Shown: positions 1-45,926 of the stretch, piece after piece
Position numbering within the stretch: the stretch's first letter is position 1
Layout of the letters: the number at the start of each line of letters is the position of its first letter
Origin: Balneolaceae bacterium
GTDB taxonomy: Bacteria; Bacteroidota; Rhodothermia; Balneolales; Balneolaceae
Reading direction: 5' to 3'
Assembly: GCA_017640605.1 (NCBI GenBank)
Contig: JAEPQH010000023.1
Location: 1 to 45,926, forward strand
Length of the DNA stretch: 45,926 nucleotides
Position numbers and translations under genes: made by a program
Notes under the pieces: generated by a model
Databases searched by the model: none
Told to the model about the DNA's origin: nothing
The model's input: only the letters and a program-made list of their open reading frames with translations

Positions 1-1575
1 CCACACGCTCAGTTGAGCGCCCACGCCTTGGGTATTAGCCCCTTCCCCACGCAATTCAACCATCAGCCAGTTTCCAAGTCCGCGCTCAGAAGCGGTGTTT
101 TTGTACACAAAAGCCGGCATGTTCACGTTGTTGACCACCAAGTCCAGATCGCCGTCGTTATCCAGATCGCCATAGGCTGAGCCATTGGAAAAACTTGGTG
201 TGGCCAATCCCCACTCAGCGGCTTTGTTTTCGAAATTCAAATCACCTTGACCGGCAAACATATAATTTGGTACAGGTACAGAAGGGATATCCTGAAAAAG
301 TTCTTCGATTGGGCGATTTTCGCGTATTACTTCAGTGAATGTATCCGGATCGGAATAATAAGTCACATAATCCATATCGGTGAGATCCTGATAAATCCCA
401 TTAGCCACGAATAGATCATTATTTCCATTTAAATCGAAATCGGCGATGAGTGCAGCCCAGCTCCAATCGGTCGCTTCAACGTCTAACCAGCGACCTAATT
501 CTGAAAATTCCGCATTTCCGGTATTGAATAACAATGCGTTTCGAGTGTATTGATGATGATATCCGGTTTGCACTTTTTGCTGATATCGGTCCCAGCTATC
601 GAAGGCCGTTTTGGTTTTAAAGCGTTCTTCGGGTTCCGGTAACATATCGGTTACAAACACCTCGGGAGCTCCGTCATGGTTCAAATCAGCGATGTCAGCT
701 CCCATTGAGTTCATACTGATGGAACCTGCATTCGATTCTATAACTTCGCTAAATGTGCCATCCTGATTATTCAGATACAGATAATCACGCTCAAAAAAAT
801 CATTGGAAACGTAGATATCCGGCCAGGTATCTCCATTTAAATCTCCAATACTTACACCAAGCCCGAATCCAATTTTACTGCCGTAGATTCCGGCTACATC
901 GCTTACATCAGTAAACTTTTCACCATCATTTCGGTAGAGTTTATTCCCTCCTTCGGGATCACGTACTTCGCGCATCCCTTCTTTCATATCAAAACCACCT
1001 ACAGGTGAAAACGAGTTGTTGAGTAAGTAAAGATCCAGATCACCATCTTTATCATAATCGAAGAACACTGAATGATTGGAAAGTCCTAAATCATCGATCC
1101 CATACTCAGCAGCTTTTTCGGTAAAAGTGAGATCGCCGTTGTTAATAAAAAGTTCGTTATTACGATTCTGTCCGGTTGGGGTACCGGATTTTGATACATA
1201 AATATCGAGGAAACCATCCGCATTTATATCGGCGAAGCTTACTCCGGTTGACCAAACATTCGGGGAAGCCACACCCGCTGATTCGGTAATGTCTTCGAAC
1301 TGAAAGTTGCCTTTATTCAGATAAAGTTTGTTATCTACCTGATTGCCAACAAAGAAAATATCCACCAAACCATCATTATTGATGTCTCCCAGACCTACGC
1401 CACCGCCATTATAAAAATTACGATAGGTGTAGGGGTTCAAGTCTCTTGTAAACTCCAGGTCATTCGAAAATTCTATTCCTGATATACCGGAATAATCTTC
1501 GAATAAGGATTCCTGATTAGTAGAGCAGGAAATTAAAGCAACTAATAAAAAAACAGTGAAATACCGTTGGTACAT
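1..1575 (-). CDS. CRTAC1-like FG-GAP/VCBS repeat lipoprotein, 3' end outside the window
   Basis: The first 525 codons are present and the frame is still open at base 1. The N-terminus is a lipoprotein signal (MYQRYFTVFLLVALISCSTN) with Cys17 as the likely lipid-anchored residue, so the protein is predicted to be outer-membrane or surface attached. The rest is a run of FG-GAP/VCBS repeats carrying calcium-binding D-x-(D/N)-x-D-G-x-x-D loops such as DINNDGLVDIFF, DYDKDGDLDLYL and DLDNDGDLDLVV. These repeats normally build a beta-propeller. The final visible stretch resembles the start of an ASPIC/UnbV domain. It is clearly a paralogue of the FG-GAP gene at 8136-11498: both begin with an NGGGV...GD(L/I)NNDGL block followed by WSTGVS. 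It lies 68 bp downstream of susD, beyond a terminator hairpin. A glycan-binding or adhesion role is inferred from the SusCD neighbours; no enzyme motif was seen. Confidence 0.85.
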   Translation of the reverse strand, partial: MYQRYFTVFLLVALISCSTNQESLFEDYSGISGIEFSNDLEFTRDLNPYTYRNFYNGGGVGLGDINNDGLVDIFFVGNQVDNKLYLNKGNFQFEDITESAGVASPNVWSTGVSFADINADGFLDIYVSKSGTPTGQNRNNELFINNGDLTFTEKAAEYGIDDLGLSNHSVFFDYDKDGDLDLYLLNNSFSPVGGFDMKEGMREVRDPEGGNKLYRNDGEKFTDVSDVAGIYGSKIGFGLGVSIGDLNGDTWPDIYVSNDFFERDYLYLNNQDGTFSEVIESNAGSISMNSMGADIADLNHDGAPEVFVTDMLPEPEERFKTKTAFDSWDRYQQKVQTGYHHQYTRNALLFNTGNAEFSELGRWLDVEATDWSWAALIADFDLNGNNDLFVANGIYQDLTDMDYVTYYSDPDTFTEVIRENRPIEELFQDIPSVPVPNYMFAGQGDLNFENKAAEWGLATPSFSNGSAYGDLDNDGDLDLVVNNVNMPAFVYKNTASERGLGNWLMVELRGEGANTQGVGAQLSVW

Positions 1576-1582
1576 AACAGAT

Positions 1583-1618
1583 AAAAAAATAGGGCTGCTA
1601 TGAATATAGCAACCCTAT
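1583..1618 (-). terminator. Rho-independent terminator after susD
   Basis: Read on the minus strand, ATAGGGTTGCTAT pairs with ATAGCAGCCCTAT across an ATTC loop. This gives a 13-bp stem with one wobble pair, followed directly by seven T. It lies 25 nt after the susD stop and 14 nt before the start codon of the downstream FG-GAP gene. It therefore either ends the susCD message or lets only part of it reach the next gene. Confidence 0.8.
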
Positions 1619-1643
1619 GAATTTGATGTTCAACTAATGCTGA

Positions 1644-3200
1644 TTAGTAATCTGCATGTTGAGTTAATGAACCGTCTTGAGTGGCATTAATCTGATCTAG
1701 GGGAATTGGCATAACGTTTTTGTAGCTATCGTTATGTCCGTCTTTTTCCCACCAAGCATCACCCCATGCATCAAAACGGATGAGGTCGGTTCTACGCTTT
1801 GATTCCTGGAAGAATTCTCGTCCTAATTCAGCTAAGAACTGATCGGCAGTTAACGAAGAGAAATTAGAAACACCTGCTCTAGCACGAATTTGATTCACTA
1901 AACCAAGCGTAGTTGCATTGCTCCAGTTTGCATCACGTCGTGCAACAGCTTCTGCTTTTGCCATCAATACATCAGCGTAACGAAGAATGGTATAATCGTT
2001 ATCCATTTCGTTACCTTGACCGATTTTGAAAGAGAATTTTCCAAGACGAGCACCAGCCTGACGTGAACCATTTGGTGCTAGCTCATTAATCGCAGGAGTG
2101 TAGTTAATTGGCGCTCCATCCGGATCCGCTTTATCGAAAGCAACATCCAAAATTGGATTTCCATTTAAATCTGTTTGCGGACCAGCAATGAAACTTGCTT
2201 CGCGACGCACATCATTTGCATCAAATGAATTGTAAAATTCTTCTAACGTTGAATATCCGTTCCATGGTTGGTTTTGAAGATCAAAGGTCAACTGAGAAGG
2301 ATAGTGCAATGTCATTTGAGCAAAGTTCATACCTGAACCGGTTACCTCATCATAAGGAGCGATGAAGATATGCTCAACATTATCTACGTTATCTGGCGCA
2401 AATACAGCTGCGAAATCAGAATCCAGATCATACTGTCCTGAATTGATTACCATATCAGCAGCGTCAATAGCTTCCTGCCAAGCCGGGGTACCGGTTCCAG
2501 GAGTATATGGGTAAGGACGTGTATACACTTCTGCATTCAAATAAATCTTAGCAAGCATCGCGTATGCAGAATACTCATTTAAGCGTGAGTATCCATTGTT
2601 CGTACCCAAATCAGGAATGGATTCAGTGATTTCACGAACAACGAAATCATACACTGCCGGACGATCAACTTGTGGAGCATCAACACCCGGTGTGGTTACA
2701 ATTTTAACCCGACCGAAGGTGTCCATCAATCTCCAGTAGAAGAATGCACGTAATACACGTAGCTGTGCCGTTTGATTCGCATTTAATCCGCCACCTGCAA
2801 GTAGAGAATTAACTTCGGTTACACCACCATAGTTTTGAGTCCAAGCTCCATTTAAACCTGGGTTTGTTGGACGGAAATCGTGGCGATGCATGTTTAACCA
2901 AATACCACCGTCAAACCAGTCACCACCCTTTTGAGTAATTACGGCTTCATCGGTTGGGATTTCAGTGATTGAGAAATAACCACCGTGATTTGCAGTACCA
3001 TTAAGAACCTGCGCATACGCAGCACTTAATCCATCATTAGGAATGGTACCATTCACATTTGGAGTAGCACCTAATCCGGGATTATTAGGAGTTAAATCTT
3101 CTTCGGTGAAATCACCTCGAAGATTTTCATCCAAATCCGAACAGGCAACTCCAACAAATACTGTCAAAGCGACTAATAATATTCTGTTTAGATATTTCAT
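1644..3200 (-). CDS. SusD/RagB-family glycan-binding lipoprotein
   Basis: This 518-residue protein has a typical SusD lipoprotein signal with a VGVACSD lipobox (Cys20), placing it on the outer leaflet of the outer membrane as the lid of a SusC transporter. Family features visible are an aromatic-rich N-terminal half with a TPR-like helical core (QLRVLRAFFYWRLMDTFG, then SRLNEYSAYAMLAKIYLN) and the conserved C-terminal part (DYTILRYADVLMAKAEA, then LVNQIRARAG, and a closing EFFQESKRRTDLIRFD). Length is normal for the family (500-600). It starts 18 bp after the susC stop, so the two are surely co-transcribed. The ligand cannot be read from the sequence. The nearby GH13 gene and LacI-type operator candidates hint at a glucan, but this is weak. 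Confidence 0.95.
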   Translation of the reverse strand: MKYLNRILLVALTVFVGVACSDLDENLRGDFTEEDLTPNNPGLGATPNVNGTIPNDGLSAAYAQVLNGTANHGGYFSITEIPTDEAVITQKGGDWFDGGIWLNMHRHDFRPTNPGLNGAWTQNYGGVTEVNSLLAGGGLNANQTAQLRVLRAFFYWRLMDTFGRVKIVTTPGVDAPQVDRPAVYDFVVREITESIPDLGTNNGYSRLNEYSAYAMLAKIYLNAEVYTRPYPYTPGTGTPAWQEAIDAADMVINSGQYDLDSDFAAVFAPDNVDNVEHIFIAPYDEVTGSGMNFAQMTLHYPSQLTFDLQNQPWNGYSTLEEFYNSFDANDVRREASFIAGPQTDLNGNPILDVAFDKADPDGAPINYTPAINELAPNGSRQAGARLGKFSFKIGQGNEMDNDYTILRYADVLMAKAEAVARRDANWSNATTLGLVNQIRARAGVSNFSSLTADQFLAELGREFFQESKRRTDLIRFDAWGDAWWEKDGHNDSYKNVMPIPLDQINATQDGSLTQHADY

Positions 3201-3218
3201 ATGAATAGTTATTTAGAA

Positions 3219-6200
3219 TTAAAATCCAATATTTACACCGAACGTAAAGGTACGCGCAGTAAAATAATTGTAACGTCGGTCGATACCCGGAGATAATACA
3301 TCAGGAGTATCTGATGGACGTCCACCATTGTCCACGGTTCCGAAGTCCTGCAGAACCGGCTCAGGGTCAATACCAGAATAATTTGTAATGGTAAATGCAT
3401 TCTGAATACTGAAGTACGCTCTTAATCGATTGAAGCTACTCATTTCGCTGGTGTCGAAATTATAACCAATTGTGAAGTTATCGAGTTTCACAAAATCAGC
3501 TTTTTCAACGTATAGAGAACTGAATTGCGATACGGTAAGTCCGTCAACGGCTTTGTCGGTTGCAATTCTGTTGTAAGAGTTGATTGCACCCGGATCGATC
3601 GGCTCATAGAAAGCACGGAAAGTATTTACAAGACTATGACCGAAAGCACCTCGGAAGAAAGCGTTTACGTCCCAGTTTTTGTAGGCAAATTGGTTAGTCC
3701 AACCGATTTCGAAATCAGGGATACCATTACCAAGTTGCTGGAAATCACCGTTATCAGCAAGGGCATTCCCTTGATCAGCGATTACTTGACCATCACCATT
3801 CAGATCTTTGAAAATTGGCGATCCATCATCAGCAACACCGTCGAACACAGGTCCCCAAATCTGGCCAATTTCTTCACCCACTGCTACACGAATCATGTCG
3901 GTAGAGTTTTGACCCGGTGCACCTAAGTTCGCTCTCATTTCTTCATCAATAGTGAACTCTTCAAGCGTCGTGTTGTAGGTACTGAAGATTAAACCGGTTG
4001 TCCATGACATATCCTGATCTACAATTGCATCGTAATCAAGAGAGATTTCAAAACCATTTGTCTTGAGCTCTCCAACGTTTTGATATTGAGTAGTTGCACC
4101 GGTAATAGACTCGGCAGCAGGGATATCAACTTCAAGGATGAAATCATTAATAGTTCTTGTGTACACATCAATAGCACCACGTAAACGATCGTCCATTAAT
4201 GCATAATCAAGTCCTACGTTAAGCTCTGCTTTTTCCTCCCATTTTAAGTCTGGGTTAGGTTCGTTAGAAGCCGTGATTTGCTGAGCGTTAAAGTCATACG
4301 TGTACTGAGCTACAGATAATCCAGATGGGCCGGGAAGAGCACCGGTTACACCATAACCAACACGAATCTTTAACTGATCCATCATATCGATAGGTGCATA
4401 TCTTAAGATGTCAGCTCCAATACCAACAGCCGGGAATAAACCCCATTGGTTGTCTTCACCAAGCTTGGTAGATCCTTCCTGACGAACAGAAGCGTTAAAG
4501 AAAATTGCATCGTCATAGGTTAGATTTAAACGACCGAAGTAAGCGATGATACGCTCATCCGGAGAACCGAATGTTTCGATTACCGTATTTCCAATACCGT
4601 TGATTCTTGGGTCACCAGATAGATCCATACCGTAATAACCAAGTTCATCCGACGGAAGGTTACCTAATTGTATGATAAAGTCTTCATAGAATTCTTCCTG
4701 GAACGAATATCCGACAGTAGCATCTAAATTGATCATATCGAAAGAGTTTCGGTATTGACCATATGTCTCAAACAAAGTGAATTTACGATCTTCAAAACCT
4801 CTTCTACCTAAGCCTGTAGCATTCAAACCTCTAAAGAAAGAAGTACTAGGATAAAATTCTGCAACAGAAAGTGATCGGAACTGCTGACCATAATTTGCAT
4901 TCACCGAAATATTATCGGTTACAGCAAAATCAGCTTGTGCATTAAAATTGATGTCTTTTCTTTGACCTTCACTTACGTTTTGCTCGATGATTGCAACAGG
5001 ATTGAAGTTGTCAAACAAAATTGCCTGGAAATACTGTCCGTTGTCAAATCGAACCGGAGCCGTTGGGTTATATAGAGCAGCATAACGTAGAGCTTCATTG
5101 AATGAGAAGTTTTGCTCTCTTTTGGTTGAAGCAAGATTCAAGCTCACATTTAAGCGGTTATCAATAGCACTGTGATTGATGTTTGCTCGTGCGTTGATTT
5201 GATCAAAGCCTGAACCTTCAAGAATACCATTGATATCACGGAAGTTAGTAGACACACGATATTGCGTATTCACTGAACCACCAGAAACAGATAAGTTATG
5301 CACTTGAGAAACACTTGTTCGTGTAACTAAATCGATCCAATCAGTTTGGCTGCCTAGATCGTTACCACCTGCGTTGATGTACTCACTTGGTGACATTACA
5401 TCAATTTCGTTTTGGATGGCATCGATGGCCAAATATCCATTATAATTGATACGAGTATTGTCTTCGCCACTAGTTTGGCTAGAAGATCTTTCCCCTTTTT
5501 TGGTAGTTACCAAGATTACACCGGAAGAACCACGCGAACCATAAATAGCCGCTGCAGAACCATCCTTTAATACGTTGATAGTTTCAATATCATTAGGATC
5601 TACGTTATCTAATGAAGCACCAATTACCCCATCAATAACAACTAAAGGCTCGGTGTTAGCACCTACGGTAGAAATACCGCGCAAACGAATAGTTGGAGTA
5701 GAGTTTGGATCTCCCCCTTTATTGTAGATACTTAAACCGGGAACTTTACCTTGCAATAATTGGGCAGGAGCGTTTACGTTACCTTGGTTGAATTCTGCTT
5801 CACCAATAGTGGCAACCGAAGACGTAATTTCTTTTTCGTCTTGTGCACCATAACCAACTACCACTACATCATCGAGGAATTGAATGTCTTGCGACATTTC
5901 TACGTCGATTGTGCTGCGACCATCAATTTGAACTTCTTGGGTTACATAACCGATCGAAGAAAAGACAAGGGTTTCTGCGTCTGTGGGTACTGAGAGTGAG
6001 TAGGTACCATCTATTCCGGTAGATGTACCAATAAGTGTACCTTTTACTAATACGTTTACCGCTGGAATTCCGGTTCCGTCGGCCGCATCAGTTACTGTAC
6101 CGGTAATGGTACGTCTTGATTGTGCTGAACTAGTATCCATAGCAAGAACTACCAGAACTACTCCTATTGTTAAACATAGGAAAGATCGAGCAATCCGAGC

Positions 6201-6233
6201 CAGCATCTTGGATGAAATCCAATTTTTGAGCAT
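3219..6233 (-). CDS. SusC/RagA-family TonB-dependent outer-membrane transporter
   Basis: The product is a 1004-residue TonB-linked receptor of the SusC type that imports oligosaccharides or other large ligands with its SusD partner. The order is a signal peptide (about 1-38, ending SSAQS), a carboxypeptidase-regulatory-like beta-sandwich (about 42-112, TITGTVTDAADGTGIPAVNV), the TonB-box/plug region (DDVVVVGYG at about 121-129, then LVVIDGV and DPNDIETINVLKDGSAAAIYG, with VILVTTKKG), and a 22-strand barrel to a C-terminal phenylalanine (TFGVNIGF). All signature motifs are intact and the length is normal. It is the first gene of susCD and has 535 bp of non-coding DNA upstream. An internal Met at residue 10 could also be the start. 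Confidence 0.95.
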   Translation of the reverse strand: MLKNWISSKMLARIARSFLCLTIGVVLVVLAMDTSSAQSRRTITGTVTDAADGTGIPAVNVLVKGTLIGTSTGIDGTYSLSVPTDAETLVFSSIGYVTQEVQIDGRSTIDVEMSQDIQFLDDVVVVGYGAQDEKEITSSVATIGEAEFNQGNVNAPAQLLQGKVPGLSIYNKGGDPNSTPTIRLRGISTVGANTEPLVVIDGVIGASLDNVDPNDIETINVLKDGSAAAIYGSRGSSGVILVTTKKGERSSSQTSGEDNTRINYNGYLAIDAIQNEIDVMSPSEYINAGGNDLGSQTDWIDLVTRTSVSQVHNLSVSGGSVNTQYRVSTNFRDINGILEGSGFDQINARANINHSAIDNRLNVSLNLASTKREQNFSFNEALRYAALYNPTAPVRFDNGQYFQAILFDNFNPVAIIEQNVSEGQRKDINFNAQADFAVTDNISVNANYGQQFRSLSVAEFYPSTSFFRGLNATGLGRRGFEDRKFTLFETYGQYRNSFDMINLDATVGYSFQEEFYEDFIIQLGNLPSDELGYYGMDLSGDPRINGIGNTVIETFGSPDERIIAYFGRLNLTYDDAIFFNASVRQEGSTKLGEDNQWGLFPAVGIGADILRYAPIDMMDQLKIRVGYGVTGALPGPSGLSVAQYTYDFNAQQITASNEPNPDLKWEEKAELNVGLDYALMDDRLRGAIDVYTRTINDFILEVDIPAAESITGATTQYQNVGELKTNGFEISLDYDAIVDQDMSWTTGLIFSTYNTTLEEFTIDEEMRANLGAPGQNSTDMIRVAVGEEIGQIWGPVFDGVADDGSPIFKDLNGDGQVIADQGNALADNGDFQQLGNGIPDFEIGWTNQFAYKNWDVNAFFRGAFGHSLVNTFRAFYEPIDPGAINSYNRIATDKAVDGLTVSQFSSLYVEKADFVKLDNFTIGYNFDTSEMSSFNRLRAYFSIQNAFTITNYSGIDPEPVLQDFGTVDNGGRPSDTPDVLSPGIDRRYNYFTARTFTFGVNIGF

Positions 6234-6768
6234 AACTAAGAATTTAGATTATAGGTTAGATTGAGAGGAGACAAGTAAGCTATGCGTGTAATCGCTTCCA
6301 TAAACACATCGTAGCGCTTCCATCGATGACTGAATTTTGATTACATAGATGACCATAGTGAGTTTTCCTGACTCCGGGAAAAAAATGTGCATACTTCAAG
6401 TAAATAGCAACCTGAAATAAATTCGTACATTTCTGGGAATTTTTCTCAAACCGTTTACTGAAAAATTGTTCTAAAATTATTCCGACAAAAATAGAACCGC
6501 GAAAGTTGCTACCATTTAACACTTCAGCATACTGCTCCGTGCAACAAATCGGAGTAATTTTAATTACTTGCACAAATTGGTATTGATATAATTTAATGGA
6601 CATTGCACCAGTCCTCACCCAAAAAATTTGGCAGTTATTTCAGTTATTCCAACCGAAATAAATTTCTCCGAATATAGATTGAGTAGCAATTAGACCAACA
6701 CTTTTGAGAAAATTTCCAAAATTAAAATCACTCTCATATATACTTGAAAGTAATTAGCTTACACTCGA
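6234..6768. other. Non-coding region upstream of susC
   Basis: This 535-bp AT-rich gap lies between the haloperoxidase-like gene and susC. A 112-codon open frame on the minus strand (6280-6618) has no family resemblance and covers the operator-like sites, so it is not called as a gene. A TAnnTTTG-type box (TATTTTTG on the minus strand, 6486-6493) is a possible promoter core, without a clear -33 partner. Two operator-like sites are listed separately. No terminator for the upstream gene was recognised. Confidence 0.5.
6287..6322 (-). promoter_or_regulatory. Two LacI-type (cre-like) operator candidates upstream of susC
   Basis: On the minus strand 6287-6300 reads TGGAAGCGATTACA. This fits the LacI/CcpA-type consensus TGWAANCGNTNWCA at all positions except the third and is an imperfect palindrome with a central CG. 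A second, weaker copy (TGGAAGCGCTACGA) lies at 6309-6322. Both share ATGGAAGCG, exactly 22 bp apart, or about two helical turns, as expected for a tandem operator on one DNA face. They lie 54-90 bp upstream of the susC start. No LacI gene is in the window, so the regulator is unknown. Confidence 0.45.
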
Positions 6769-8121
6769 TTAATCATTGTCTGCAATTGGCTCATTTCCAA
6801 GGGTGATCTGGCTTGTAACAAAAGATCCTACTCCCTGCCCTTGGGTGATCCCATGTTCAGCTGCCATTCGATAGTGAATTCCACCATAGAGCCTGCTAAC
6901 GGCTGCTTCGTCGGATGCTTCGATAAATGAATTGAAAGTTCGAACCGGTAATCCATACTTGATTTCGGTGGTATCTTCGAAATAGAAATTATCACCAAAT
7001 AGATGGGTTAATGCTTCTGCAGCAGCCCGTGAAATCACGCTATGGCCACTGGTATATTCCGGAAAAGGTGGCGTTTGTAGTAGTGGAACCCATTCCGCAT
7101 CAATATGCTTATTAATCACAGTTTCGGGTCGAATTAAATTACTACGGAATTTTTCATCCCAGGAACTGATAAACCCATCAAACAATGCAATAGAAGTTAG
7201 TGCATAGGTTTCCGCCGAACGCGCCCAATCTGCATTTTCGGATTGAGCTGCAATTCCCGCTATTCCCATCCAGTGACCACCCGGTGTTAGTTTTTTGATA
7301 GAAAACATAAAATGCCCTCTTAATTGCATGGCAAATGGATTGCAATCCCAGAACTTGGCAATTTCAATTTGTTCTTCGGTCAGATTATTCCCAATCTCAT
7401 ACACCTCATAGGTCTGCTTATAAAACTCTGAACCTTCTTCTAAACTAAATGGCACAGGTGGTTCAGGTTTAAACTGATCGGCGCTTGTCATTACAAAAGG
7501 TCGGATTTTGTTCCAGCTGGGCTCAATGGCATCCATATAGGCGGGTGGAGTTGGAATCCATCGTCCGGGTTCGTCGGTCACGGGGAATTTCTCGGTACCT
7601 CTTGTTTCTTTGTAATTATCGGTATTTAAATAGGCAATCACATGATCGGCAACCTGATCGCCGTAGTTTTTGGAAGCTTCGAGTTGTTTTTTGGATAATC
7701 CATTCGAGCGAAGTTGTTGATATACCGAGTCGCGATAACTATCCAGCATTTCAGTAGAAAAGAGCAACTCATCTCCTACACGAAAAAGGGCATGTAAACT
7801 CGCCAACTCGAGAACAACTTCTTCATCTTGATTAGCAGGTCCTTCAGTAAACTCATTAATTTGTCCACCCAGACTTCGATATTCCGACATATTAAGTGCC
7901 ATTACTTCGTATGCAGCAATGGAAGCATAACCGTGAACACGGCTGGCAACTGGTGGCGAGAAAATATCATGCACCATGATATCGGTGATTTGCTCCATCG
8001 CATTATGAAGCAATGTTGGATCGGTGGCTCCCGCTTCTTCAGGGGATTTTATCTCCTCACATCCTGTAAATCCAATCCATACTAAAAGTGCAAGTGCAAC
8101 TGAAATTCGTAAGCTCTTCAT
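6769..8121 (-). CDS. Vanadium-dependent haloperoxidase / PAP2-superfamily lipoprotein
   Basis: This is a 450-residue protein with a lipoprotein signal (lipobox GFTGCEE, Cys21). The vanadate/phosphate-binding motifs of the haloperoxidase-PAP2 superfamily are all in the C-terminal third: K-x6-RP (Lys324 to Arg331-Pro332), a TSGH variant of PSGH (357-360), and SR-x5-H (Ser409, Arg410, His416). The all-helical layout and length fit the bacterial vanadium haloperoxidase-like branch. These proteins are predicted to oxidise halides with peroxide or to act as acid phosphatases; the sequence alone cannot decide which. It starts 14 bp after the FG-GAP gene stop, so the two form an operon, with DUF3078 upstream and susCD 535 bp downstream. 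The third motif is followed by AAEHG rather than the classic H-x3-D. Confidence 0.85.
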   Translation of the reverse strand: MKSLRISVALALLVWIGFTGCEEIKSPEEAGATDPTLLHNAMEQITDIMVHDIFSPPVASRVHGYASIAAYEVMALNMSEYRSLGGQINEFTEGPANQDEEVVLELASLHALFRVGDELLFSTEMLDSYRDSVYQQLRSNGLSKKQLEASKNYGDQVADHVIAYLNTDNYKETRGTEKFPVTDEPGRWIPTPPAYMDAIEPSWNKIRPFVMTSADQFKPEPPVPFSLEEGSEFYKQTYEVYEIGNNLTEEQIEIAKFWDCNPFAMQLRGHFMFSIKKLTPGGHWMGIAGIAAQSENADWARSAETYALTSIALFDGFISSWDEKFRSNLIRPETVINKHIDAEWVPLLQTPPFPEYTSGHSVISRAAAEALTHLFGDNFYFEDTTEIKYGLPVRTFNSFIEASDEAAVSRLYGGIHYRMAAEHGITQGQGVGSFVTSQITLGNEPIADND

Positions 8122-8135
8122 TTCTATTTAATTCT

Positions 8136-11100
8136 CTATTTAGGCGGGTTGATGCTAAGTATAACGAGTTCTCCATCATTTTGCGATACCAAAACTCCCA
8201 TTCGACCCTCGCCGAGTTGTATAGGTTTAACATCTCGAATTTGCTTTCGTTGATATTCTCCCAACTCTTCGAAAGGCAGAGTTTTGAATGAAAAAACGGA
8301 ATCTGCATCCTGCAAAAGTACCGTTCCGTAGTTAGCGTCGTATTGGCCCAAAAACGGTCGTACTCCATAAAAATTTCCATTTATATATAGGTCTTTTGTT
8401 CCGTCGTTATTAAAATCGTGCGTAAGTGTGGAGTACATGGGCGCCATTTGTGCATCCATTGGAAGTTTATGGATTTTAAAATCTATTCCATCGGTGTTTT
8501 CAAGAAGTATACTTTCGAACATCACCGCTTTTTTCTGGATGGATGAATCCAATTTTGATGCCGAAAACCAATCCTGAACGGTAAAACCAGAAACAGCATC
8601 GTAACTGTTAAAATCTTTACGAAGTCCGGGAAGTTGCTCAAATAACTCATCTACTGATGCAAGGGGATATTCTTTCTCACCTTTAGTGTAAGATACGATA
8701 GGATCTGCTTTTTGATCGTCATTAAAATCGTTGAGATATAATTTCACCGGTTCATTTTCCGATGCTTGCAGATAGGAATTCAATCCCAAATTCCCAGCAA
8801 TGATATCCAAATCTCCATCACCATCTATATCGGAAAAATCCAGCGAATTCCACCATCCCTCTGTACCGCCCAAGCCAGCGACATCCGTGACTTCTTCGAA
8901 GATGGTACTAATAGTATCCGCGGAAGCTACGTCACTGAGAATATTCGAAAATACTTTGATTGGCATCCACTCCCCGGTTACTACTAAGTCCGCATCGCCA
9001 TCTTCATCGGCATCCAACCATCCTGCATCCGTAACCATCCCCACATTTCGGAGTTGAGGTGCAATGATGTCGGTTACATCCGTAAAATTTCCTCGACCAT
9101 CATTTTGGAGCAGAAAACTAACAGGATCTAATCCATACAGCCTAGGAACACTTAATCCTCCAATAAAAAGATCCTGATCTCCATCGTTATCGAAGTCGCC
9201 ATTGGTTACTACCGACGAGTTTGCATACATCGCCGGAAAAGTTTGGGAATACACAAAAGTTCCATCGCCGCGGTTCAAGTATAACCGATCGAGTAGCTCA
9301 CGAAACTGCCCAACTACTTGTCCGCCTCCGCTTGTTACCAATAAATCCGGAAATGCATCTCCATTTGCATCGAAAAAGAGAGCGTCGGTGTCTTCGTTAA
9401 ATCGATCCTCAAATAATTCAGGATTGTTTTTCTTTTTGAATGAGCCATCCTCAGTTTGCAACCAAATTTCTCCGGTCTGCAGGGCAGCATTTCCAATAAA
9501 GAAGTCTTCTAAACCGTCATTATTAACATCAGCAACTGCAATAGGCGGACCTAAGGTCGACAGTTTATGAGGAATCAACCGTTCATTATCGAAATCGAGA
9601 AACTCGTTCTCCGTGTGTTTGAAATTCACTCCCAACTGCCCTGTGATGTCTGAAAAAAGAGCTTTGGTATTGTTTTTATTGTGATAGGTGTACGAATCTC
9701 TGGCAAATGCCTGATCTAAATGAATGAGAGTATTGGCGCTTTTATTAGTTAAAAGCTGCGTGCGATCATCCGGCCAGATTACACGAATAGAATCAATCGT
9801 ATCAATTTCGCCTAAACCCAGATGTAAAACATGACTCATCGACGATTGAAAACCGCGCACCGGGGATTGCTCTAGTACAAACCGACTCTCCTGTGCATAC
9901 ACCCACACTTTTGCTCCAATTCCTGATGTATTTTCATCAACTCCCATCAAATGAAACTGCACATAATTTGAGCTTTGATCTTCTGAATTGGTATCGTTTC
10001 TGTAGATAAAAGCAGGTTGGTTTACATTATTCACGATCAAATCTAAATCGCCGTCGTTATCTAAATCGGAGTAAGTGGCACCATTAGAATAGCTCTCGTC
10101 GCCCAAGCCCCAATCGGAAGACCGATCGGTAAATGTTAAGTCGGTATTATTTTTGAAAACCGCGTTAGGGATTTTCAATTCAGGCATTCGCTGTACCAAC
10201 TTTAGGTTTTCCGGATCAACACCTTGCTGAAGCGAAAGCTGTACATCCGAACCGGAAATGTATTTAATGTAGTCCAGATCATTAGGTCGACGAAAAATTC
10301 CATTCGCGATGTAAAAATCACGAAATCCGTCGTTGTCAAGATCGGCCAGAAGTCCACTCCAGCTCCAGTCGGTGGCTTCAATACCTGCTAAATATCCAAT
10401 TTCGCTGAATAAGGGCATTCCTGAAGACGTAATTCCTTGATTAAGCTGCAGCATATTTCGCGAGTATTGCGGGTAGTATCCATAACTTTCCTTGATACGT
10501 GCAACCTGATAGGTATCGCCGCCCCCAGATTTTCGCAGGATTTCTTCCTCATAAGGCAACATATCGGTGGTAGCAATATCCTGTTTTCCATCATTGTTGA
10601 TGTCGGCAATATCCACACTCATCGTAAACTGACTGGTATGCTGAACCATTTCCCGAATCGACTCAGAGAACGTTCCATTTTGATTGTTGATGTACAGGTA
10701 ATCGTCTTCGTGAAAATCATTCGCCACATAAATATCCGGCCAGCCATCTTCATTGATGTCGCTAATAGTTACTCCCAGCCCAAAACCAAGAGCACTACTA
10801 AAAATGCCGGCTTCCTCACTAACATCAGTAAATACATCCCCATCATTGCGAAACAGTTTATCGCCGGATTTTGGATCGATGCGTTCGCGGGATTCAATAG
10901 GTGCATAACTATAAATCGAATGCACGGAATGATTCAGCAAAAACATATCGAGATCGCCATCTTTATCGTAATCGAAAAAAGCCGATTGAACTGAATATCC
11001 TTCAAAATCTAATCCAAAAGCCTCCGCTTGTTCAGAAAAAGTACCATCCTGATTATTGATAAAGAGCTGATTTTGTCCGGTTCTGCTCAGATAGTTTACA

Positions 11101-11498
11101 TTACTCACATAAATATCGAGCCAGCCATCGCCATTAACATCGGCCATAGAAACACCGGTGCTCCAACTTCCGGGTTGGTGAATGATACCCGCCGATTCTG
11201 TGGCATCATCGAATTGAAAATTGCCTGAATTTATGTACAGCTTATTCTCATTTTGATTGGAGGTAAAAAACAGATCATCCAGTCCATCATTATTGAGATC
11301 GCCCGCAGCTACTCCTCCACCATTATAGTAATACAGGTAGTTTAAAAAGTTGAAGGTGGTGTCTTCGACCAGCGTATTTTCAAAATCGACACCAGATTTC
11401 GAAGCTGATATTCTTTCGAATCGGGTATTTTTGGAACATGCGGAGAGCAATAACAGCAAGGCTGCTCCAAATACCGGCAGCATCTTGTATTTATGCAT
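8136..11498 (-). CDS. CRTAC1-like FG-GAP/ASPIC-UnbV repeat lipoprotein
   Basis: The product is a 1120-residue surface lipoprotein. The chosen start (ATG at 11498) gives a clean signal, MHKYKMLPVFGAALLLLLSAC; an upstream in-frame start would put 21 unrelated residues before it. Two blocks of FG-GAP/VCBS repeats with calcium-loop motifs (DLNNDGLDDLFF, DYDKDGDLDMFL, DLDNDGDLDLIV, later DFDNDGDQDLFI and DIDGDGDLDIIA) flank an ASPIC/UnbV-like segment near the middle (IGAKVWVY..., RVIWPDDRTQLL). Such proteins form integrin-like propellers and are thought to bind glycans or matrix; no catalytic site was seen. The partial gene at 1-1575 is a paralogue. It lies in an operon between the DUF3078 protein and the haloperoxidase-like lipoprotein, suggesting surface assembly with both. 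Its exact substrate is unknown. Confidence 0.88.
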   Translation of the reverse strand: MHKYKMLPVFGAALLLLLSACSKNTRFERISASKSGVDFENTLVEDTTFNFLNYLYYYNGGGVAAGDLNNDGLDDLFFTSNQNENKLYINSGNFQFDDATESAGIIHQPGSWSTGVSMADVNGDGWLDIYVSNVNYLSRTGQNQLFINNQDGTFSEQAEAFGLDFEGYSVQSAFFDYDKDGDLDMFLLNHSVHSIYSYAPIESRERIDPKSGDKLFRNDGDVFTDVSEEAGIFSSALGFGLGVTISDINEDGWPDIYVANDFHEDDYLYINNQNGTFSESIREMVQHTSQFTMSVDIADINNDGKQDIATTDMLPYEEEILRKSGGGDTYQVARIKESYGYYPQYSRNMLQLNQGITSSGMPLFSEIGYLAGIEATDWSWSGLLADLDNDGFRDFYIANGIFRRPNDLDYIKYISGSDVQLSLQQGVDPENLKLVQRMPELKIPNAVFKNNTDLTFTDRSSDWGLGDESYSNGATYSDLDNDGDLDLIVNNVNQPAFIYRNDTNSEDQSSNYVQFHLMGVDENTSGIGAKVWVYAQESRFVLEQSPVRGFQSSMSHVLHLGLGEIDTIDSIRVIWPDDRTQLLTNKSANTLIHLDQAFARDSYTYHNKNNTKALFSDITGQLGVNFKHTENEFLDFDNERLIPHKLSTLGPPIAVADVNNDGLEDFFIGNAALQTGEIWLQTEDGSFKKKNNPELFEDRFNEDTDALFFDANGDAFPDLLVTSGGGQVVGQFRELLDRLYLNRGDGTFVYSQTFPAMYANSSVVTNGDFDNDGDQDLFIGGLSVPRLYGLDPVSFLLQNDGRGNFTDVTDIIAPQLRNVGMVTDAGWLDADEDGDADLVVTGEWMPIKVFSNILSDVASADTISTIFEEVTDVAGLGGTEGWWNSLDFSDIDGDGDLDIIAGNLGLNSYLQASENEPVKLYLNDFNDDQKADPIVSYTKGEKEYPLASVDELFEQLPGLRKDFNSYDAVSGFTVQDWFSASKLDSSIQKKAVMFESILLENTDGIDFKIHKLPMDAQMAPMYSTLTHDFNNDGTKDLYINGNFYGVRPFLGQYDANYGTVLLQDADSVFSFKTLPFEELGEYQRKQIRDVKPIQLGEGRMGVLVSQNDGELVILSINPPK

Positions 11499-11574
11499 AG
11501 AAGCGAGTTTAAAAGTGTTGGCTGTCTGAAATTCGATGTTAAAAATAGGAATTGACAGCAATAAAAGAAGCGAT

Positions 11575-12561
11575 CTACAACAGTTTAATAATCAAACCAA
11601 CAGCGATGGTTTGCCTCATTTGCAGTTTGGATGTCACATCATCGTCGTACATCAGCTCAAATTGTAAAATGGTAGACAAAAAACTGTTTAGCTTACCGGA
11701 TAAAGCGTTTCTGAAAATAACGTCTGTCCGCCGAACGGGCAGTAATAAATTAGTAAAGGTGCTTAATTCGGTAGTGTAATTGAATGTTTTCGCGAAGGAT
11801 TTGTCCCAGTTTATTGAAATGGTGAAACCACCCTCGGAACGCATATTATCACCTTCATCTACCCCATAATATTGCCCAAGACTATCTACGCTTACAAAGG
11901 TTTGTTTTAAACCTAAACCGGTTTGCACCGAGAAATAATCGTCCGGTTGATACGATAGACCGATCGATTCGGTGAGATATCCGGGAGCCATGAAATCGGA
12001 AACTACTTGCTCGTTATCCTCATCGAAGCCATCAACAAATTGAGTTCTAAAGTCTATCTCGGCAAATGTACTTAGTTGATAGGAACCCAGAAAGTAATCC
12101 AGTTTATATCTCAGGTTGATCAAATCCGCTGTTTTCTTTGATCCTTCGCCATCCAGCCAAGTTTGACCATACTGCAAATTTACCCGAAAAGTGTTCGAGA
12201 ACGAGCCTCCTGAGTATTTAAACCGAGCCAGTGTGGATGCAGAGGTTGCAATCGTATTTACCCCTCCCTGACTCCAATTACGATAACTCGCCTGATTTCC
12301 ATTAATGTTTAGATTCCAAGATTTTGTCCAGGGATTGGGTTTTTGTTCATCTTCGGTTGAATCCACTTCTACAGAAATAGTGACCGGCTTTTCAAACTTA
12401 TCAGATTGTTTGTCTAGTATTTCACGTACTTCTTTCTCGCCCGGGGTAGTTTTTTGGAAAGCACGCACGTTTTGTGAAAACAGTGCCTGAGTGAGAATAA
12501 TTGATAAAAAAACCGAAATGTATCGAATAGCAGGTGTGCAAATCCTTCTATCTGAAGTCAT
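11575..12561 (-). CDS. DUF3078-type outer-membrane beta-barrel protein
   Basis: This 328-residue exported protein has a signal peptide ending near VRAFQ (about residues 10-35), a short charged linker, then alternating amphipathic strands with aromatic girdles. The WSLNINGNQASYRNWSQGG-like opening (here WNLNINGNQASYRNWSQGG) is the hallmark I associate with DUF3078. The barrel runs to the C-terminus (AVGLIIKLL), which ends in a hydrophobic residue rather than Phe. The family has no established function. It is the first gene of the DUF3078/FG-GAP/haloperoxidase group and is transcribed away from the GH13 gene, so the shared 311-bp gap should hold both promoters. The first residues (MTSDRRICTPAIRY) precede the hydrophobic core, and a later start is possible. 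Confidence 0.75.
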   Translation of the reverse strand: MTSDRRICTPAIRYISVFLSIILTQALFSQNVRAFQKTTPGEKEVREILDKQSDKFEKPVTISVEVDSTEDEQKPNPWTKSWNLNINGNQASYRNWSQGGVNTIATSASTLARFKYSGGSFSNTFRVNLQYGQTWLDGEGSKKTADLINLRYKLDYFLGSYQLSTFAEIDFRTQFVDGFDEDNEQVVSDFMAPGYLTESIGLSYQPDDYFSVQTGLGLKQTFVSVDSLGQYYGVDEGDNMRSEGGFTISINWDKSFAKTFNYTTELSTFTNLLLPVRRTDVIFRNALSGKLNSFLSTILQFELMYDDDVTSKLQMRQTIAVGLIIKLL

Positions 12562-12670
12562 GTAATAAGTCTGTAGAAATTGCCCTTTTTTGAACTCTCA
12601 AATATAAGGTGCTCAGCAGTTAAATGTTGCCATACAATGTGTTAATTGATGTACATTCACCTCACCCTGC

Positions 12671-12807
12671 TCTCTCTCGAGGAGAGGGTTTTCGTTTTCT
12701 AAATTGGTAACTAGGTTCGTTTCTCTATTAGTTATAGAAATAGTATCAATTAAGTTCAGAAATGGTGTTTTAAGCTCAGACATAGTCCCCTCTCCTTCTA
12801 GAGAGAT
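12671..12807. repeat. Small element with about 19-bp terminal inverted repeats
   Basis: TCTCTCTCGAGGAGAGGG at 12671-12688 is mirrored by CCCTCTCCTTCTAGAGAGAT at 12788-12807. As inverted repeats these differ at only a few positions, and each arm can also fold on itself (CTCTC...GAGAG). The 100 bp between them is AT-rich and non-coding. The layout resembles a MITE or a dispersed intergenic palindrome. It lies between the divergent DUF3078 and GH13 genes, so it may affect their promoters. Confidence 0.5.
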
Positions 12808-12872
12808 CTTTTTTATACATGCAATTTTCATAAATAGTGTATACCCTTCGCCGAACATTCAAAATTTCACTC

Positions 12873-14786
12873 ATGAATAAATCACTCGTCCTCATTCTGA
12901 TTAGTGCTACGCTCGTTTTATCCTGTGCTACAAACGACGCCGAAAAGCTCACACAAACCGCCTTCGATGAACCACCGGAATGGAGTAAAGAAGCCATTTG
13001 GTATCAGATATTTGTGGAACGATTTAGAAATGGGGATCCAACGAATGATCCTCGTCCGCAGGACATCGTGGGTTCTTATCCGGGCACTGTACCGGATGGC
13101 TGGCATACTACACCATGGACACACGATTGGTATGCACCGGATCCTTATTGGGATGAACTTGAGGACGTAACTGATTTCTTTGGCAATGAACTTTCCTCGT
13201 TCGGACAAAAAGCACAACTCCGCCGATATGGTGGCGATTTACAAGGAGTACTCGACAAGCTAGATTATCTGGAATCGTTGGGAGTTACCGCCATTTATTT
13301 TAATCCATTAAACGATGCCCCTTCGTTACACAAATTTGATGCTCGTAACTGGCATCACATCGATCGGAATTTCGGTCCTGATCCCGATGGCGATGCTGCG
13401 TTGATGGCTACTGAAAATCCGGTTGATCCTGCAACTTGGCAATGGACCAGTGCAGATAAAATGTTTCTCAATCTGATTAAAGAGTTGCATCAAAGAGATA
13501 TGAAATTGATCCTCGATTTCAGTTGGAATCATACCGGTATTGAGTTTTGGGCATGGAAAGATATTCTGAAAAATCAGCAAGAAAGTGAATTCAAGGATTG
13601 GTATTTCATCGATGAATTTGACGATCCTAACACCGAAGAAAATGAATTTTCTTACCGTGGATGGGTGGGCGTTTTTACTTTGCCTGAAATCAAAGAAACC
13701 TACCGAGTAGATCACAGCGATGGTATTCACATTTTCGATGCTGATATATATTCCCAACAAGTAAAACAGCATATTTTCGATGTCTCGCAACGCTGGCTTG
13801 ATCCTAATGGTGATGGAGATCCCAGTGATGGAGTGGACGGATTTCGGTTGGATGTTGCCGCTGAAGTAGGACTTACTTTTTGGAGAGATTACAGAGAATT
13901 TGTTAGAAGCATTAATCCTGATGCCTATTTGTTAGGCGAATTATGGTGGCAAAAATATCCGGATAATTTACTCGACCCCGAACCCATGTTACGCGGCGAT
14001 GTGTTTGACGCTCCCATGAATTATCGCTGGTACCGAGCTACCCGACATTTCTTTAATCAATCGCCGGATAAAATATCGGTCAGCGAATATGTGGATAGTC
14101 TACGATCATTTCAGGCGAATATTCGAGAAGTGAATAATTACGCGATGATGAACATGACGGCTAGTCATGACACTCCACGGTTTGGAACCTCCATCTACAA
14201 TAAGAATAAATACATGTTTCAGCCAAAACCGGATGATAACCCGGAATACAAAATTGATAAGCCGGATGAAGAAACCTATCAAACCATGAAGCTGATTCTT
14301 ACTCAACAATATACCTATGTGGGTGCTCCGCAAATATGGAATGGCGACGAAATGGGCATGTGGGGAGCAAATGATCCTTCAACACGAAAACCACTCATCT
14401 GGAAAGACTATACCTTTGAAAATGAAACTACTCACCCTCTCGGTAAAAATCGCCCGGAAAATGAAGTGCGTTTTAATGATGATTGGTTTGGGTTTATGCA
14501 ACAAATTATTGCAATGAGAAAGAACAACCCTGTGCTATCTCACGGTGAGCTGGAATATTTAATTGTGGATGATGCTCGCGAAGTTTTGGCATACTCAAGA
14601 TATAATGACGACCAGGAAATCATCACCATTTTTAATGCAAGTGAAAACCCTGTTACGGTTGAAGTTCCGGCAAGAGTTTCTTCGATGTATAAGACATTAA
14701 TGTATGAATCTACTTTTACTCAAACGGATAACATGATAGAAGTAGAATTACCGGCCAGATCAGCTGCCGTTTTATCATCGAAATAA
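12873..14786 (+). CDS. GH13 alpha-amylase-family lipoprotein
   Basis: This 637-residue alpha-glucan hydrolase starts at ATG 12873, which gives a proper lipoprotein signal (MNKSLVLILISATLVLSC, Cys18); a frame start 36 bp upstream would add a charged, non-signal leader. The GH13 catalytic barrel is complete: AIWYQIFVERF near the N-terminus, DFSWNHTG (region I), DGFRLDV with the nucleophile Asp327, GELWW with the acid/base Glu356, and ASHDTPR with Asp433. A C-terminal beta-sandwich domain follows. Layout and size resemble periplasmic neopullulanase/cyclomaltodextrinase-type enzymes acting on maltodextrins. It is convergent with the LuxR-type gene, whose end is 11 bp away. Being alpha-specific, it does not fit the beta-glucan operon; it may serve the susCD block. 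Confidence 0.9.
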   Translation: MNKSLVLILISATLVLSCATNDAEKLTQTAFDEPPEWSKEAIWYQIFVERFRNGDPTNDPRPQDIVGSYPGTVPDGWHTTPWTHDWYAPDPYWDELEDVTDFFGNELSSFGQKAQLRRYGGDLQGVLDKLDYLESLGVTAIYFNPLNDAPSLHKFDARNWHHIDRNFGPDPDGDAALMATENPVDPATWQWTSADKMFLNLIKELHQRDMKLILDFSWNHTGIEFWAWKDILKNQQESEFKDWYFIDEFDDPNTEENEFSYRGWVGVFTLPEIKETYRVDHSDGIHIFDADIYSQQVKQHIFDVSQRWLDPNGDGDPSDGVDGFRLDVAAEVGLTFWRDYREFVRSINPDAYLLGELWWQKYPDNLLDPEPMLRGDVFDAPMNYRWYRATRHFFNQSPDKISVSEYVDSLRSFQANIREVNNYAMMNMTASHDTPRFGTSIYNKNKYMFQPKPDDNPEYKIDKPDEETYQTMKLILTQQYTYVGAPQIWNGDEMGMWGANDPSTRKPLIWKDYTFENETTHPLGKNRPENEVRFNDDWFGFMQQIIAMRKNNPVLSHGELEYLIVDDAREVLAYSRYNDDQEIITIFNASENPVTVEVPARVSSMYKTLMYESTFTQTDNMIEVELPARSAAVLSSK

Positions 14787-14797
14787 AAAAATCGTGA

Positions 14798-15439
14798 TTA
14801 TTTGGAGGCTAGAAATCCGTGAAGATCATCGGTGGATGAAAGACCTAATTTTTTTCGTAATCTTGACCTACTGATGTAAACACTCGATGGTTTTATGTTA
14901 AGTAGATTTGCAATTTCTTTGGCGGACATCCCTATTTTGATGTAAGCACAGAGGCGCAAATCATTTTGAGTTAATTCTGAAAATTCTTCTTTAAGATTGG
15001 TATAAAAGCGTTTATTCAGTTCGTCTAGTTGCAGTTCAAACGAAACCTCATTTCCTTGATTGATCGCTTCAATTTCAGCAAGTATATCTTTAGTTAGTCG
15101 GGAAACACTATTCGGATTTTTTTGAATATGCTGAATGGATTTTCTGATGGATTCCAGAGCTTCCGCTTTCTCGTCGTTCTCTTTGGCAAGTTTTGCCATT
15201 TCAATGGTTTTCGACTTTAACTCAGCTTTAACGTGGTCCACTTCTTGTTGAAGCAAAGCCAATTTGGTTTTTGAATTATCTACAGTTTTTTTGGTGGATT
15301 GCTCATTATTCCCAACGCCTGATCTAAATCCAAGTATCAATTGTTTGATGGCTCTGAACTGCCACGCTATTATAAGTACAATTAAAAGCGAGCCAATGGA
15401 GAAGAAAATAAGTATGGATTCAGCGGTACTAAGTCCCAT
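14798..15439 (-). CDS. Membrane-tethered LuxR-type HTH regulator
   Basis: This 213-residue protein has one N-terminal transmembrane helix (about 8-27, ILIFFSIGSLLIVLIIAW), a long coiled coil (about 55-110), then a C-terminal LuxR/GerE-type helix-turn-helix (about 150-210). Key residues are LTQNDLRLCAYIKIGMSAKE and KPSSVYISRSRLRKKLGL, as seen at the C-termini of large Bacteroidota TPR or Y_Y_Y-sensor regulators. Here no periplasmic sensor or TPR array is left; only anchor, coiled coil and DNA-binding part remain. It lies directly downstream of the glucan operon on the same strand, but a terminator at 15482-15511 separates them. It may regulate the operon, which is inference from position only. 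The input signal is unknown. Confidence 0.8.
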   Translation of the reverse strand: MGLSTAESILIFFSIGSLLIVLIIAWQFRAIKQLILGFRSGVGNNEQSTKKTVDNSKTKLALLQQEVDHVKAELKSKTIEMAKLAKENDEKAEALESIRKSIQHIQKNPNSVSRLTKDILAEIEAINQGNEVSFELQLDELNKRFYTNLKEEFSELTQNDLRLCAYIKIGMSAKEIANLLNIKPSSVYISRSRLRKKLGLSSTDDLHGFLASK

Positions 15440-15481
15440 TATAAACGTTGGTTATTGCTTTAATTAAAACTACATAATTAC

Positions 15482-15511
15482 AAAAAAAGCCGGACTAAAA
15501 CAGCCCGGCTT
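15482..15511 (-). terminator. Rho-independent terminator at the end of the glucan operon
   Basis: On the minus strand AAGCCGG and CCGGCTT form a perfect 7-bp stem around an 11-nt loop, followed by a T run. It begins 17 nt after the stop of the T9SS-tailed protein and separates that gene from the LuxR-type gene. Confidence 0.8.
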
Positions 15512-15527
15512 ACTATTTGACAAAATC

Positions 15528-16904
15528 TTATTTGATTAAGGTCATTTTCTTGATGCTGGTTGTTGCACCTGCAGTCAATTTATAAACATAAACGCCTGAT
15601 GCCAGATTCGCTGCATTAAACGAAACCGTATATGAACCTGCGCTTTGCACACCGTTTACCAAGCTACTTACCTTTTGCCCTTGCAGGTTATATACCTCCA
15701 AAGTCACTTTTCCGGTTTGAGGAACCGAATAGGAAATATTGGTAGATGGGTTAAAAGGATTTGGATAATTTTGCTCTAAACTAAACCCATTAGGTATTTC
15801 GGCAATCTCATTGCTGGTAGCATTTGCATCATAAAAGTAAAGATTATCGATGAATGCGGTAACACTTCCTTCCGGTAAGGCGCTGAAAATGTATTGTGCC
15901 ATATTGGTGGTATTAGTCAAACCGGTGAAATCGGCTAATGGTAAATCGTAGCTAATCCATTCGCTTTGTGCCGGACTTTCCCAAATGAGTTCATGCTCAG
16001 AATCATCTCCTTGTCCATCTCCACCTTCGCCACTAAAACCGCCTGTAGGACCAAAATCAACGAGTTTGAATCGGAACGTAGTAGCATCCGGAGTCCACAA
16101 ATCGAAATGCACGTGCGTCATTTCACTCACATCAACCGGACTTGCTACGGTTTCGATACCCACAAAATTGAGATCAGAATATTTTTTTGTGGCGTTTCCA
16201 TCTACCATAACGTCTGCGAATGTGGCCATCGACCAACCGGTTTGCCAAGTATCTACGCTAACATCGGTGTAGGCATCACTGAATAGCGAGATTACATTAG
16301 CTTCATCAACTGTTGGTGTTGGAGCAGCTTCCGCTGGTGATAGTCCACCACTGCTTAAATCACCGAAAGTCACATTATCAAAATAGATTACATTTTCTTC
16401 ACTTCTTTCTGTGAAATCCGGGAAGATGGTTAGTTTTGCAAAAGCTCCACCTTCACTTTCTGGGGGATTGTTTTTATTCGAGAAATCGAAGGTTAATTCC
16501 TCCCACTGATTCGTAACTGTATTGGCTACTTTTATTTCGCCTTCCGACCAACCGCCGGCAGCTTCCAATTTAATTCCGACATCAGAAATGGTTGTTTTCC
16601 AAACCATGATTTTGATGGTTCGGTTATTATCGTTTAACGTAAAGTTCCCGATACCATCCGTGGTAACACCGGCAAAAGTTGCACCGTCAACGCGTGCAGT
16701 AAATTTAGCGACTTTTGCAGAAGTGTTTGGTTCGGATTGATCAGGGTTATCAATAATTTCTAGAGCTGGATTATCGGTATTTTCAAATACTTCCCAGGTC
16801 CAAGAGGCACCGTTTCCGTCGGCCTCAAAATTAACCGGACTGTTTTGTGCTACAGCTGCAGAACTAAAAAATAATACAGCTATTAGTAATTTTGTAAGTT
16901 TCAT
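15528..16904 (-). CDS. Secreted two-module carbohydrate-binding protein with T9SS sorting domain
   Basis: This 458-residue exported protein has a signal peptide (1-20, ending AVAQN), two beta-sandwich modules and a type IX secretion sorting domain. Module 1 (about 22-180) ends in YFDNVTFGDL and resembles CBM4/11-like domains. Module 2 (about 195-365) carries PTVDEANVISLFSDAYTDV and MTHVHFDLW, and is the same kind of module found twice in the lipoprotein at 28455-30986. The tail (about 375-458) has QNYPNPFNPSTNISY and a closing Gly-Val-Tyr-Val-Tyr-Lys strand, typical of T9SS cargo. No catalytic motif is visible, so it is read as a released or surface-bound beta-glucan-binding protein. It is the last gene of the operon, 92 bp after the GH17 gene, and is followed by a terminator. 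Confidence 0.85.
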   Translation of the reverse strand: MKLTKLLIAVLFFSSAAVAQNSPVNFEADGNGASWTWEVFENTDNPALEIIDNPDQSEPNTSAKVAKFTARVDGATFAGVTTDGIGNFTLNDNNRTIKIMVWKTTISDVGIKLEAAGGWSEGEIKVANTVTNQWEELTFDFSNKNNPPESEGGAFAKLTIFPDFTERSEENVIYFDNVTFGDLSSGGLSPAEAAPTPTVDEANVISLFSDAYTDVSVDTWQTGWSMATFADVMVDGNATKKYSDLNFVGIETVASPVDVSEMTHVHFDLWTPDATTFRFKLVDFGPTGGFSGEGGDGQGDDSEHELIWESPAQSEWISYDLPLADFTGLTNTTNMAQYIFSALPEGSVTAFIDNLYFYDANATSNEIAEIPNGFSLEQNYPNPFNPSTNISYSVPQTGKVTLEVYNLQGQKVSSLVNGVQSAGSYTVSFNAANLASGVYVYKLTAGATTSIKKMTLIK

Positions 16905-16996
16905 TATAAATAATGGTTTAAATGATTGATTGTAGCGAGTTTATTGAGTGAGTTCTCCCAGACTTTTTTTAAGGTTTAATAACTAAAAAGCTATTT

Positions 16997-17971
16997 CTAA
17001 AAATGAGTTCTTTGTGTGGAATAATTCGGGTTCACTGCAAGTTTGGGAGTACGATCAGCGCGGTAAAGTCCCCAGTGTTTTTCGGGCTCCCAGCGATCGG
17101 GCGAACCTTTCCAGTTTTCATCAAATGCTTCAAAATAAAAGGTAAGAATGCCGTTTTTTTCCGTCCATTCCATTAACTCTTCGAAATATATTTTTTGAAA
17201 ACCTTCGTTTACATTATCAGCTTCAATCCCTCTTCCATTCGATTTTGTTGCCCAACCCGCTTCGGTAATCACCACCGTTTTATCCGGAAATTTTTCTGCA
17301 ACCGAATAGTAATTTTGCTTGGTATATGCCAAACCCTCTGAAATATTTTTGTATTCCCAAACAGGGTAGCTGTGTATCGATATAAAATCCAGATACTCTG
17401 CTAAGTTGGAAAGTTTATGTAGCCATGGCACATAGTTTTCACAAAATGTAACTAGCTGTTTTGTATTAGCTTTAACTTTCTTTGAATAAGCTAACACATT
17501 TTTCTCCGGAACGTAGTGGTCTGTCCAATCCACGCAAGCCTCGTTACCGATCGAGAGAGAGAAAATGATATCCTCGTAGGTATTTCCAAGTTCAATGAGT
17601 GCATCAATTTTACGGCGATTGATTTCCTTGTTGGCTTCCAGCTCATCTTCGTCGTAAACACCGCCTCCCCAAGGACAATTAAAATTATTCACTTCTGCGC
17701 CAATGTCGGCACCAAGCATAATTTTGAAATCGAGTTGTTCTTTGCGAATCACCTCCAACACGGTATGCGCATGAGTACTGGAATCATACAGGCGTAGATA
17801 TTTCCACTCATCCTGCAAAATCAGTAAGTCCTCTTTTACCTGATCGTAGGTTGGATATTCTCCACCCGGGTATTGTCCATCTCTAAATCCGGAATAACAA
17901 ATTGCTTTACCTGGTTGCAGTCCTAATTGTTCAAAAGTATTCAAAGTCCTAGTATTTGAGTTTATTTTCAC
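16997..17971 (-). CDS. GH17 glycoside hydrolase, no signal peptide (start uncertain)
   Basis: This GH17 enzyme of about 324 residues is predicted to cut beta-1,3-glucan oligosaccharides. With the GTG start at 17971, the acid/base is Glu144 in SIGNEA and the nucleophile Glu237 in VITEAGWA, with IRLYD/HSYP-type barrel motifs around them (here LRLYDSS and SIHSYPVW). The start is unclear. An ATG at 18031 would overlap the upstream GH17 gene by more than 80 bp and add residues that look like read-through of the other frame. GTG 17971 or TTG 17944 are better, and the TTG lies just after the upstream stop. No secretion signal is seen, so it should be cytoplasmic. It is more like the GH17 lipoprotein at 22759-24057 (GNEA...TE(A/T)GWAT, YFEAFDE(N/Q)WK) than the two GH17 domains next to it. 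Confidence 0.88.
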   Translation of the reverse strand: MKINSNTRTLNTFEQLGLQPGKAICYSGFRDGQYPGGEYPTYDQVKEDLLILQDEWKYLRLYDSSTHAHTVLEVIRKEQLDFKIMLGADIGAEVNNFNCPWGGGVYDEDELEANKEINRRKIDALIELGNTYEDIIFSLSIGNEACVDWTDHYVPEKNVLAYSKKVKANTKQLVTFCENYVPWLHKLSNLAEYLDFISIHSYPVWEYKNISEGLAYTKQNYYSVAEKFPDKTVVITEAGWATKSNGRGIEADNVNEGFQKIYFEELMEWTEKNGILTFYFEAFDENWKGSPDRWEPEKHWGLYRADRTPKLAVNPNYSTQRTHF

Positions 17972-18854
17972 TGTCCCAGATACCCCAATAAGCTCCAACT
18001 TCCCCTTCGTCGCTTTTTTTCCATGCCTCATCAAAAGAGGAGAAATACATTATTTCTATCCCTTCGTCTTGTGCCCATAAATTGGCGTTAATAAAGTATT
18101 TCATGGCATTTTCTTCTGATGGAATCGCACCACCAAGTCCTTCTCCCTGGCTAGGCCATCCCGTTTCGGTAATGATAATTCGCTTACCATTCGCAGCAGC
18201 TTTGGCTTGATAAAACATTTGCCGCATGTGATTCAATGAATCCTGAAACGAGGTTCCCTCCCAATACGGGTAGCAGTTACAAAGCACTACATCGCAAGTT
18301 TCTGCCAATTCCGGATGCACGCTGAACTCGTAATAAGCATCTACATAGCCAACCGGTATATCGGGAATTTCTGCTTTCACTCGTTTGATATATTCGAGTA
18401 GTTGCTCGAGCGTTAGATCATTACGATACAGTACTTCATTTCCGACAGCGGCAACATCAACCATGCCTTTTTTAGCAAGTTCAATCAGCCCTTCAATTTC
18501 GGTCTCGTTTTTTTCTTCGTCGCTTCCCAGCCATGCACCAACCATGGTTTTTAAACCCAATTCTTTGGCTACTTCGGGCACCAATTCGTTGCCTTCGGTG
18601 GTAGAAAAAGAACGAATCCATTCACAATGATCATCAAGAATTTGCATTCTTCGCATAATCTGCGGTTTTGGAATGATATCTCCCGGCTCCTGTCCTTCTT
18701 CATACAAACTGAAGCAGAATCCATGAATTCCCTCGGTCAAAATCTCATGGAAAAGAGCATTGGTATCTTTTTGATCCAGCCCCTCGAGGTAATCAACTTT
18801 CGAGAGTAATGAGGATTTCTCGAAGCTTAGAAATTTTTCCTTTCTGTACGACAT
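17949..18854 (-). CDS. Cytoplasmic GH17 glycoside hydrolase
   Basis: This 301-residue single-domain GH17 has no signal peptide. The acid/base is Glu140 (AAVGNEV) and the nucleophile Glu230 (IITETGWP), exactly 90 residues apart. Other family landmarks are WIRSFST, CYPYWEG and YFSSFDEAWK. It aligns without gaps to the GH17 half of the neighbouring transporter fusion; I count about 100 identities over 190 positions, so the pair arose by duplication. It starts 2 bp after the fusion gene ends, in the same operon. The expected substrate is short beta-1,3-gluco-oligosaccharides already in the cytoplasm, working alongside the GH149-like phosphorylase. Whether it is an endo-, exo- or transglycosylating enzyme cannot be read from the sequence. 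Confidence 0.92.
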   Translation of the reverse strand: MSYRKEKFLSFEKSSLLSKVDYLEGLDQKDTNALFHEILTEGIHGFCFSLYEEGQEPGDIIPKPQIMRRMQILDDHCEWIRSFSTTEGNELVPEVAKELGLKTMVGAWLGSDEEKNETEIEGLIELAKKGMVDVAAVGNEVLYRNDLTLEQLLEYIKRVKAEIPDIPVGYVDAYYEFSVHPELAETCDVVLCNCYPYWEGTSFQDSLNHMRQMFYQAKAAANGKRIIITETGWPSQGEGLGGAIPSEENAMKYFINANLWAQDEGIEIMYFSSFDEAWKKSDEGEVGAYWGIWDSENKLKY

Positions 18855-18856
18855 GC

Positions 18857-21235
18857 TTATTTAATTTTTAGCTGTTCATCTTTATTCCAAAGTCCCCAAC
18901 GGGCTCCAACATCTCCTTCGTGGCGAACTTTCCACGATTCATCAAACGAAGAGAAGTAATACACATCGGTGTTATTCGCCTTACTCCAGCTCACCACGTT
19001 AATAAAGTATTTCATCATGTTAATCAGTGAGGGTTCTGCTTCTCCAACGGTTTGTCCCTGAGTTGGCCAACCGGTTTCGGAGATCACTACTTTTTTACCT
19101 CCACTTTTTGAGGATACCAAAGCGTGCATTTTTTCTATCACACTCATTGAATCTTCAATCGAATATCCTTCCCAGAACGGATAACAGTTGATCATTACCA
19201 CATCACAATATTCCAGTAATTCGGGATGATCCAGGAACACGAAATAGGCATCTACATATGCAACCGGTGTATTTGGCAGCTCTTCTTTCACACGTTTTAA
19301 GTATTCGATCACTTGTTCAACCGAAAGCTCGTTTCGCATAATGGTTTCGTTACCAACAGTGGCAATATCAACTGCGCCGGTTTTTGCCAGAGCAATCAGG
19401 CCTTTTATTTCTTTTTCGTTGTTTTCAAGGTTTGAGTCAATCCAAGCACCTACCACCGATTTGTTGTCGTATTTCTGCGCAATACCGGGCGTAAATTCAT
19501 TTCCACCGGTGGTTGAGAATGATCGAATCCACTGCACATGCTTCGACAGAATCTTCACTCGTTGCTCTATTTGTTGCTTCGATAATTGATCCTCGATGGT
19601 TTGATCGTCGCGATACGGGCTAAAACAAATTCCGGAGATTCCCTCCTCCAGTAATTCCAGAGATTTTTTCTTTAAGGTTGCTTCATCACTATCTAAATGG
19701 ATAGGTGTGTATGGATTCTCAACCTCTATTTTTTCGAATGTATTTAGTTTAGCCAGTTGGTAGTAACTGCTTTGTTTGGGCTCTACTTCTTTTACAGTTT
19801 TGCCCTTTTTTCTGGCTTCTAACTTCGCTCTGATTTCGTTCGCTCGTTCTTCGTCGATATCATACGACCACATTACCAGAATGGCTATAAAAGTACCGAG
19901 CATCGGCAAACCAGAGAAGAAAGCTCGCAGTCCGGTTATTCCTGGCCAAACTTCACCAATCGGGATCGGTCCGGGCAAGGCATCGGCACTGAATCCAACA
20001 ATGCTGAGAATAATGCCGCTTAATCCACCGGCAATTGCGAATCCAAATTTTACCATCCACCAGTAAATGGCTCCGAACACTCCTTCTCTTCGGATTCCAT
20101 AATTCAATTCATCCAAATCGATTACATCTGCGGTCATCGACATCATTAAGGTGAACAGGCTACCAATGCCAAAAGAGAAAAACGGCAATGCAAAAATGAA
20201 CATGTATGGCTTTCCCGGGATTAGTAGGAACCAGAACATCAAATAACCTACAATAGAAATGGATTGTGAAACGATAAAAGCACGTTTCTTGCCCATAATT
20301 TTTGACATCTTTGCGACAATGGGAATCACAATAAAAGTAGTTACAATAGCGCCTAGACTTCCAAATAAGGTCGGCCAGATACCTGCTGCGCCTGCATCCC
20401 CACCAAATAGGTGATATACAATTACGAAAAAGGTAAAGGCTGCAACGGTGTTAAATGCGTTGAATATCAAAAAAGTAGAAATACACAGCTTTCGGAAAGG
20501 CTTCGATTTAAAAGCTTCTTTAAAACTGTTGATGATCTCCTTAAATCCCTTGCCAATGTTCTTTACTGTGAGCGGCATATAATCATCGCGATCAACCGTT
20601 GATTCATCTTTGATGATGATGGCCGGAATCATCGCGCAAAACATGAAAATAATTCCGACCCAGGTAGCTAGTGTTCGAGTAGCAACTTCGGCAGATTCGA
20701 ACCAGGCCGGATCGTACATAATCACCCAGAACCAAGGTGCGATTACCCATGCCCACTGCCCAATCCATTGTGCAATAGCCATGATTTGCGTTCGCTCGTG
20801 AAAATCTTCACTCATTTCGTACCCCATGGCTACGTAAGGCACGCTGAATATTGTAAGTCCTAAAAAGAACGCAACCGAACATGCCATAAAATAAGTGAAG
20901 TTGTACATCACGCTGTTATCAGCATAGAGCTGCCACATGATGATGAAGCTAACGCCCATTACGATAGCGCCAAGAAACACATACTGTCTACGTCTGCCCC
21001 ATTTCGAACGTGTATTATCCGAAACAAAACCCATGATCGGATCAGTAAATGCATCAAACACACGCGGAAAAAAGAAAATAACCCCCCACATCCACCCGGG
21101 AAAGCCCAGATCCTGAACCAGAACAACCATAAAGATGCTCAACACAGCCGGGAACATCTGATTAGCCAACATTCCAAAGCCGAATGCTAGTTTATATGAA
21201 TAAGGGACACTCTTAGTTGTAACCTGTGTAGACAT
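18857..21235 (-). CDS. GPH-family sugar transporter fused to a GH17 domain
   Basis: This is a single 792-residue open frame. Residues 1-460 form a 12-helix glycoside-pentoside-hexuronide (MelB/MFS_2-type) carrier: DAFTDPIMGFVSD (about 61-73) followed by TRSKWGRRRQY is the family signature. A charged linker follows (about 461-500, EERANEIRAKLEARKKGK). Residues about 500-792 are a full GH17 domain with acid/base Glu630 and nucleophile Glu720. With 12 helices both ends face the cytoplasm, so the hydrolase would sit at the inner mouth of the carrier and cut beta-1,3-oligosaccharides as they arrive. Its GH17 half is paralogous to the next gene. The frame runs through the junction without disruption. 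Proton or sodium coupling is not determined. Confidence 0.93.
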   Translation of the reverse strand: MSTQVTTKSVPYSYKLAFGFGMLANQMFPAVLSIFMVVLVQDLGFPGWMWGVIFFFPRVFDAFTDPIMGFVSDNTRSKWGRRRQYVFLGAIVMGVSFIIMWQLYADNSVMYNFTYFMACSVAFFLGLTIFSVPYVAMGYEMSEDFHERTQIMAIAQWIGQWAWVIAPWFWVIMYDPAWFESAEVATRTLATWVGIIFMFCAMIPAIIIKDESTVDRDDYMPLTVKNIGKGFKEIINSFKEAFKSKPFRKLCISTFLIFNAFNTVAAFTFFVIVYHLFGGDAGAAGIWPTLFGSLGAIVTTFIVIPIVAKMSKIMGKKRAFIVSQSISIVGYLMFWFLLIPGKPYMFIFALPFFSFGIGSLFTLMMSMTADVIDLDELNYGIRREGVFGAIYWWMVKFGFAIAGGLSGIILSIVGFSADALPGPIPIGEVWPGITGLRAFFSGLPMLGTFIAILVMWSYDIDEERANEIRAKLEARKKGKTVKEVEPKQSSYYQLAKLNTFEKIEVENPYTPIHLDSDEATLKKKSLELLEEGISGICFSPYRDDQTIEDQLSKQQIEQRVKILSKHVQWIRSFSTTGGNEFTPGIAQKYDNKSVVGAWIDSNLENNEKEIKGLIALAKTGAVDIATVGNETIMRNELSVEQVIEYLKRVKEELPNTPVAYVDAYFVFLDHPELLEYCDVVMINCYPFWEGYSIEDSMSVIEKMHALVSSKSGGKKVVISETGWPTQGQTVGEAEPSLINMMKYFINVVSWSKANNTDVYYFSSFDESWKVRHEGDVGARWGLWNKDEQLKIK

Positions 21236-21257
21236 TGTACTCCGTTCCTATAATTAT

Positions 21258-22757
21258 TTAAGATTTCTGCGAATTTATTACGATTGTTTGCAAAGCCTTT
21301 CCATCAATCGAAATCATCTCTGCCGCACCATCAAGCATGATGGAAAGTGTCTTTTCTTGCTCTGTCTGGTTTAATACTAACAGTGCAATGGAGCCATCGG
21401 GATTCTGAGCTGCCGTAATTAATAACTCATCGTCGTTGTGTTGATGTCCTATTCGGTAGGCATCAGGACGAATGAATCGGCTGAAATGAGCCATAGTGTA
21501 ATACAATGGAGTAAAGTACACTTCGTCGGCATCCGGATCTACGATAACCGGAGCAAGGCACCAATTATTTGCCCAATTTGGTCCGCCCTGCCGATCTAGC
21601 ACCATATTCCAATCAACCCAACCATCAACCCAATTATTGAGTGTTCCGATAATGTCTCGTGCATATCGATACACCGGCACATATTTCGGGTGCAAATACT
21701 TTCGATCATCCGGTGCCCAATCCCAACCCCAATCGGTTGCTTCTTTCGCCCAGTACCAATCATCGTCTTTCCAACGGGGCACATCTGCATCGGCGGTGGC
21801 TTCGGTTTGGATTAAATATTTATCCGGTGCAACTCGATGAGCATATTGAAGCGCTTCTTCGAACACATCGTATGTACTTGCATACCAGTGAATAGCCGTT
21901 CCATCAAAATATTTTGCGGCTTCTTCATCGCCGTACATTACATCCACCCATTCTTCCAAGTGATCACGGTTTTGATCGTAACCAAGAAGCACAACTTCCG
22001 GATGGGTTTTTTCGAGTTGTGGACCCAAATGGTTTTTCACAAACTCGTTCATTTCTTCGGCGGTGTAGTGCATACTTTCCCAGTTTTCCCCATTGCCGAG
22101 TGGTTCGTTTTCTACGGTGATTCCCCAGATATCAATGCCTTGGGCAGCATATGCATCTATATATTTTGAAAAGAACAATGCCCAGGTGTCGTAATATTCG
22201 GGTAACAACTTCCCACCTTTCCATGCATTATTGTCTTTCATCCAGATGGGGGCAGTCCATGGCGAAGAAATAATCTTAAATCCATCCTGCGATATTTCCA
22301 TTGCCTCTTTTATCATTGGGATGATATCGTCCATGTCTTCTTCAATCGAAAAATTCTCCAGGTTTACGTCGCCCGTAACCGGTGCGTAGGAGTAATTGCC
22401 AAGTGAGAAATCACTTGAATTCATGTGAGTACGAGTAAGCGAATATCTTGCTCCACTTTCCCCGAAATAAGCATCCAGAATAGTTGTTCGATTTTCTTCA
22501 CTCAACTGATTAAGCAAATATGCGCTGGACTCGGTGAATGATCCCCCAAAACCTGTAATTTTCTGAAATCTCTCTTCCGGATTTAACCGTATTTCAACCA
22601 CATTTTCACCAATATTAAATGCGGTTTTTTGAGTGAGTTGATTACCTGCAGCAGAAGTCTCAAATACTTCGAGGTTCATATTTTTTTCGTTAGAACAGTT
22701 AATTCCGATTAGCGCTGTTAGTAGAATGAGACTGGCTGTGATAAAACGATCATTCAT
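21258..22757 (-). CDS. GH30 (subfamily 1-like) beta-glucosidase lipoprotein
   Basis: This 499-residue lipoprotein (IGINCSN, Cys21) has a GH30 barrel plus C-terminal beta-sandwich. FQKITGFGGSFTESSAY opens the domain, VENEPL gives the acid/base Glu218, and IQTEAT gives the nucleophile Glu319. GH30 enzymes in marine laminarin loci act as exo-beta-1,6-glucosidases that remove side branches; this is family knowledge, not shown here. The lipid anchor places it in the periplasm or on the outer membrane, where it would debranch laminarin before import. It starts 1 bp after the GH17 lipoprotein gene and is followed by the transporter fusion 22 bp later. Glucosylceramidase-like or other beta-glucosidase activity is the alternative. 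Confidence 0.92.
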   Translation of the reverse strand: MNDRFITASLILLTALIGINCSNEKNMNLEVFETSAAGNQLTQKTAFNIGENVVEIRLNPEERFQKITGFGGSFTESSAYLLNQLSEENRTTILDAYFGESGARYSLTRTHMNSSDFSLGNYSYAPVTGDVNLENFSIEEDMDDIIPMIKEAMEISQDGFKIISSPWTAPIWMKDNNAWKGGKLLPEYYDTWALFFSKYIDAYAAQGIDIWGITVENEPLGNGENWESMHYTAEEMNEFVKNHLGPQLEKTHPEVVLLGYDQNRDHLEEWVDVMYGDEEAAKYFDGTAIHWYASTYDVFEEALQYAHRVAPDKYLIQTEATADADVPRWKDDDWYWAKEATDWGWDWAPDDRKYLHPKYVPVYRYARDIIGTLNNWVDGWVDWNMVLDRQGGPNWANNWCLAPVIVDPDADEVYFTPLYYTMAHFSRFIRPDAYRIGHQHNDDELLITAAQNPDGSIALLVLNQTEQEKTLSIMLDGAAEMISIDGKALQTIVINSQKS

Positions 22758-22758
22758 A

Positions 22759-24057
22759 TCATTCCTCTTCGCTCAGGCGTTGTTGGATTTCTTCGTCGGT
22801 TGGTGGAACCAGCACCGTTTTCATCATGGCGTCATAATCACCACCAAAAGTTTTGGTGATGGGCTTTCCATCTCGGGTTAATCCTTCGAAGACACCTTCA
22901 TCCACTAAATCCCAAATCGCATATTTTGCCTCAGAGTTTAAGTTGATTAAGCCAAAATGGTTTTCCGATCCCAGTGGGTTCATGGCATCTTTCCATTGCT
23001 CATCAAAAGCCTCGAAGTAGAAAATCGAAATATTGTTCTCGTCGCCCCAAGCTCTGATTTCATCGTGATATTTACCCGATTTATACTCGTCGATGGCATT
23101 GGCTCCACCTTCCCCATAAAACTCGTTGGAAATGGTAGCCCAACCCGTTTCACCAATATGAACCGGTTTATCCACTCCAATACTCTTCATGTAATTGACC
23201 ACACTGTAGTATTGATCTTCGGAATATTGCAGGGCACGCGCCATGGCATTGTCTATTTTTTCCATATCGGTTAGATCTTCTTCTTCAGCTCGTACTCCCC
23301 AAAACTGTGGATTGTAATGCGTATCGTGCATCGGATAAGTGTGTACTGATAAGAAATCAACGGCACGGATAAGCGAGTCTAGCGCCGGTTTGTGATAACT
23401 TTCACTTCCGCCTCCCCAACTTGCAAAATTATCGGAGCTGGTGATCCATAAATTTTCCGGTAATTCGCCGTTATCACGCATCTTACGCAAATGATTCACC
23501 CACTTAAGAATGATAGTTGGTTCTACATAATATTCAGTAGCCCAATGAACCATGGCTTCGTTACCTACGGCAATTATCTTTACGATATCGGGGTATTGAT
23601 TAGCCAGTTCTGCAGCTCGTGCAATTTCAGTACTATTTCTTGGTGCATCTTGATTTCTGATGCGTTCCGGTTCGTCGGTCCATGCATTTTTAGCATCAAT
23701 CCACGCACCAAGCATCACATACATTTCAAAAGAATCATCTTCTTTTTTCAGTTCGTCAATGGCTTTTAGCACGTTCGAAGCGTGAGGCAAATGCACGTTG
23801 TACGTACGTATGAGCTTAATTCCCATCGCGTGAAGAATGCGCATATCCTCTTTCAGTTCTTCGATGGTAGGCTGAATATCTCGGGTATTTTCGCGGTATC
23901 CACCGTACGAAATGGCTTGGTACTCATTATTCCCCAAAATTTCTTCTGCTGTCTTATTTCTATTATCCATAGATGATTCAGATCGGTTTTCGCATGAAAT
24001 ACTTAGCAGCGATGCTAAAAAGAAAATCAGTATATGATGAAATGTTCGCATGCTCAC
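22759..24057 (-). CDS. GH17-family lipoprotein
   Basis: This 432-residue exported GH17-type enzyme has a lipoprotein signal (FFLASLLSISC, Cys22). The acid/base is Glu167 (IAVGNEAMVHW) and the nucleophile Glu303 (HIGETGWAT); LIRTYNV, LSVHTYP and YFEAFDEQWK complete the barrel pattern. A C-terminal extension of about 60 residues beyond the barrel (EGLTRDGKPITKTFGGDYD...) is not seen in the other GH17 proteins here. It begins 6 bp after the phosphorylase gene. Likely work is endo- or exo-cleavage of beta-1,3-glucan in the periplasm or at the surface. Among the four GH17 domains here it is closest in style to the one at 16997-17971, so the operon holds two exported/cytoplasmic GH17 lineages. Confidence 0.88.
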   Translation of the reverse strand: MSMRTFHHILIFFLASLLSISCENRSESSMDNRNKTAEEILGNNEYQAISYGGYRENTRDIQPTIEELKEDMRILHAMGIKLIRTYNVHLPHASNVLKAIDELKKEDDSFEMYVMLGAWIDAKNAWTDEPERIRNQDAPRNSTEIARAAELANQYPDIVKIIAVGNEAMVHWATEYYVEPTIILKWVNHLRKMRDNGELPENLWITSSDNFASWGGGSESYHKPALDSLIRAVDFLSVHTYPMHDTHYNPQFWGVRAEEEDLTDMEKIDNAMARALQYSEDQYYSVVNYMKSIGVDKPVHIGETGWATISNEFYGEGGANAIDEYKSGKYHDEIRAWGDENNISIFYFEAFDEQWKDAMNPLGSENHFGLINLNSEAKYAIWDLVDEGVFEGLTRDGKPITKTFGGDYDAMMKTVLVPPTDEEIQQRLSEEE

Positions 24058-24063
24058 CTCTGC

Positions 24064-27000
24064 CTAGTTTTTATTAATTCTGTGTTCGCTGATCGAAACT
24101 TTCAGCTTGGTTACTTCACCGGTCCGCCCAAAGATCATTGCGCTGGTAGCCTTATCAAGAGAACGACCGCTAAATGATTGAGAAGCTCCGTTTTTCAAAT
24201 AGGCTTCGATCCCGTCTTGTTCTTCGATCTTGTAGATTACAGGAACCTGACAATAACTGAATGCAAGTGCATTTTTCGGAACCACAACTTCAACTGCATT
24301 TCCATCAATATTGGTAATCTGATAGCTACCGGGTTCATTTACAAATTCTGATTTTCGGAGTAATACAGGATTAAAACTCAATATTCCATCCTCCACTTCA
24401 ATTCCGAGTTCCCCAATTCTAGCAAGGATATCTTCCTTCACCTGCCCGGTCATTCCCGGTTGCTGCGCTCCGCGGTGATAAGGAGTATGCGAGTACGGGT
24501 CGGTTGGGAAAGCACCATATACTTCTGGTGATTTATGAATCCCAATGCCTTCACCTATTTCATAGAAATGAGCGGCAAGTCTGTTTTTTATGGATTCATC
24601 AACGTCTGCCTTTTCTGCCTGATCGCAAACTTCGTACGCTGCCAGATACAACTTCGAAACCATGTGCCAGTAAATAGATCCCAATCCTTCGTAGCCGTAA
24701 AAGGTGCCTGAACGACCGGTAAATGCTTTGTGATTGAACACTTTTTCGAATGCGGATAAAATCTGAGATCGCTCTTTTTCTGCAAGCGCCTCAAATTCAG
24801 TTCCATCTAATGCATCCAAAGCGACTCCCAGATCGTTGGCATTTTTGAAATTGCCGTTGAAATGATAGCCGCCGTTTACATCTTTACTTACGATACGCCG
24901 ATCACCGGCTTCTACCATTTTAGTGAGTAGTTCAGAATTCAGGACGGCCGATTCATGCAAGTTATTACGATCTAAGAATCCGGGTAATTCTTTGTTTGGA
25001 TACAAGATATAGCTCTCCTGATCTTCTCTGTACAGTGAGCTTTTCTTTAAAGCATCCAACACTTTCAGCGATTCTTCGGCTTTCAAATACCCCGAACTCA
25101 ACACGGCAACCTGACCTTCCAACATTTCATCGAGATAAGAAATACTGATCCCATCTCCTTCGATGCTCATAATGTTATACGCATGATACAAATCATCTTC
25201 GCGCTTGTTCGCACGGATGGAATGTTCAAGATATTCGTTGGTAATAGATGCAAAATCTCGCACTTCAGAAATGGAAACGGGAGTTAACTCCCCTGAAAAT
25301 CCATTGTTATAGATGGTGTTTCTAAAGCTTGCAGCGGCCTTGCCAAGTGCGTCGGTTACAGCTTTTCGTTGTTCATCATTTACATCACCAGTAAGCAAGC
25401 CACGGTGTTGAACAAGAGTATTCAGGATTGAAGTAAAACAATCTTTAAGCTCAACAGAAATCCCTACCTCATTGTCATCAACTTTCTCTAGAACTTGTTC
25501 CAGATGCGATAAAAACCGGCGTAAGTAATAAAGAGTAACCATCGAAACTCCATTACCCACAAGTGCATTATTCGCATCATTCCACTCGGGACGTTGCGTG
25601 TTCATCCAGATACCACCTTCGGGTATAAAGTTCGAAACTTTGGCCAGCGTGGTTGCTAATAACTTCTCTAATAAACTAACCCGATGAATCTCAGATTGCC
25701 GGTTGTTAAGCAGCGCACCGTCTGCTCCAATTTCGGCTACTTTTTCGCGAATAACCTCATCCGAATCAGCATCAAAATCGATGGTGTCTTTCGGGTTTTT
25801 AGCAATATCTTCGTAGCTTTTAATTCGATAAGGAACATTAGCATACACAAACACATCTTCATCCATTAAGGCCGGGAAAGCGTCCGGTTGATGCTTCTCG
25901 TACAGTTCAAGGAATTTGAGTAAATAGATGATTTGGTGATCGCCCCAATAACCAATATACGACCATGGATCGTCCGGCTCGATGGTTTCCCAATCAAATC
26001 CGCCTTTGGTAACCCGATAAGGATTGTAGCCATCGAAGGTGGTGGCGTTTAAGAATTTGAAGATCATGCCTTCCAAAAACTTCGGATAAGAGTGCGCCAA
26101 AGCTTCCCAGTTCTGGAAAATATCACGCCAGTTTCCTTCGTAATCCAGTATTTTGGAACCATCTTCGTGATGGGTATTTATGGAAAATTTGTTCCATGGA
26201 CGACTAGGATCACCGTGGCGACGGCTAAACTTTAAAGGCAAATATTCCTTGGCGAGTCGTACCAAGTCGGCGTCTTCATTGCCTTCTATTCGTTCTAAAA
26301 GCAATGTCTGTTCGAACTCCTCCGGCAAACCATCGATAAGAGTTCTATTTCGATTAAATGTTGGTTTGCTGGCATTTTTCAGATACTTGGCAAAATCATC
26401 TTTCTCGATGCGATAGTGATGATCGAAAATACCCCCACGCATAATATTGAATAGAACGTTCGAATAATGCCGGGCATCTTTAAGTGCATCCGAACTTAGT
26501 TGCATCCCATCAGATTGTGCCACCAGATTTTTTAGTTTCTTTGTGCCGGCAACAACATTTTCGTCTACTTTGCGCTGGAGTTCATCTACATCAGCCTTAA
26601 TCTGCTCGTTCAAGGCGATAGTGCCGGCATGATTTTGATTCACGTTGGCAACAATATTCCACGATTCGTAGGTATTCGCCCCCATGGTAAATTCGGAGCA
26701 AATGAAATACGCACCTTTTTCACCTTTTACATCATGTTCAGTTTGAACTTTTTGGCCAATTCTAAATGCATCTAATTGAAGGGATGAAACAAGATAGGTT
26801 GGATTTTGAAGTCCGGTTGACCAAACTACATTAGCTTTTAATGCTTCACTCGGTTCAGCTTTATCTACAGGAATAGCGCTTAGTGCATAAATACCTAACC
26901 CTGTTTCCGCAACTAGTTCTGATCGTTTATAGGCATCCAATAGGTTACTGGATCGAACTTGCAAATCGCTATTAACACTGGCTGGGAGTACGTTTTGTAT

Positions 27001-27531
27001 CCCATCAAGTACCGTAAGCTCACAGGCACTGTCTGCATTATTTTGAATGGTAGATGTACGAACAAAGCCATATTCATTACTTGATTTCCATTCGTAGCGA
27101 AATGATAAATTCAAATCATGATTTATCTCTTCGAATAAGATTTTATTTCCCCATTGGCTCTTGTATAAATTTTGAGTGGTTTGATATCTGTGGGAATCTC
27201 GCTTTGAAAATGGCTCCCAAACTTGTACATCGTCGTTGTTGCGAACCTGTATAATGGTTTTAGACCCGGTGATATCAGCAGCTTCGGTTATTTTATCGTC
27301 GGTGTAATAAGGAAATAATGCGTATTCCGAATTTTTTCGGCCGGCAGAAACCCCGCCATTGCTTGAAATAAACATCCAGTGATTAGAATCACTGACGATG
27401 CTCATAAAAAAAGGTCGAATCTGATCAGAATTCGAAATTTTAAAATACGGTTCGTTATTTATGGTTACTGCTTCCAATTTTTGTTGTCCCGATTTATTAT
27501 CCCTCTTATTTAGGGTGGATGAATCATTCAT
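24064..27531 (-). CDS. GH149-like beta-1,3-oligoglucan phosphorylase
   Basis: This is a 1155-residue cytoplasmic protein without a signal peptide, with the build of large GH94-related inverting phosphorylases: an N-terminal beta-sandwich (about 30-300), a linker helix, an (alpha/alpha)6 barrel (about 340-1000) and a small C-terminal domain. The likely general acid is Asp470 in GNWRDIFQNW; GYWGDHQ (about 527-533) and NDANNALVGNG (about 672-682) are further barrel landmarks. The length fits GH149 and is well above GH161 and GH94 enzymes. GH149 converts beta-1,3-oligoglucans and phosphate to glucose-1-phosphate. Flanking GH16, GH17 and GH30 genes strongly support a laminarin role. The family assignment is from memory of motifs, length and context, so GH161 is the alternative. 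It is 62 bp after the GH16 gene. Confidence 0.85.
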   Translation of the reverse strand: MNDSSTLNKRDNKSGQQKLEAVTINNEPYFKISNSDQIRPFFMSIVSDSNHWMFISSNGGVSAGRKNSEYALFPYYTDDKITEAADITGSKTIIQVRNNDDVQVWEPFSKRDSHRYQTTQNLYKSQWGNKILFEEINHDLNLSFRYEWKSSNEYGFVRTSTIQNNADSACELTVLDGIQNVLPASVNSDLQVRSSNLLDAYKRSELVAETGLGIYALSAIPVDKAEPSEALKANVVWSTGLQNPTYLVSSLQLDAFRIGQKVQTEHDVKGEKGAYFICSEFTMGANTYESWNIVANVNQNHAGTIALNEQIKADVDELQRKVDENVVAGTKKLKNLVAQSDGMQLSSDALKDARHYSNVLFNIMRGGIFDHHYRIEKDDFAKYLKNASKPTFNRNRTLIDGLPEEFEQTLLLERIEGNEDADLVRLAKEYLPLKFSRRHGDPSRPWNKFSINTHHEDGSKILDYEGNWRDIFQNWEALAHSYPKFLEGMIFKFLNATTFDGYNPYRVTKGGFDWETIEPDDPWSYIGYWGDHQIIYLLKFLELYEKHQPDAFPALMDEDVFVYANVPYRIKSYEDIAKNPKDTIDFDADSDEVIREKVAEIGADGALLNNRQSEIHRVSLLEKLLATTLAKVSNFIPEGGIWMNTQRPEWNDANNALVGNGVSMVTLYYLRRFLSHLEQVLEKVDDNEVGISVELKDCFTSILNTLVQHRGLLTGDVNDEQRKAVTDALGKAAASFRNTIYNNGFSGELTPVSISEVRDFASITNEYLEHSIRANKREDDLYHAYNIMSIEGDGISISYLDEMLEGQVAVLSSGYLKAEESLKVLDALKKSSLYREDQESYILYPNKELPGFLDRNNLHESAVLNSELLTKMVEAGDRRIVSKDVNGGYHFNGNFKNANDLGVALDALDGTEFEALAEKERSQILSAFEKVFNHKAFTGRSGTFYGYEGLGSIYWHMVSKLYLAAYEVCDQAEKADVDESIKNRLAAHFYEIGEGIGIHKSPEVYGAFPTDPYSHTPYHRGAQQPGMTGQVKEDILARIGELGIEVEDGILSFNPVLLRKSEFVNEPGSYQITNIDGNAVEVVVPKNALAFSYCQVPVIYKIEEQDGIEAYLKNGASQSFSGRSLDKATSAMIFGRTGEVTKLKVSISEHRINKN

Positions 27532-27593
27532 CAGAAAATGTGTGTTTGGGTAAGTGTTCTACTGTTAATTTTTATTTTTTGCCTTGGCTACTA

Positions 27594-28427
27594 CTAATTA
27601 TCGTGGGCGTAAACGCGCACATAATCAACATACATAGCCTGTGGAAATGGAGTACTACTGTTTGGTGAGCCTACAAATGAACCACCAACTGCAACGTTTA
27701 GAATGATGTAAAAAACATTATCGTTAAATACCCATTCTCCGTTTACATCGGCTGGGGTGATTTCGTTATATAGTTCATCATCTACGAAATAGCGGATAAA
27801 ATCCGGGCCCCATTCGATGGCAAATACGTGAAATTCGGAATCGAAGCGACCTGATCGAAGAGAATATTCGTCGGTTACTGCTTGTCCTGCAGAGTATCCC
27901 GGACCATGCACACTTCCATGAATAATTGTGGGCTGCTGTCCTCGATATTCCATGATATCAATCTCCCCGATTTGTGGCCAAATAACGGATCCATTAGAAT
28001 CATCGCCAAGTAACCAGAAAGCAGGCCATATTCCTTGCCCGAATGGTAGCAGAATACGCGCTTCATATCTGCCATAAGTTCGTTCGAATAATCCACGGGT
28101 TAGTATTTTGGCAGATGTATATCCGGAACCGTTAAAATTTTCTTTTCTGGCAGTTATCTCGAGCAGACCGTTTTCTACCTTTATATTTTCGGGTCGGTCG
28201 GTGTAATATTGCAGCTCATTGTTTCCCCATCCCGGTGTACCAAAAATTTCAACACCTGTACCAATATCAAATAACCATTTAGTGGTATCGATGGAACCTT
28301 CAGTATCAAATTCGTCGGACCAAACTAAGGTATTGAACTCATTTTCGGGTTCGTTGTTACTCTCCGTACATGCTTGAAAAACAATCATGCAGGAAAGTAA
28401 AACGATACTAAGTACTCTTGCTTTCAT
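27594..28427 (-). CDS. GH16 laminarinase (endo-beta-1,3-glucanase) lipoprotein
   Basis: The product is a 277-residue lipoprotein (VFQACTE, Cys20) consisting of a single GH16 beta-jellyroll. The active-site strand is GEIDIME: nucleophile Glu155, Asp157 and acid/base Glu160. The E-x-D-x-x-E spacing is the laminarinase form. WGNNELQYYT and GIWPAFWLLG are the classic substrate-cleft motifs of subfamily GH16_3. It would make the first endo-cuts in laminarin at the cell surface. It follows the binding lipoprotein gene by 27 bp in the operon. No extra binding module or T9SS tail is present. Confidence 0.95.
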   Translation of the reverse strand: MKARVLSIVLLSCMIVFQACTESNNEPENEFNTLVWSDEFDTEGSIDTTKWLFDIGTGVEIFGTPGWGNNELQYYTDRPENIKVENGLLEITARKENFNGSGYTSAKILTRGLFERTYGRYEARILLPFGQGIWPAFWLLGDDSNGSVIWPQIGEIDIMEYRGQQPTIIHGSVHGPGYSAGQAVTDEYSLRSGRFDSEFHVFAIEWGPDFIRYFVDDELYNEITPADVNGEWVFNDNVFYIILNVAVGGSFVGSPNSSTPFPQAMYVDYVRVYAHDN

Positions 28428-28454
28428 TATTAAATTAAAAATATAATTCTGTAT

Positions 28455-30986
28455 TTAATTTTGTTGGATGTTGTCGATGTAGAAGGTTCCGGTACTCGTT
28501 CCGGGGCCGTCCATAAAGATGGTTACTCTTGGGAAGGAGTCGCTTGAGGTGAAATTGAACGTTAGTTCTTCCCATCCCGACCCGCTATGATTTTGAGCTA
28601 CTTCCACAAAAGCTCCCTGATCAACTTCAATTTTTAGTAATACCGGAATTGCTGAAGTCGAGTACACATCCATTGTAATGGTTTGGCCATTTCCAAAATC
28701 CAGATTGTTCTCCAAATCGAAATAAATACCTTCCCATTGTGCGCCGGAATTTGTGATGGATCCCACTTTTGACGCAGTGTTATTTGATCCCGATACATTC
28801 GGGTTATCAACTACTTCATAAACAGTACCGTTGAAAGTAGTGGCCGAATAATTTACCTGATCATCATCAAAGGTAATTGGGAGATTTGGTGCGGTTTTTG
28901 AACCTCCACCACCACTTGAACCATCGGTGTAGTAGTAAATGTTATCTACATATACATCAGAAATGGTGGCATCAGATACAAAGAAAATCAATCCAATCTG
29001 GTCTTGTGCAGCTAAGTTAAAGTCTGATAGTGGAACATCAAAACTCACCCACTCGCCTTCTCGGAGCACCCCCGAACTGAAGGTTACCGATCCGGATGAT
29101 TCATTATTTCCAACCGAATTTATGAGCTGTAATCGGATGAAATCGCCATTAGAAATAGCTTCATTCACGTAAAGATCCACATGAATGTGCGTCATTTCCG
29201 AAGCGTCTACCGTTGGGTTTGATTGATTTGGATCTACTCCGGTACCAATTCCAACAAAGTTCAATGCTGTGTAATGGATAATCCCGTCACCATTAATTAC
29301 TACGTCAGCGCCTTGTGGACCACCATCAAATCCGGTTCCACCTTGCGTGGTTTGTCCGTCGTTGTTGAAGAAACCGTTGTAATAATCAACCGGTACATTC
29401 GTGTATGCATCACTAAATATGGATACCACACTATCGGGATCAACAGTAGGTACGGGAGCAGTGACGATATCGGCACCGTTTCCGCCGCCATTACCGCCTC
29501 CACCTCCATTTGAGCCACCAGAACCGTCGTTATAATAATAAATATTATCTACATAGATATCGGAAATTGTAGCGTCACTCACAAAGAAGATGAGACCTAA
29601 TGATGAACGATCGGCAAGATTGAAATCAGCCAGAGGGATGTCGAGACTTAACCAATCGTTTTCCAATAACTGATCGGAACCGATTCTAACTGAGCCTGAG
29701 GTTTCTCCATTACCAACTGAGTTAAGCAGTTGTATGGTAATGTAATCACCGGGATCAATTCCCTCTTGTACGTTGATGTCTACATGCATGTGAGTCATGT
29801 CGGTTGCATCAATCGAAGGAACATTCAAGAATGTACCAATACCTACGAAATTCAGTTCAGTATAATTGATAATTCCATCGCCATCCACAACTATGTCAGC
29901 GCCCGGGGGACCTCCTTCAAACCCGGTACCGCCTAGTGTGGTTTGTCCATCGCCATTAAAGAAGCCGTTGTAATAATCAACCGGAACATTGGTGTATGCA
30001 TCACTAAAGATTGATATCACACTATCGGGATCGACGGTGGGTACAGGTGCGGTTTCAAAAGTCCCTTGTGAAATCAGATTTACCGAGCCTGAGGCTTGCA
30101 CGCCTCCCACAGAGGCCGTTATTGTAGCATTTCCTTCACCAACTACGGTTATTACACCTTGGTTGTTAACGGTTGCAACTGCAGGATTAGAGGATGAAAA
30201 ATCGAAATAACCTGCACCAACACTTAGCATTACATCCTGAGCAGTAGTAGTTTCATCAGGAAGAGTAATGATGGTGTTCAATGTTTGCTGGAAATCTGTG
30301 ATTTCGTAGGTGAGATTTACAAAACTTGAAATTGTAATATCACGACCGTTTAAAATAGAAGGGCGTGGTTGTGCAATAGTACCAAGTTTTTCGAATTTCA
30401 GATCATCAATCCAAAAACTGTATCCGGCACCATCTTCAGGGTTTTCAGCGAACCAAAACATGCCATCAATGGCCATAAGTTTTTCAGGCTCCGGAATTGG
30501 AATTACGTACTTTTTCCAGAATGTGGATAAACGGAGGCTATCAACCCTAACTTCGAAACTGTTGTTACCTTCCAAGCCTTGCCCAAAACCAATACTGTTA
30601 ATAGTTCCGGCTTTGGTTCCTTTCGCGTAGAAAGTAAACGCATCATATTCGCTTAGATTACGTCCCCCATTTAAATCAATAAAAGCAGCGCCTGCATAAG
30701 AACCCGATGGATCATCAGGATTCGGTACGTCGATTCGCATAGAAGCCGCTGAATTATCGAAAGTTACTTCGGTATCCACCTGAAATGCATCAAGTTTGGC
30801 AAAACCATCATCGTATGGAAAATATTCCAATCCTGAACTGAATCCGTCAATAAAAACATCCGGATTATTGGTTAGGGATGGTTCACTTAGTCCATCTACC
30901 GAGCGTTCACAACCTGCCATTAAAAAGATGACAAGTAAACCTGCATATAACGAACGAGTCATAATAGTTAAATTTAAATCTTTCAT
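28455..30986 (-). CDS. Multi-module surface glycan-binding lipoprotein
   Basis: This 843-residue lipoprotein (FLMAGCE, Cys26) has no visible catalytic site. Domain order: a CBM11/CIA30-like jelly roll (about 45-200, ending YSFWIDDLKFEKL), a bacterial Ig-like BIG_2 domain (about 215-307, SSSNPAVATVNNQGVITVVG), two tandem near-copies of one binding module (about 312-488 and 509-689), joined by a Gly/Asn/Ser-rich linker, then a CBM4-like module (about 700-843, FYIDNIQQN). The tandem module shares PTVD...SVISIFSDAYT and MTHxHVD with the secreted protein at 15528-16904. It fills the place of a SusE/F-like surface glycan-binding protein, expected to hold laminarin for the GH16 enzyme encoded next. 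A start at Met9 instead of Met1 is possible. It lies 13 bp after the barrel-fusion gene. Confidence 0.87.
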   Translation of the reverse strand: MKDLNLTIMTRSLYAGLLVIFLMAGCERSVDGLSEPSLTNNPDVFIDGFSSGLEYFPYDDGFAKLDAFQVDTEVTFDNSAASMRIDVPNPDDPSGSYAGAAFIDLNGGRNLSEYDAFTFYAKGTKAGTINSIGFGQGLEGNNSFEVRVDSLRLSTFWKKYVIPIPEPEKLMAIDGMFWFAENPEDGAGYSFWIDDLKFEKLGTIAQPRPSILNGRDITISSFVNLTYEITDFQQTLNTIITLPDETTTAQDVMLSVGAGYFDFSSSNPAVATVNNQGVITVVGEGNATITASVGGVQASGSVNLISQGTFETAPVPTVDPDSVISIFSDAYTNVPVDYYNGFFNGDGQTTLGGTGFEGGPPGADIVVDGDGIINYTELNFVGIGTFLNVPSIDATDMTHMHVDINVQEGIDPGDYITIQLLNSVGNGETSGSVRIGSDQLLENDWLSLDIPLADFNLADRSSLGLIFFVSDATISDIYVDNIYYYNDGSGGSNGGGGGNGGGNGADIVTAPVPTVDPDSVVSIFSDAYTNVPVDYYNGFFNNDGQTTQGGTGFDGGPQGADVVINGDGIIHYTALNFVGIGTGVDPNQSNPTVDASEMTHIHVDLYVNEAISNGDFIRLQLINSVGNNESSGSVTFSSGVLREGEWVSFDVPLSDFNLAAQDQIGLIFFVSDATISDVYVDNIYYYTDGSSGGGGSKTAPNLPITFDDDQVNYSATTFNGTVYEVVDNPNVSGSNNTASKVGSITNSGAQWEGIYFDLENNLDFGNGQTITMDVYSTSAIPVLLKIEVDQGAFVEVAQNHSGSGWEELTFNFTSSDSFPRVTIFMDGPGTSTGTFYIDNIQQN
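28920..30053 (-). repeat. Tandem duplication of a binding module inside the surface lipoprotein gene
   Basis: Two segments of about 530-540 bp (29523-30053 and 28920-29462) code for module copies that keep long identical stretches, such as TAPVPTVDPDSV and FSDAYTNVPVDYYNGFFN. They are divided by a GGGGG-rich linker. The high similarity points to a fairly recent internal duplication, and makes the region prone to assembly collapse or recombination. Confidence 0.8.
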
Positions 30987-30999
30987 TTACTTATCTCTT

Positions 31000-33900
31000 T
31001 TAATTTCTGATATCAATTTGAATGTAGGTACGAATTTCCCACTCCGAACCATTGCCTAAGGCTTCGGCTCCGGGTTGTAAGGTTACTTCGCCGGTTGCCG
31101 GATCTACATCAGCCAAAGAATATCTGGGCGAATACTGATTCAGCGTTCTGTATGTGCCGCGTACGCCAAGTCTGGTAGTTGGCAAATCGAACCAATCAGG
31201 TTTGCCTAAGGTGGTTGAAATGTCTGCCATCAATTGCATTGGATACGTTTGATTGAAATCGCGGTGGTAATCAAAAGGACCCCAATCGTTGAAACGAGCA
31301 AATGAATTCACTTTCATATTCTTGTAGATCAATTGAAGATCGGTTCCAAAACGAGTGATTTTACGGGGATCATTACCATTAGCCTGGCCATCACCGCCAT
31401 AAATCATGGCAACAAATCCTAAATCTCTATTCAATTTCGATACAATACGAGCATTTACTTCAATTAAATCTTCGGCAGGTGCTGAGCCATTAAAAGCAAA
31501 GGTTGTTCGTCCATCAGGTAAAATACCAATTGCAGCATCCTGCTCTGTAGGTAAATGGCGATATACAACTCCTAAACTAACAGCTAATCGAGCATCTTCC
31601 GAGCGATTGCTGTCCCAGTTGTACATCCATGTTCCCGGGGTTGGGTCCCAGGTAAGTACTAACTCACCGGCAGTTTGCTCTCTGTTCGATCGCACTGCAA
31701 AAGGATCGTCAATAAAGTTTCGTGGGCGTGCTGGACCATCTATTCCTGCCGGAATTGGACCTTCGATCGGTTTTTGCCATAAGAAATTGGGAGCAATTTG
31801 GAGATTACCAATCGTGTACGTTAAACCTGTTAAGAAATTCATTTGGTTGCCACTACCGCTGTCTTTCAATCTCCAACCGGTGTAGGTAATGGTTTGATCG
31901 GCACCACCATTAGCAACCAATCCTTGAATTGCGCCCTGACTGTACCAATTAAACAAACCACCAGTATAAGTCAGCTTCAACTTACCGCCCCAATTGTCCA
32001 TCGGTTTGATTTCATCTACATAGGCATTGTACGTTCCATCCGGGTTTTCTCGTACAAGTTGAAATTCGCGACCATTTAGTGGCTGACCTGCCCAAATACC
32101 ACCAGCTTCCACACCAACTTTTCCGAATTCTCGGGCAGCATATAAAGTAAAGCGACGGGTTTTTGGCTGAGGAATTGCAAACGAACTTTCTGTAGTTCCT
32201 TGTTGCTCCAGATCTTCATGGAAAATTCCCGTTACTTCCGTATTTCCGATCATTCTCGTGTATTTGATCAAGAAAGCCGGGTTTGCTCCCCACCATAATT
32301 CAGGACCAAAAGCAGCTTTTAATCCATCGAACTGATAACGCCCTTCCACTTCGAAACCGAAAGGTGCAGTTCCATTGTAAATGTCAATGTTTGGGCCGTA
32401 ATTAGCTTCAGGGTATAATCCAAAGAAATCACCTTCATATCCCCAATGATAATGCCCAGTTCGATAGAAGCCATCAATTTCGAAATATTTGCTGGTCCAG
32501 GTATACTCTGCGCTGTAAATAGCTACACGATTCACATCATTTAGAGTGATGAGTTCTTCTCTCCCTTCCACCTCAACTGGGCGACCTCTATTCTCATAAA
32601 AGATTTCGTCTATTGGATTCCCCGGCACGTTTCCGAGAATACTAGTAACCAAATTTGCTCTGATGTTCGGAGCAGGATTAGCTTCCACGCCAATAAAGAA
32701 GGTTTCCAAGTGATCGAAGCCCTGTTGTGTTGGATATTCCCGCATATTGGGATTTGGCTCTTCCGGCGTAGTAATATAAGTACCACCTGTGCTGTAGGTT
32801 CTAAAATCGGCCGTAAATTGGCTAAGCTTGATGATATCAGCCGATGCTGAATTTAATGCAGCTTTATCGCCACGAGCCTTTAATACTGCACCTTGAATAG
32901 AAATTCCCTCAAAAAATTCGTTCAGATCGGTGATGGAAGCATCTTCGTCGTATACATCATATCTATGCGCTTCTTGCAATACGTAATAAGCAGCACGAGG
33001 GAATAATTCATAATATCCATTTGGATCAGTTGGTCCTTTCGCCGTAATCCCAAACCACTCTTCATTCATGTTATTCTCTCCTTCAGCAAAATCGTATTGG
33101 TATCCACCATTCGCCCAAGAAGCATTAATATCATGTACATCTAAATTCTCAACTTGACCGAATTTCCACCAACCATCACTAAATTGGAAAGTAAATCCAC
33201 CAATTGAGTTATTTGCTCTTCCCATACCTGCAGCATTGGCATAAACATCTTTCCAATTATTTTTCTTAATAAATGCCTGATCTGCTTGCGCCTCAGTTAA
33301 CGTTCTGGCGTTAAAAGCATCCACACCAAATTCTGTGAGTAATACAGGCTTGCCATATTCTTCAGCCACTCGATCGTAGAGATCGGTAAAAGTTGGACCT
33401 CGATAGGTGTTAATACCTAAAATATCTACATCAGGTGCTTCTTCAATAATGTGTTCCAGGAAAAGAAGATCACCATTACAAATTGCAACCGGTCGTGAAG
33501 AATCAATTTGCTTCATCCGAACAGCAGCTTCGTTCATTAAGCTATACATAGGTTTTCCGCGCGTTTCACCCACAAAAGCTTGCTCTGAAGCATCATCGGG
33601 AAAATCCTCCGTTTCCGCACCGGCCCAGAAAAGTCCGTAGTTATTCTCGTTACCGAGTAGGTATAGTAAAAGTCCTTTGGTGTCGGCATAGGTGGCAGCC
33701 AATTCGGTTACTTCGCTAAGTAGAAGCTCCATCGTTCTGGGATCATCATATTCGGTAACCGGTTCCCAAACACCATCGATTGTTAAACCATATCTACCAA
33801 ACGAGTGGTTAAGCATGGTATAAATTCCGTAATTCTCATAAATGTAGGTTATCCATTCGGGTTGAATGCCGGTGTATACCCGAATTGCATTAACTCCCAT

Positions 33901-34152
33901 ATTTTGAAGTAAACCCATTTCATAATCGAGCGCCTTTTTTATGAATGCCGGATCTTGATTCCAAAGGCTGTATGAATAGTTTGTCCCTCTGGGAAAGTAA
34001 TCCCAGTTCATTCCATTTATCATTAATGGCTTTCCATCTACCATCATTACCCAGCCTTCGTCAGTCATAGTGACTTCTACATTATCTGACTGCGCATAGG
34101 AATAAATTGAGAGAAGAAAAGTTAGTGCTAAAAACGTGGTGATTTTTTTCAT
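31000..34152 (-). CDS. GH-A clan TIM-barrel glycosidase fused to a predicted outer-membrane beta-barrel
   Basis: This 1050-residue protein is the first of the operon. A signal peptide (1-20, SIYSYAQS) is followed by a GH2/GH5-like TIM barrel (about 28-400). Acid/base Glu169 lies in LLGNEN and nucleophile Glu274 in LLTEFG, with MINGMNWDYFPRG and VNAIRVYTG as early landmarks; the exact family is not recognised. From about 440 to the end the sequence changes to alternating amphipathic strands with aromatic girdles and Gly/Asn-rich turns (YFEIDGFYRTGHYHWGY, GFEVEGRYQFDG, RFTLYAAREFG), like an outer-membrane barrel of about 600 residues. It ends TYIQIDIRN rather than with Phe. I infer a surface or periplasmic glycosidase anchored in, or gating, an outer-membrane pore. 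The operon has no SusC, so a transport role is plausible but untested. Confidence 0.75.
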   Translation of the reverse strand: MKKITTFLALTFLLSIYSYAQSDNVEVTMTDEGWVMMVDGKPLMINGMNWDYFPRGTNYSYSLWNQDPAFIKKALDYEMGLLQNMGVNAIRVYTGIQPEWITYIYENYGIYTMLNHSFGRYGLTIDGVWEPVTEYDDPRTMELLLSEVTELAATYADTKGLLLYLLGNENNYGLFWAGAETEDFPDDASEQAFVGETRGKPMYSLMNEAAVRMKQIDSSRPVAICNGDLLFLEHIIEEAPDVDILGINTYRGPTFTDLYDRVAEEYGKPVLLTEFGVDAFNARTLTEAQADQAFIKKNNWKDVYANAAGMGRANNSIGGFTFQFSDGWWKFGQVENLDVHDINASWANGGYQYDFAEGENNMNEEWFGITAKGPTDPNGYYELFPRAAYYVLQEAHRYDVYDEDASITDLNEFFEGISIQGAVLKARGDKAALNSASADIIKLSQFTADFRTYSTGGTYITTPEEPNPNMREYPTQQGFDHLETFFIGVEANPAPNIRANLVTSILGNVPGNPIDEIFYENRGRPVEVEGREELITLNDVNRVAIYSAEYTWTSKYFEIDGFYRTGHYHWGYEGDFFGLYPEANYGPNIDIYNGTAPFGFEVEGRYQFDGLKAAFGPELWWGANPAFLIKYTRMIGNTEVTGIFHEDLEQQGTTESSFAIPQPKTRRFTLYAAREFGKVGVEAGGIWAGQPLNGREFQLVRENPDGTYNAYVDEIKPMDNWGGKLKLTYTGGLFNWYSQGAIQGLVANGGADQTITYTGWRLKDSGSGNQMNFLTGLTYTIGNLQIAPNFLWQKPIEGPIPAGIDGPARPRNFIDDPFAVRSNREQTAGELVLTWDPTPGTWMYNWDSNRSEDARLAVSLGVVYRHLPTEQDAAIGILPDGRTTFAFNGSAPAEDLIEVNARIVSKLNRDLGFVAMIYGGDGQANGNDPRKITRFGTDLQLIYKNMKVNSFARFNDWGPFDYHRDFNQTYPMQLMADISTTLGKPDWFDLPTTRLGVRGTYRTLNQYSPRYSLADVDPATGEVTLQPGAEALGNGSEWEIRTYIQIDIRN

Positions 34153-34757
34153 GGTATGAAGTTAGTTTCACGGTGCGTCTATCTCGAAAATCCTGTCAAA
34201 AGAAACTGCATGAGAGAGAATTTGACTTAGGATATATTTCCTCCCCCTGAAAAACAACCTATCAGCTGTATATACAGCTATGCAAAAAACCGCTTTTTTA
34301 GACTCAAAATGATGCCTTTCACACTATTACAAGCTTTTTTGAAGTTTTGCTTTTTTACAAAAAAAAATGATTATGTATATACTTTGTATAGATGAATTAT
34401 CAAAGTAAATGAAAATTATTCACTGATATGCTAATTATCTTGACGTGATAATGTCATATACATGAGAAATTTTCTCGCATTAGAAACAATTTCTCGTTCA
34501 TAATTTATTCACCAATCTACTTTTTTTAAGGGCTAAGAGTTGCCAAGTAATTGAATGTAATCGAACGTTCACCTATGAAAATTGTAATACAGGAATGCAT
34601 ACATGTGCTTTAGTCGAAGCTCACTCATAGCACAAAAAACGATCGAGAATAGTGCCGACTGTCAGATCATTACTTGATAGTATTTCTACCAAATAGTTTT
34701 AAAGTTTAGAAACGGTAAATACATCCACCTACACATTAATTGGATTGATTACCTATC
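34153..34757. other. Non-coding region upstream of the glucan operon
   Basis: About 600 bp of AT-rich DNA without a credible gene lies between the operon head and the terminator of the mini-flagellin gene. It should hold the operon promoter, but no convincing TAnnTTTG or -35/-10 pair was found. Visible structure includes the perfect 16-bp palindrome listed separately, GAGAAATTTTCTC at 34464-34476 (inverted repeat with odd centre), TGAC-8-GTCA at 34441-34456, GAACGTTC at 34563-34570 and three copies of GCTTTTTT. Confidence 0.5.
34264..34279. promoter_or_regulatory. Perfect 16-bp palindrome, candidate operator of the glucan operon
   Basis: AGCTGTATATACAGCT is a perfect inverted repeat 112 bp upstream of the operon's first start codon. 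Its core GTATATAC fits the GT-N-TA-N-AC pattern of GntR/HutC-type operators; that is only a pattern match. GTATATAC recurs at 34375-34382, about 110 bp further upstream. No GntR gene is in the window. Confidence 0.4.
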
Positions 34758-34790
34758 AAAAAAAAAGGCCTCCACATTCATGAAGACCTT
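34758..34790 (-). terminator. Rho-independent terminator of the mini-flagellin gene
   Basis: On the minus strand AAGGTCTT pairs with GAGGCCTT (8 bp including wobbles) around a 10-nt loop, followed by an unbroken run of T. It lies 26 nt after the stop codon, so the mini-flagellin gene is a one-gene transcript. Confidence 0.75.
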
Positions 34791-34815
34791 GAGAAATTTC
34801 TAGGTATGATCAACC

Positions 34816-35208
34816 TCATACCATTTTAAGTGCGTTTCCAATTTCGATGTTGGCTTGGGCAAACATGGCGGTAGTGCTTTCTTGTAATATTTTTTGCCGA
34901 ATCATTTCTGATTGAGCTTTGGCCATGTCGGTGTCAATAATTTGGCTGTTCGCCGACGATAACGATTTGATAGAAGCGGCATTGAACTCTTCCTCTCGAT
35001 CGGATTGGGCTAACATGGAATCTGCTTCCAAAGCCGCAATTTGTCCTTTCGATTTAATAGAACTCACATAGGTTGCAGCGGCATCTTCCGCTTTGTTTAC
35101 CTTTTCGCCCGAAGATAATTTTTCACCGGTATCAACAATGTTATTGTTGATTCGGTGTAGTGTAAGCATGTTGTTCCGGATACCCGGATAATCACCAATG
35201 TTCGACAT
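34816..35208 (-). CDS. Miniature flagellin-like protein (130 residues)
   Basis: The product keeps both ends of flagellin with almost nothing between. The N-terminal part has NNMLTLHRINNNI and GEKLSSGEKVNKAEDAAA, matching the RLSSG-x-x-I-N-x-A-x-D-D-A-A block of D0/D1. The C-terminal part has NSQIIDTDMAKAQSEM, IRQKILQESTTAMFAQAN and GNALKMV, matching the S-x-I-x-D-x-D-x-A...Q-x-x-Q-Q-x-x-x-A-M-L-A-Q-A-N end of flagellins. Ordinary flagellins have 250 residues or more, so the D2/D3 and most of D1 are absent. ATG 35208 is chosen because a frame start at 35253 lies inside the promoter candidate. It is a single-gene unit with its own terminator and a sigma-28-like promoter; no other flagellar gene is near. 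Filament formation is inferred, not shown. Confidence 0.8.
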   Translation of the reverse strand: MSNIGDYPGIRNNMLTLHRINNNIVDTGEKLSSGEKVNKAEDAAATYVSSIKSKGQIAALEADSMLAQSDREEEFNAASIKSLSSANSQIIDTDMAKAQSEMIRQKILQESTTAMFAQANIEIGNALKMV

Positions 35209-35242
35209 AACTATAAAATTTATACTCTTTGACCTATTCGGG

Positions 35243-35269
35243 GTATCGACCACTTCGATTATTTCTTAA
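35243..35269 (-). promoter_or_regulatory. Sigma-28 (flagellar) type promoter candidate
   Basis: On the minus strand TTAAGAAA, 11 nt, then GTCGATAC. The flagellar sigma-28 pattern is TAAAGTTT-N11-GCCGATAA; the -10 block agrees at six of eight positions, the -35 block at four of eight, and the spacing is exact. A start site near 35235 would leave a leader of about 28 nt before the mini-flagellin ATG. Confidence 0.45.
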
Positions 35270-35388
35270 GCCCTTTTTTTATTTTTTTTGAAATTATTTC
35301 ACAAATAAGCCAAAACAGTGACAATCGGAATGATTTAATTGTATTTATCGCTTTGGATAGGACTGTAATCTTTAAAAAAACTTTGCGA

Positions 35389-36861
35389 ATGGCACAAAAT
35401 GACGAGTTAAGAAATCACATGGATCAATCAAAGAGTGGAGCTCCTGCTGCAGGTGAAGCCATTCGTGACATGTTTTCTACTGATGAAATCTTTCATCGCA
35501 TAGTTGCCACCGCTGACGAAGACTTTAGCCGTTCTACTCGTTTACTTTTCCTTAGCGGAATTGCAGCGGGACTTTCCATTGGACTATCATTCGTGGCTCG
35601 AGCTGCACTATCCGGCGCGGTTCCTAATGATACATCCGGTTTAATCGGAAACCTACTATATCCGCTTGGTTTTATTCTGATTGTAGGTGGAAAATATCAG
35701 CTGTTTACCGAAAATACGCTTACGCCTGTAACTCATATTCTAACTCGTATAGCAAGCATACCCGACTTATTGCGTATTTGGGGAAGTGTTCTCGTAGCCA
35801 ATGTTCTAGGCGCCGGTGCTTTAGCTTTTGTGCTAGCCAAAACCAATATTTTAACTCCGGAAGCGGCCAATGCGGCTCGGGAATTTGGCAAACATGCTTT
35901 GGAAATCGCCTGGAACGACCTTTTCTGGAAAGGAGTGCTTGCAGGTTGGATTGTAGCCTCTATGGTTTGGTTAACCCATGCTGCACGCGACTCTACCACT
36001 CGTTTTCTCACCGTTTTTGCCTTGATGTACCTTATCCCTTCTGCCGATCTTTTTCACTGTATCATCGGTGCATGTGAAGTATTGTACATGATCTTTCAAG
36101 GATTAGCCAGCTGGACAGAATTTGGATACTTCATGTCGGCCGTTACGCTCGGTAATACTGTGGGCGGTGTATTGTTGGTTGCCATTTTAAACTATTCACA
36201 AACACGACAAGAACGCTTTCCGGATCGGGATTGCGGTCAGCTGGAATTGAGCTGGAGTGAGTGGATGTTTGGCCGAACAAGTAAACTAGCTTCAGCACTT
36301 TCGCCGGATAGTGAATTAGAAAGCACAATGGATAAGGAAGATTTCAGTCTTGAAAAGCGGGAATATGATCACATTCTTGGCAACAGAAAGGCTCCGATTA
36401 CGGTGATACAGTACGGCGATTACGAATGTCCTACCAGCGCAGATATTTATCGATCTGTTCGCGAACTGATGGAGCAAAAGGATGATGACATTCAATTTAT
36501 ATTTCGCCATTTACCGTTGAGCCGAAGGCATCCAAATGCGATTAACGCGGCCATTGCAGCTGAAATCGCTAACGAAGAGAATAAGTTTTGGGAGATGCAT
36601 GATGAACTATTCGAAAATCAGGAAACCTTGCAGGATATAAATCTTGAGCAATTTGCTAGAAATGTCGGCTTAGATGTGGAAAATTTTTCGGAAAAGCTAA
36701 ACAGCCAATTCAACATCGAACGAATAAAATCTGATCGAATTACCGGAATCCGGAATGGGATCACTTCCACCAATAATATTATCATCAATGGGGAAATCAT
36801 AGAAAATGAATTTGATGTTCGAAAAGTTGAAAAACGAATAAATGCAATCTTGTCAGAGTAA
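35389..36861 (+). CDS. Formate/nitrite-transporter-family channel fused to a DsbA-like thioredoxin domain
   Basis: This is a 490-residue fusion. ATG 35389 is preferred over a TTG at 35353. Residues about 23-270 form the six-helix FNT channel; LIVGGKYQLFTENTLTPV and LFHCIIGACEV hold the typical FNT loop and the central pore His223. A linker with an acidic stretch (about 295-320) leads to a DsbA/Thioredoxin_4-like domain (about 325-490): ILGNRKAPITVIQYGDYECP has the usual beta-strand and Cys347. The active site reads C-P-T-S, so the second cysteine is missing, and a normal dithiol oxidase cycle is unlikely. FNT proteins pass formate, nitrite or similar monoacids. The FNT C-terminus is cytoplasmic, so the thioredoxin part would be too. 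A similar fusion is known to me in some bacteria, but its role is not. Confidence 0.88.
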   Translation: MAQNDELRNHMDQSKSGAPAAGEAIRDMFSTDEIFHRIVATADEDFSRSTRLLFLSGIAAGLSIGLSFVARAALSGAVPNDTSGLIGNLLYPLGFILIVGGKYQLFTENTLTPVTHILTRIASIPDLLRIWGSVLVANVLGAGALAFVLAKTNILTPEAANAAREFGKHALEIAWNDLFWKGVLAGWIVASMVWLTHAARDSTTRFLTVFALMYLIPSADLFHCIIGACEVLYMIFQGLASWTEFGYFMSAVTLGNTVGGVLLVAILNYSQTRQERFPDRDCGQLELSWSEWMFGRTSKLASALSPDSELESTMDKEDFSLEKREYDHILGNRKAPITVIQYGDYECPTSADIYRSVRELMEQKDDDIQFIFRHLPLSRRHPNAINAAIAAEIANEENKFWEMHDELFENQETLQDINLEQFARNVGLDVENFSEKLNSQFNIERIKSDRITGIRNGITSTNNIIINGEIIENEFDVRKVEKRINAILSE

Positions 36862-36908
36862 CTCAAATTAATAGACTACATCAATGAATTGAGTCTTATC
36901 TTTGCTTC

Positions 36909-37907
36909 ATGGATCCGTTAACACATGGTTTAGTTGGAGCAACGAGCGCTCAGCTTTTTGCAGATAAACAAAAATTCAGGCTTGCATCACTGATTGGTGG
37001 AATTGCAGCATTAGCGCCTGATTTGGATATTTTTTTAGGGCCATCCTCCGATCCGCTACTCACGCTCGAGCTTCATCGACATTTTACCCATTCACTACTT
37101 TTTATCCCCACTGGAAGCCTTATAGTTGCAGGAATATGCTGGTGGTTTGTGAAATCAAAACTATCATTTAAAGAAACATACCTTTTTAGTGTATGCGGAT
37201 ATGTTACTGCCGGCTTTATGGATGTAGTTACAAGTTATGGTGTTCATTTATTTTGGCCGTTTACCGAGGCTCGCTTTTCTCTGGATATCGTTTCTGTGTT
37301 TGACCCTTTATTCACCGTGGCTCTACTGATTCTCTTCTTGCTTGCCGTTTTTAAAGTGGAGAAAAAATGGACTGTAATCACGGCTTTTTGGGTGATTTCT
37401 TACTTCGGGTTTGCAGCTATTCAGCAACATCGCGCAACCGAAATAGCTGTGAATCATATCCAAGAGCAACATCCCGACTATGAGCAACTTATCATAAAAC
37501 CGACTATTGCCAATCAAGTGCTCTGGAGTGCTCGCTTTATTGATGATTCGGAAGTCTGTGCAATTGGAATTCGCGTTGGAATATTCTCCAATCCTTATGC
37601 CATTCCGGGCGAATGCGTCCCTCTTTTGGATTGGAAGACTTCTTTTGCACAGTATCAAGGGACTGTTTTGTATGATGACATTTCAAGATTCGATGCACTT
37701 TCCTCAGATTATTTAGTTCTTCATCCTAATCATCCGAATGTTATTGGTGATGCCCGTTATTCCATGTTACCCACAACCATTGCCCCACTATGGGGAATAA
37801 CCATCGACACCGCATCAACCAACAATCACGTAAATTTTGATAACTATCGTGATACGAGTAAAGAAACAAGAGAAGCATTTTTGGAAATGGTTTTCCCTTC
37901 CAACTAA
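36909..37907 (+). CDS. YdjM-family membrane-bound metal-dependent hydrolase-like protein
   Basis: This 332-residue membrane protein begins MDPLTHGLVGA, the family signature, with APDLDIF and HRHFTHSLLF as the metal-ligand-like His/Asp motifs. About four to five transmembrane helices lie in the first 190 residues (for example TVALLILFLLAVF); the rest is a soluble C-terminal part of about 140 residues (about 190-332). The family is widespread and annotated as an inner-membrane metal-dependent hydrolase (PF04307) linked in some species to the SOS response; its reaction is not established. TATCTTTG lies just 4 nt before the ATG (36897-36904), which fits a Bacteroidota promoter core and would give a nearly leaderless message. 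It is 47 bp from the FNT gene stop. Confidence 0.85.
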   Translation: MDPLTHGLVGATSAQLFADKQKFRLASLIGGIAALAPDLDIFLGPSSDPLLTLELHRHFTHSLLFIPTGSLIVAGICWWFVKSKLSFKETYLFSVCGYVTAGFMDVVTSYGVHLFWPFTEARFSLDIVSVFDPLFTVALLILFLLAVFKVEKKWTVITAFWVISYFGFAAIQQHRATEIAVNHIQEQHPDYEQLIIKPTIANQVLWSARFIDDSEVCAIGIRVGIFSNPYAIPGECVPLLDWKTSFAQYQGTVLYDDISRFDALSSDYLVLHPNHPNVIGDARYSMLPTTIAPLWGITIDTASTNNHVNFDNYRDTSKETREAFLEMVFPSN

Positions 37908-37966
37908 TCGAATAATTATAAGATCATCAAAATTCGTTTGCTTCGCTGTTTCTTTTATCTTTTGCG

Positions 37967-39055
37967 ATGCTCTCTCCTAAAACCAAACGAAATATCAGTC
38001 GCATCCTGCCCTTTGGGTTTATCTGGGTTTTTATGGATTTGTTTTTTCTGGTAAACACCCTCAGTTTGACCGGGGGCACGGAAAATCAGGCTCAGGAAGC
38101 GGCTATCTCTTATACAGCACCGGTTTTAATATTTGCGAGTCTTGCAGTATTTATCGTAGGGATTTTAGTTGGAACCATTGAAATCGTACTTCTGGAAAAA
38201 AGATTTTCGAATTACAGTTTTCTAGGAAAAATCTTCACAAAGTTTCTGATTTATTCGTCGGTTTTATTCGGCATTATCTTAATCACCTACCCCATCGCTG
38301 CCGGTATTGAATTAAATCGCTCCCCTTTTCACCCTGATGTCCTTTATAAATTGGGACAGTTTCTGGGGAGTTTCGTATTTCTGAATACAGCGCTTCAACT
38401 TTCGTTTGAGTTGGTTGTGAGTTTGATTTATGCGGCAATCAGCGAAAATCTGGGCCATAATGTGATCAAGAACTTTTTTATAGGTCGCTATCATACTCCA
38501 AAAGTAGAAACCCGGATTTTCATGTTTTTAGATATGAAAAACTCTACAACTATCGCTGAGGAACTTGGCCATGTACGCTATTTTGATTTTTTACGAAAGT
38601 ACTACGATACCTTATCCGAAGCTATCATTCGACATCATGGAGAGGTTTATCAATATGTAGGGGATGAAATTGTACTAACCTGGGAGCTCGAGAAAGGGAC
38701 TCATCAAAATAACTGGCTGGCTTGTTATTGTGATATGAAGAACACAATGAATGCTTTGAAAAATGATTTCCAAGCCGACTTTGGTATCTCACCGGATTTC
38801 CGAGCGGGAGTGCATGTTGGGGAAGTTACTACCGGTGAAATCGGGGCATTGAAGAAAGAAATCGTATTTACCGGAGATGTCTTAAATACGGCAGCCCGGT
38901 TGCAATCACTAGGCAAAGAATACCAAACTGATTTAATTTTTTCGGAAGAACTCCATCAAACATTAAATGCCCGACATTCTTATTCCATTCAGCATTTGGG
39001 GCCATTAATGTTGAGGGGCAAATCATCAGAAACCGGATTATTTACCCTCAATTAG
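37967..39055 (+). CDS. Membrane-bound class III adenylate/guanylate cyclase
   Basis: This 362-residue protein has four transmembrane helices in residues about 12-160, then a cytoplasmic class III cyclase domain (about 183-355). Metal-binding aspartates are Asp189 (FMFLDMKNST) and Asp233 (YVGDEIVLTW). Asn307 and Arg311 of TGDVLNTAARL match the transition-state-stabilising pair. The loop before it reads EIGALKKEIVFTGD, with lysines in the place expected for purine recognition in adenylate cyclases; cAMP is therefore more likely than cGMP, but not certain. Two such domains pair to make the active site, so the protein probably works as a homodimer. The membrane part does not match a sensor family I recognise. 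It is 59 bp after the YdjM-type gene, and these plus-strand genes may be co-transcribed. Confidence 0.9.
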   Translation: MLSPKTKRNISRILPFGFIWVFMDLFFLVNTLSLTGGTENQAQEAAISYTAPVLIFASLAVFIVGILVGTIEIVLLEKRFSNYSFLGKIFTKFLIYSSVLFGIILITYPIAAGIELNRSPFHPDVLYKLGQFLGSFVFLNTALQLSFELVVSLIYAAISENLGHNVIKNFFIGRYHTPKVETRIFMFLDMKNSTTIAEELGHVRYFDFLRKYYDTLSEAIIRHHGEVYQYVGDEIVLTWELEKGTHQNNWLACYCDMKNTMNALKNDFQADFGISPDFRAGVHVGEVTTGEIGALKKEIVFTGDVLNTAARLQSLGKEYQTDLIFSEELHQTLNARHSYSIQHLGPLMLRGKSSETGLFTLN

Positions 39056-39117
39056 CGATTAATCCATCTAAAATTCACAATCAAACGAGTTCTTGTAGTA
39101 TAAAATGAAGGATCGAA

Positions 39118-40935
39118 ATGAATGTGAAAACGGAAAAAATCCACAAAATAATAGAGGAAATCGATGAGGTTCTTTCTCTCATCAAAAAGCTTGAAAGCGA
39201 TCATTTACACGCTATCCAAATGGTACGTCCATCATTTAAATCTGGAGCGAAGAACCTGATTCATTATGGAGCATTCCGATCTCAGAACCTAAAAAAACTC
39301 CAAAAGCGATTGCATCAATTTGGACTTTCTATTTTGGATGGAACCGAATCGCATATTGCAACCAGTTTATTAACCTGCCGGCATTTTTTATTGGCACTCG
39401 TCGGAGAGATAAAGCCTGCTTCAATGAGGCAAGGGTCGGTCAAACGAGCAATAAAACAACAGAAAAAGCATGCAAAAGACTTGTTTGGCTATCGCTCGAA
39501 AGGGCGCAGAGTACGTATTATGGTTACGTTGCCAACGGAAGCCGCATACGACTATACTCTGACAAGAAATTTAATCGCGTCTGGTATGAATATCGCACGG
39601 ATTAATTGCGCTCATGGTAATCCAGAAATTTGGTTGCGTATGATCCAAAATTTACAGCGAGCGATGACCGAGTTACGTAAGAAATGTAAAGTGTTTATGG
39701 ATCTTGCCGGGCCAAAATTAAGAACTGGTCAGATTACAGCGGGAGTAACTGTTCGGAAATTTACACCAACCAGAAATGCCTTTGGCGAGGTCATTGAACC
39801 CACACGCATCAAGTTTGTATCTGATCGCAATAAACTCAGCCATAACGATGAATTACCCGTCGATTTAGATTGGTTGCAGTCGTTGGTTGAAGGTGATCGA
39901 GTGGTATGTAAAGATGCAAGAAATAAGCGCCGAAAATTCGTCCTAAAGCAGGTAACTAAAGATCATGTACATGCTGAATGCAATAAAACATGCTACCTTA
40001 AACCCGGAATCACACTAAGTGTTAAATCAACGAAACGAACTTGCATTATCGGTGATTTTCATGGAATCAATGAAGCACTTATCCTTCGGAAAGATGACTT
40101 TTTACGGGTAATAAATCCCGATCTAGAAGTGAATTCTACACAATCTTCAAATGGACTAGAGACAGAACAAGAGCTGCCATTCATTTCATGTACTGCTCCC
40201 GAAATCTTTGAAACCGTACAAGCAGGAGAGAAAATTATATTCGATGATGGCAAGATTGAAGGAATCATACTAAAAGCTTCAAGCGTGGAGCTTTTGGTAA
40301 AGATTACCAACGCGAAACATGGAGGCTCCAAATTACGAGCCGATAAAGGAATCAACCTCCCGAATTCTAATCTGAGTTATACAGGATTAACAGCTAAAGA
40401 TAAAATCGACTTACAATTTATTGTAAAGCATGCTGATGCCGTAAACGCATCATTTGTTCAATCGGCATCTGATATCACTGAATTGTACAAAGAATTGAAT
40501 CTCCTCGGCGCTCCCGATCATATAGGAGTTGTCTTAAAAATCGAGAACCAAAAAGCATACCAAAATCTGAGTTCAATACTTCTTGAGGGAATGAAACGAT
40601 ATCCGATTGGCGTGATGATTGCTCGTGGTGATTTGGCGATTGAAGCGGGTTGGGCAAACATGCCGCGCATCCAAAATGAAATACTTCGATGGTGCAATTC
40701 TGCACATGTGCCAACGGTATGGGCTACACAAGTATTGGAGAATATGGCGAAGAAAGGAATTCCTTCCCGATCGGAATTAACAGACGTAGCAAATAGCTTA
40801 AAATCGGATTGTGTGATGTTAAATAAAGGAGATTATATTCTGGAAACCCTTCATCTGTTACATAGTATTTTATCCGATATGGATACCTATCGAGATAAAG
40901 AAATGAAGATGTTTGAAGCGCTGAATTCTCGGTAA
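39118..40935 (+). CDS. Pyruvate-kinase-like protein without the C-terminal domain
   Basis: The product is a 605-residue protein with an N-terminal helical extension of about 130 residues, then a pyruvate kinase-like barrel. Conserved parts are RIMVTLPTEA, MNIARINCAHG, KVFMDLAGPKLRTG, VVLKIENQKAY (catalytic-type Lys), GVMIARGDLAIE (metal-binding), and VPTVWATQVLENM. A long inserted B-like domain (about 215-420) splits the barrel. The chain stops shortly after NKGDYILETL, so the C-terminal allosteric domain is missing, and the MNKG..TAxG region differs from glycolytic enzymes. Proteins of this type exist in other bacteria and are annotated as pyruvate kinase, but a second, non-glycolytic role is possible. 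It is 62 bp after the cyclase gene. Confidence 0.8.
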   Translation: MNVKTEKIHKIIEEIDEVLSLIKKLESDHLHAIQMVRPSFKSGAKNLIHYGAFRSQNLKKLQKRLHQFGLSILDGTESHIATSLLTCRHFLLALVGEIKPASMRQGSVKRAIKQQKKHAKDLFGYRSKGRRVRIMVTLPTEAAYDYTLTRNLIASGMNIARINCAHGNPEIWLRMIQNLQRAMTELRKKCKVFMDLAGPKLRTGQITAGVTVRKFTPTRNAFGEVIEPTRIKFVSDRNKLSHNDELPVDLDWLQSLVEGDRVVCKDARNKRRKFVLKQVTKDHVHAECNKTCYLKPGITLSVKSTKRTCIIGDFHGINEALILRKDDFLRVINPDLEVNSTQSSNGLETEQELPFISCTAPEIFETVQAGEKIIFDDGKIEGIILKASSVELLVKITNAKHGGSKLRADKGINLPNSNLSYTGLTAKDKIDLQFIVKHADAVNASFVQSASDITELYKELNLLGAPDHIGVVLKIENQKAYQNLSSILLEGMKRYPIGVMIARGDLAIEAGWANMPRIQNEILRWCNSAHVPTVWATQVLENMAKKGIPSRSELTDVANSLKSDCVMLNKGDYILETLHLLHSILSDMDTYRDKEMKMFEALNSR

Positions 40936-41007
40936 AAATAGAAGTGATCCTATTGAGCTATTTGCGAAAATTCTTGTTTACAATTGGTCTAATCAACATA
41001 TAAAACT

Positions 41008-41637
41008 ATGAACTCGGTTATCGCATATTCTGGATTAATTTTCCTGTTTTTAGGATTGTGCACAGATACAACCACCGATACTCTTCCTGTTCAACAAGCG
41101 TCATTTTGTGAGGATTTTATTCCCGTGAAATTCAACAATCTTACAATATGTGTTGCACCTGATTATTACATGGAAGAAGGAATCCGTACCCCTCTTGGAT
41201 ATTCTGATGCACTTCACCTTGCCGATAGTTTAGGAATGTTACTCCCTTCTGTAGAAATGGTGGATGCGATTTATCAACAAGCAGATATCAAGCTGGCTCC
41301 TATCCCCATGCCCCCAACCGATGAAATGACAACTCGGGCATATTTTGTAAAGCATCATAACTTGATAGAGGCTCAATTAGCTGACTCAGGTTTCACAGAT
41401 ACGGATCTTATCGGAAAACTAATTGCCGGACACAAAAAAGACGTTATTGCGATAGATAGAACATCAGACAGAGTTGGGATTTATGGCTGGCATTTATCTG
41501 ATTCTACCGTAATCCAACAGTTCAGTACCGTACATAACAGAGAGTATTTTGATTATAGTCATGGGATCAGGCTGATAAAAAGAATTGCTTTAGACGAGTC
41601 GAGTAATCTGGTTGATATTACCTATCTGCTGTACTAA
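41008..41637 (+). CDS. Exported protein of unknown function
   Basis: This 209-residue protein has an N-terminal hydrophobic signal (about 1-18, SGLIFLFLGLCTD) with a possible lipoprotein cysteine at residue 18. The rest is a single soluble domain with two further cysteines (FCEDF, LTICVAPDYYM), a histidine- and aspartate-rich middle (KHHNLIEAQL, GHKKDVIAIDR) and a conserved-looking end (YGWH..., FSTVHNREYFDYSHGIRLI). I do not recognise the family, although the His-containing motifs could be a hydrolase or metal site. It ends 15 bp before the convergent membrane-protein gene. Start and coding status are supported by the signal and amino-acid make-up. Confidence 0.7.
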   Translation: MNSVIAYSGLIFLFLGLCTDTTTDTLPVQQASFCEDFIPVKFNNLTICVAPDYYMEEGIRTPLGYSDALHLADSLGMLLPSVEMVDAIYQQADIKLAPIPMPPTDEMTTRAYFVKHHNLIEAQLADSGFTDTDLIGKLIAGHKKDVIAIDRTSDRVGIYGWHLSDSTVIQQFSTVHNREYFDYSHGIRLIKRIALDESSNLVDITYLLY

Positions 41638-41652
41638 TAGTTAGTTTATTGA

Positions 41653-42321
41653 TTACAAATTGGAATAACCCACCAAAAAATAACACAGAAAAAGTGCGAG
41701 CGAAGCGGGTATCATTATTACTTTCTCTTTTGGATTGGGTGAAGCCATATTTCCAATAAAGCTCAATAGAAATAGCACAGTAAAAGTTAAAACCACATAA
41801 AGATTCATGGCAACAGGCATGGAAGATGAGAATTCTAATACCGGAAGCGACACAATTGCCGGTAGCAACACCACAGCCGAAACCCCGGAGGCAATTCTGA
41901 GTTTTTTAGGTAATATTTTATGCTTTCCACCCCAAGCATAATCGCCTAAAGAAAATCCCATTGAAAGTAACACTTGAAAAATCACCAAAAGCACAGTTAG
42001 CATTGTCCCAATTACTGCTGCACTCTTTGTAAGGTTTACACGCTCTGAATACTGAACCAAATCAACCGTAGAAAGCGAAGATAACTTTACCTCACAGCTA
42101 ATCTGGTGGAGATTCTTTACTGAACTAAAACGTAATTCATTCCCTGTTTTTGCGTATCGCAAATGCTCTCCGGTTTCAAGCAAAGCTGATACCTTTTCGT
42201 ATGATTGATCAATCTGTATAAGTGCACAGAGTACTTCGATTTCCCTTTTTGCCTCAATCCAATAAACTCCGGCGACTAGTCCGAACAGCAACAGAATAAT
42301 AGAAATCGTGTTTGCCTTCAT
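41653..42321 (-). CDS. Membrane protein of unknown function, five predicted helices
   Basis: The product is 222 residues. One N-terminal helix (about 6-23) is followed by an extracytoplasmic domain of about 75 residues, then four helices in the C-terminal half. Helix two ends before DYAWGGKHKI and helix four holds LFLLSFIGNMAS. The C-terminal half resembles the whole of the neighbouring 138-residue protein, which has EIVWGGRL and LFALNSVGNLLA at matching places. The two therefore look like members of one family, with the extra domain added here. No catalytic motif or known family was recognised. It lies 51 bp after its relative and is probably co-transcribed. Confidence 0.7.
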   Translation of the reverse strand: MKANTISIILLLFGLVAGVYWIEAKREIEVLCALIQIDQSYEKVSALLETGEHLRYAKTGNELRFSSVKNLHQISCEVKLSSLSTVDLVQYSERVNLTKSAAVIGTMLTVLLVIFQVLLSMGFSLGDYAWGGKHKILPKKLRIASGVSAVVLLPAIVSLPVLEFSSSMPVAMNLYVVLTFTVLFLLSFIGNMASPNPKEKVIMIPASLALFLCYFLVGYSNL

Positions 42322-42372
42322 AGAATTGGGTGATTTATGTAGGACGTAAACTTATTCAACAGCCATTTATGA

Positions 42373-42789
42373 TCAAATCTGTTTTCTTGGCGATTTCGAA
42401 TCTTCATTTTCCTTCCCTTTTATAATCATCCAAAGATTTACAGTTAGCAGAATAGTTATAATGGAAAAAAACTTCTCGAAGGTGGTTTCTGCAAGTAAAT
42501 TTCCAACCGAATTTAGCGCAAATAATCCAAAGAAGGCCCAAAGTCCTGCGTGTACAAATTTTATAGGTACGGAAACTTTTATTCTTTGCGACTTCAGCGA
42601 TAATAGGATAATCAATAAACTATTTAGTGTAATTGAAATCCCTTCGAACATATACATTTGTTCGTCGCTCGTAAGTCGCCCACCCCAGACAATTTCGTAT
42701 GGGATTATTTTGATTAAAATCCCGAAATGAAACACCAATAGTGTGCTACAAATAATTAGCGTAAGATTTAAAACTGTTTCCTTTTTCAT
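42373..42789 (-). CDS. Small four-helix membrane protein, relative of the next gene
   Basis: This 138-residue protein has four predicted transmembrane helices (about 7-25, 48-65, 75-95, 107-125) and a charged cytoplasmic tail (GKENEDSKSPRKQI). VWGGRLTSDEQM after helix one and GNLLAETTFEKF after helix three parallel the C-terminal half of the protein encoded downstream. Function is unknown. The small size and absence of polar catalytic residues suggest a structural or accessory membrane role, but that is a guess. Confidence 0.7.
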   Translation of the reverse strand: MKKETVLNLTLIICSTLLVFHFGILIKIIPYEIVWGGRLTSDEQMYMFEGISITLNSLLIILLSLKSQRIKVSVPIKFVHAGLWAFFGLFALNSVGNLLAETTFEKFFSIITILLTVNLWMIIKGKENEDSKSPRKQI

Positions 42790-42838
42790 AACTCGTATTC
42801 CCTTGTTTAAATTTAATTAATTCAATGTTTTTGATGGT

Positions 42839-43891
42839 TTACTCAGGTGTTTGATCCGATAGAAAATCGATGGCAAACTCCAGCACTTTATCTCTTCGGT
42901 TTACGATATCCATCCTGCTATTTTGGACATAAATATCCGGGGCAATTCCTATTCCTTCCAGGCTCTTTCCGTCAGGCATCAGATATTTCATGGTAGAATA
43001 TTCGTACGTCCAGCCATTGGGTAGGAAGCGAGCCGGGCCAACATCGGAGTGCGCACCGGACGTGGTATCCCCAATATGAGTTACTTGTTCAAATGCTTTC
43101 ATATTGAGAGTAAAAATCTCAGCTGCACTGATCGTTAATGCATCGGTTAAAAGAACAACCGGTTTGGTATAGTTTTCTGGTTTTGATGCGTAGGAATACA
43201 CACTAAGTGGTGCGTCGAAATCACCATAATTTGGACCATTTCTGGTTTGAACGGTATACAAGAAATGTTCGCCATCGGAAAAAGCTTGAGCAAAGCCCGC
43301 TGAATACTCATCCTGTCCCCCAATATTATTTCTAACATCAACAATGATGGCATCCACATCACCAAGTTCTCGCAACGATTGATAAATCACTGAAGGATTC
43401 ACACCAAGCATCGCTATTGAATGAATGTATCCGATATTATGATCATAAAGCTTGCCATAGCTATAAAAATCAGCTTTTTGGTAGAGCGCTTCTACGTAAT
43501 CGCTCGCGATCAACTCAATGCTGAATTCGTCAAGTGCATGTAAATTTTTGTTGGCACCGGATGCAAATTCTATGTAGTTATCAGGATCATCAGATGGGAT
43601 TCTCATTTTCACATGTTCATCATCCAAATGCTGTAACATTCCAGTGATTATCTCCCACAATTCGTCGTCGGTTGTGTTAGAAGTTACCATCGGTCGATAT
43701 ACGGTGTACAGCGAATCCCAGTCAATATTTTTGACCTCGAATAGCGCGTAATGCTTGTCAAAATCAGTCCAAACCAATTCAAATATATGTTCCGGATTAT
43801 TGGCTTCGTCTGAGCCCAAAATTGTTTTTTCGCAACCAATCGAAAAAGTGAATATTCCTAAAAGTATCAGAATTAAATTGAATTTTTTCAT
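42839..43891 (-). CDS. S41-family (TSPc-like) peptidase lipoprotein
   Basis: This 350-residue lipoprotein (FSIGCEK, Cys20) has an N-terminal helical domain and a C-terminal tail-specific protease core: VDAIIVDVRNNIGGQDE is the core strand and TISAAEIF carries the likely catalytic serine. No PDZ domain is present. The region after it, GDTTSGAHSDVGPARF, lacks the lysine of the usual Ctp Ser-Lys pair, so catalysis might resemble the tricorn/IRBP branch. HLDDEHVKM is a common motif of these short Bacteroidota proteins. It would process or degrade periplasmic or surface proteins. It starts 4 bp after the barrel protein gene stop. Confidence 0.85.
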   Translation of the reverse strand: MKKFNLILILLGIFTFSIGCEKTILGSDEANNPEHIFELVWTDFDKHYALFEVKNIDWDSLYTVYRPMVTSNTTDDELWEIITGMLQHLDDEHVKMRIPSDDPDNYIEFASGANKNLHALDEFSIELIASDYVEALYQKADFYSYGKLYDHNIGYIHSIAMLGVNPSVIYQSLRELGDVDAIIVDVRNNIGGQDEYSAGFAQAFSDGEHFLYTVQTRNGPNYGDFDAPLSVYSYASKPENYTKPVVLLTDALTISAAEIFTLNMKAFEQVTHIGDTTSGAHSDVGPARFLPNGWTYEYSTMKYLMPDGKSLEGIGIAPDIYVQNSRMDIVNRRDKVLEFAIDFLSDQTPE

Positions 43892-43895
43892 AGTG

Positions 43896-44684
43896 TTAGA
43901 ATTTGAATGATGTTGCGATTAAAAAACGTCCTTGAAAGTTGGTAATGGGTTGATACACAGAACTTTTTAAATATTCGATCTCGTAACCCAAGCGAATGTC
44001 TAGCTTTCCGATAAGCGGGCGGGAAATAGACGCTGCCACCGACGGATTTAAAAAATTATGAATAGCTCCAAAGTCTCCGTTCTTATAAATGAATGCGAAA
44101 AGTTGTTCATCATTCATCGTTTTGGTGAACTGATTGTAGGGAGAACGATATACTTTCCCGATCACCGGTAATTTGACTCTTAAATCGACCGCATTTTTTT
44201 TAAAAGCATGTGATGCCAGCGCTTGTAAGCCTATCCCACGGTGAGAAACATACGTTCCGGAACTGCTTAGCGTGTACTCATCTTCGTATGTGATCAGATT
44301 GCCGTTTGAATGAAAATCCACACCAAGAAAAATACTCGTGTTGCGGAAGTCTGTGGAATTCAAACGAAACAAATACGCGGCTTCCATATTCAGCTTAACT
44401 AAATCAGACCCAAATTGATCGCTTACGTTTGTGCTCATCTCTAGGGTTTGTAAATCGACGGAAAGCAAAAACACATGATCACGTTTCGTATTTCTTGAGT
44501 AATGTAAGCTTAGGGTTCCGCCCGAGCTTTTGTAGTTTAAGGGTGAAAATACTTCGTCTTTTATCAGCCCATTTGCACTGCCAAATGCAAACTCTAACTC
44601 ATTGTTCTTGTGTTGCGCCATCACATCTATGCTTAGCAAAAGCAAAAGACAAGAAATCAGAGTAGTTTTTAAACAATGATTCAT
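43896..44684 (-). CDS. Outer-membrane beta-barrel protein of unknown function
   Basis: This 262-residue protein has a signal peptide (about 1-23, SIDVMAQ) and then regular amphipathic strands separated by short polar turns, ending in a terminal phenylalanine (LIATSFKF), the usual insertion signal for outer-membrane barrels. About 10-12 strands fit the length. No named family was recognised. Its gene is 3 bp after the NAD(P)-binding protein gene and 4 bp before the S41 peptidase gene, so the three are very likely one transcript. Confidence 0.75.
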   Translation of the reverse strand: MNHCLKTTLISCLLLLLSIDVMAQHKNNELEFAFGSANGLIKDEVFSPLNYKSSGGTLSLHYSRNTKRDHVFLLSVDLQTLEMSTNVSDQFGSDLVKLNMEAAYLFRLNSTDFRNTSIFLGVDFHSNGNLITYEDEYTLSSSGTYVSHRGIGLQALASHAFKKNAVDLRVKLPVIGKVYRSPYNQFTKTMNDEQLFAFIYKNGDFGAIHNFLNPSVAASISRPLIGKLDIRLGYEIEYLKSSVYQPITNFQGRFLIATSFKF

Positions 44685-44687
44685 GAT

Positions 44688-45551
44688 TTAATGGTTTAGA
44701 TGATTTTTAACTTCCTGTTTATAGTATTCTTGTAATCTTCGGCTTCCGTATCTGGGAGCTACTGCGTCGGTTGCAATTAGGGTGAGGAAAAACTCAATGG
44801 GTCCGAAGATTTTCTCGTCAAGTACGCGCCGGCTGACTTTTAATGCGAAGGTTCGGATCCAGTCCGGTAGATGCGTAATTCGTGGTGTATGATTCCATGC
44901 TGAAAGTGCCATTTCGGCAATTTCATTCTGGGTTAACACATCGGGTCCGCCTACTTCTATTTCTTTAACTGATTGGGCAATAGCTTGTACGATTACCTCG
45001 GCAAGATCGGAGCCATGAATTGGATTTAGCTTGTATTCGCCATCACCGAACATGTAAACGCGACCTCTTTTTGCCATAAATAGGATCTCATTCAAATCAG
45101 AAAAAAAGCCGTTTGGACGAACAATGGTGTATTCCAAGCCACTTTGTTTGAGTACATCAACAAAGCGCTCTTTGGCTTTAAATATTTGAAGATGTCGATG
45201 CCGTTCTCCACCAATAGCCGATACATAAATGAATTTTTTCACCCCTGCTCTTGAAGCTTCCGCTAACAGATTCATATTGGCTTGGTAATCTACATCCATA
45301 TAGGTTAATCCATCGCGTTGGCGGGTTATTCCGATGGTAGATATTACGGTGGATACTCCCTCAAAAAGTCCTGCTAAGGATTCCGGATCCGTAACTTCCG
45401 CTTTAGCTACTTTGAGTTCATTCCATGCAAAAGCATGAAGTTTGTTGGGATTGCGAGCGAGTGCGGTTGTTGGAATTCGCCAACTCTCTAGTTCTTTTAG
45501 TATGTGTTTGCCTAAATATCCGGTTGCGCCGGCCAGTAGTACGTGTGTCAT
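44688..45551 (-). CDS. NAD(P)-binding NmrA/SDR-type protein
   Basis: This 287-residue cytoplasmic protein is of the atypical short-chain dehydrogenase (NmrA/complex-I 39-kDa-like) group. The N-terminal Rossmann motif is GATGYLGKHI (about 8-17), with STIGITRQRDG and KFIYVSAIGG next, and YTIVRPNGFF in the substrate part. The Tyr-x-x-x-Lys active site of classical SDRs is not obvious. ATG 45551 is chosen because it directly precedes the first beta-strand (MTHVLLAGATG); an upstream TTG would add nine residues. It is the first gene of a three-gene minus-strand unit. Substrate is unknown. Confidence 0.85.
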   Translation of the reverse strand: MTHVLLAGATGYLGKHILKELESWRIPTTALARNPNKLHAFAWNELKVAKAEVTDPESLAGLFEGVSTVISTIGITRQRDGLTYMDVDYQANMNLLAEASRAGVKKFIYVSAIGGERHRHLQIFKAKERFVDVLKQSGLEYTIVRPNGFFSDLNEILFMAKRGRVYMFGDGEYKLNPIHGSDLAEVIVQAIAQSVKEIEVGGPDVLTQNEIAEMALSAWNHTPRITHLPDWIRTFALKVSRRVLDEKIFGPIEFFLTLIATDAVAPRYGSRRLQEYYKQEVKNHLNH

Positions 45552-45673
45552 TGTGCATTGGGTTAATTTCTGCACCAAAGTTCTGAACTACTGTTTTCTA
45601 AATCGTCCGAGGTTATGATTTCGGCGTTGTATATGAGATTTCGGACTTTTTAATGAGATGTATCAAATTGCTT

Positions 45674-45745
45674 GTCATTCCCGTGAAAACGGGAATCTGA
45701 AGTTCGTTACTAATCTCGAAGCTTTAATTAGCTTTAGATTCCTGC
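45674..45745. repeat. Intergenic hairpin repeat (REP/MITE-like)
   Basis: ATTCCCGTGAAAACGGGAAT at 45677-45696 is a perfect 8-bp stem with a GAAA loop. A second inverted pair follows: GAATCTGAAG at 45693-45702 against CTTTAGATTC at 45732-45741, and AAGCTTTAATTAGCTT at 45719-45734 is itself symmetrical. The form resembles dispersed palindromic repeats. No second copy was found in the window. Confidence 0.55.
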
Positions 45746-45829
45746 CAAACCTGCATTTAAACTTTGGTATGCTTGCTCCGTAGGAATTGTAGATGTTAGA
45801 TAATTCGAGGACAAAAATTACCTTTGTCC

Positions 45830-45926
45830 ATGCGAATAAATACTCAAGACATGACTCTAGTTCGGAATTACTTACAGAAGTACCAATTTCTGTTTTCCGA
45901 ATACGAACTAATTAAAGCAAAGAAAC
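45830..45926 (+). CDS. Start of a gene cut by the window end, function unknown
   Basis: An open frame begins at ATG 45830 (MRINTQDMTLVRNYLQKYQF) and is still open at the last base, with 32 codons seen. A second Met at 45851 is an alternative start. TACCTTTG at 45819-45826 fits a Bacteroidota promoter core and favours either a leaderless message or the later start. Lysine- and aromatic-rich helical residues (LFSEYELIKAKK) suggest a DNA-binding or transposase-like protein, but too little is present to name it. Confidence 0.45.
   Translation, partial: MRINTQDMTLVRNYLQKYQFLFSEYELIKAKK

Follow-up and report, generated by a model that had tools for sequence, protein, structure and literature searches.

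A glycosidase-barrel fusion as candidate outer-membrane entry of a laminarin-type operon without SusC/SusD

Introduction

Laminarin ranks among the major pools of marine carbon. As far as the accessible text of the relevant papers goes, SusC/SusD is treated as the phylum's glycan gate and as an indicator of which organism consumes which glycan in the work that also defines the variant B laminarin PUL (Kappelmann, PMC6298971); Maribacter uses SusCD (PMC11345257); and in Formosa three PULs are induced by laminarin, where measurements show FbGH30 to act on beta-1,6 side chains, FbGH17A to be endo-acting and the FbGH17B of the MFS fusion to be exo-acting (Unfried 2018, PMC6246565). GH149 has been described both in PULs and in susCD-less clusters (Kuhaudomlarp 2018, PMC5827456), an NS4 MAG has a variant 1 PUL without susCD, such loci listing a “GH0” gene (PMC10108472), and the gene upstream in the laminarin PUL of Muricauda lutaonensis is called a GH2 beta-glycosidase (PMC13188888).

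Here we analyze a ten-gene operon in a 45,926-nucleotide stretch of Balneolaceae DNA (“the window”), which an earlier note had characterized as a laminarin operon without a SusC/SusD pair. The gene list is of a known kind, since susCD-less laminarin clusters and the carrier-GH17 fusion are already published. Absent from the earlier description was the gene that is transcribed first, in which a glycosidase is fused to a predicted barrel.

Results

Layout of the operon

Ten consecutive minus-strand ORFs at 15528-34152 form one operon (ORF list with Pfam/NCBIfam), and their positions bear out the earlier note's account of ten same-strand genes with gaps of 1-92 bp (92, 4, 2, 22, 1, 6, 62, 27, and 13 bp, assuming a TTG start at 17944). 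The families it had named (GH16, a GH17 set, GH30, GH149, a GPH carrier and two binding proteins) are likewise present by Pfam/NCBIfam. In order of transcription, with signal peptides and lipoboxes assigned by eye:

31000..34152, minus strand: gene 1 (GHbar), 1050 aa; signal peptide, GH-A TIM-barrel glycosidase and C-terminal outer-membrane beta-barrel, as predicted by AF2 and fold searches
28455..30986, minus strand: binding lipoprotein, 843 aa, with Big_2 and CBM-like repeats (Pfam); the barrel's partner, with a homologue directly following the fusion in 67 of 72 loci
27594..28427, minus strand: GH16 lipoprotein (PF00722, E 3.8e-23); going by family, an endo-beta-1,3-glucanase
24064..27531, minus strand: GH149 beta-1,3-glucan phosphorylase (NF058639, 1741.6 bits), no signal peptide seen
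22759..24057, minus strand: GH17 lipoprotein in an FbGH17A-like position (PF00332, 25.5 bits; 59% to the copy in locus L016)
21258..22757, minus strand: GH30 (PF02055, E 5.3e-79), beta-1,6 debranching by homology
18857..21235, minus strand: GPH-family carrier (MFS_2, E 4e-65) fused to a GH17 domain (PF00332, E 1.1e-12)
17949..18854, minus strand: GH17 without signal peptide (PF00332, E 3.8e-14)
16997..17944, minus strand: GH17 without signal peptide, probable TTG start at 17944 (Pfam, homologue lengths)
15528..16904, minus strand: T9SS-tailed binding protein (Por_Secre_tail, E 1.1e-11) with modules in common with the 28455-30986 protein

The longest ORF of the 16997 gene (345 aa) overlaps its neighbor by 86 bp; the version that begins at TTG-17944 has 315 aa, close homologues have 309-318 aa, and this TTG is probably the start. 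The assignment of 24064-27531 to GH149 is, on its score against a curated equivalog with a cut-off of 1150 bits, certain. For the GH17 lipoprotein the PF00332 score lies below the cut-off of 28.2 bits, and the protein is 54-75% identical to GH17s of related loci. Inspection by eye suggests intact active-site motifs in the GH17, GH30, and GH16 proteins, and the only GH149 match and all four GH17 matches of the 3.74-Mb genome are located in this operon. Its genes include the variant B / variant 1 laminarin PUL set as defined in the accessible parts of PMC6298971 and PMC10108472 (GH16, GH30, at least two GH17, GH149, and MFS-GH17). This gene content supports the pathway down to glucose-1-phosphate that had been proposed, and the operon is most readily understood as a utilization locus whose substrate would be a beta-1,3-glucan of the laminarin type.

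Flanking the operon, a LuxR-type (GerE) DNA-binding protein, a possible regulator, is encoded 88 bp past its end (14798..15439, minus strand), and a perfect 16-bp palindrome (34264-34279, no strand) lies upstream. This is adjoined at about 34286-34297 by a near-palindrome, placed by eye, that differs in one letter from a palindrome found upstream of relatives.

No SusC/SusD was found by Pfam/NCBIfam within 15528-34152, which leaves the operon outside the canonical SusCD-defined PUL. That much of the earlier claim stands; the contrast drawn with usual loci was overstated, for susCD-less GH149 clusters are reported in the accessible text of PMC5827456 and PMC10108472. The window's sole pair does lie past the operon's end, 9.3 kb away and among different neighbors:

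1644..6233, minus strand: SusD (1644-3200) and SusC (3219-6233) with PAP2 and ASPIC/UnbV genes (Pfam); a rival importer in trans

What found no support was the implication that the operon has no outer-membrane entry of its own, because its first gene carries a predicted 24-strand barrel.

The first gene: a glycosidase fused to a predicted barrel

The gene divides into two parts:

32863..34152, minus strand: glycosidase half, residues 1-430 (domain about 22-430), with a fold nearest to GH158 endo-laminarinases, then GH5, GH2, and GH157
31003..32847, minus strand: barrel half, residues 436-1050 (615 residues), with 24 long strands (AF2, loop statistics)

An AF2 model of full-length GHbar (43 alignment rows) shows a TIM barrel that extends to around residue 430, followed by almost only antiparallel strands, with helices at 407-438 between the enzyme and the barrel; it is weaker than the model of the barrel alone (pLDDT 76.6, pTM 0.53). 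The best fold match of the enzyme half is the GH158 protein 9p2f_A (VIA Z 27.5, rmsd 3.1, 291 aligned), and Foldseek gives E 3e-13 against 9p26. GH5, GH157, and GH2 proteins follow only 1-2 Z units behind the top match, so that only the assignment to clan GH-A is safe; with folds so nearly tied and a weak sequence link (profile E 0.0046), membership in GH158 is unproven. The half was also considered as another GH17 and rejected, as it has no PF00332 match and just weak GH72 and Glyco_hydro_cc hits. The fusion sequence had no sequence match in the PDB. E169, which follows N168, and E274 are the same in all 43 alignment rows, and the barrel-less homologues have GNENN in 19/19 and EFG.D in 18/19.

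Residues 436-1050 modeled alone (AF2, 73 rows) reach pLDDT 81.7 and pTM 0.79 with 24 long strands, a count of chosen strands that omits eight shorter ones (four pairs within loops) and leaves the parity unaffected. All 50 listed rows in each of two fold-match tables are beta-barrel membrane proteins, nearly all from outer membranes and one of them mitochondrial VDAC. They include AlgE (Z 15.5), Occ/OprD porins, maltoporin, FimD/PapC ushers with an alignment that spans about 1-615, and TonB receptors, at moderate Z scores of 11.9-15.5; the barrel profile found no sequence match in the PDB. The strands are joined by 12 long and 11 short connections in alternation, averaging 23 residues after odd strands and 5.1 after even ones (Mann-Whitney p 3e-4), and an antiparallel barrel so connected has, as a prediction, the pattern of an outer-membrane beta-barrel. 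We hold with high confidence that this half has such a fold.

In outer-membrane barrels the long connections face outside. Given the alternation, both ends of the barrel, and hence the enzyme, would be periplasmic unless the enzyme is exported through the pore. The side assigned to the enzyme rests on this loop parity and on homologues, the full-length model being weaker. Among the 19 barrel-less homologues, judged by eye for signal peptides and lipoboxes, nine have plain signal peptides, six look lipobox-like and four are unclear or cut; at 364-479 aa they have no room for a T9SS tail. A plain signal peptide without such a tail in nine of 19 favors, without proving, a periplasmic location for the free glycosidases, and we consider it likely that the fused glucanase domain is on the periplasmic side as well.

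The order of signal peptide, enzyme, helices 407-438, and C-terminal barrel is also that of classical autotransporters, and the barrel might then only anchor the glucanase and carry it to the surface, with the enzyme outside and import left to another transporter; that some free homologues look like lipoproteins would suit such display. Classical autotransporter domains have 12 strands, whereas some 24 over 615 residues are predicted for GHbar, which places it outside type Va, and no Pfam autotransporter domain matches at E up to 5. Invariant positions, moreover, crowd the external loops, as would suit a pore that handles substrate: positions conserved at 97% or more make up 32% of external loops, 22% of strands, and 16% of turns, although mean conservation is equal across the three classes (0.717, 0.718, and 0.730) and it is only the invariant positions that cluster. 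Examples are the loops after strand 5 (18 of 34 positions) and strand 13 (15 of 26). Display of this kind is further opposed by two fusion genomes that have neither SusD nor a SusC over cut-off, and we think it unlikely. That the barrel instead acts as the operon's entry pore appears to us a likely reading.

GHbar matches no plug or TonB-receptor domain (PF07715, PF00593, PF13715, E up to 5). A C-terminal aromatic residue is a BAM signal; the last residue is N, K, or R in the window protein and in most relatives, and F in the Bacteroides finegoldii homologue.

Distribution of the fusion

An even selection of 394 genomes from the phylum contains 47 with a match to the protein; the full fusion is present in 32, in one case divided between two contigs. 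The barrel profile finds 34 genomes: in 32, the split one included, the barrel is intact and in-frame with the enzyme, and the only non-intact cases (G119 and G231) are remnants with stops. No intact barrel without the enzyme occurs among the 394 genomes. Barrel-less homologues make up 19 of 95 rows and are scattered on the tree, with 11 changes, at least nine of them forced by starred branches, for which repeated loss of the barrel seems the best account. On this tree the Balneolota loci L005 and L013 group with genomes that share the window's family code, in keeping with a probable Balneolaceae-like host. The six lipoprotein-like free homologues could face outward.

If small products entered by general porins, no dedicated pore would be needed and the barrel would be a structural relic; the scavenging of short oligosaccharides proposed for clusters without an outer-membrane transporter (PMC5827456, in its accessible text) is in keeping with this. 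A barrel that is 54-90% identical to the window copy over 73 rows, with many invariant positions, and that stays intact in 32 genomes with stop-bearing relics in only two, makes this explanation highly improbable.

A tblastn search of the fusion against 72,556 plasmid records gave two hits. One is a Persicobacter megaplasmid, on which the fusion is followed by the binding protein and GH16. The other, from Bacteroides finegoldii, looks chromosomal because it carries valS and rpsA; its order is DUF6377 protein, fusion, binding-protein homologue, GH16, fimbrillin, hypothetical, and GH3, and no SusC/SusD was found in the stretch around the fusion. The B. finegoldii protein (1044 aa; identity 57% in one half and 56% in the other) is annotated as “glycoside hydrolase family 2 TIM barrel-domain containing protein.”

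A conserved module of barrel, binding protein and GH16

Across 72 fusion loci, the binding protein lies within 200 bp in 67, is followed by GH16 in 65, and GH16 is within three genes in 70. None of 15 barrel-less loci shows any of these features, and 13 of the 15 continue to GH149 within 220 bp (loci with less than 4.5 kb downstream and the duplicates L085-L088 were excluded). Tree contrasts, scored as GH16 among the next three genes, yield nine independent pairs under most pairings, all nine in agreement (median p 0.004, with values up to 0.016). One locus whose fusion is split in two ORFs by a frameshift or assembly error (L007) was omitted from the module counts and from the test of barrel loss against SusCD described below. 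Six barrel-less loci (L006, L045, L054, L064, L122, and L126) have the order SusC-SusD-GH16-free glycosidase-GH149, so that SusCD stands where the barrel is missing. Taken together, these orders suggest that barrel, binding lipoprotein, and GH16 go together and that SusCD with GH16 can replace them.

Relation to SusC/SusD

Most loci that carry the fused barrel have no SusCD nearby. Whether relatives are always susCD-less, as had been asked, can be answered in the negative: among 28 loci of the phylum sample with at least 8 kb upstream, four (all in family code f28) have SusCD beside the fusion, so the two can coexist and are not strict alternatives. Loci with both refute strict mutual exclusion, and a clean split of 80 loci into two kinds was overstated, many fusion loci having just 2-4 kb upstream, and was corrected by the phylum sample. 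In further fusion genomes, SusD lies within about 10 kb of the fusion in at least six of 23, and all 26 genomes of that SusD survey have at least one SusD. Hanstruepera flava, a cultured carrier of the fusion, has a single SusD. Barrel loss and the presence of SusCD nearby are not significantly associated (Fisher p 0.07; about three independent pairs for, none against, and five equal, p 0.25), in a test where 28 of 95 rows were assigned an unknown SusCD state and some short-upstream fusion loci counted only if SusD was seen, which biases it against a replacement reading.

Import in trans by a SusC/SusD elsewhere, with the fused barrel as an accessory, has some support in the host genome, which has three SusD in all, one in the window and two on another contig (C13). 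The first pair on that contig consists of SusC, SusD, and two PF11790 proteins in a row, whose PDB matches are Glyco_hydro_cc chains (6uaq and others) that we take to be GH128 beta-1,3-glucanases. The earlier note had named as a refuter a dedicated susCD elsewhere in the genome shown to import laminarin, and this condition has partial force: the SusC-SusD-GH128-type locus exists and could import beta-1,3-glucan. This locus has to be taken seriously as an importer in trans, and of the local evidence it weighs most heavily against the barrel model; in a genome of the same genus (G046), too, the fusion shares its contig with the one SusD present. On the other side, this first pair sits among sulfatases and a GH2 galactosidase, the pair in the window has PAP2 and ASPIC/UnbV genes and no glucanases beside it, and the module is inherited as barrel, binding protein, and GH16. 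PF07980 SusD is, furthermore, absent from five of the 32 fusion genomes (G051, G066, G144, G204, and G255, 99-100% complete); two of these have no SusC over the TIGR04056 cut-off (G066 and G255), G051 is marginal, G144 has one and G204 two. Import in trans thus seems to us improbable. The second pair on C13 is a SusCD with SusE/F-like and melibiase-like genes.

Discussion

Despite the missing SusCD, the operon has a candidate entry pore of its own, and the fusion design is present across many related bacteria, a human gut one included. We favor, with some caution, a scheme in which the outer-membrane step is done by the first gene and not by SusC/SusD. Surface proteins (the 28455 lipoprotein and the T9SS protein at 15528) would hold the glucan while the GH16 lipoprotein cuts it, and the pieces would enter via the plug-less barrel of about 24 strands, to be cut on arrival, at the periplasmic mouth, by the GH158-like glucanase of the fusion; such cutting, we conjecture, would sustain an inward gradient with no energy from TonB. 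The lipoprotein GH17 and the GH30 would then trim and debranch, the carrier-GH17 fusion would move oligosaccharides across the inner membrane, and the cytosolic GH17s and GH149 would finish to glucose and glucose-1-phosphate. Gene content, enzyme-barrel fusion, predicted fold, and conserved module come directly from the computations; from these we infer transport, its direction, the periplasmic side, and the substrate.

More tentatively, at somewhat less than even confidence, such a porin-glucanase may be a distinct, TonB-independent type of outer-membrane glycan importer, with cutting at its periplasmic mouth driving uptake, that together with the binding lipoprotein and GH16 replaces or accompanies SusCD in the import of beta-1,3-glucan, in Bacteroidota and Balneolota alike and also in gut Bacteroides. 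Should it be the gate in many laminarin loci, such consumers escape surveys based on SusC/D, and some PULs called “incomplete” are in fact whole. As a fusion of enzyme and pore it would, moreover, be a rarity, and its gut Bacteroides relative makes it open to testing. We found no paper in the open-access literature that describes an enzyme-barrel fusion of this sort or SusCD-independent laminarin import, and as far as that search reaches the barrel fusion and the conserved module around it are undescribed.

Among described loci, PUL 2 of Formosa sp. Hel1_33_131 (variant B / variant 1) is alike in GH16, GH30, GH17s, GH149, and MFS-GH17 fusion; the Formosa papers, in their accessible text, stress SusCD as importer and leave the barrel fusion unmentioned. 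A MAG named Formosa sp. Hel1_33_131 (L016) has the same gene order with the barrel fusion first, and the tags FORMB_m24690 (GH16), 24720 (GH17A), 24730 (GH30), and 24740 (MFS-GH17) fit that order; counting from these neighbors, the fusion gene in Formosa would be about FORMB_24670. The susCD-less GH149 clusters (PMC5827456; the NS4 MAG of PMC10108472) share the absence of susCD and the presence of GH17, GH16, and GH30, but no outer-membrane route is named in the accessible text; the “GH0” gene of the latter paper may be the fusion gene. The Muricauda lutaonensis PUL (PMC13188888) has the upstream GH2 together with GH16, GH149, GH17, GH30, and MFS, but in the available portion of the paper the upstream gene is described as GH2 alone, with no barrel mentioned; one of the strains listed in that paper, Muricauda algicola AsT0115, is the source of our locus L026, which carries the fusion.

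At the level of fold, AlgE, OprD/Occ, maltoporin, FimD/PapC, and TonB receptors resemble the C-terminal half of GHbar, but none is described in the match titles as glycosidase-fused. The GH158 laminarinases (BuGH158 and GH158(Pro)) are the best fold match of the enzyme half, although other families score nearly as well and the link in sequence is weak. With the SusC/SusD importer, finally, GHbar shares a large outer-membrane barrel, neighboring surface lipoproteins, and GH16; unlike it, GHbar has no plug, no carboxypeptidase-regulatory domain, and no SusD lid, and has its enzyme fused to the barrel.

Palindromic element upstream of the operon

In 9 of 14 fusion loci (the window excluded from the count; family/order codes f1-f3), the start of the fusion gene, which joins a GH-A glycosidase to a predicted outer-membrane beta-barrel, is preceded at a distance of 101-203 bp by a 12-bp palindrome, and the same palindrome stands 232 bp upstream in one locus with a free, barrel-less glycosidase homologue (L121). 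The window carries a copy with one change at about 34286-34297, adjoined by a perfect 16-bp palindrome (34264-34279); together, these form a palindromic element upstream of the operon that is probably an operator. LacI-type regulator genes adjoin the barrel-less loci L121 (7678-8733) and L124 (5311-6426), and their products are candidate binders of the 12-bp palindrome.

Neighboring genes and the split fusion gene

Features of the window outside the operon:
1644-11561, SusC-SusD alongside one PAP2 and one large FG-GAP/ASPIC-UnbV protein
34816-35253, 145-aa ORF with flagellin C- and N-terminal family matches (PF00700, E 4.6e-6)
35353-36861, single ORF in which a DsbA-like thioredoxin domain is joined to a formate/nitrite transporter
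39118-40935, 605-aa ORF, two stretches of which match the pyruvate kinase barrel (PF00224)

The 145-aa ORF, on the operon's upstream side, is short compared with a flagellin, and the 605-aa ORF is long for its PF00224 match.

In Flavobacteriales ALC-1 (L007:4433-7605), the fusion gene is broken into two ORFs, and so is the SusD there, which would reflect either decay or sequencing error. In G046, a genome of the same genus as that of the window, the sole SusD shares a contig with the fusion.

Follow-up and report, generated by a model that had tools for sequence, protein, structure and literature searches.

A GH-A glycosidase fused to a predicted outer-membrane barrel, a candidate SusC/SusD-free route for beta-1,3-glucan uptake

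A single gene of a Balneolaceae bacterium encodes a GH-A glycosidase joined to a predicted outer-membrane beta-barrel. It occupies 31000..34152 on the minus strand of the window (the whole 45,926-nucleotide stretch of DNA that was analysed), where it heads a tight same-strand run of beta-1,3-glucan genes. On balance, the product fairly likely takes up glucan across the outer membrane independently of TonB and carries its own periplasmic hydrolase, with a surface GH16 enzyme and a glucan-binding lipoprotein feeding the pore. The predicted fold and the gene linkage are well supported; pore conduction, the location of the enzyme and the coupling of cleavage to entry are what we infer. The chances are about even that the family constitutes a widespread TonB-independent machine for polysaccharide uptake, with its pore and periplasmic hydrolase united in one polypeptide and its substrate drawn inward by hydrolysis where it leaves the pore. 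The substrate is probably an algal or fungal beta-1,3-glucan, judging from the neighbouring genes and the fold.

The fusion gene is an intact open reading frame with an ATG start and 1050 codons for amino acids, all of its parts lying on the minus strand. A Sec signal peptide (residues 1-20, MKKITTFLALTFLLSIYSYA, 34093..34152), modelled as a helix from residue 2 to 18, is followed by the GH-A TIM-barrel module (residues 21-420, 32893..34092), a helical linker predicted with low confidence (residues 421-439, 32836..32892) and an outer-membrane beta-barrel module of about 24 strands without a TonB plug (residues 440-1050, 31003..32835). An assembly artefact or chance read-through is ruled out by the presence of the same fusion in many independent genomes. 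The earlier note had proposed a GH-A enzyme, with catalytic glutamates at 169 and 274, joined to a barrel of the outer membrane, and this anatomy holds: in the structure prediction that the note had named as a check, the C-terminal part folds as a membrane barrel rather than a set of soluble modules, and both glutamates are present and invariant. In the full-length model (pTM 0.53), the orientation of the TIM module relative to the barrel is not usable.

The barrel assignment draws on several lines of evidence. AlphaFold2, given residues 422-1050 alone and 101 sequences, returns a closed barrel with a pLDDT of 82.1 and a pTM of 0.81. Two plasmid-record rows were left out of the structure-prediction input. 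Secondary structure alone yields 26 strands if a hairpin at 696-714 is included, but relatives carry insertions at 696-714, as outer loops do, and the count is therefore set at 24. None of 2000 within-strand shuffles reaches the alternation of hydropathy between inward and outward positions seen along the 24 assigned strands. On one side the loops have a mean length of 23 residues, whereas the turns on the other are mostly of 2 residues and average 5. The prediction thus has the closed amphipathic meander, with short turns opposite long loops, of an outer-membrane beta-barrel, and the model, the PDB matches and the alternation test together rule out soluble beta-sandwich modules in its place.

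All top structural matches of the barrel in the PDB are outer-membrane barrels, including AlgE (Z 14.8), Occ/OprD and MOMP (about 14), the FimD/PapC ushers (about 13, covering nearly the whole model), maltoporin (12.7) and chitoporin (12.6). Foldseek reaches an E-value of 5.7e-9, with TonB receptors among its matches at 1e-6 to 1e-8. At the sequence level, the barrel falls outside all Pfam and NCBIfam models, and PDB sequence searches with the single protein or with a barrel profile return no match. A SusC or other TonB-dependent transporter in disguise is ruled out because the plug domain is not found: neither a TonB plug nor a carboxypeptidase-like domain is matched by Pfam in the fusion protein or in 22 barrel modules, and the window's real SusC matches both in the Pfam scan. 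The position of AlgE as nearest barrel by Z would suit an export or envelope role, in which the barrel moves self-made beta-glucan outward in the manner of AlgE or PgaA and the enzyme is a trimming hydrolase. Such a role is very improbable, as the AlgE match is partial (about 260 of 629 model residues), no synthase is found among the operon genes scanned, and the neighbours are degradative (GH149, GH17, GH30, GH16 and a GPH-type MFS permease).

Outer loops of ordinary porins vary. The fusion barrel shows the opposite pattern, as its long-side segments 564-597, 619-625, 744-769 and 957-969 are nearly invariant, with mean column entropies of 0.36, 0.08, 0.52 and 0.17 against 1.06 for the strands. 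The long segment of residues 564-597 (RTGHYHWGYEGDFFGLYPEANYGPNIDIYNGTAP, 32362..32463, minus strand), is predicted in the model to lie on the outer side or to fold into the lumen and is a candidate selectivity loop. The loops could also plug the barrel.

The enzyme half resembles known beta-1,3-glucanases in fold. The nearest solved folds to residues 21-420 belong to GH158 (Z 28.5 for 9oro/9p2f at about 19% identity, and 27.4 for 6pal), followed by GH157 (Z 27.3) and then by GH2 and GH5 enzymes. Glu169 (in GNENNYG; codon 33646-33648) and Glu274 (in TEFG; codon 33331-33333) are invariant in 47 full-length relatives and in 22 TIM modules, enzyme-only ones included. The module has the GH-A barrel and catalytic glutamate pair expected of GH158, a combination common to all of clan GH-A. 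A profile of the 22 TIM modules matches BuGH158 (E 2.8e-7) and GH158(Pro) (7.7e-5) through a broken alignment, with GH157 and GH2 scoring next; no Pfam model reaches its cut-off over the TIM half, and an NCBIfam search of the window protein gives no match. Because of the broken alignment and the lack of a Pfam or NCBIfam assignment, the module is placed near GH158 and GH157 and membership is not claimed. GH2 architecture is absent, since the TIM barrel directly follows the signal peptide without jelly-roll or Ig-like domains and there is no GH2 Pfam match. Fold and neighbours together suggest activity on beta-1,3-glucan.

The genes that follow on the minus strand are consistent with such a substrate. 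Thirteen nucleotides past the fusion gene lies an 843-residue lipoprotein (28455..30986) with Ig-like and CBM-like modules (Pfam Big_2 and a sub-threshold CBM_4_9), a candidate surface glucan-binding partner. Next come a GH16 lipoprotein (27594..28427; Pfam 3.8e-23), a candidate surface endo-beta-1,3-glucanase; a GH149 1,3-beta-D-glucan phosphorylase with no signal peptide seen (24064..27531; NCBIfam NF058639, 1741.6 bits against a cut-off of 1150); a GH17-like lipoprotein with a lipobox cysteine, predicted to be periplasmic (22759..24057; Pfam 1.3e-5, just below cut-off); and a GH30 enzyme of the beta-1,6-glucanase/glucosidase type (21258..22757; Pfam 5.3e-79). The run continues with an MFS (GPH-type) permease fused to a GH17 domain (18857..21235; Pfam MFS_2 4e-65, GH17 1.1e-12) and two GH17 enzymes (17949..18854, Pfam 3.8e-14; and 16997..18034, Pfam 6.2e-7), the listed TTG start of the second overlapping the previous gene. 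As the earlier note had it, the operon lacks SusC: the window's only SusC/SusD pair (1644-6233) lies more than 10 kb away, past an opposite-strand gene, and adjoins PAP2 and FG-GAP genes. The source genome holds three SusD genes in total. Another of its SusC/SusD pairs (locus L179, C13) stands beside two GH_cc (GH128-type) enzymes, a sulfatase and a GH2 enzyme and might also serve beta-glucan. On the plus strand of the window, 35353-36861 encodes a 502-residue protein with a formate/nitrite-type transporter domain followed by a DsbA-like thioredoxin domain.

The link between the fusion and the surface-type lipoproteins is conserved. In each of the 81 fused loci whose following gene is readable, that gene encodes a CBM-type lipoprotein, which none of 13 enzyme-only loci has in this place; in fused loci a lipoprotein GH16 usually comes after it. 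A further locus (L126/L186) has a different next gene, with a CBM-like gene just upstream. In a quick tree, five supported independent pairs nearly always agree with this association (p 0.0625, above 0.05 taken alone). Acidic residues past the lipobox cysteine are a known surface-export feature of Bacteroidota (PMC5080379). With lipoboxes located by a simple self-made pattern, acidic residues at +2 to +7 average 2.77 in the CBM lipoprotein and 1.97 in GH16, against 0.72 in GH17, 0.68 in GH30 and 0.75 in four enzyme-only lipoproteins. This contrast suggests that the CBM lipoprotein and GH16 are exposed at the surface and that the enzyme is periplasmic. An even-stranded barrel has both ends in the periplasm, which should put the N-terminal enzyme on that side.

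A different topology is that of an autotransporter-like arrangement, in which the barrel would display the TIM enzyme, the N-terminal part, on the outside of the cell, much as esterase autotransporters do. The order of parts matches, with enzyme first and barrel last, and the linker is helical. Nevertheless this display is improbable: autotransporter barrels have 12 strands in the classical type and 16 in type Vd, and the classical C-terminal barrel spans about 300 residues, whereas the fusion barrel has about 24 strands over about 610 residues. Moreover, the few lipoprotein enzyme-only relatives carry periplasmic-looking signals, and the cluster already includes a GH16 whose signal is of the surface type.

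Full-length fused relatives, 54-85% identical and each in a single open reading frame, occur in hundreds of genomes of Bacteroidota and their relatives. Fused proteins are found in the window's own family, across the sampled phylum and in about one genome in four among 396 from a single flavobacterial family. A species-representative collection holds at least 578 confirmed contig stretches, which may be fused, enzyme-only or partial; the best 80 of these were read and include, by title, one Ignavibacteriota and one Acidobacteriota bin. The system reaches a gut genus, since the fusion is present in a Bacteroides finegoldii record (L111:11867-22903) together with a lipoprotein, GH16 and a fimbrillin-family protein, with GH3 further on and no SusC/SusD within the stretch shown. 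Among 296 genomes, 29 have a barrel match and every complete copy is fused; the barrel as an independent mobile module is rejected, as it was never found alone.

Enzyme-only relatives of 430-480 residues exist, and some are lipoproteins. Their genes are scattered among fused ones in the quick tree, which requires nine changes, six of them forced by supported branches. Decayed barrel starts (the first 35-90 residues) persist behind the enzyme gene, ahead of the gene that follows, at four enzyme-only or broken loci (L141, L170, L169 and L140), so the barrel was lost at least at these loci. More distant TIM relatives of 335-352 residues and about 27% identity (L171:8145-9203, L172:7892-8899 and L173:6420-7430) lie in GH149-GH17-GH30-MFS clusters of other genomes, where they seem to occupy the position of the fusion's enzyme. 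A 685-residue relative (L167:7379-9436) has a TIM module followed by about 260 residues without a match to the barrel.

That the enzyme-only relatives manage without a barrel, some of them as lipoproteins, and that anchored enzymes are common would fit a barrel that is only an anchor, holding a periplasmic or surface beta-glucanase and docking the CBM lipoprotein and GH16 while general porins or another importer admit the oligosaccharides. We regard this as unlikely. A 610-residue barrel with nearly invariant loops is costly where a lipid anchor serves relatives, and the barrel is kept in genomes without SusD.

Among 70 fusion genomes that are 96-100% complete, four lack SusD by both Pfam models (PF07980 and PF14322), and two of the four (G150 and G317) also have no SusC above cut-off. 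In three of them, G150 and G317 included, genes for the fusion, CBM lipoprotein, a regulator-like protein, GH16 and MFS are consecutive; the fourth, G218, has a different arrangement. Enzyme-only genes have SusC/SusD upstream in a few loci only, and in L131 and L136 a SusC-SusD-(CBM)-GH16 order stands just upstream of the enzyme-only gene. A strict rule of either barrel or SusC/SusD is ruled out by L080, L085 and L098, the 3 of 61 fused loci with at least 5 kb upstream that hold both. Because of these three loci, and since most fusion genomes carry SusD elsewhere, the barrel is not always the sole route. Other TonB receptors are present in all six genomes checked, SusD-less ones included; together with SusD elsewhere, this confines independence from SusC/SusD to gene content. 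The idea of an uptake pore in an operon without SusC is partly supported, gaining from the lipoprotein and GH16 linkage, the contrast with enzyme-only loci and the SusD-less fusion genomes.

In the proposed uptake mechanism, surface GH16 would cleave a laminarin-type glucan, and the CBM lipoprotein would keep the glucan above the barrel. Oligosaccharides would then cross the barrel with selectivity set by the four nearly invariant long-side segments, and the tethered TIM enzyme at the periplasmic mouth would trim them as they arrive. Breakdown would be completed, in line with the scheme for Formosa (PMC6246565), by the GH17 and GH30 enzymes, the MFS(-GH17) permease and, in the cytosol, the GH149 phosphorylase. 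The work of SusC/SusD would in this way be done without TonB, by diffusion pulled by hydrolysis.

The gene itself is not new, since the protein is common and one database record already labels it 'glycoside hydrolase family 2 TIM barrel-domain containing protein'. The 'GH2' gene in a Muricauda laminarin locus (PMC13188888) may also be this fusion, as its place and neighbours fit. Only the barrel seems to have gone unnoticed so far. The earlier note's view that no enzyme of this build had been described survives in part: no description of an enzyme-barrel fusion was found in open-access full texts, subscription journals lying mostly outside that coverage. The novelty is the architecture and the possible SusC/SusD-free route, not the rarity of the gene. 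Laminarin is among the largest marine sugar pools, and SusC/SusD genes are the usual marker for its uptake by Bacteroidota. If an enzyme-pore fusion is able to carry out uptake, searches based on SusC/SusD would miss many clusters, some routes for large glycans would be TonB-free, providing an alternative to the SusC/SusD paradigm, and the barrel family, which lacks a model in Pfam and NCBIfam, would have to be named. The fusion also provides a clean test case for whether pore-tethered enzymes speed entry.

Several known systems share parts of this design. AlgE, OprD/Occ, maltoporin and chitoporin are likewise outer-membrane barrels without a TonB plug, and several pass sugars; they have 16-18 strands and no fused enzyme, whereas the fusion barrel has about 24 predicted strands and no detectable sequence kinship to them. 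The ushers FimD and PapC have a 24-stranded barrel that matches across nearly the whole model, but they serve pilus secretion and their plug and periplasmic domains are missing from the fusion barrel. Autotransporters with enzyme passengers share the N-terminal enzyme and C-terminal barrel and differ in strand number and in sending the passenger to the surface. The GH158 endo-beta-1,3-glucanases (BuGH158, 6pal; GH158(Pro), 9oro) and GH157 share the GH-A fold, the paired catalytic glutamates and a beta-1,3-glucan context, although identity is 18-19%, the profile match is partial and the solved members all lack a membrane barrel.

A parallel may also be drawn with the SusC/SusD utilisome of Bacteroidota, described for levan and dextran systems (PMC7618045). 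Both co-encode an outer-membrane barrel, a surface glycan-binding lipoprotein and a surface glycoside hydrolase, and SusC-SusD takes a similar place in the enzyme-only loci L131 and L136. The fusion differs in having no TonB plug and no SusD, its partner lipoprotein lacking the SusD domain of the lid; its barrel family is unrelated, and its barrel and a hydrolase share one covalent chain. In Formosa, the same MFS-GH17 fusion as in this operon (FbGH17b) has been proposed to couple hydrolysis and uptake (PMC6246565). FbGH17b likewise unites a transporter and a beta-1,3-glucan hydrolase in one protein at the same kind of locus, but at the inner membrane, with an MFS fold and a GH17 enzyme, and its homologue is encoded a few genes from the predicted outer-membrane fusion.

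Follow-up and report, generated by a model that had tools for sequence, protein, structure and literature searches.

The 45,926-nucleotide stretch of Balneolaceae DNA analysed here (the window) appears to encode a new, reduced variant of flagellin, a protein of 130 residues that we call the mini-flagellin. It may well be a functional, genus-specific and co-regulated flagellin paralogue that is exported by the flagellar apparatus, either as a minor subunit or as a secreted protein. The gene occupies positions 34816–35208 of the minus strand, with an ATG start codon at 35206–35208 and a stop codon at 34816–34818. The GTG start of a longer, 145-aa version of the reading frame falls inside the promoter. 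The product has less than half the size of a usual flagellin. The original prediction of a 130-residue miniature flagellin devoid of the exposed middle is borne out by the reading frame, the Pfam matches and the alignment, which also show that most of the D1 domain is gone.

Flagellin-like sequence is found in residues 1 to ~66 and in the last ~54 residues. The N-terminal block (residues 1–65, positions 35014–35208, minus strand) spans D0 and reaches into the first D1 helix, and the C-terminal block (residues 77–130, 34819–34980, minus strand) the end of D1 and the C-terminal D0. An alignment with the six full-length flagellins of the same genome (316–318 aa) shows that the N-terminal helix is still there in the mini-flagellin, together with the loop around NKAED and the beginning of the first D1 helix; a linker of about 20 residues follows, and then the stretch from the DTD..AK..S....QIL helix to the end. 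Short stretches excepted, it has no counterpart to residues ~70 to ~265 of the 317-aa flagellins. The D1 remnant amounts to roughly 20 residues on the N-terminal side and some on the C-terminal side, given the domain limits of Salmonella flagellin. Identity to the six flagellins is 23–26 of 62 residues in the N-terminal block and 23–25 of 54 in the C-terminal block. The best relatives of solved structure are Bacillus flagellins, and because the matches cover only residues 12–67 and 250–301 of 304, about 180 central residues are missing. By its sequence, the protein seems to have been cut down to two terminal helices, that is, D0 and the first turns of D1. An AlphaFold model displays three helices (residues 8–32, 37–90 and 94–128) at low confidence (pLDDT 63.8, pTM 0.21); it was built from a two-sequence alignment, and no structural support is drawn from it.

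Both terminal flagellin motifs had been described as kept. The C-terminal block exceeds the cut-off of its Pfam family (Flagellin_C, PF00700, residues 78–121, 29.8 bits against 23), whereas the N-terminal block falls below (Flagellin_N, PF00669, 21.4 bits, E 2.7e-4, against 26.6). The N-terminal D0 is six residues shorter than in the full-length flagellins of this genome, and the PQ tail motif, which all 40 full-length relatives compared possess, is absent from the mini-flagellin and from its orthologue described below. These 40 flagellins have 61 columns with conservation of 95% or more; 33 of them are retained in both mini-flagellins and 28 are changed, including the PQ, V and F of the tail. 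Such changes would count against simple co-assembly with the full-length proteins.

Compared with FliC/Hag flagellins (Flagellin_N plus Flagellin_C), the mini-flagellin has both terminal blocks, their order and the key motifs, but differs in its missing central residues and PQ tail and in its sub-threshold Flagellin_N match. As D1, the outer-tube domain, is largely missing, we class it as a flagellin paralogue and not as a canonical filament flagellin. The flagellin of Bacillus cereus, described as the smallest, consists of D0 and D1 only; like the mini-flagellin it naturally lacks D2 and D3, but it keeps the whole of D1 (PMC5895748). Campylobacter jejuni FlaC appears to be nearest in kind. 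FlaC leaves the cell through the flagellum without becoming part of the filament (PMC5466977). Both are flagellin paralogues reduced in the exposed part and found alongside full-length flagellins in the same genome; FlaC, however, keeps D0 and D1 and lacks mainly D2–D3 (PMC5466977), whereas the mini-flagellin also lacks most of D1. The mini-flagellin is the smaller of the two; we do not claim that they belong to one family, and secretion of the mini-flagellin is proposed by analogy. A full-text literature search, with most subscription papers outside its scope, returned no description of a natural D0-only flagellin, of a natural flagellin without D1, or of the flagellins of Balneolaceae.

Another species of the genus, Balneolaceae bacterium HXMU1420-13 (genome G032, contig C9, record JAEPNO010000018.1), has an orthologue of exactly 130 residues. 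The two proteins are 84% identical, and their genes align without indels over 390 nucleotides. Third positions account for 63 of the 87 nucleotide differences, and the YN00 method gives a dN of 0.11 and a dS of 1.33 (dN/dS about 0.08). Nine neighbour or mini-flagellin pairs were analysed in this way, and values were obtained for two only, the other seven being saturated, as were some flagellin pairs; the second computable pair is that of a 792-aa transporter (dN 0.06, dS 1.5). Eleven of the 21 amino acid differences lie in residues 63–82, within the linker (residues 63–83, positions 34960–35022, minus strand), which is the most variable part of the protein. Variation is confined mainly to this linker between the helices, as expected for a surface-facing turn that is free to vary. 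The flanks of the gene are altered between the species: its neighbour in the window, the transporter gene at 35353–36861, is missing from the corresponding place in G032. Retained are the promoter, the leader in its first half and a terminator structure. Judging from these comparisons, the mini-flagellin gene is a functional gene conserved under purifying selection. The view that it forms a working single-gene unit and not a relic is therefore upheld, and the homologue, being of equal length, is not a decayed full-length flagellin.

The gene is preceded by a promoter of the sigma-28 type, judged against the sigma-28 consensus (TTAAG-N15-TCGATA, 35244–35269, minus strand). The predicted sigma-28-like promoter is corroborated by the same layout, TTAAG-N15-YCGATA, upstream of five of the six full-length flagellin genes on contig C33 (numbers 1, 2, 3, 4 and 6) and at the same place before the orthologue; in flagellin gene 5 the spacer is longer by one base. 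The motif also stands upstream of an flhB-flhA-flhF-flhG-sigma cluster (C21:78071-78096) and of a CheY-like gene, where flhA and the sigma factor gene were identified by Pfam and flhB, flhF, flhG and cheY were named by eye. With up to one mismatch allowed, the window contains 3 matches against 2.16 expected, which is not above chance window-wide; genome-wide counts are 14 against 9 in the reversed control for the source genome (G000) and 15 against 5 for G032. The position of the match does exceed chance, the expectation being about 1e-4 per 100 nucleotides on one strand (9 control matches in 7.5 Mb, both strands). As control matches are common, a match to the motif proves nothing by itself, and the promoter call rests on its position and conservation.

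The 5′ untranslated region (35209–35243, minus strand) extends over the 35 nucleotides between the end of the −10-like box and the ATG. Just after the promoter it contains a 17-nucleotide block, GAATAGGTCAAAGAGTA (35226–35242, minus strand), that is identical in the orthologue despite the saturation of synonymous sites. This block is unlike the leaders of the other flagellin genes and is a possible leader signal. The leader lacks the GGTGA ribosome site that five of the six flagellin genes have, and expression may therefore be low. Downstream of the gene, the predicted terminator was located as an 11-bp stem followed by a T run (34765–34790, minus strand); the orthologue has a different sequence there, which also folds.

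The source genome encodes a flagellum. Pfam identified FlhA (868.8 bits), FlgK, FlgL, FlgN, FliD and FliS, as well as a sigma factor containing regions 2, 3 and 4 in a flagellar operon on contig C21, and flgF-, flgG-, flgH-, flgI- and flgJ-like genes were recognised by eye. The genes for flagellar export and for the sigma factor, whose absence would have spoken against the original prediction, are thus present. The six full-length flagellin genes are near-identical and arranged in tandem (G000:C33:115000-134999, positions 10887–17944 of that segment); at the corresponding site the second species carries five. FlhA is found in all three members of the genus (G000, G032 and G033). FliW and CsrA form a known sensor pair for flagellin levels. 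Neither was found in the same three genomes (0 of 3 each; the controls gave signals in 2 and 3 of 14), and since FlhA is present in all three, flagellin supply must be controlled otherwise.

The mini-flagellin has so far been found in one genus only, where two genomes carry it. The protein matches 34 of 92 genomes of the family at E ≤1e-3, and among the matches listed, genomes other than G000 and G032 match only through ordinary flagellins or fragments. At E ≤1e-9, 2 of 128 genomes of the order match. A two-sequence profile matches 14 of 394 sampled genomes of the phylum at 1e-8, with only G000 and G032 matching over residues 1–130 in a short frame. No further mini-flagellin was found in either set. 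A contig scan beyond the phylum, which speaks for close relatives only, yielded 35 stretches, of which one, the known orthologue, was confirmed. Two short frames were rejected as mini-flagellins: that of G037 (117 aa) is a frameshifted full-length copy and that of G022 (112 aa) is truncated where its contig stops. The frames of G060 (77 aa) and G091 (78 aa) have coordinates that place their starts less than 60 bases from a contig end; two others, in G088 (106 aa, matching at the N-terminus only) and G062 (44 aa), lay outside the inspection. G033, in which a contig ends about where the gene would begin, was counted neither way; no flagellin is among the matches listed for it. Regarding a mobile origin, IMG/VR contained no phage relative (26 stretches matched the pattern, none was confirmed) and the plasmid collection no plasmid relative, although the latter search returned no ordinary flagellin either and speaks for close relatives only. 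In a tree of 43 rows and 130 shared columns, with FlgL as the outgroup, the two mini-flagellins group together (support 100). The pair is nested among Balneolaceae flagellins, away from FlgL, and its stem measures about 2 changes per site; the exact sister is unsure. On this evidence the mini-flagellin is an old paralogue that diverged fast and has been conserved since.

Combining these findings, we propose that the flagellar late sigma factor, presumably that of the C21 operon reading the promoter described above, transcribes the gene along with the six full-length flagellin genes and that the flagellin-type N-terminus takes the product out through the flagellum. It could then take up occasional places as a D0-only subunit, whether at the junction of hook and filament, at the distal end, or as a soft spot with a gap in the outer D1 tube; or it could be released into the medium like FlaC. 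We lean slightly towards release, given the divergence of the C-terminal tail of the D0 core.

A D0-only flagellin might instead build a distinct structure, either a thin tube resembling a needle or a D0-only ring or tip devoted to initiating, terminating or interrupting the filament, which we regard as rather unlikely; were it so, the inner tube of the flagellum could exist without D1. Polymerisation of the mini-flagellin alone into a thin tube is more doubtful still. The needles of type III secretion systems are built of short helical hairpins, and the paired terminal helices and the alpha-helical make-up suggested by the low-confidence model would be consistent with a similar tube, but a separate filament is unneeded where six full-length flagellins share the promoter layout, and the mini-flagellin has lost the D0 tail motif and six D0 residues. 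For these reasons, and because some of D1 is kept, the earlier suggestion of a filament composed entirely of D0-like helices is not supported. It is very improbable that the protein is a hook-filament adaptor of the FlgL kind: the D0/D1 plan is common to FlgL and there is a weak match to TIGR02550 (17.3 bits against a cut-off of 127.2), but only 11 of 62 and 11 of 54 residues are identical to the FlgL of this genome, against 23–26 and 23–25 for its flagellins, and that FlgL is of normal length (297 aa) and already encoded. The tree and the identity counts led us to reject an origin from FlgL. Least probable of all is a recent deletion derivative or decaying copy without function, to which the long stem and the lower similarity to other flagellins might point; the low dN/dS at saturated synonymous sites, the equal length and the promoter and start kept in two species oppose it, and in its simple form the relic is refuted by the comparison with the orthologue.

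A cytoplasmic role has more in its favour, though we consider it unlikely: the mini-flagellin would stay inside the cell and compete with the full-length flagellins for the FliS chaperone or the export gate, thereby tuning supply. FliS is present, FliW and CsrA were not found in the three genomes of the genus, and residues 84–120, in the C-terminal block, match a flagellin peptide solved together with FliS (1ory_B, E 0.043). There is also a precedent in Helicobacter pylori HP1076, a small flagellin-like protein that competes for FliS (PMC7248283). Like the mini-flagellin, HP1076 is small, helical and narrowly distributed, and it is linked to FliS; however, it is D1-like and RpoN-dependent, and its deletion had no flagellar phenotype (PMC7248283), whereas the mini-flagellin is D0-like and has a sigma-28-type promoter. 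Furthermore, a FliS decoy would not need the conserved N-terminal block that is retained here. In C. jejuni, FliS binding needs the last ten residues of flagellin (PMC5466977); the mini-flagellin has diverged just there, and FliS may therefore not serve it. If the role is nevertheless cytoplasmic, it would be a new way of tuning flagellin export in a lineage whose three searched genomes yielded neither FliW nor CsrA. If, as we propose, the mini-flagellin is exported, and if it is assembled, no smaller natural flagellin would be known to us, and it would test directly whether D0 by itself fits the flagellar lattice or carries a protein through the export channel.

The mini-flagellin gene stands alone in the window. 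The statement that no flagellar gene is near holds for the 24 other open reading frames scanned with Pfam (those at 42839–45578 and a 112-aa one at 6280 lay outside the scan), while the flagellum is encoded elsewhere in the genome. On one side are SusC/SusD-like, GH16, GH17 and GH30 genes, and on the other, genes for a formate/nitrite transporter, a YdjM-like protein, a cyclase domain protein and a pyruvate-kinase-like protein. Positions 1644–34152, with the SusC/SusD-like and glycoside hydrolase genes, appear to form a region for the use of beta-glucan of the laminarin type, much of which is common to G032. Two overlapping reading frames in different frames at 16997–18854 (minus strand) both match GH17 and are perhaps one frameshifted gene. 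Elsewhere, the sigma-28-like motif lies just before an nqrA-like gene (named by eye) in both species (G000:C29:50859-50884 and G032:C48:15336-15361), as if this sodium pump, a sodium-pumping NADH dehydrogenase, were tied to the flagellar regulon. It also precedes dehydrogenase-like and ParA-like genes (by eye) in both species, through either chance or membership of the regulon.
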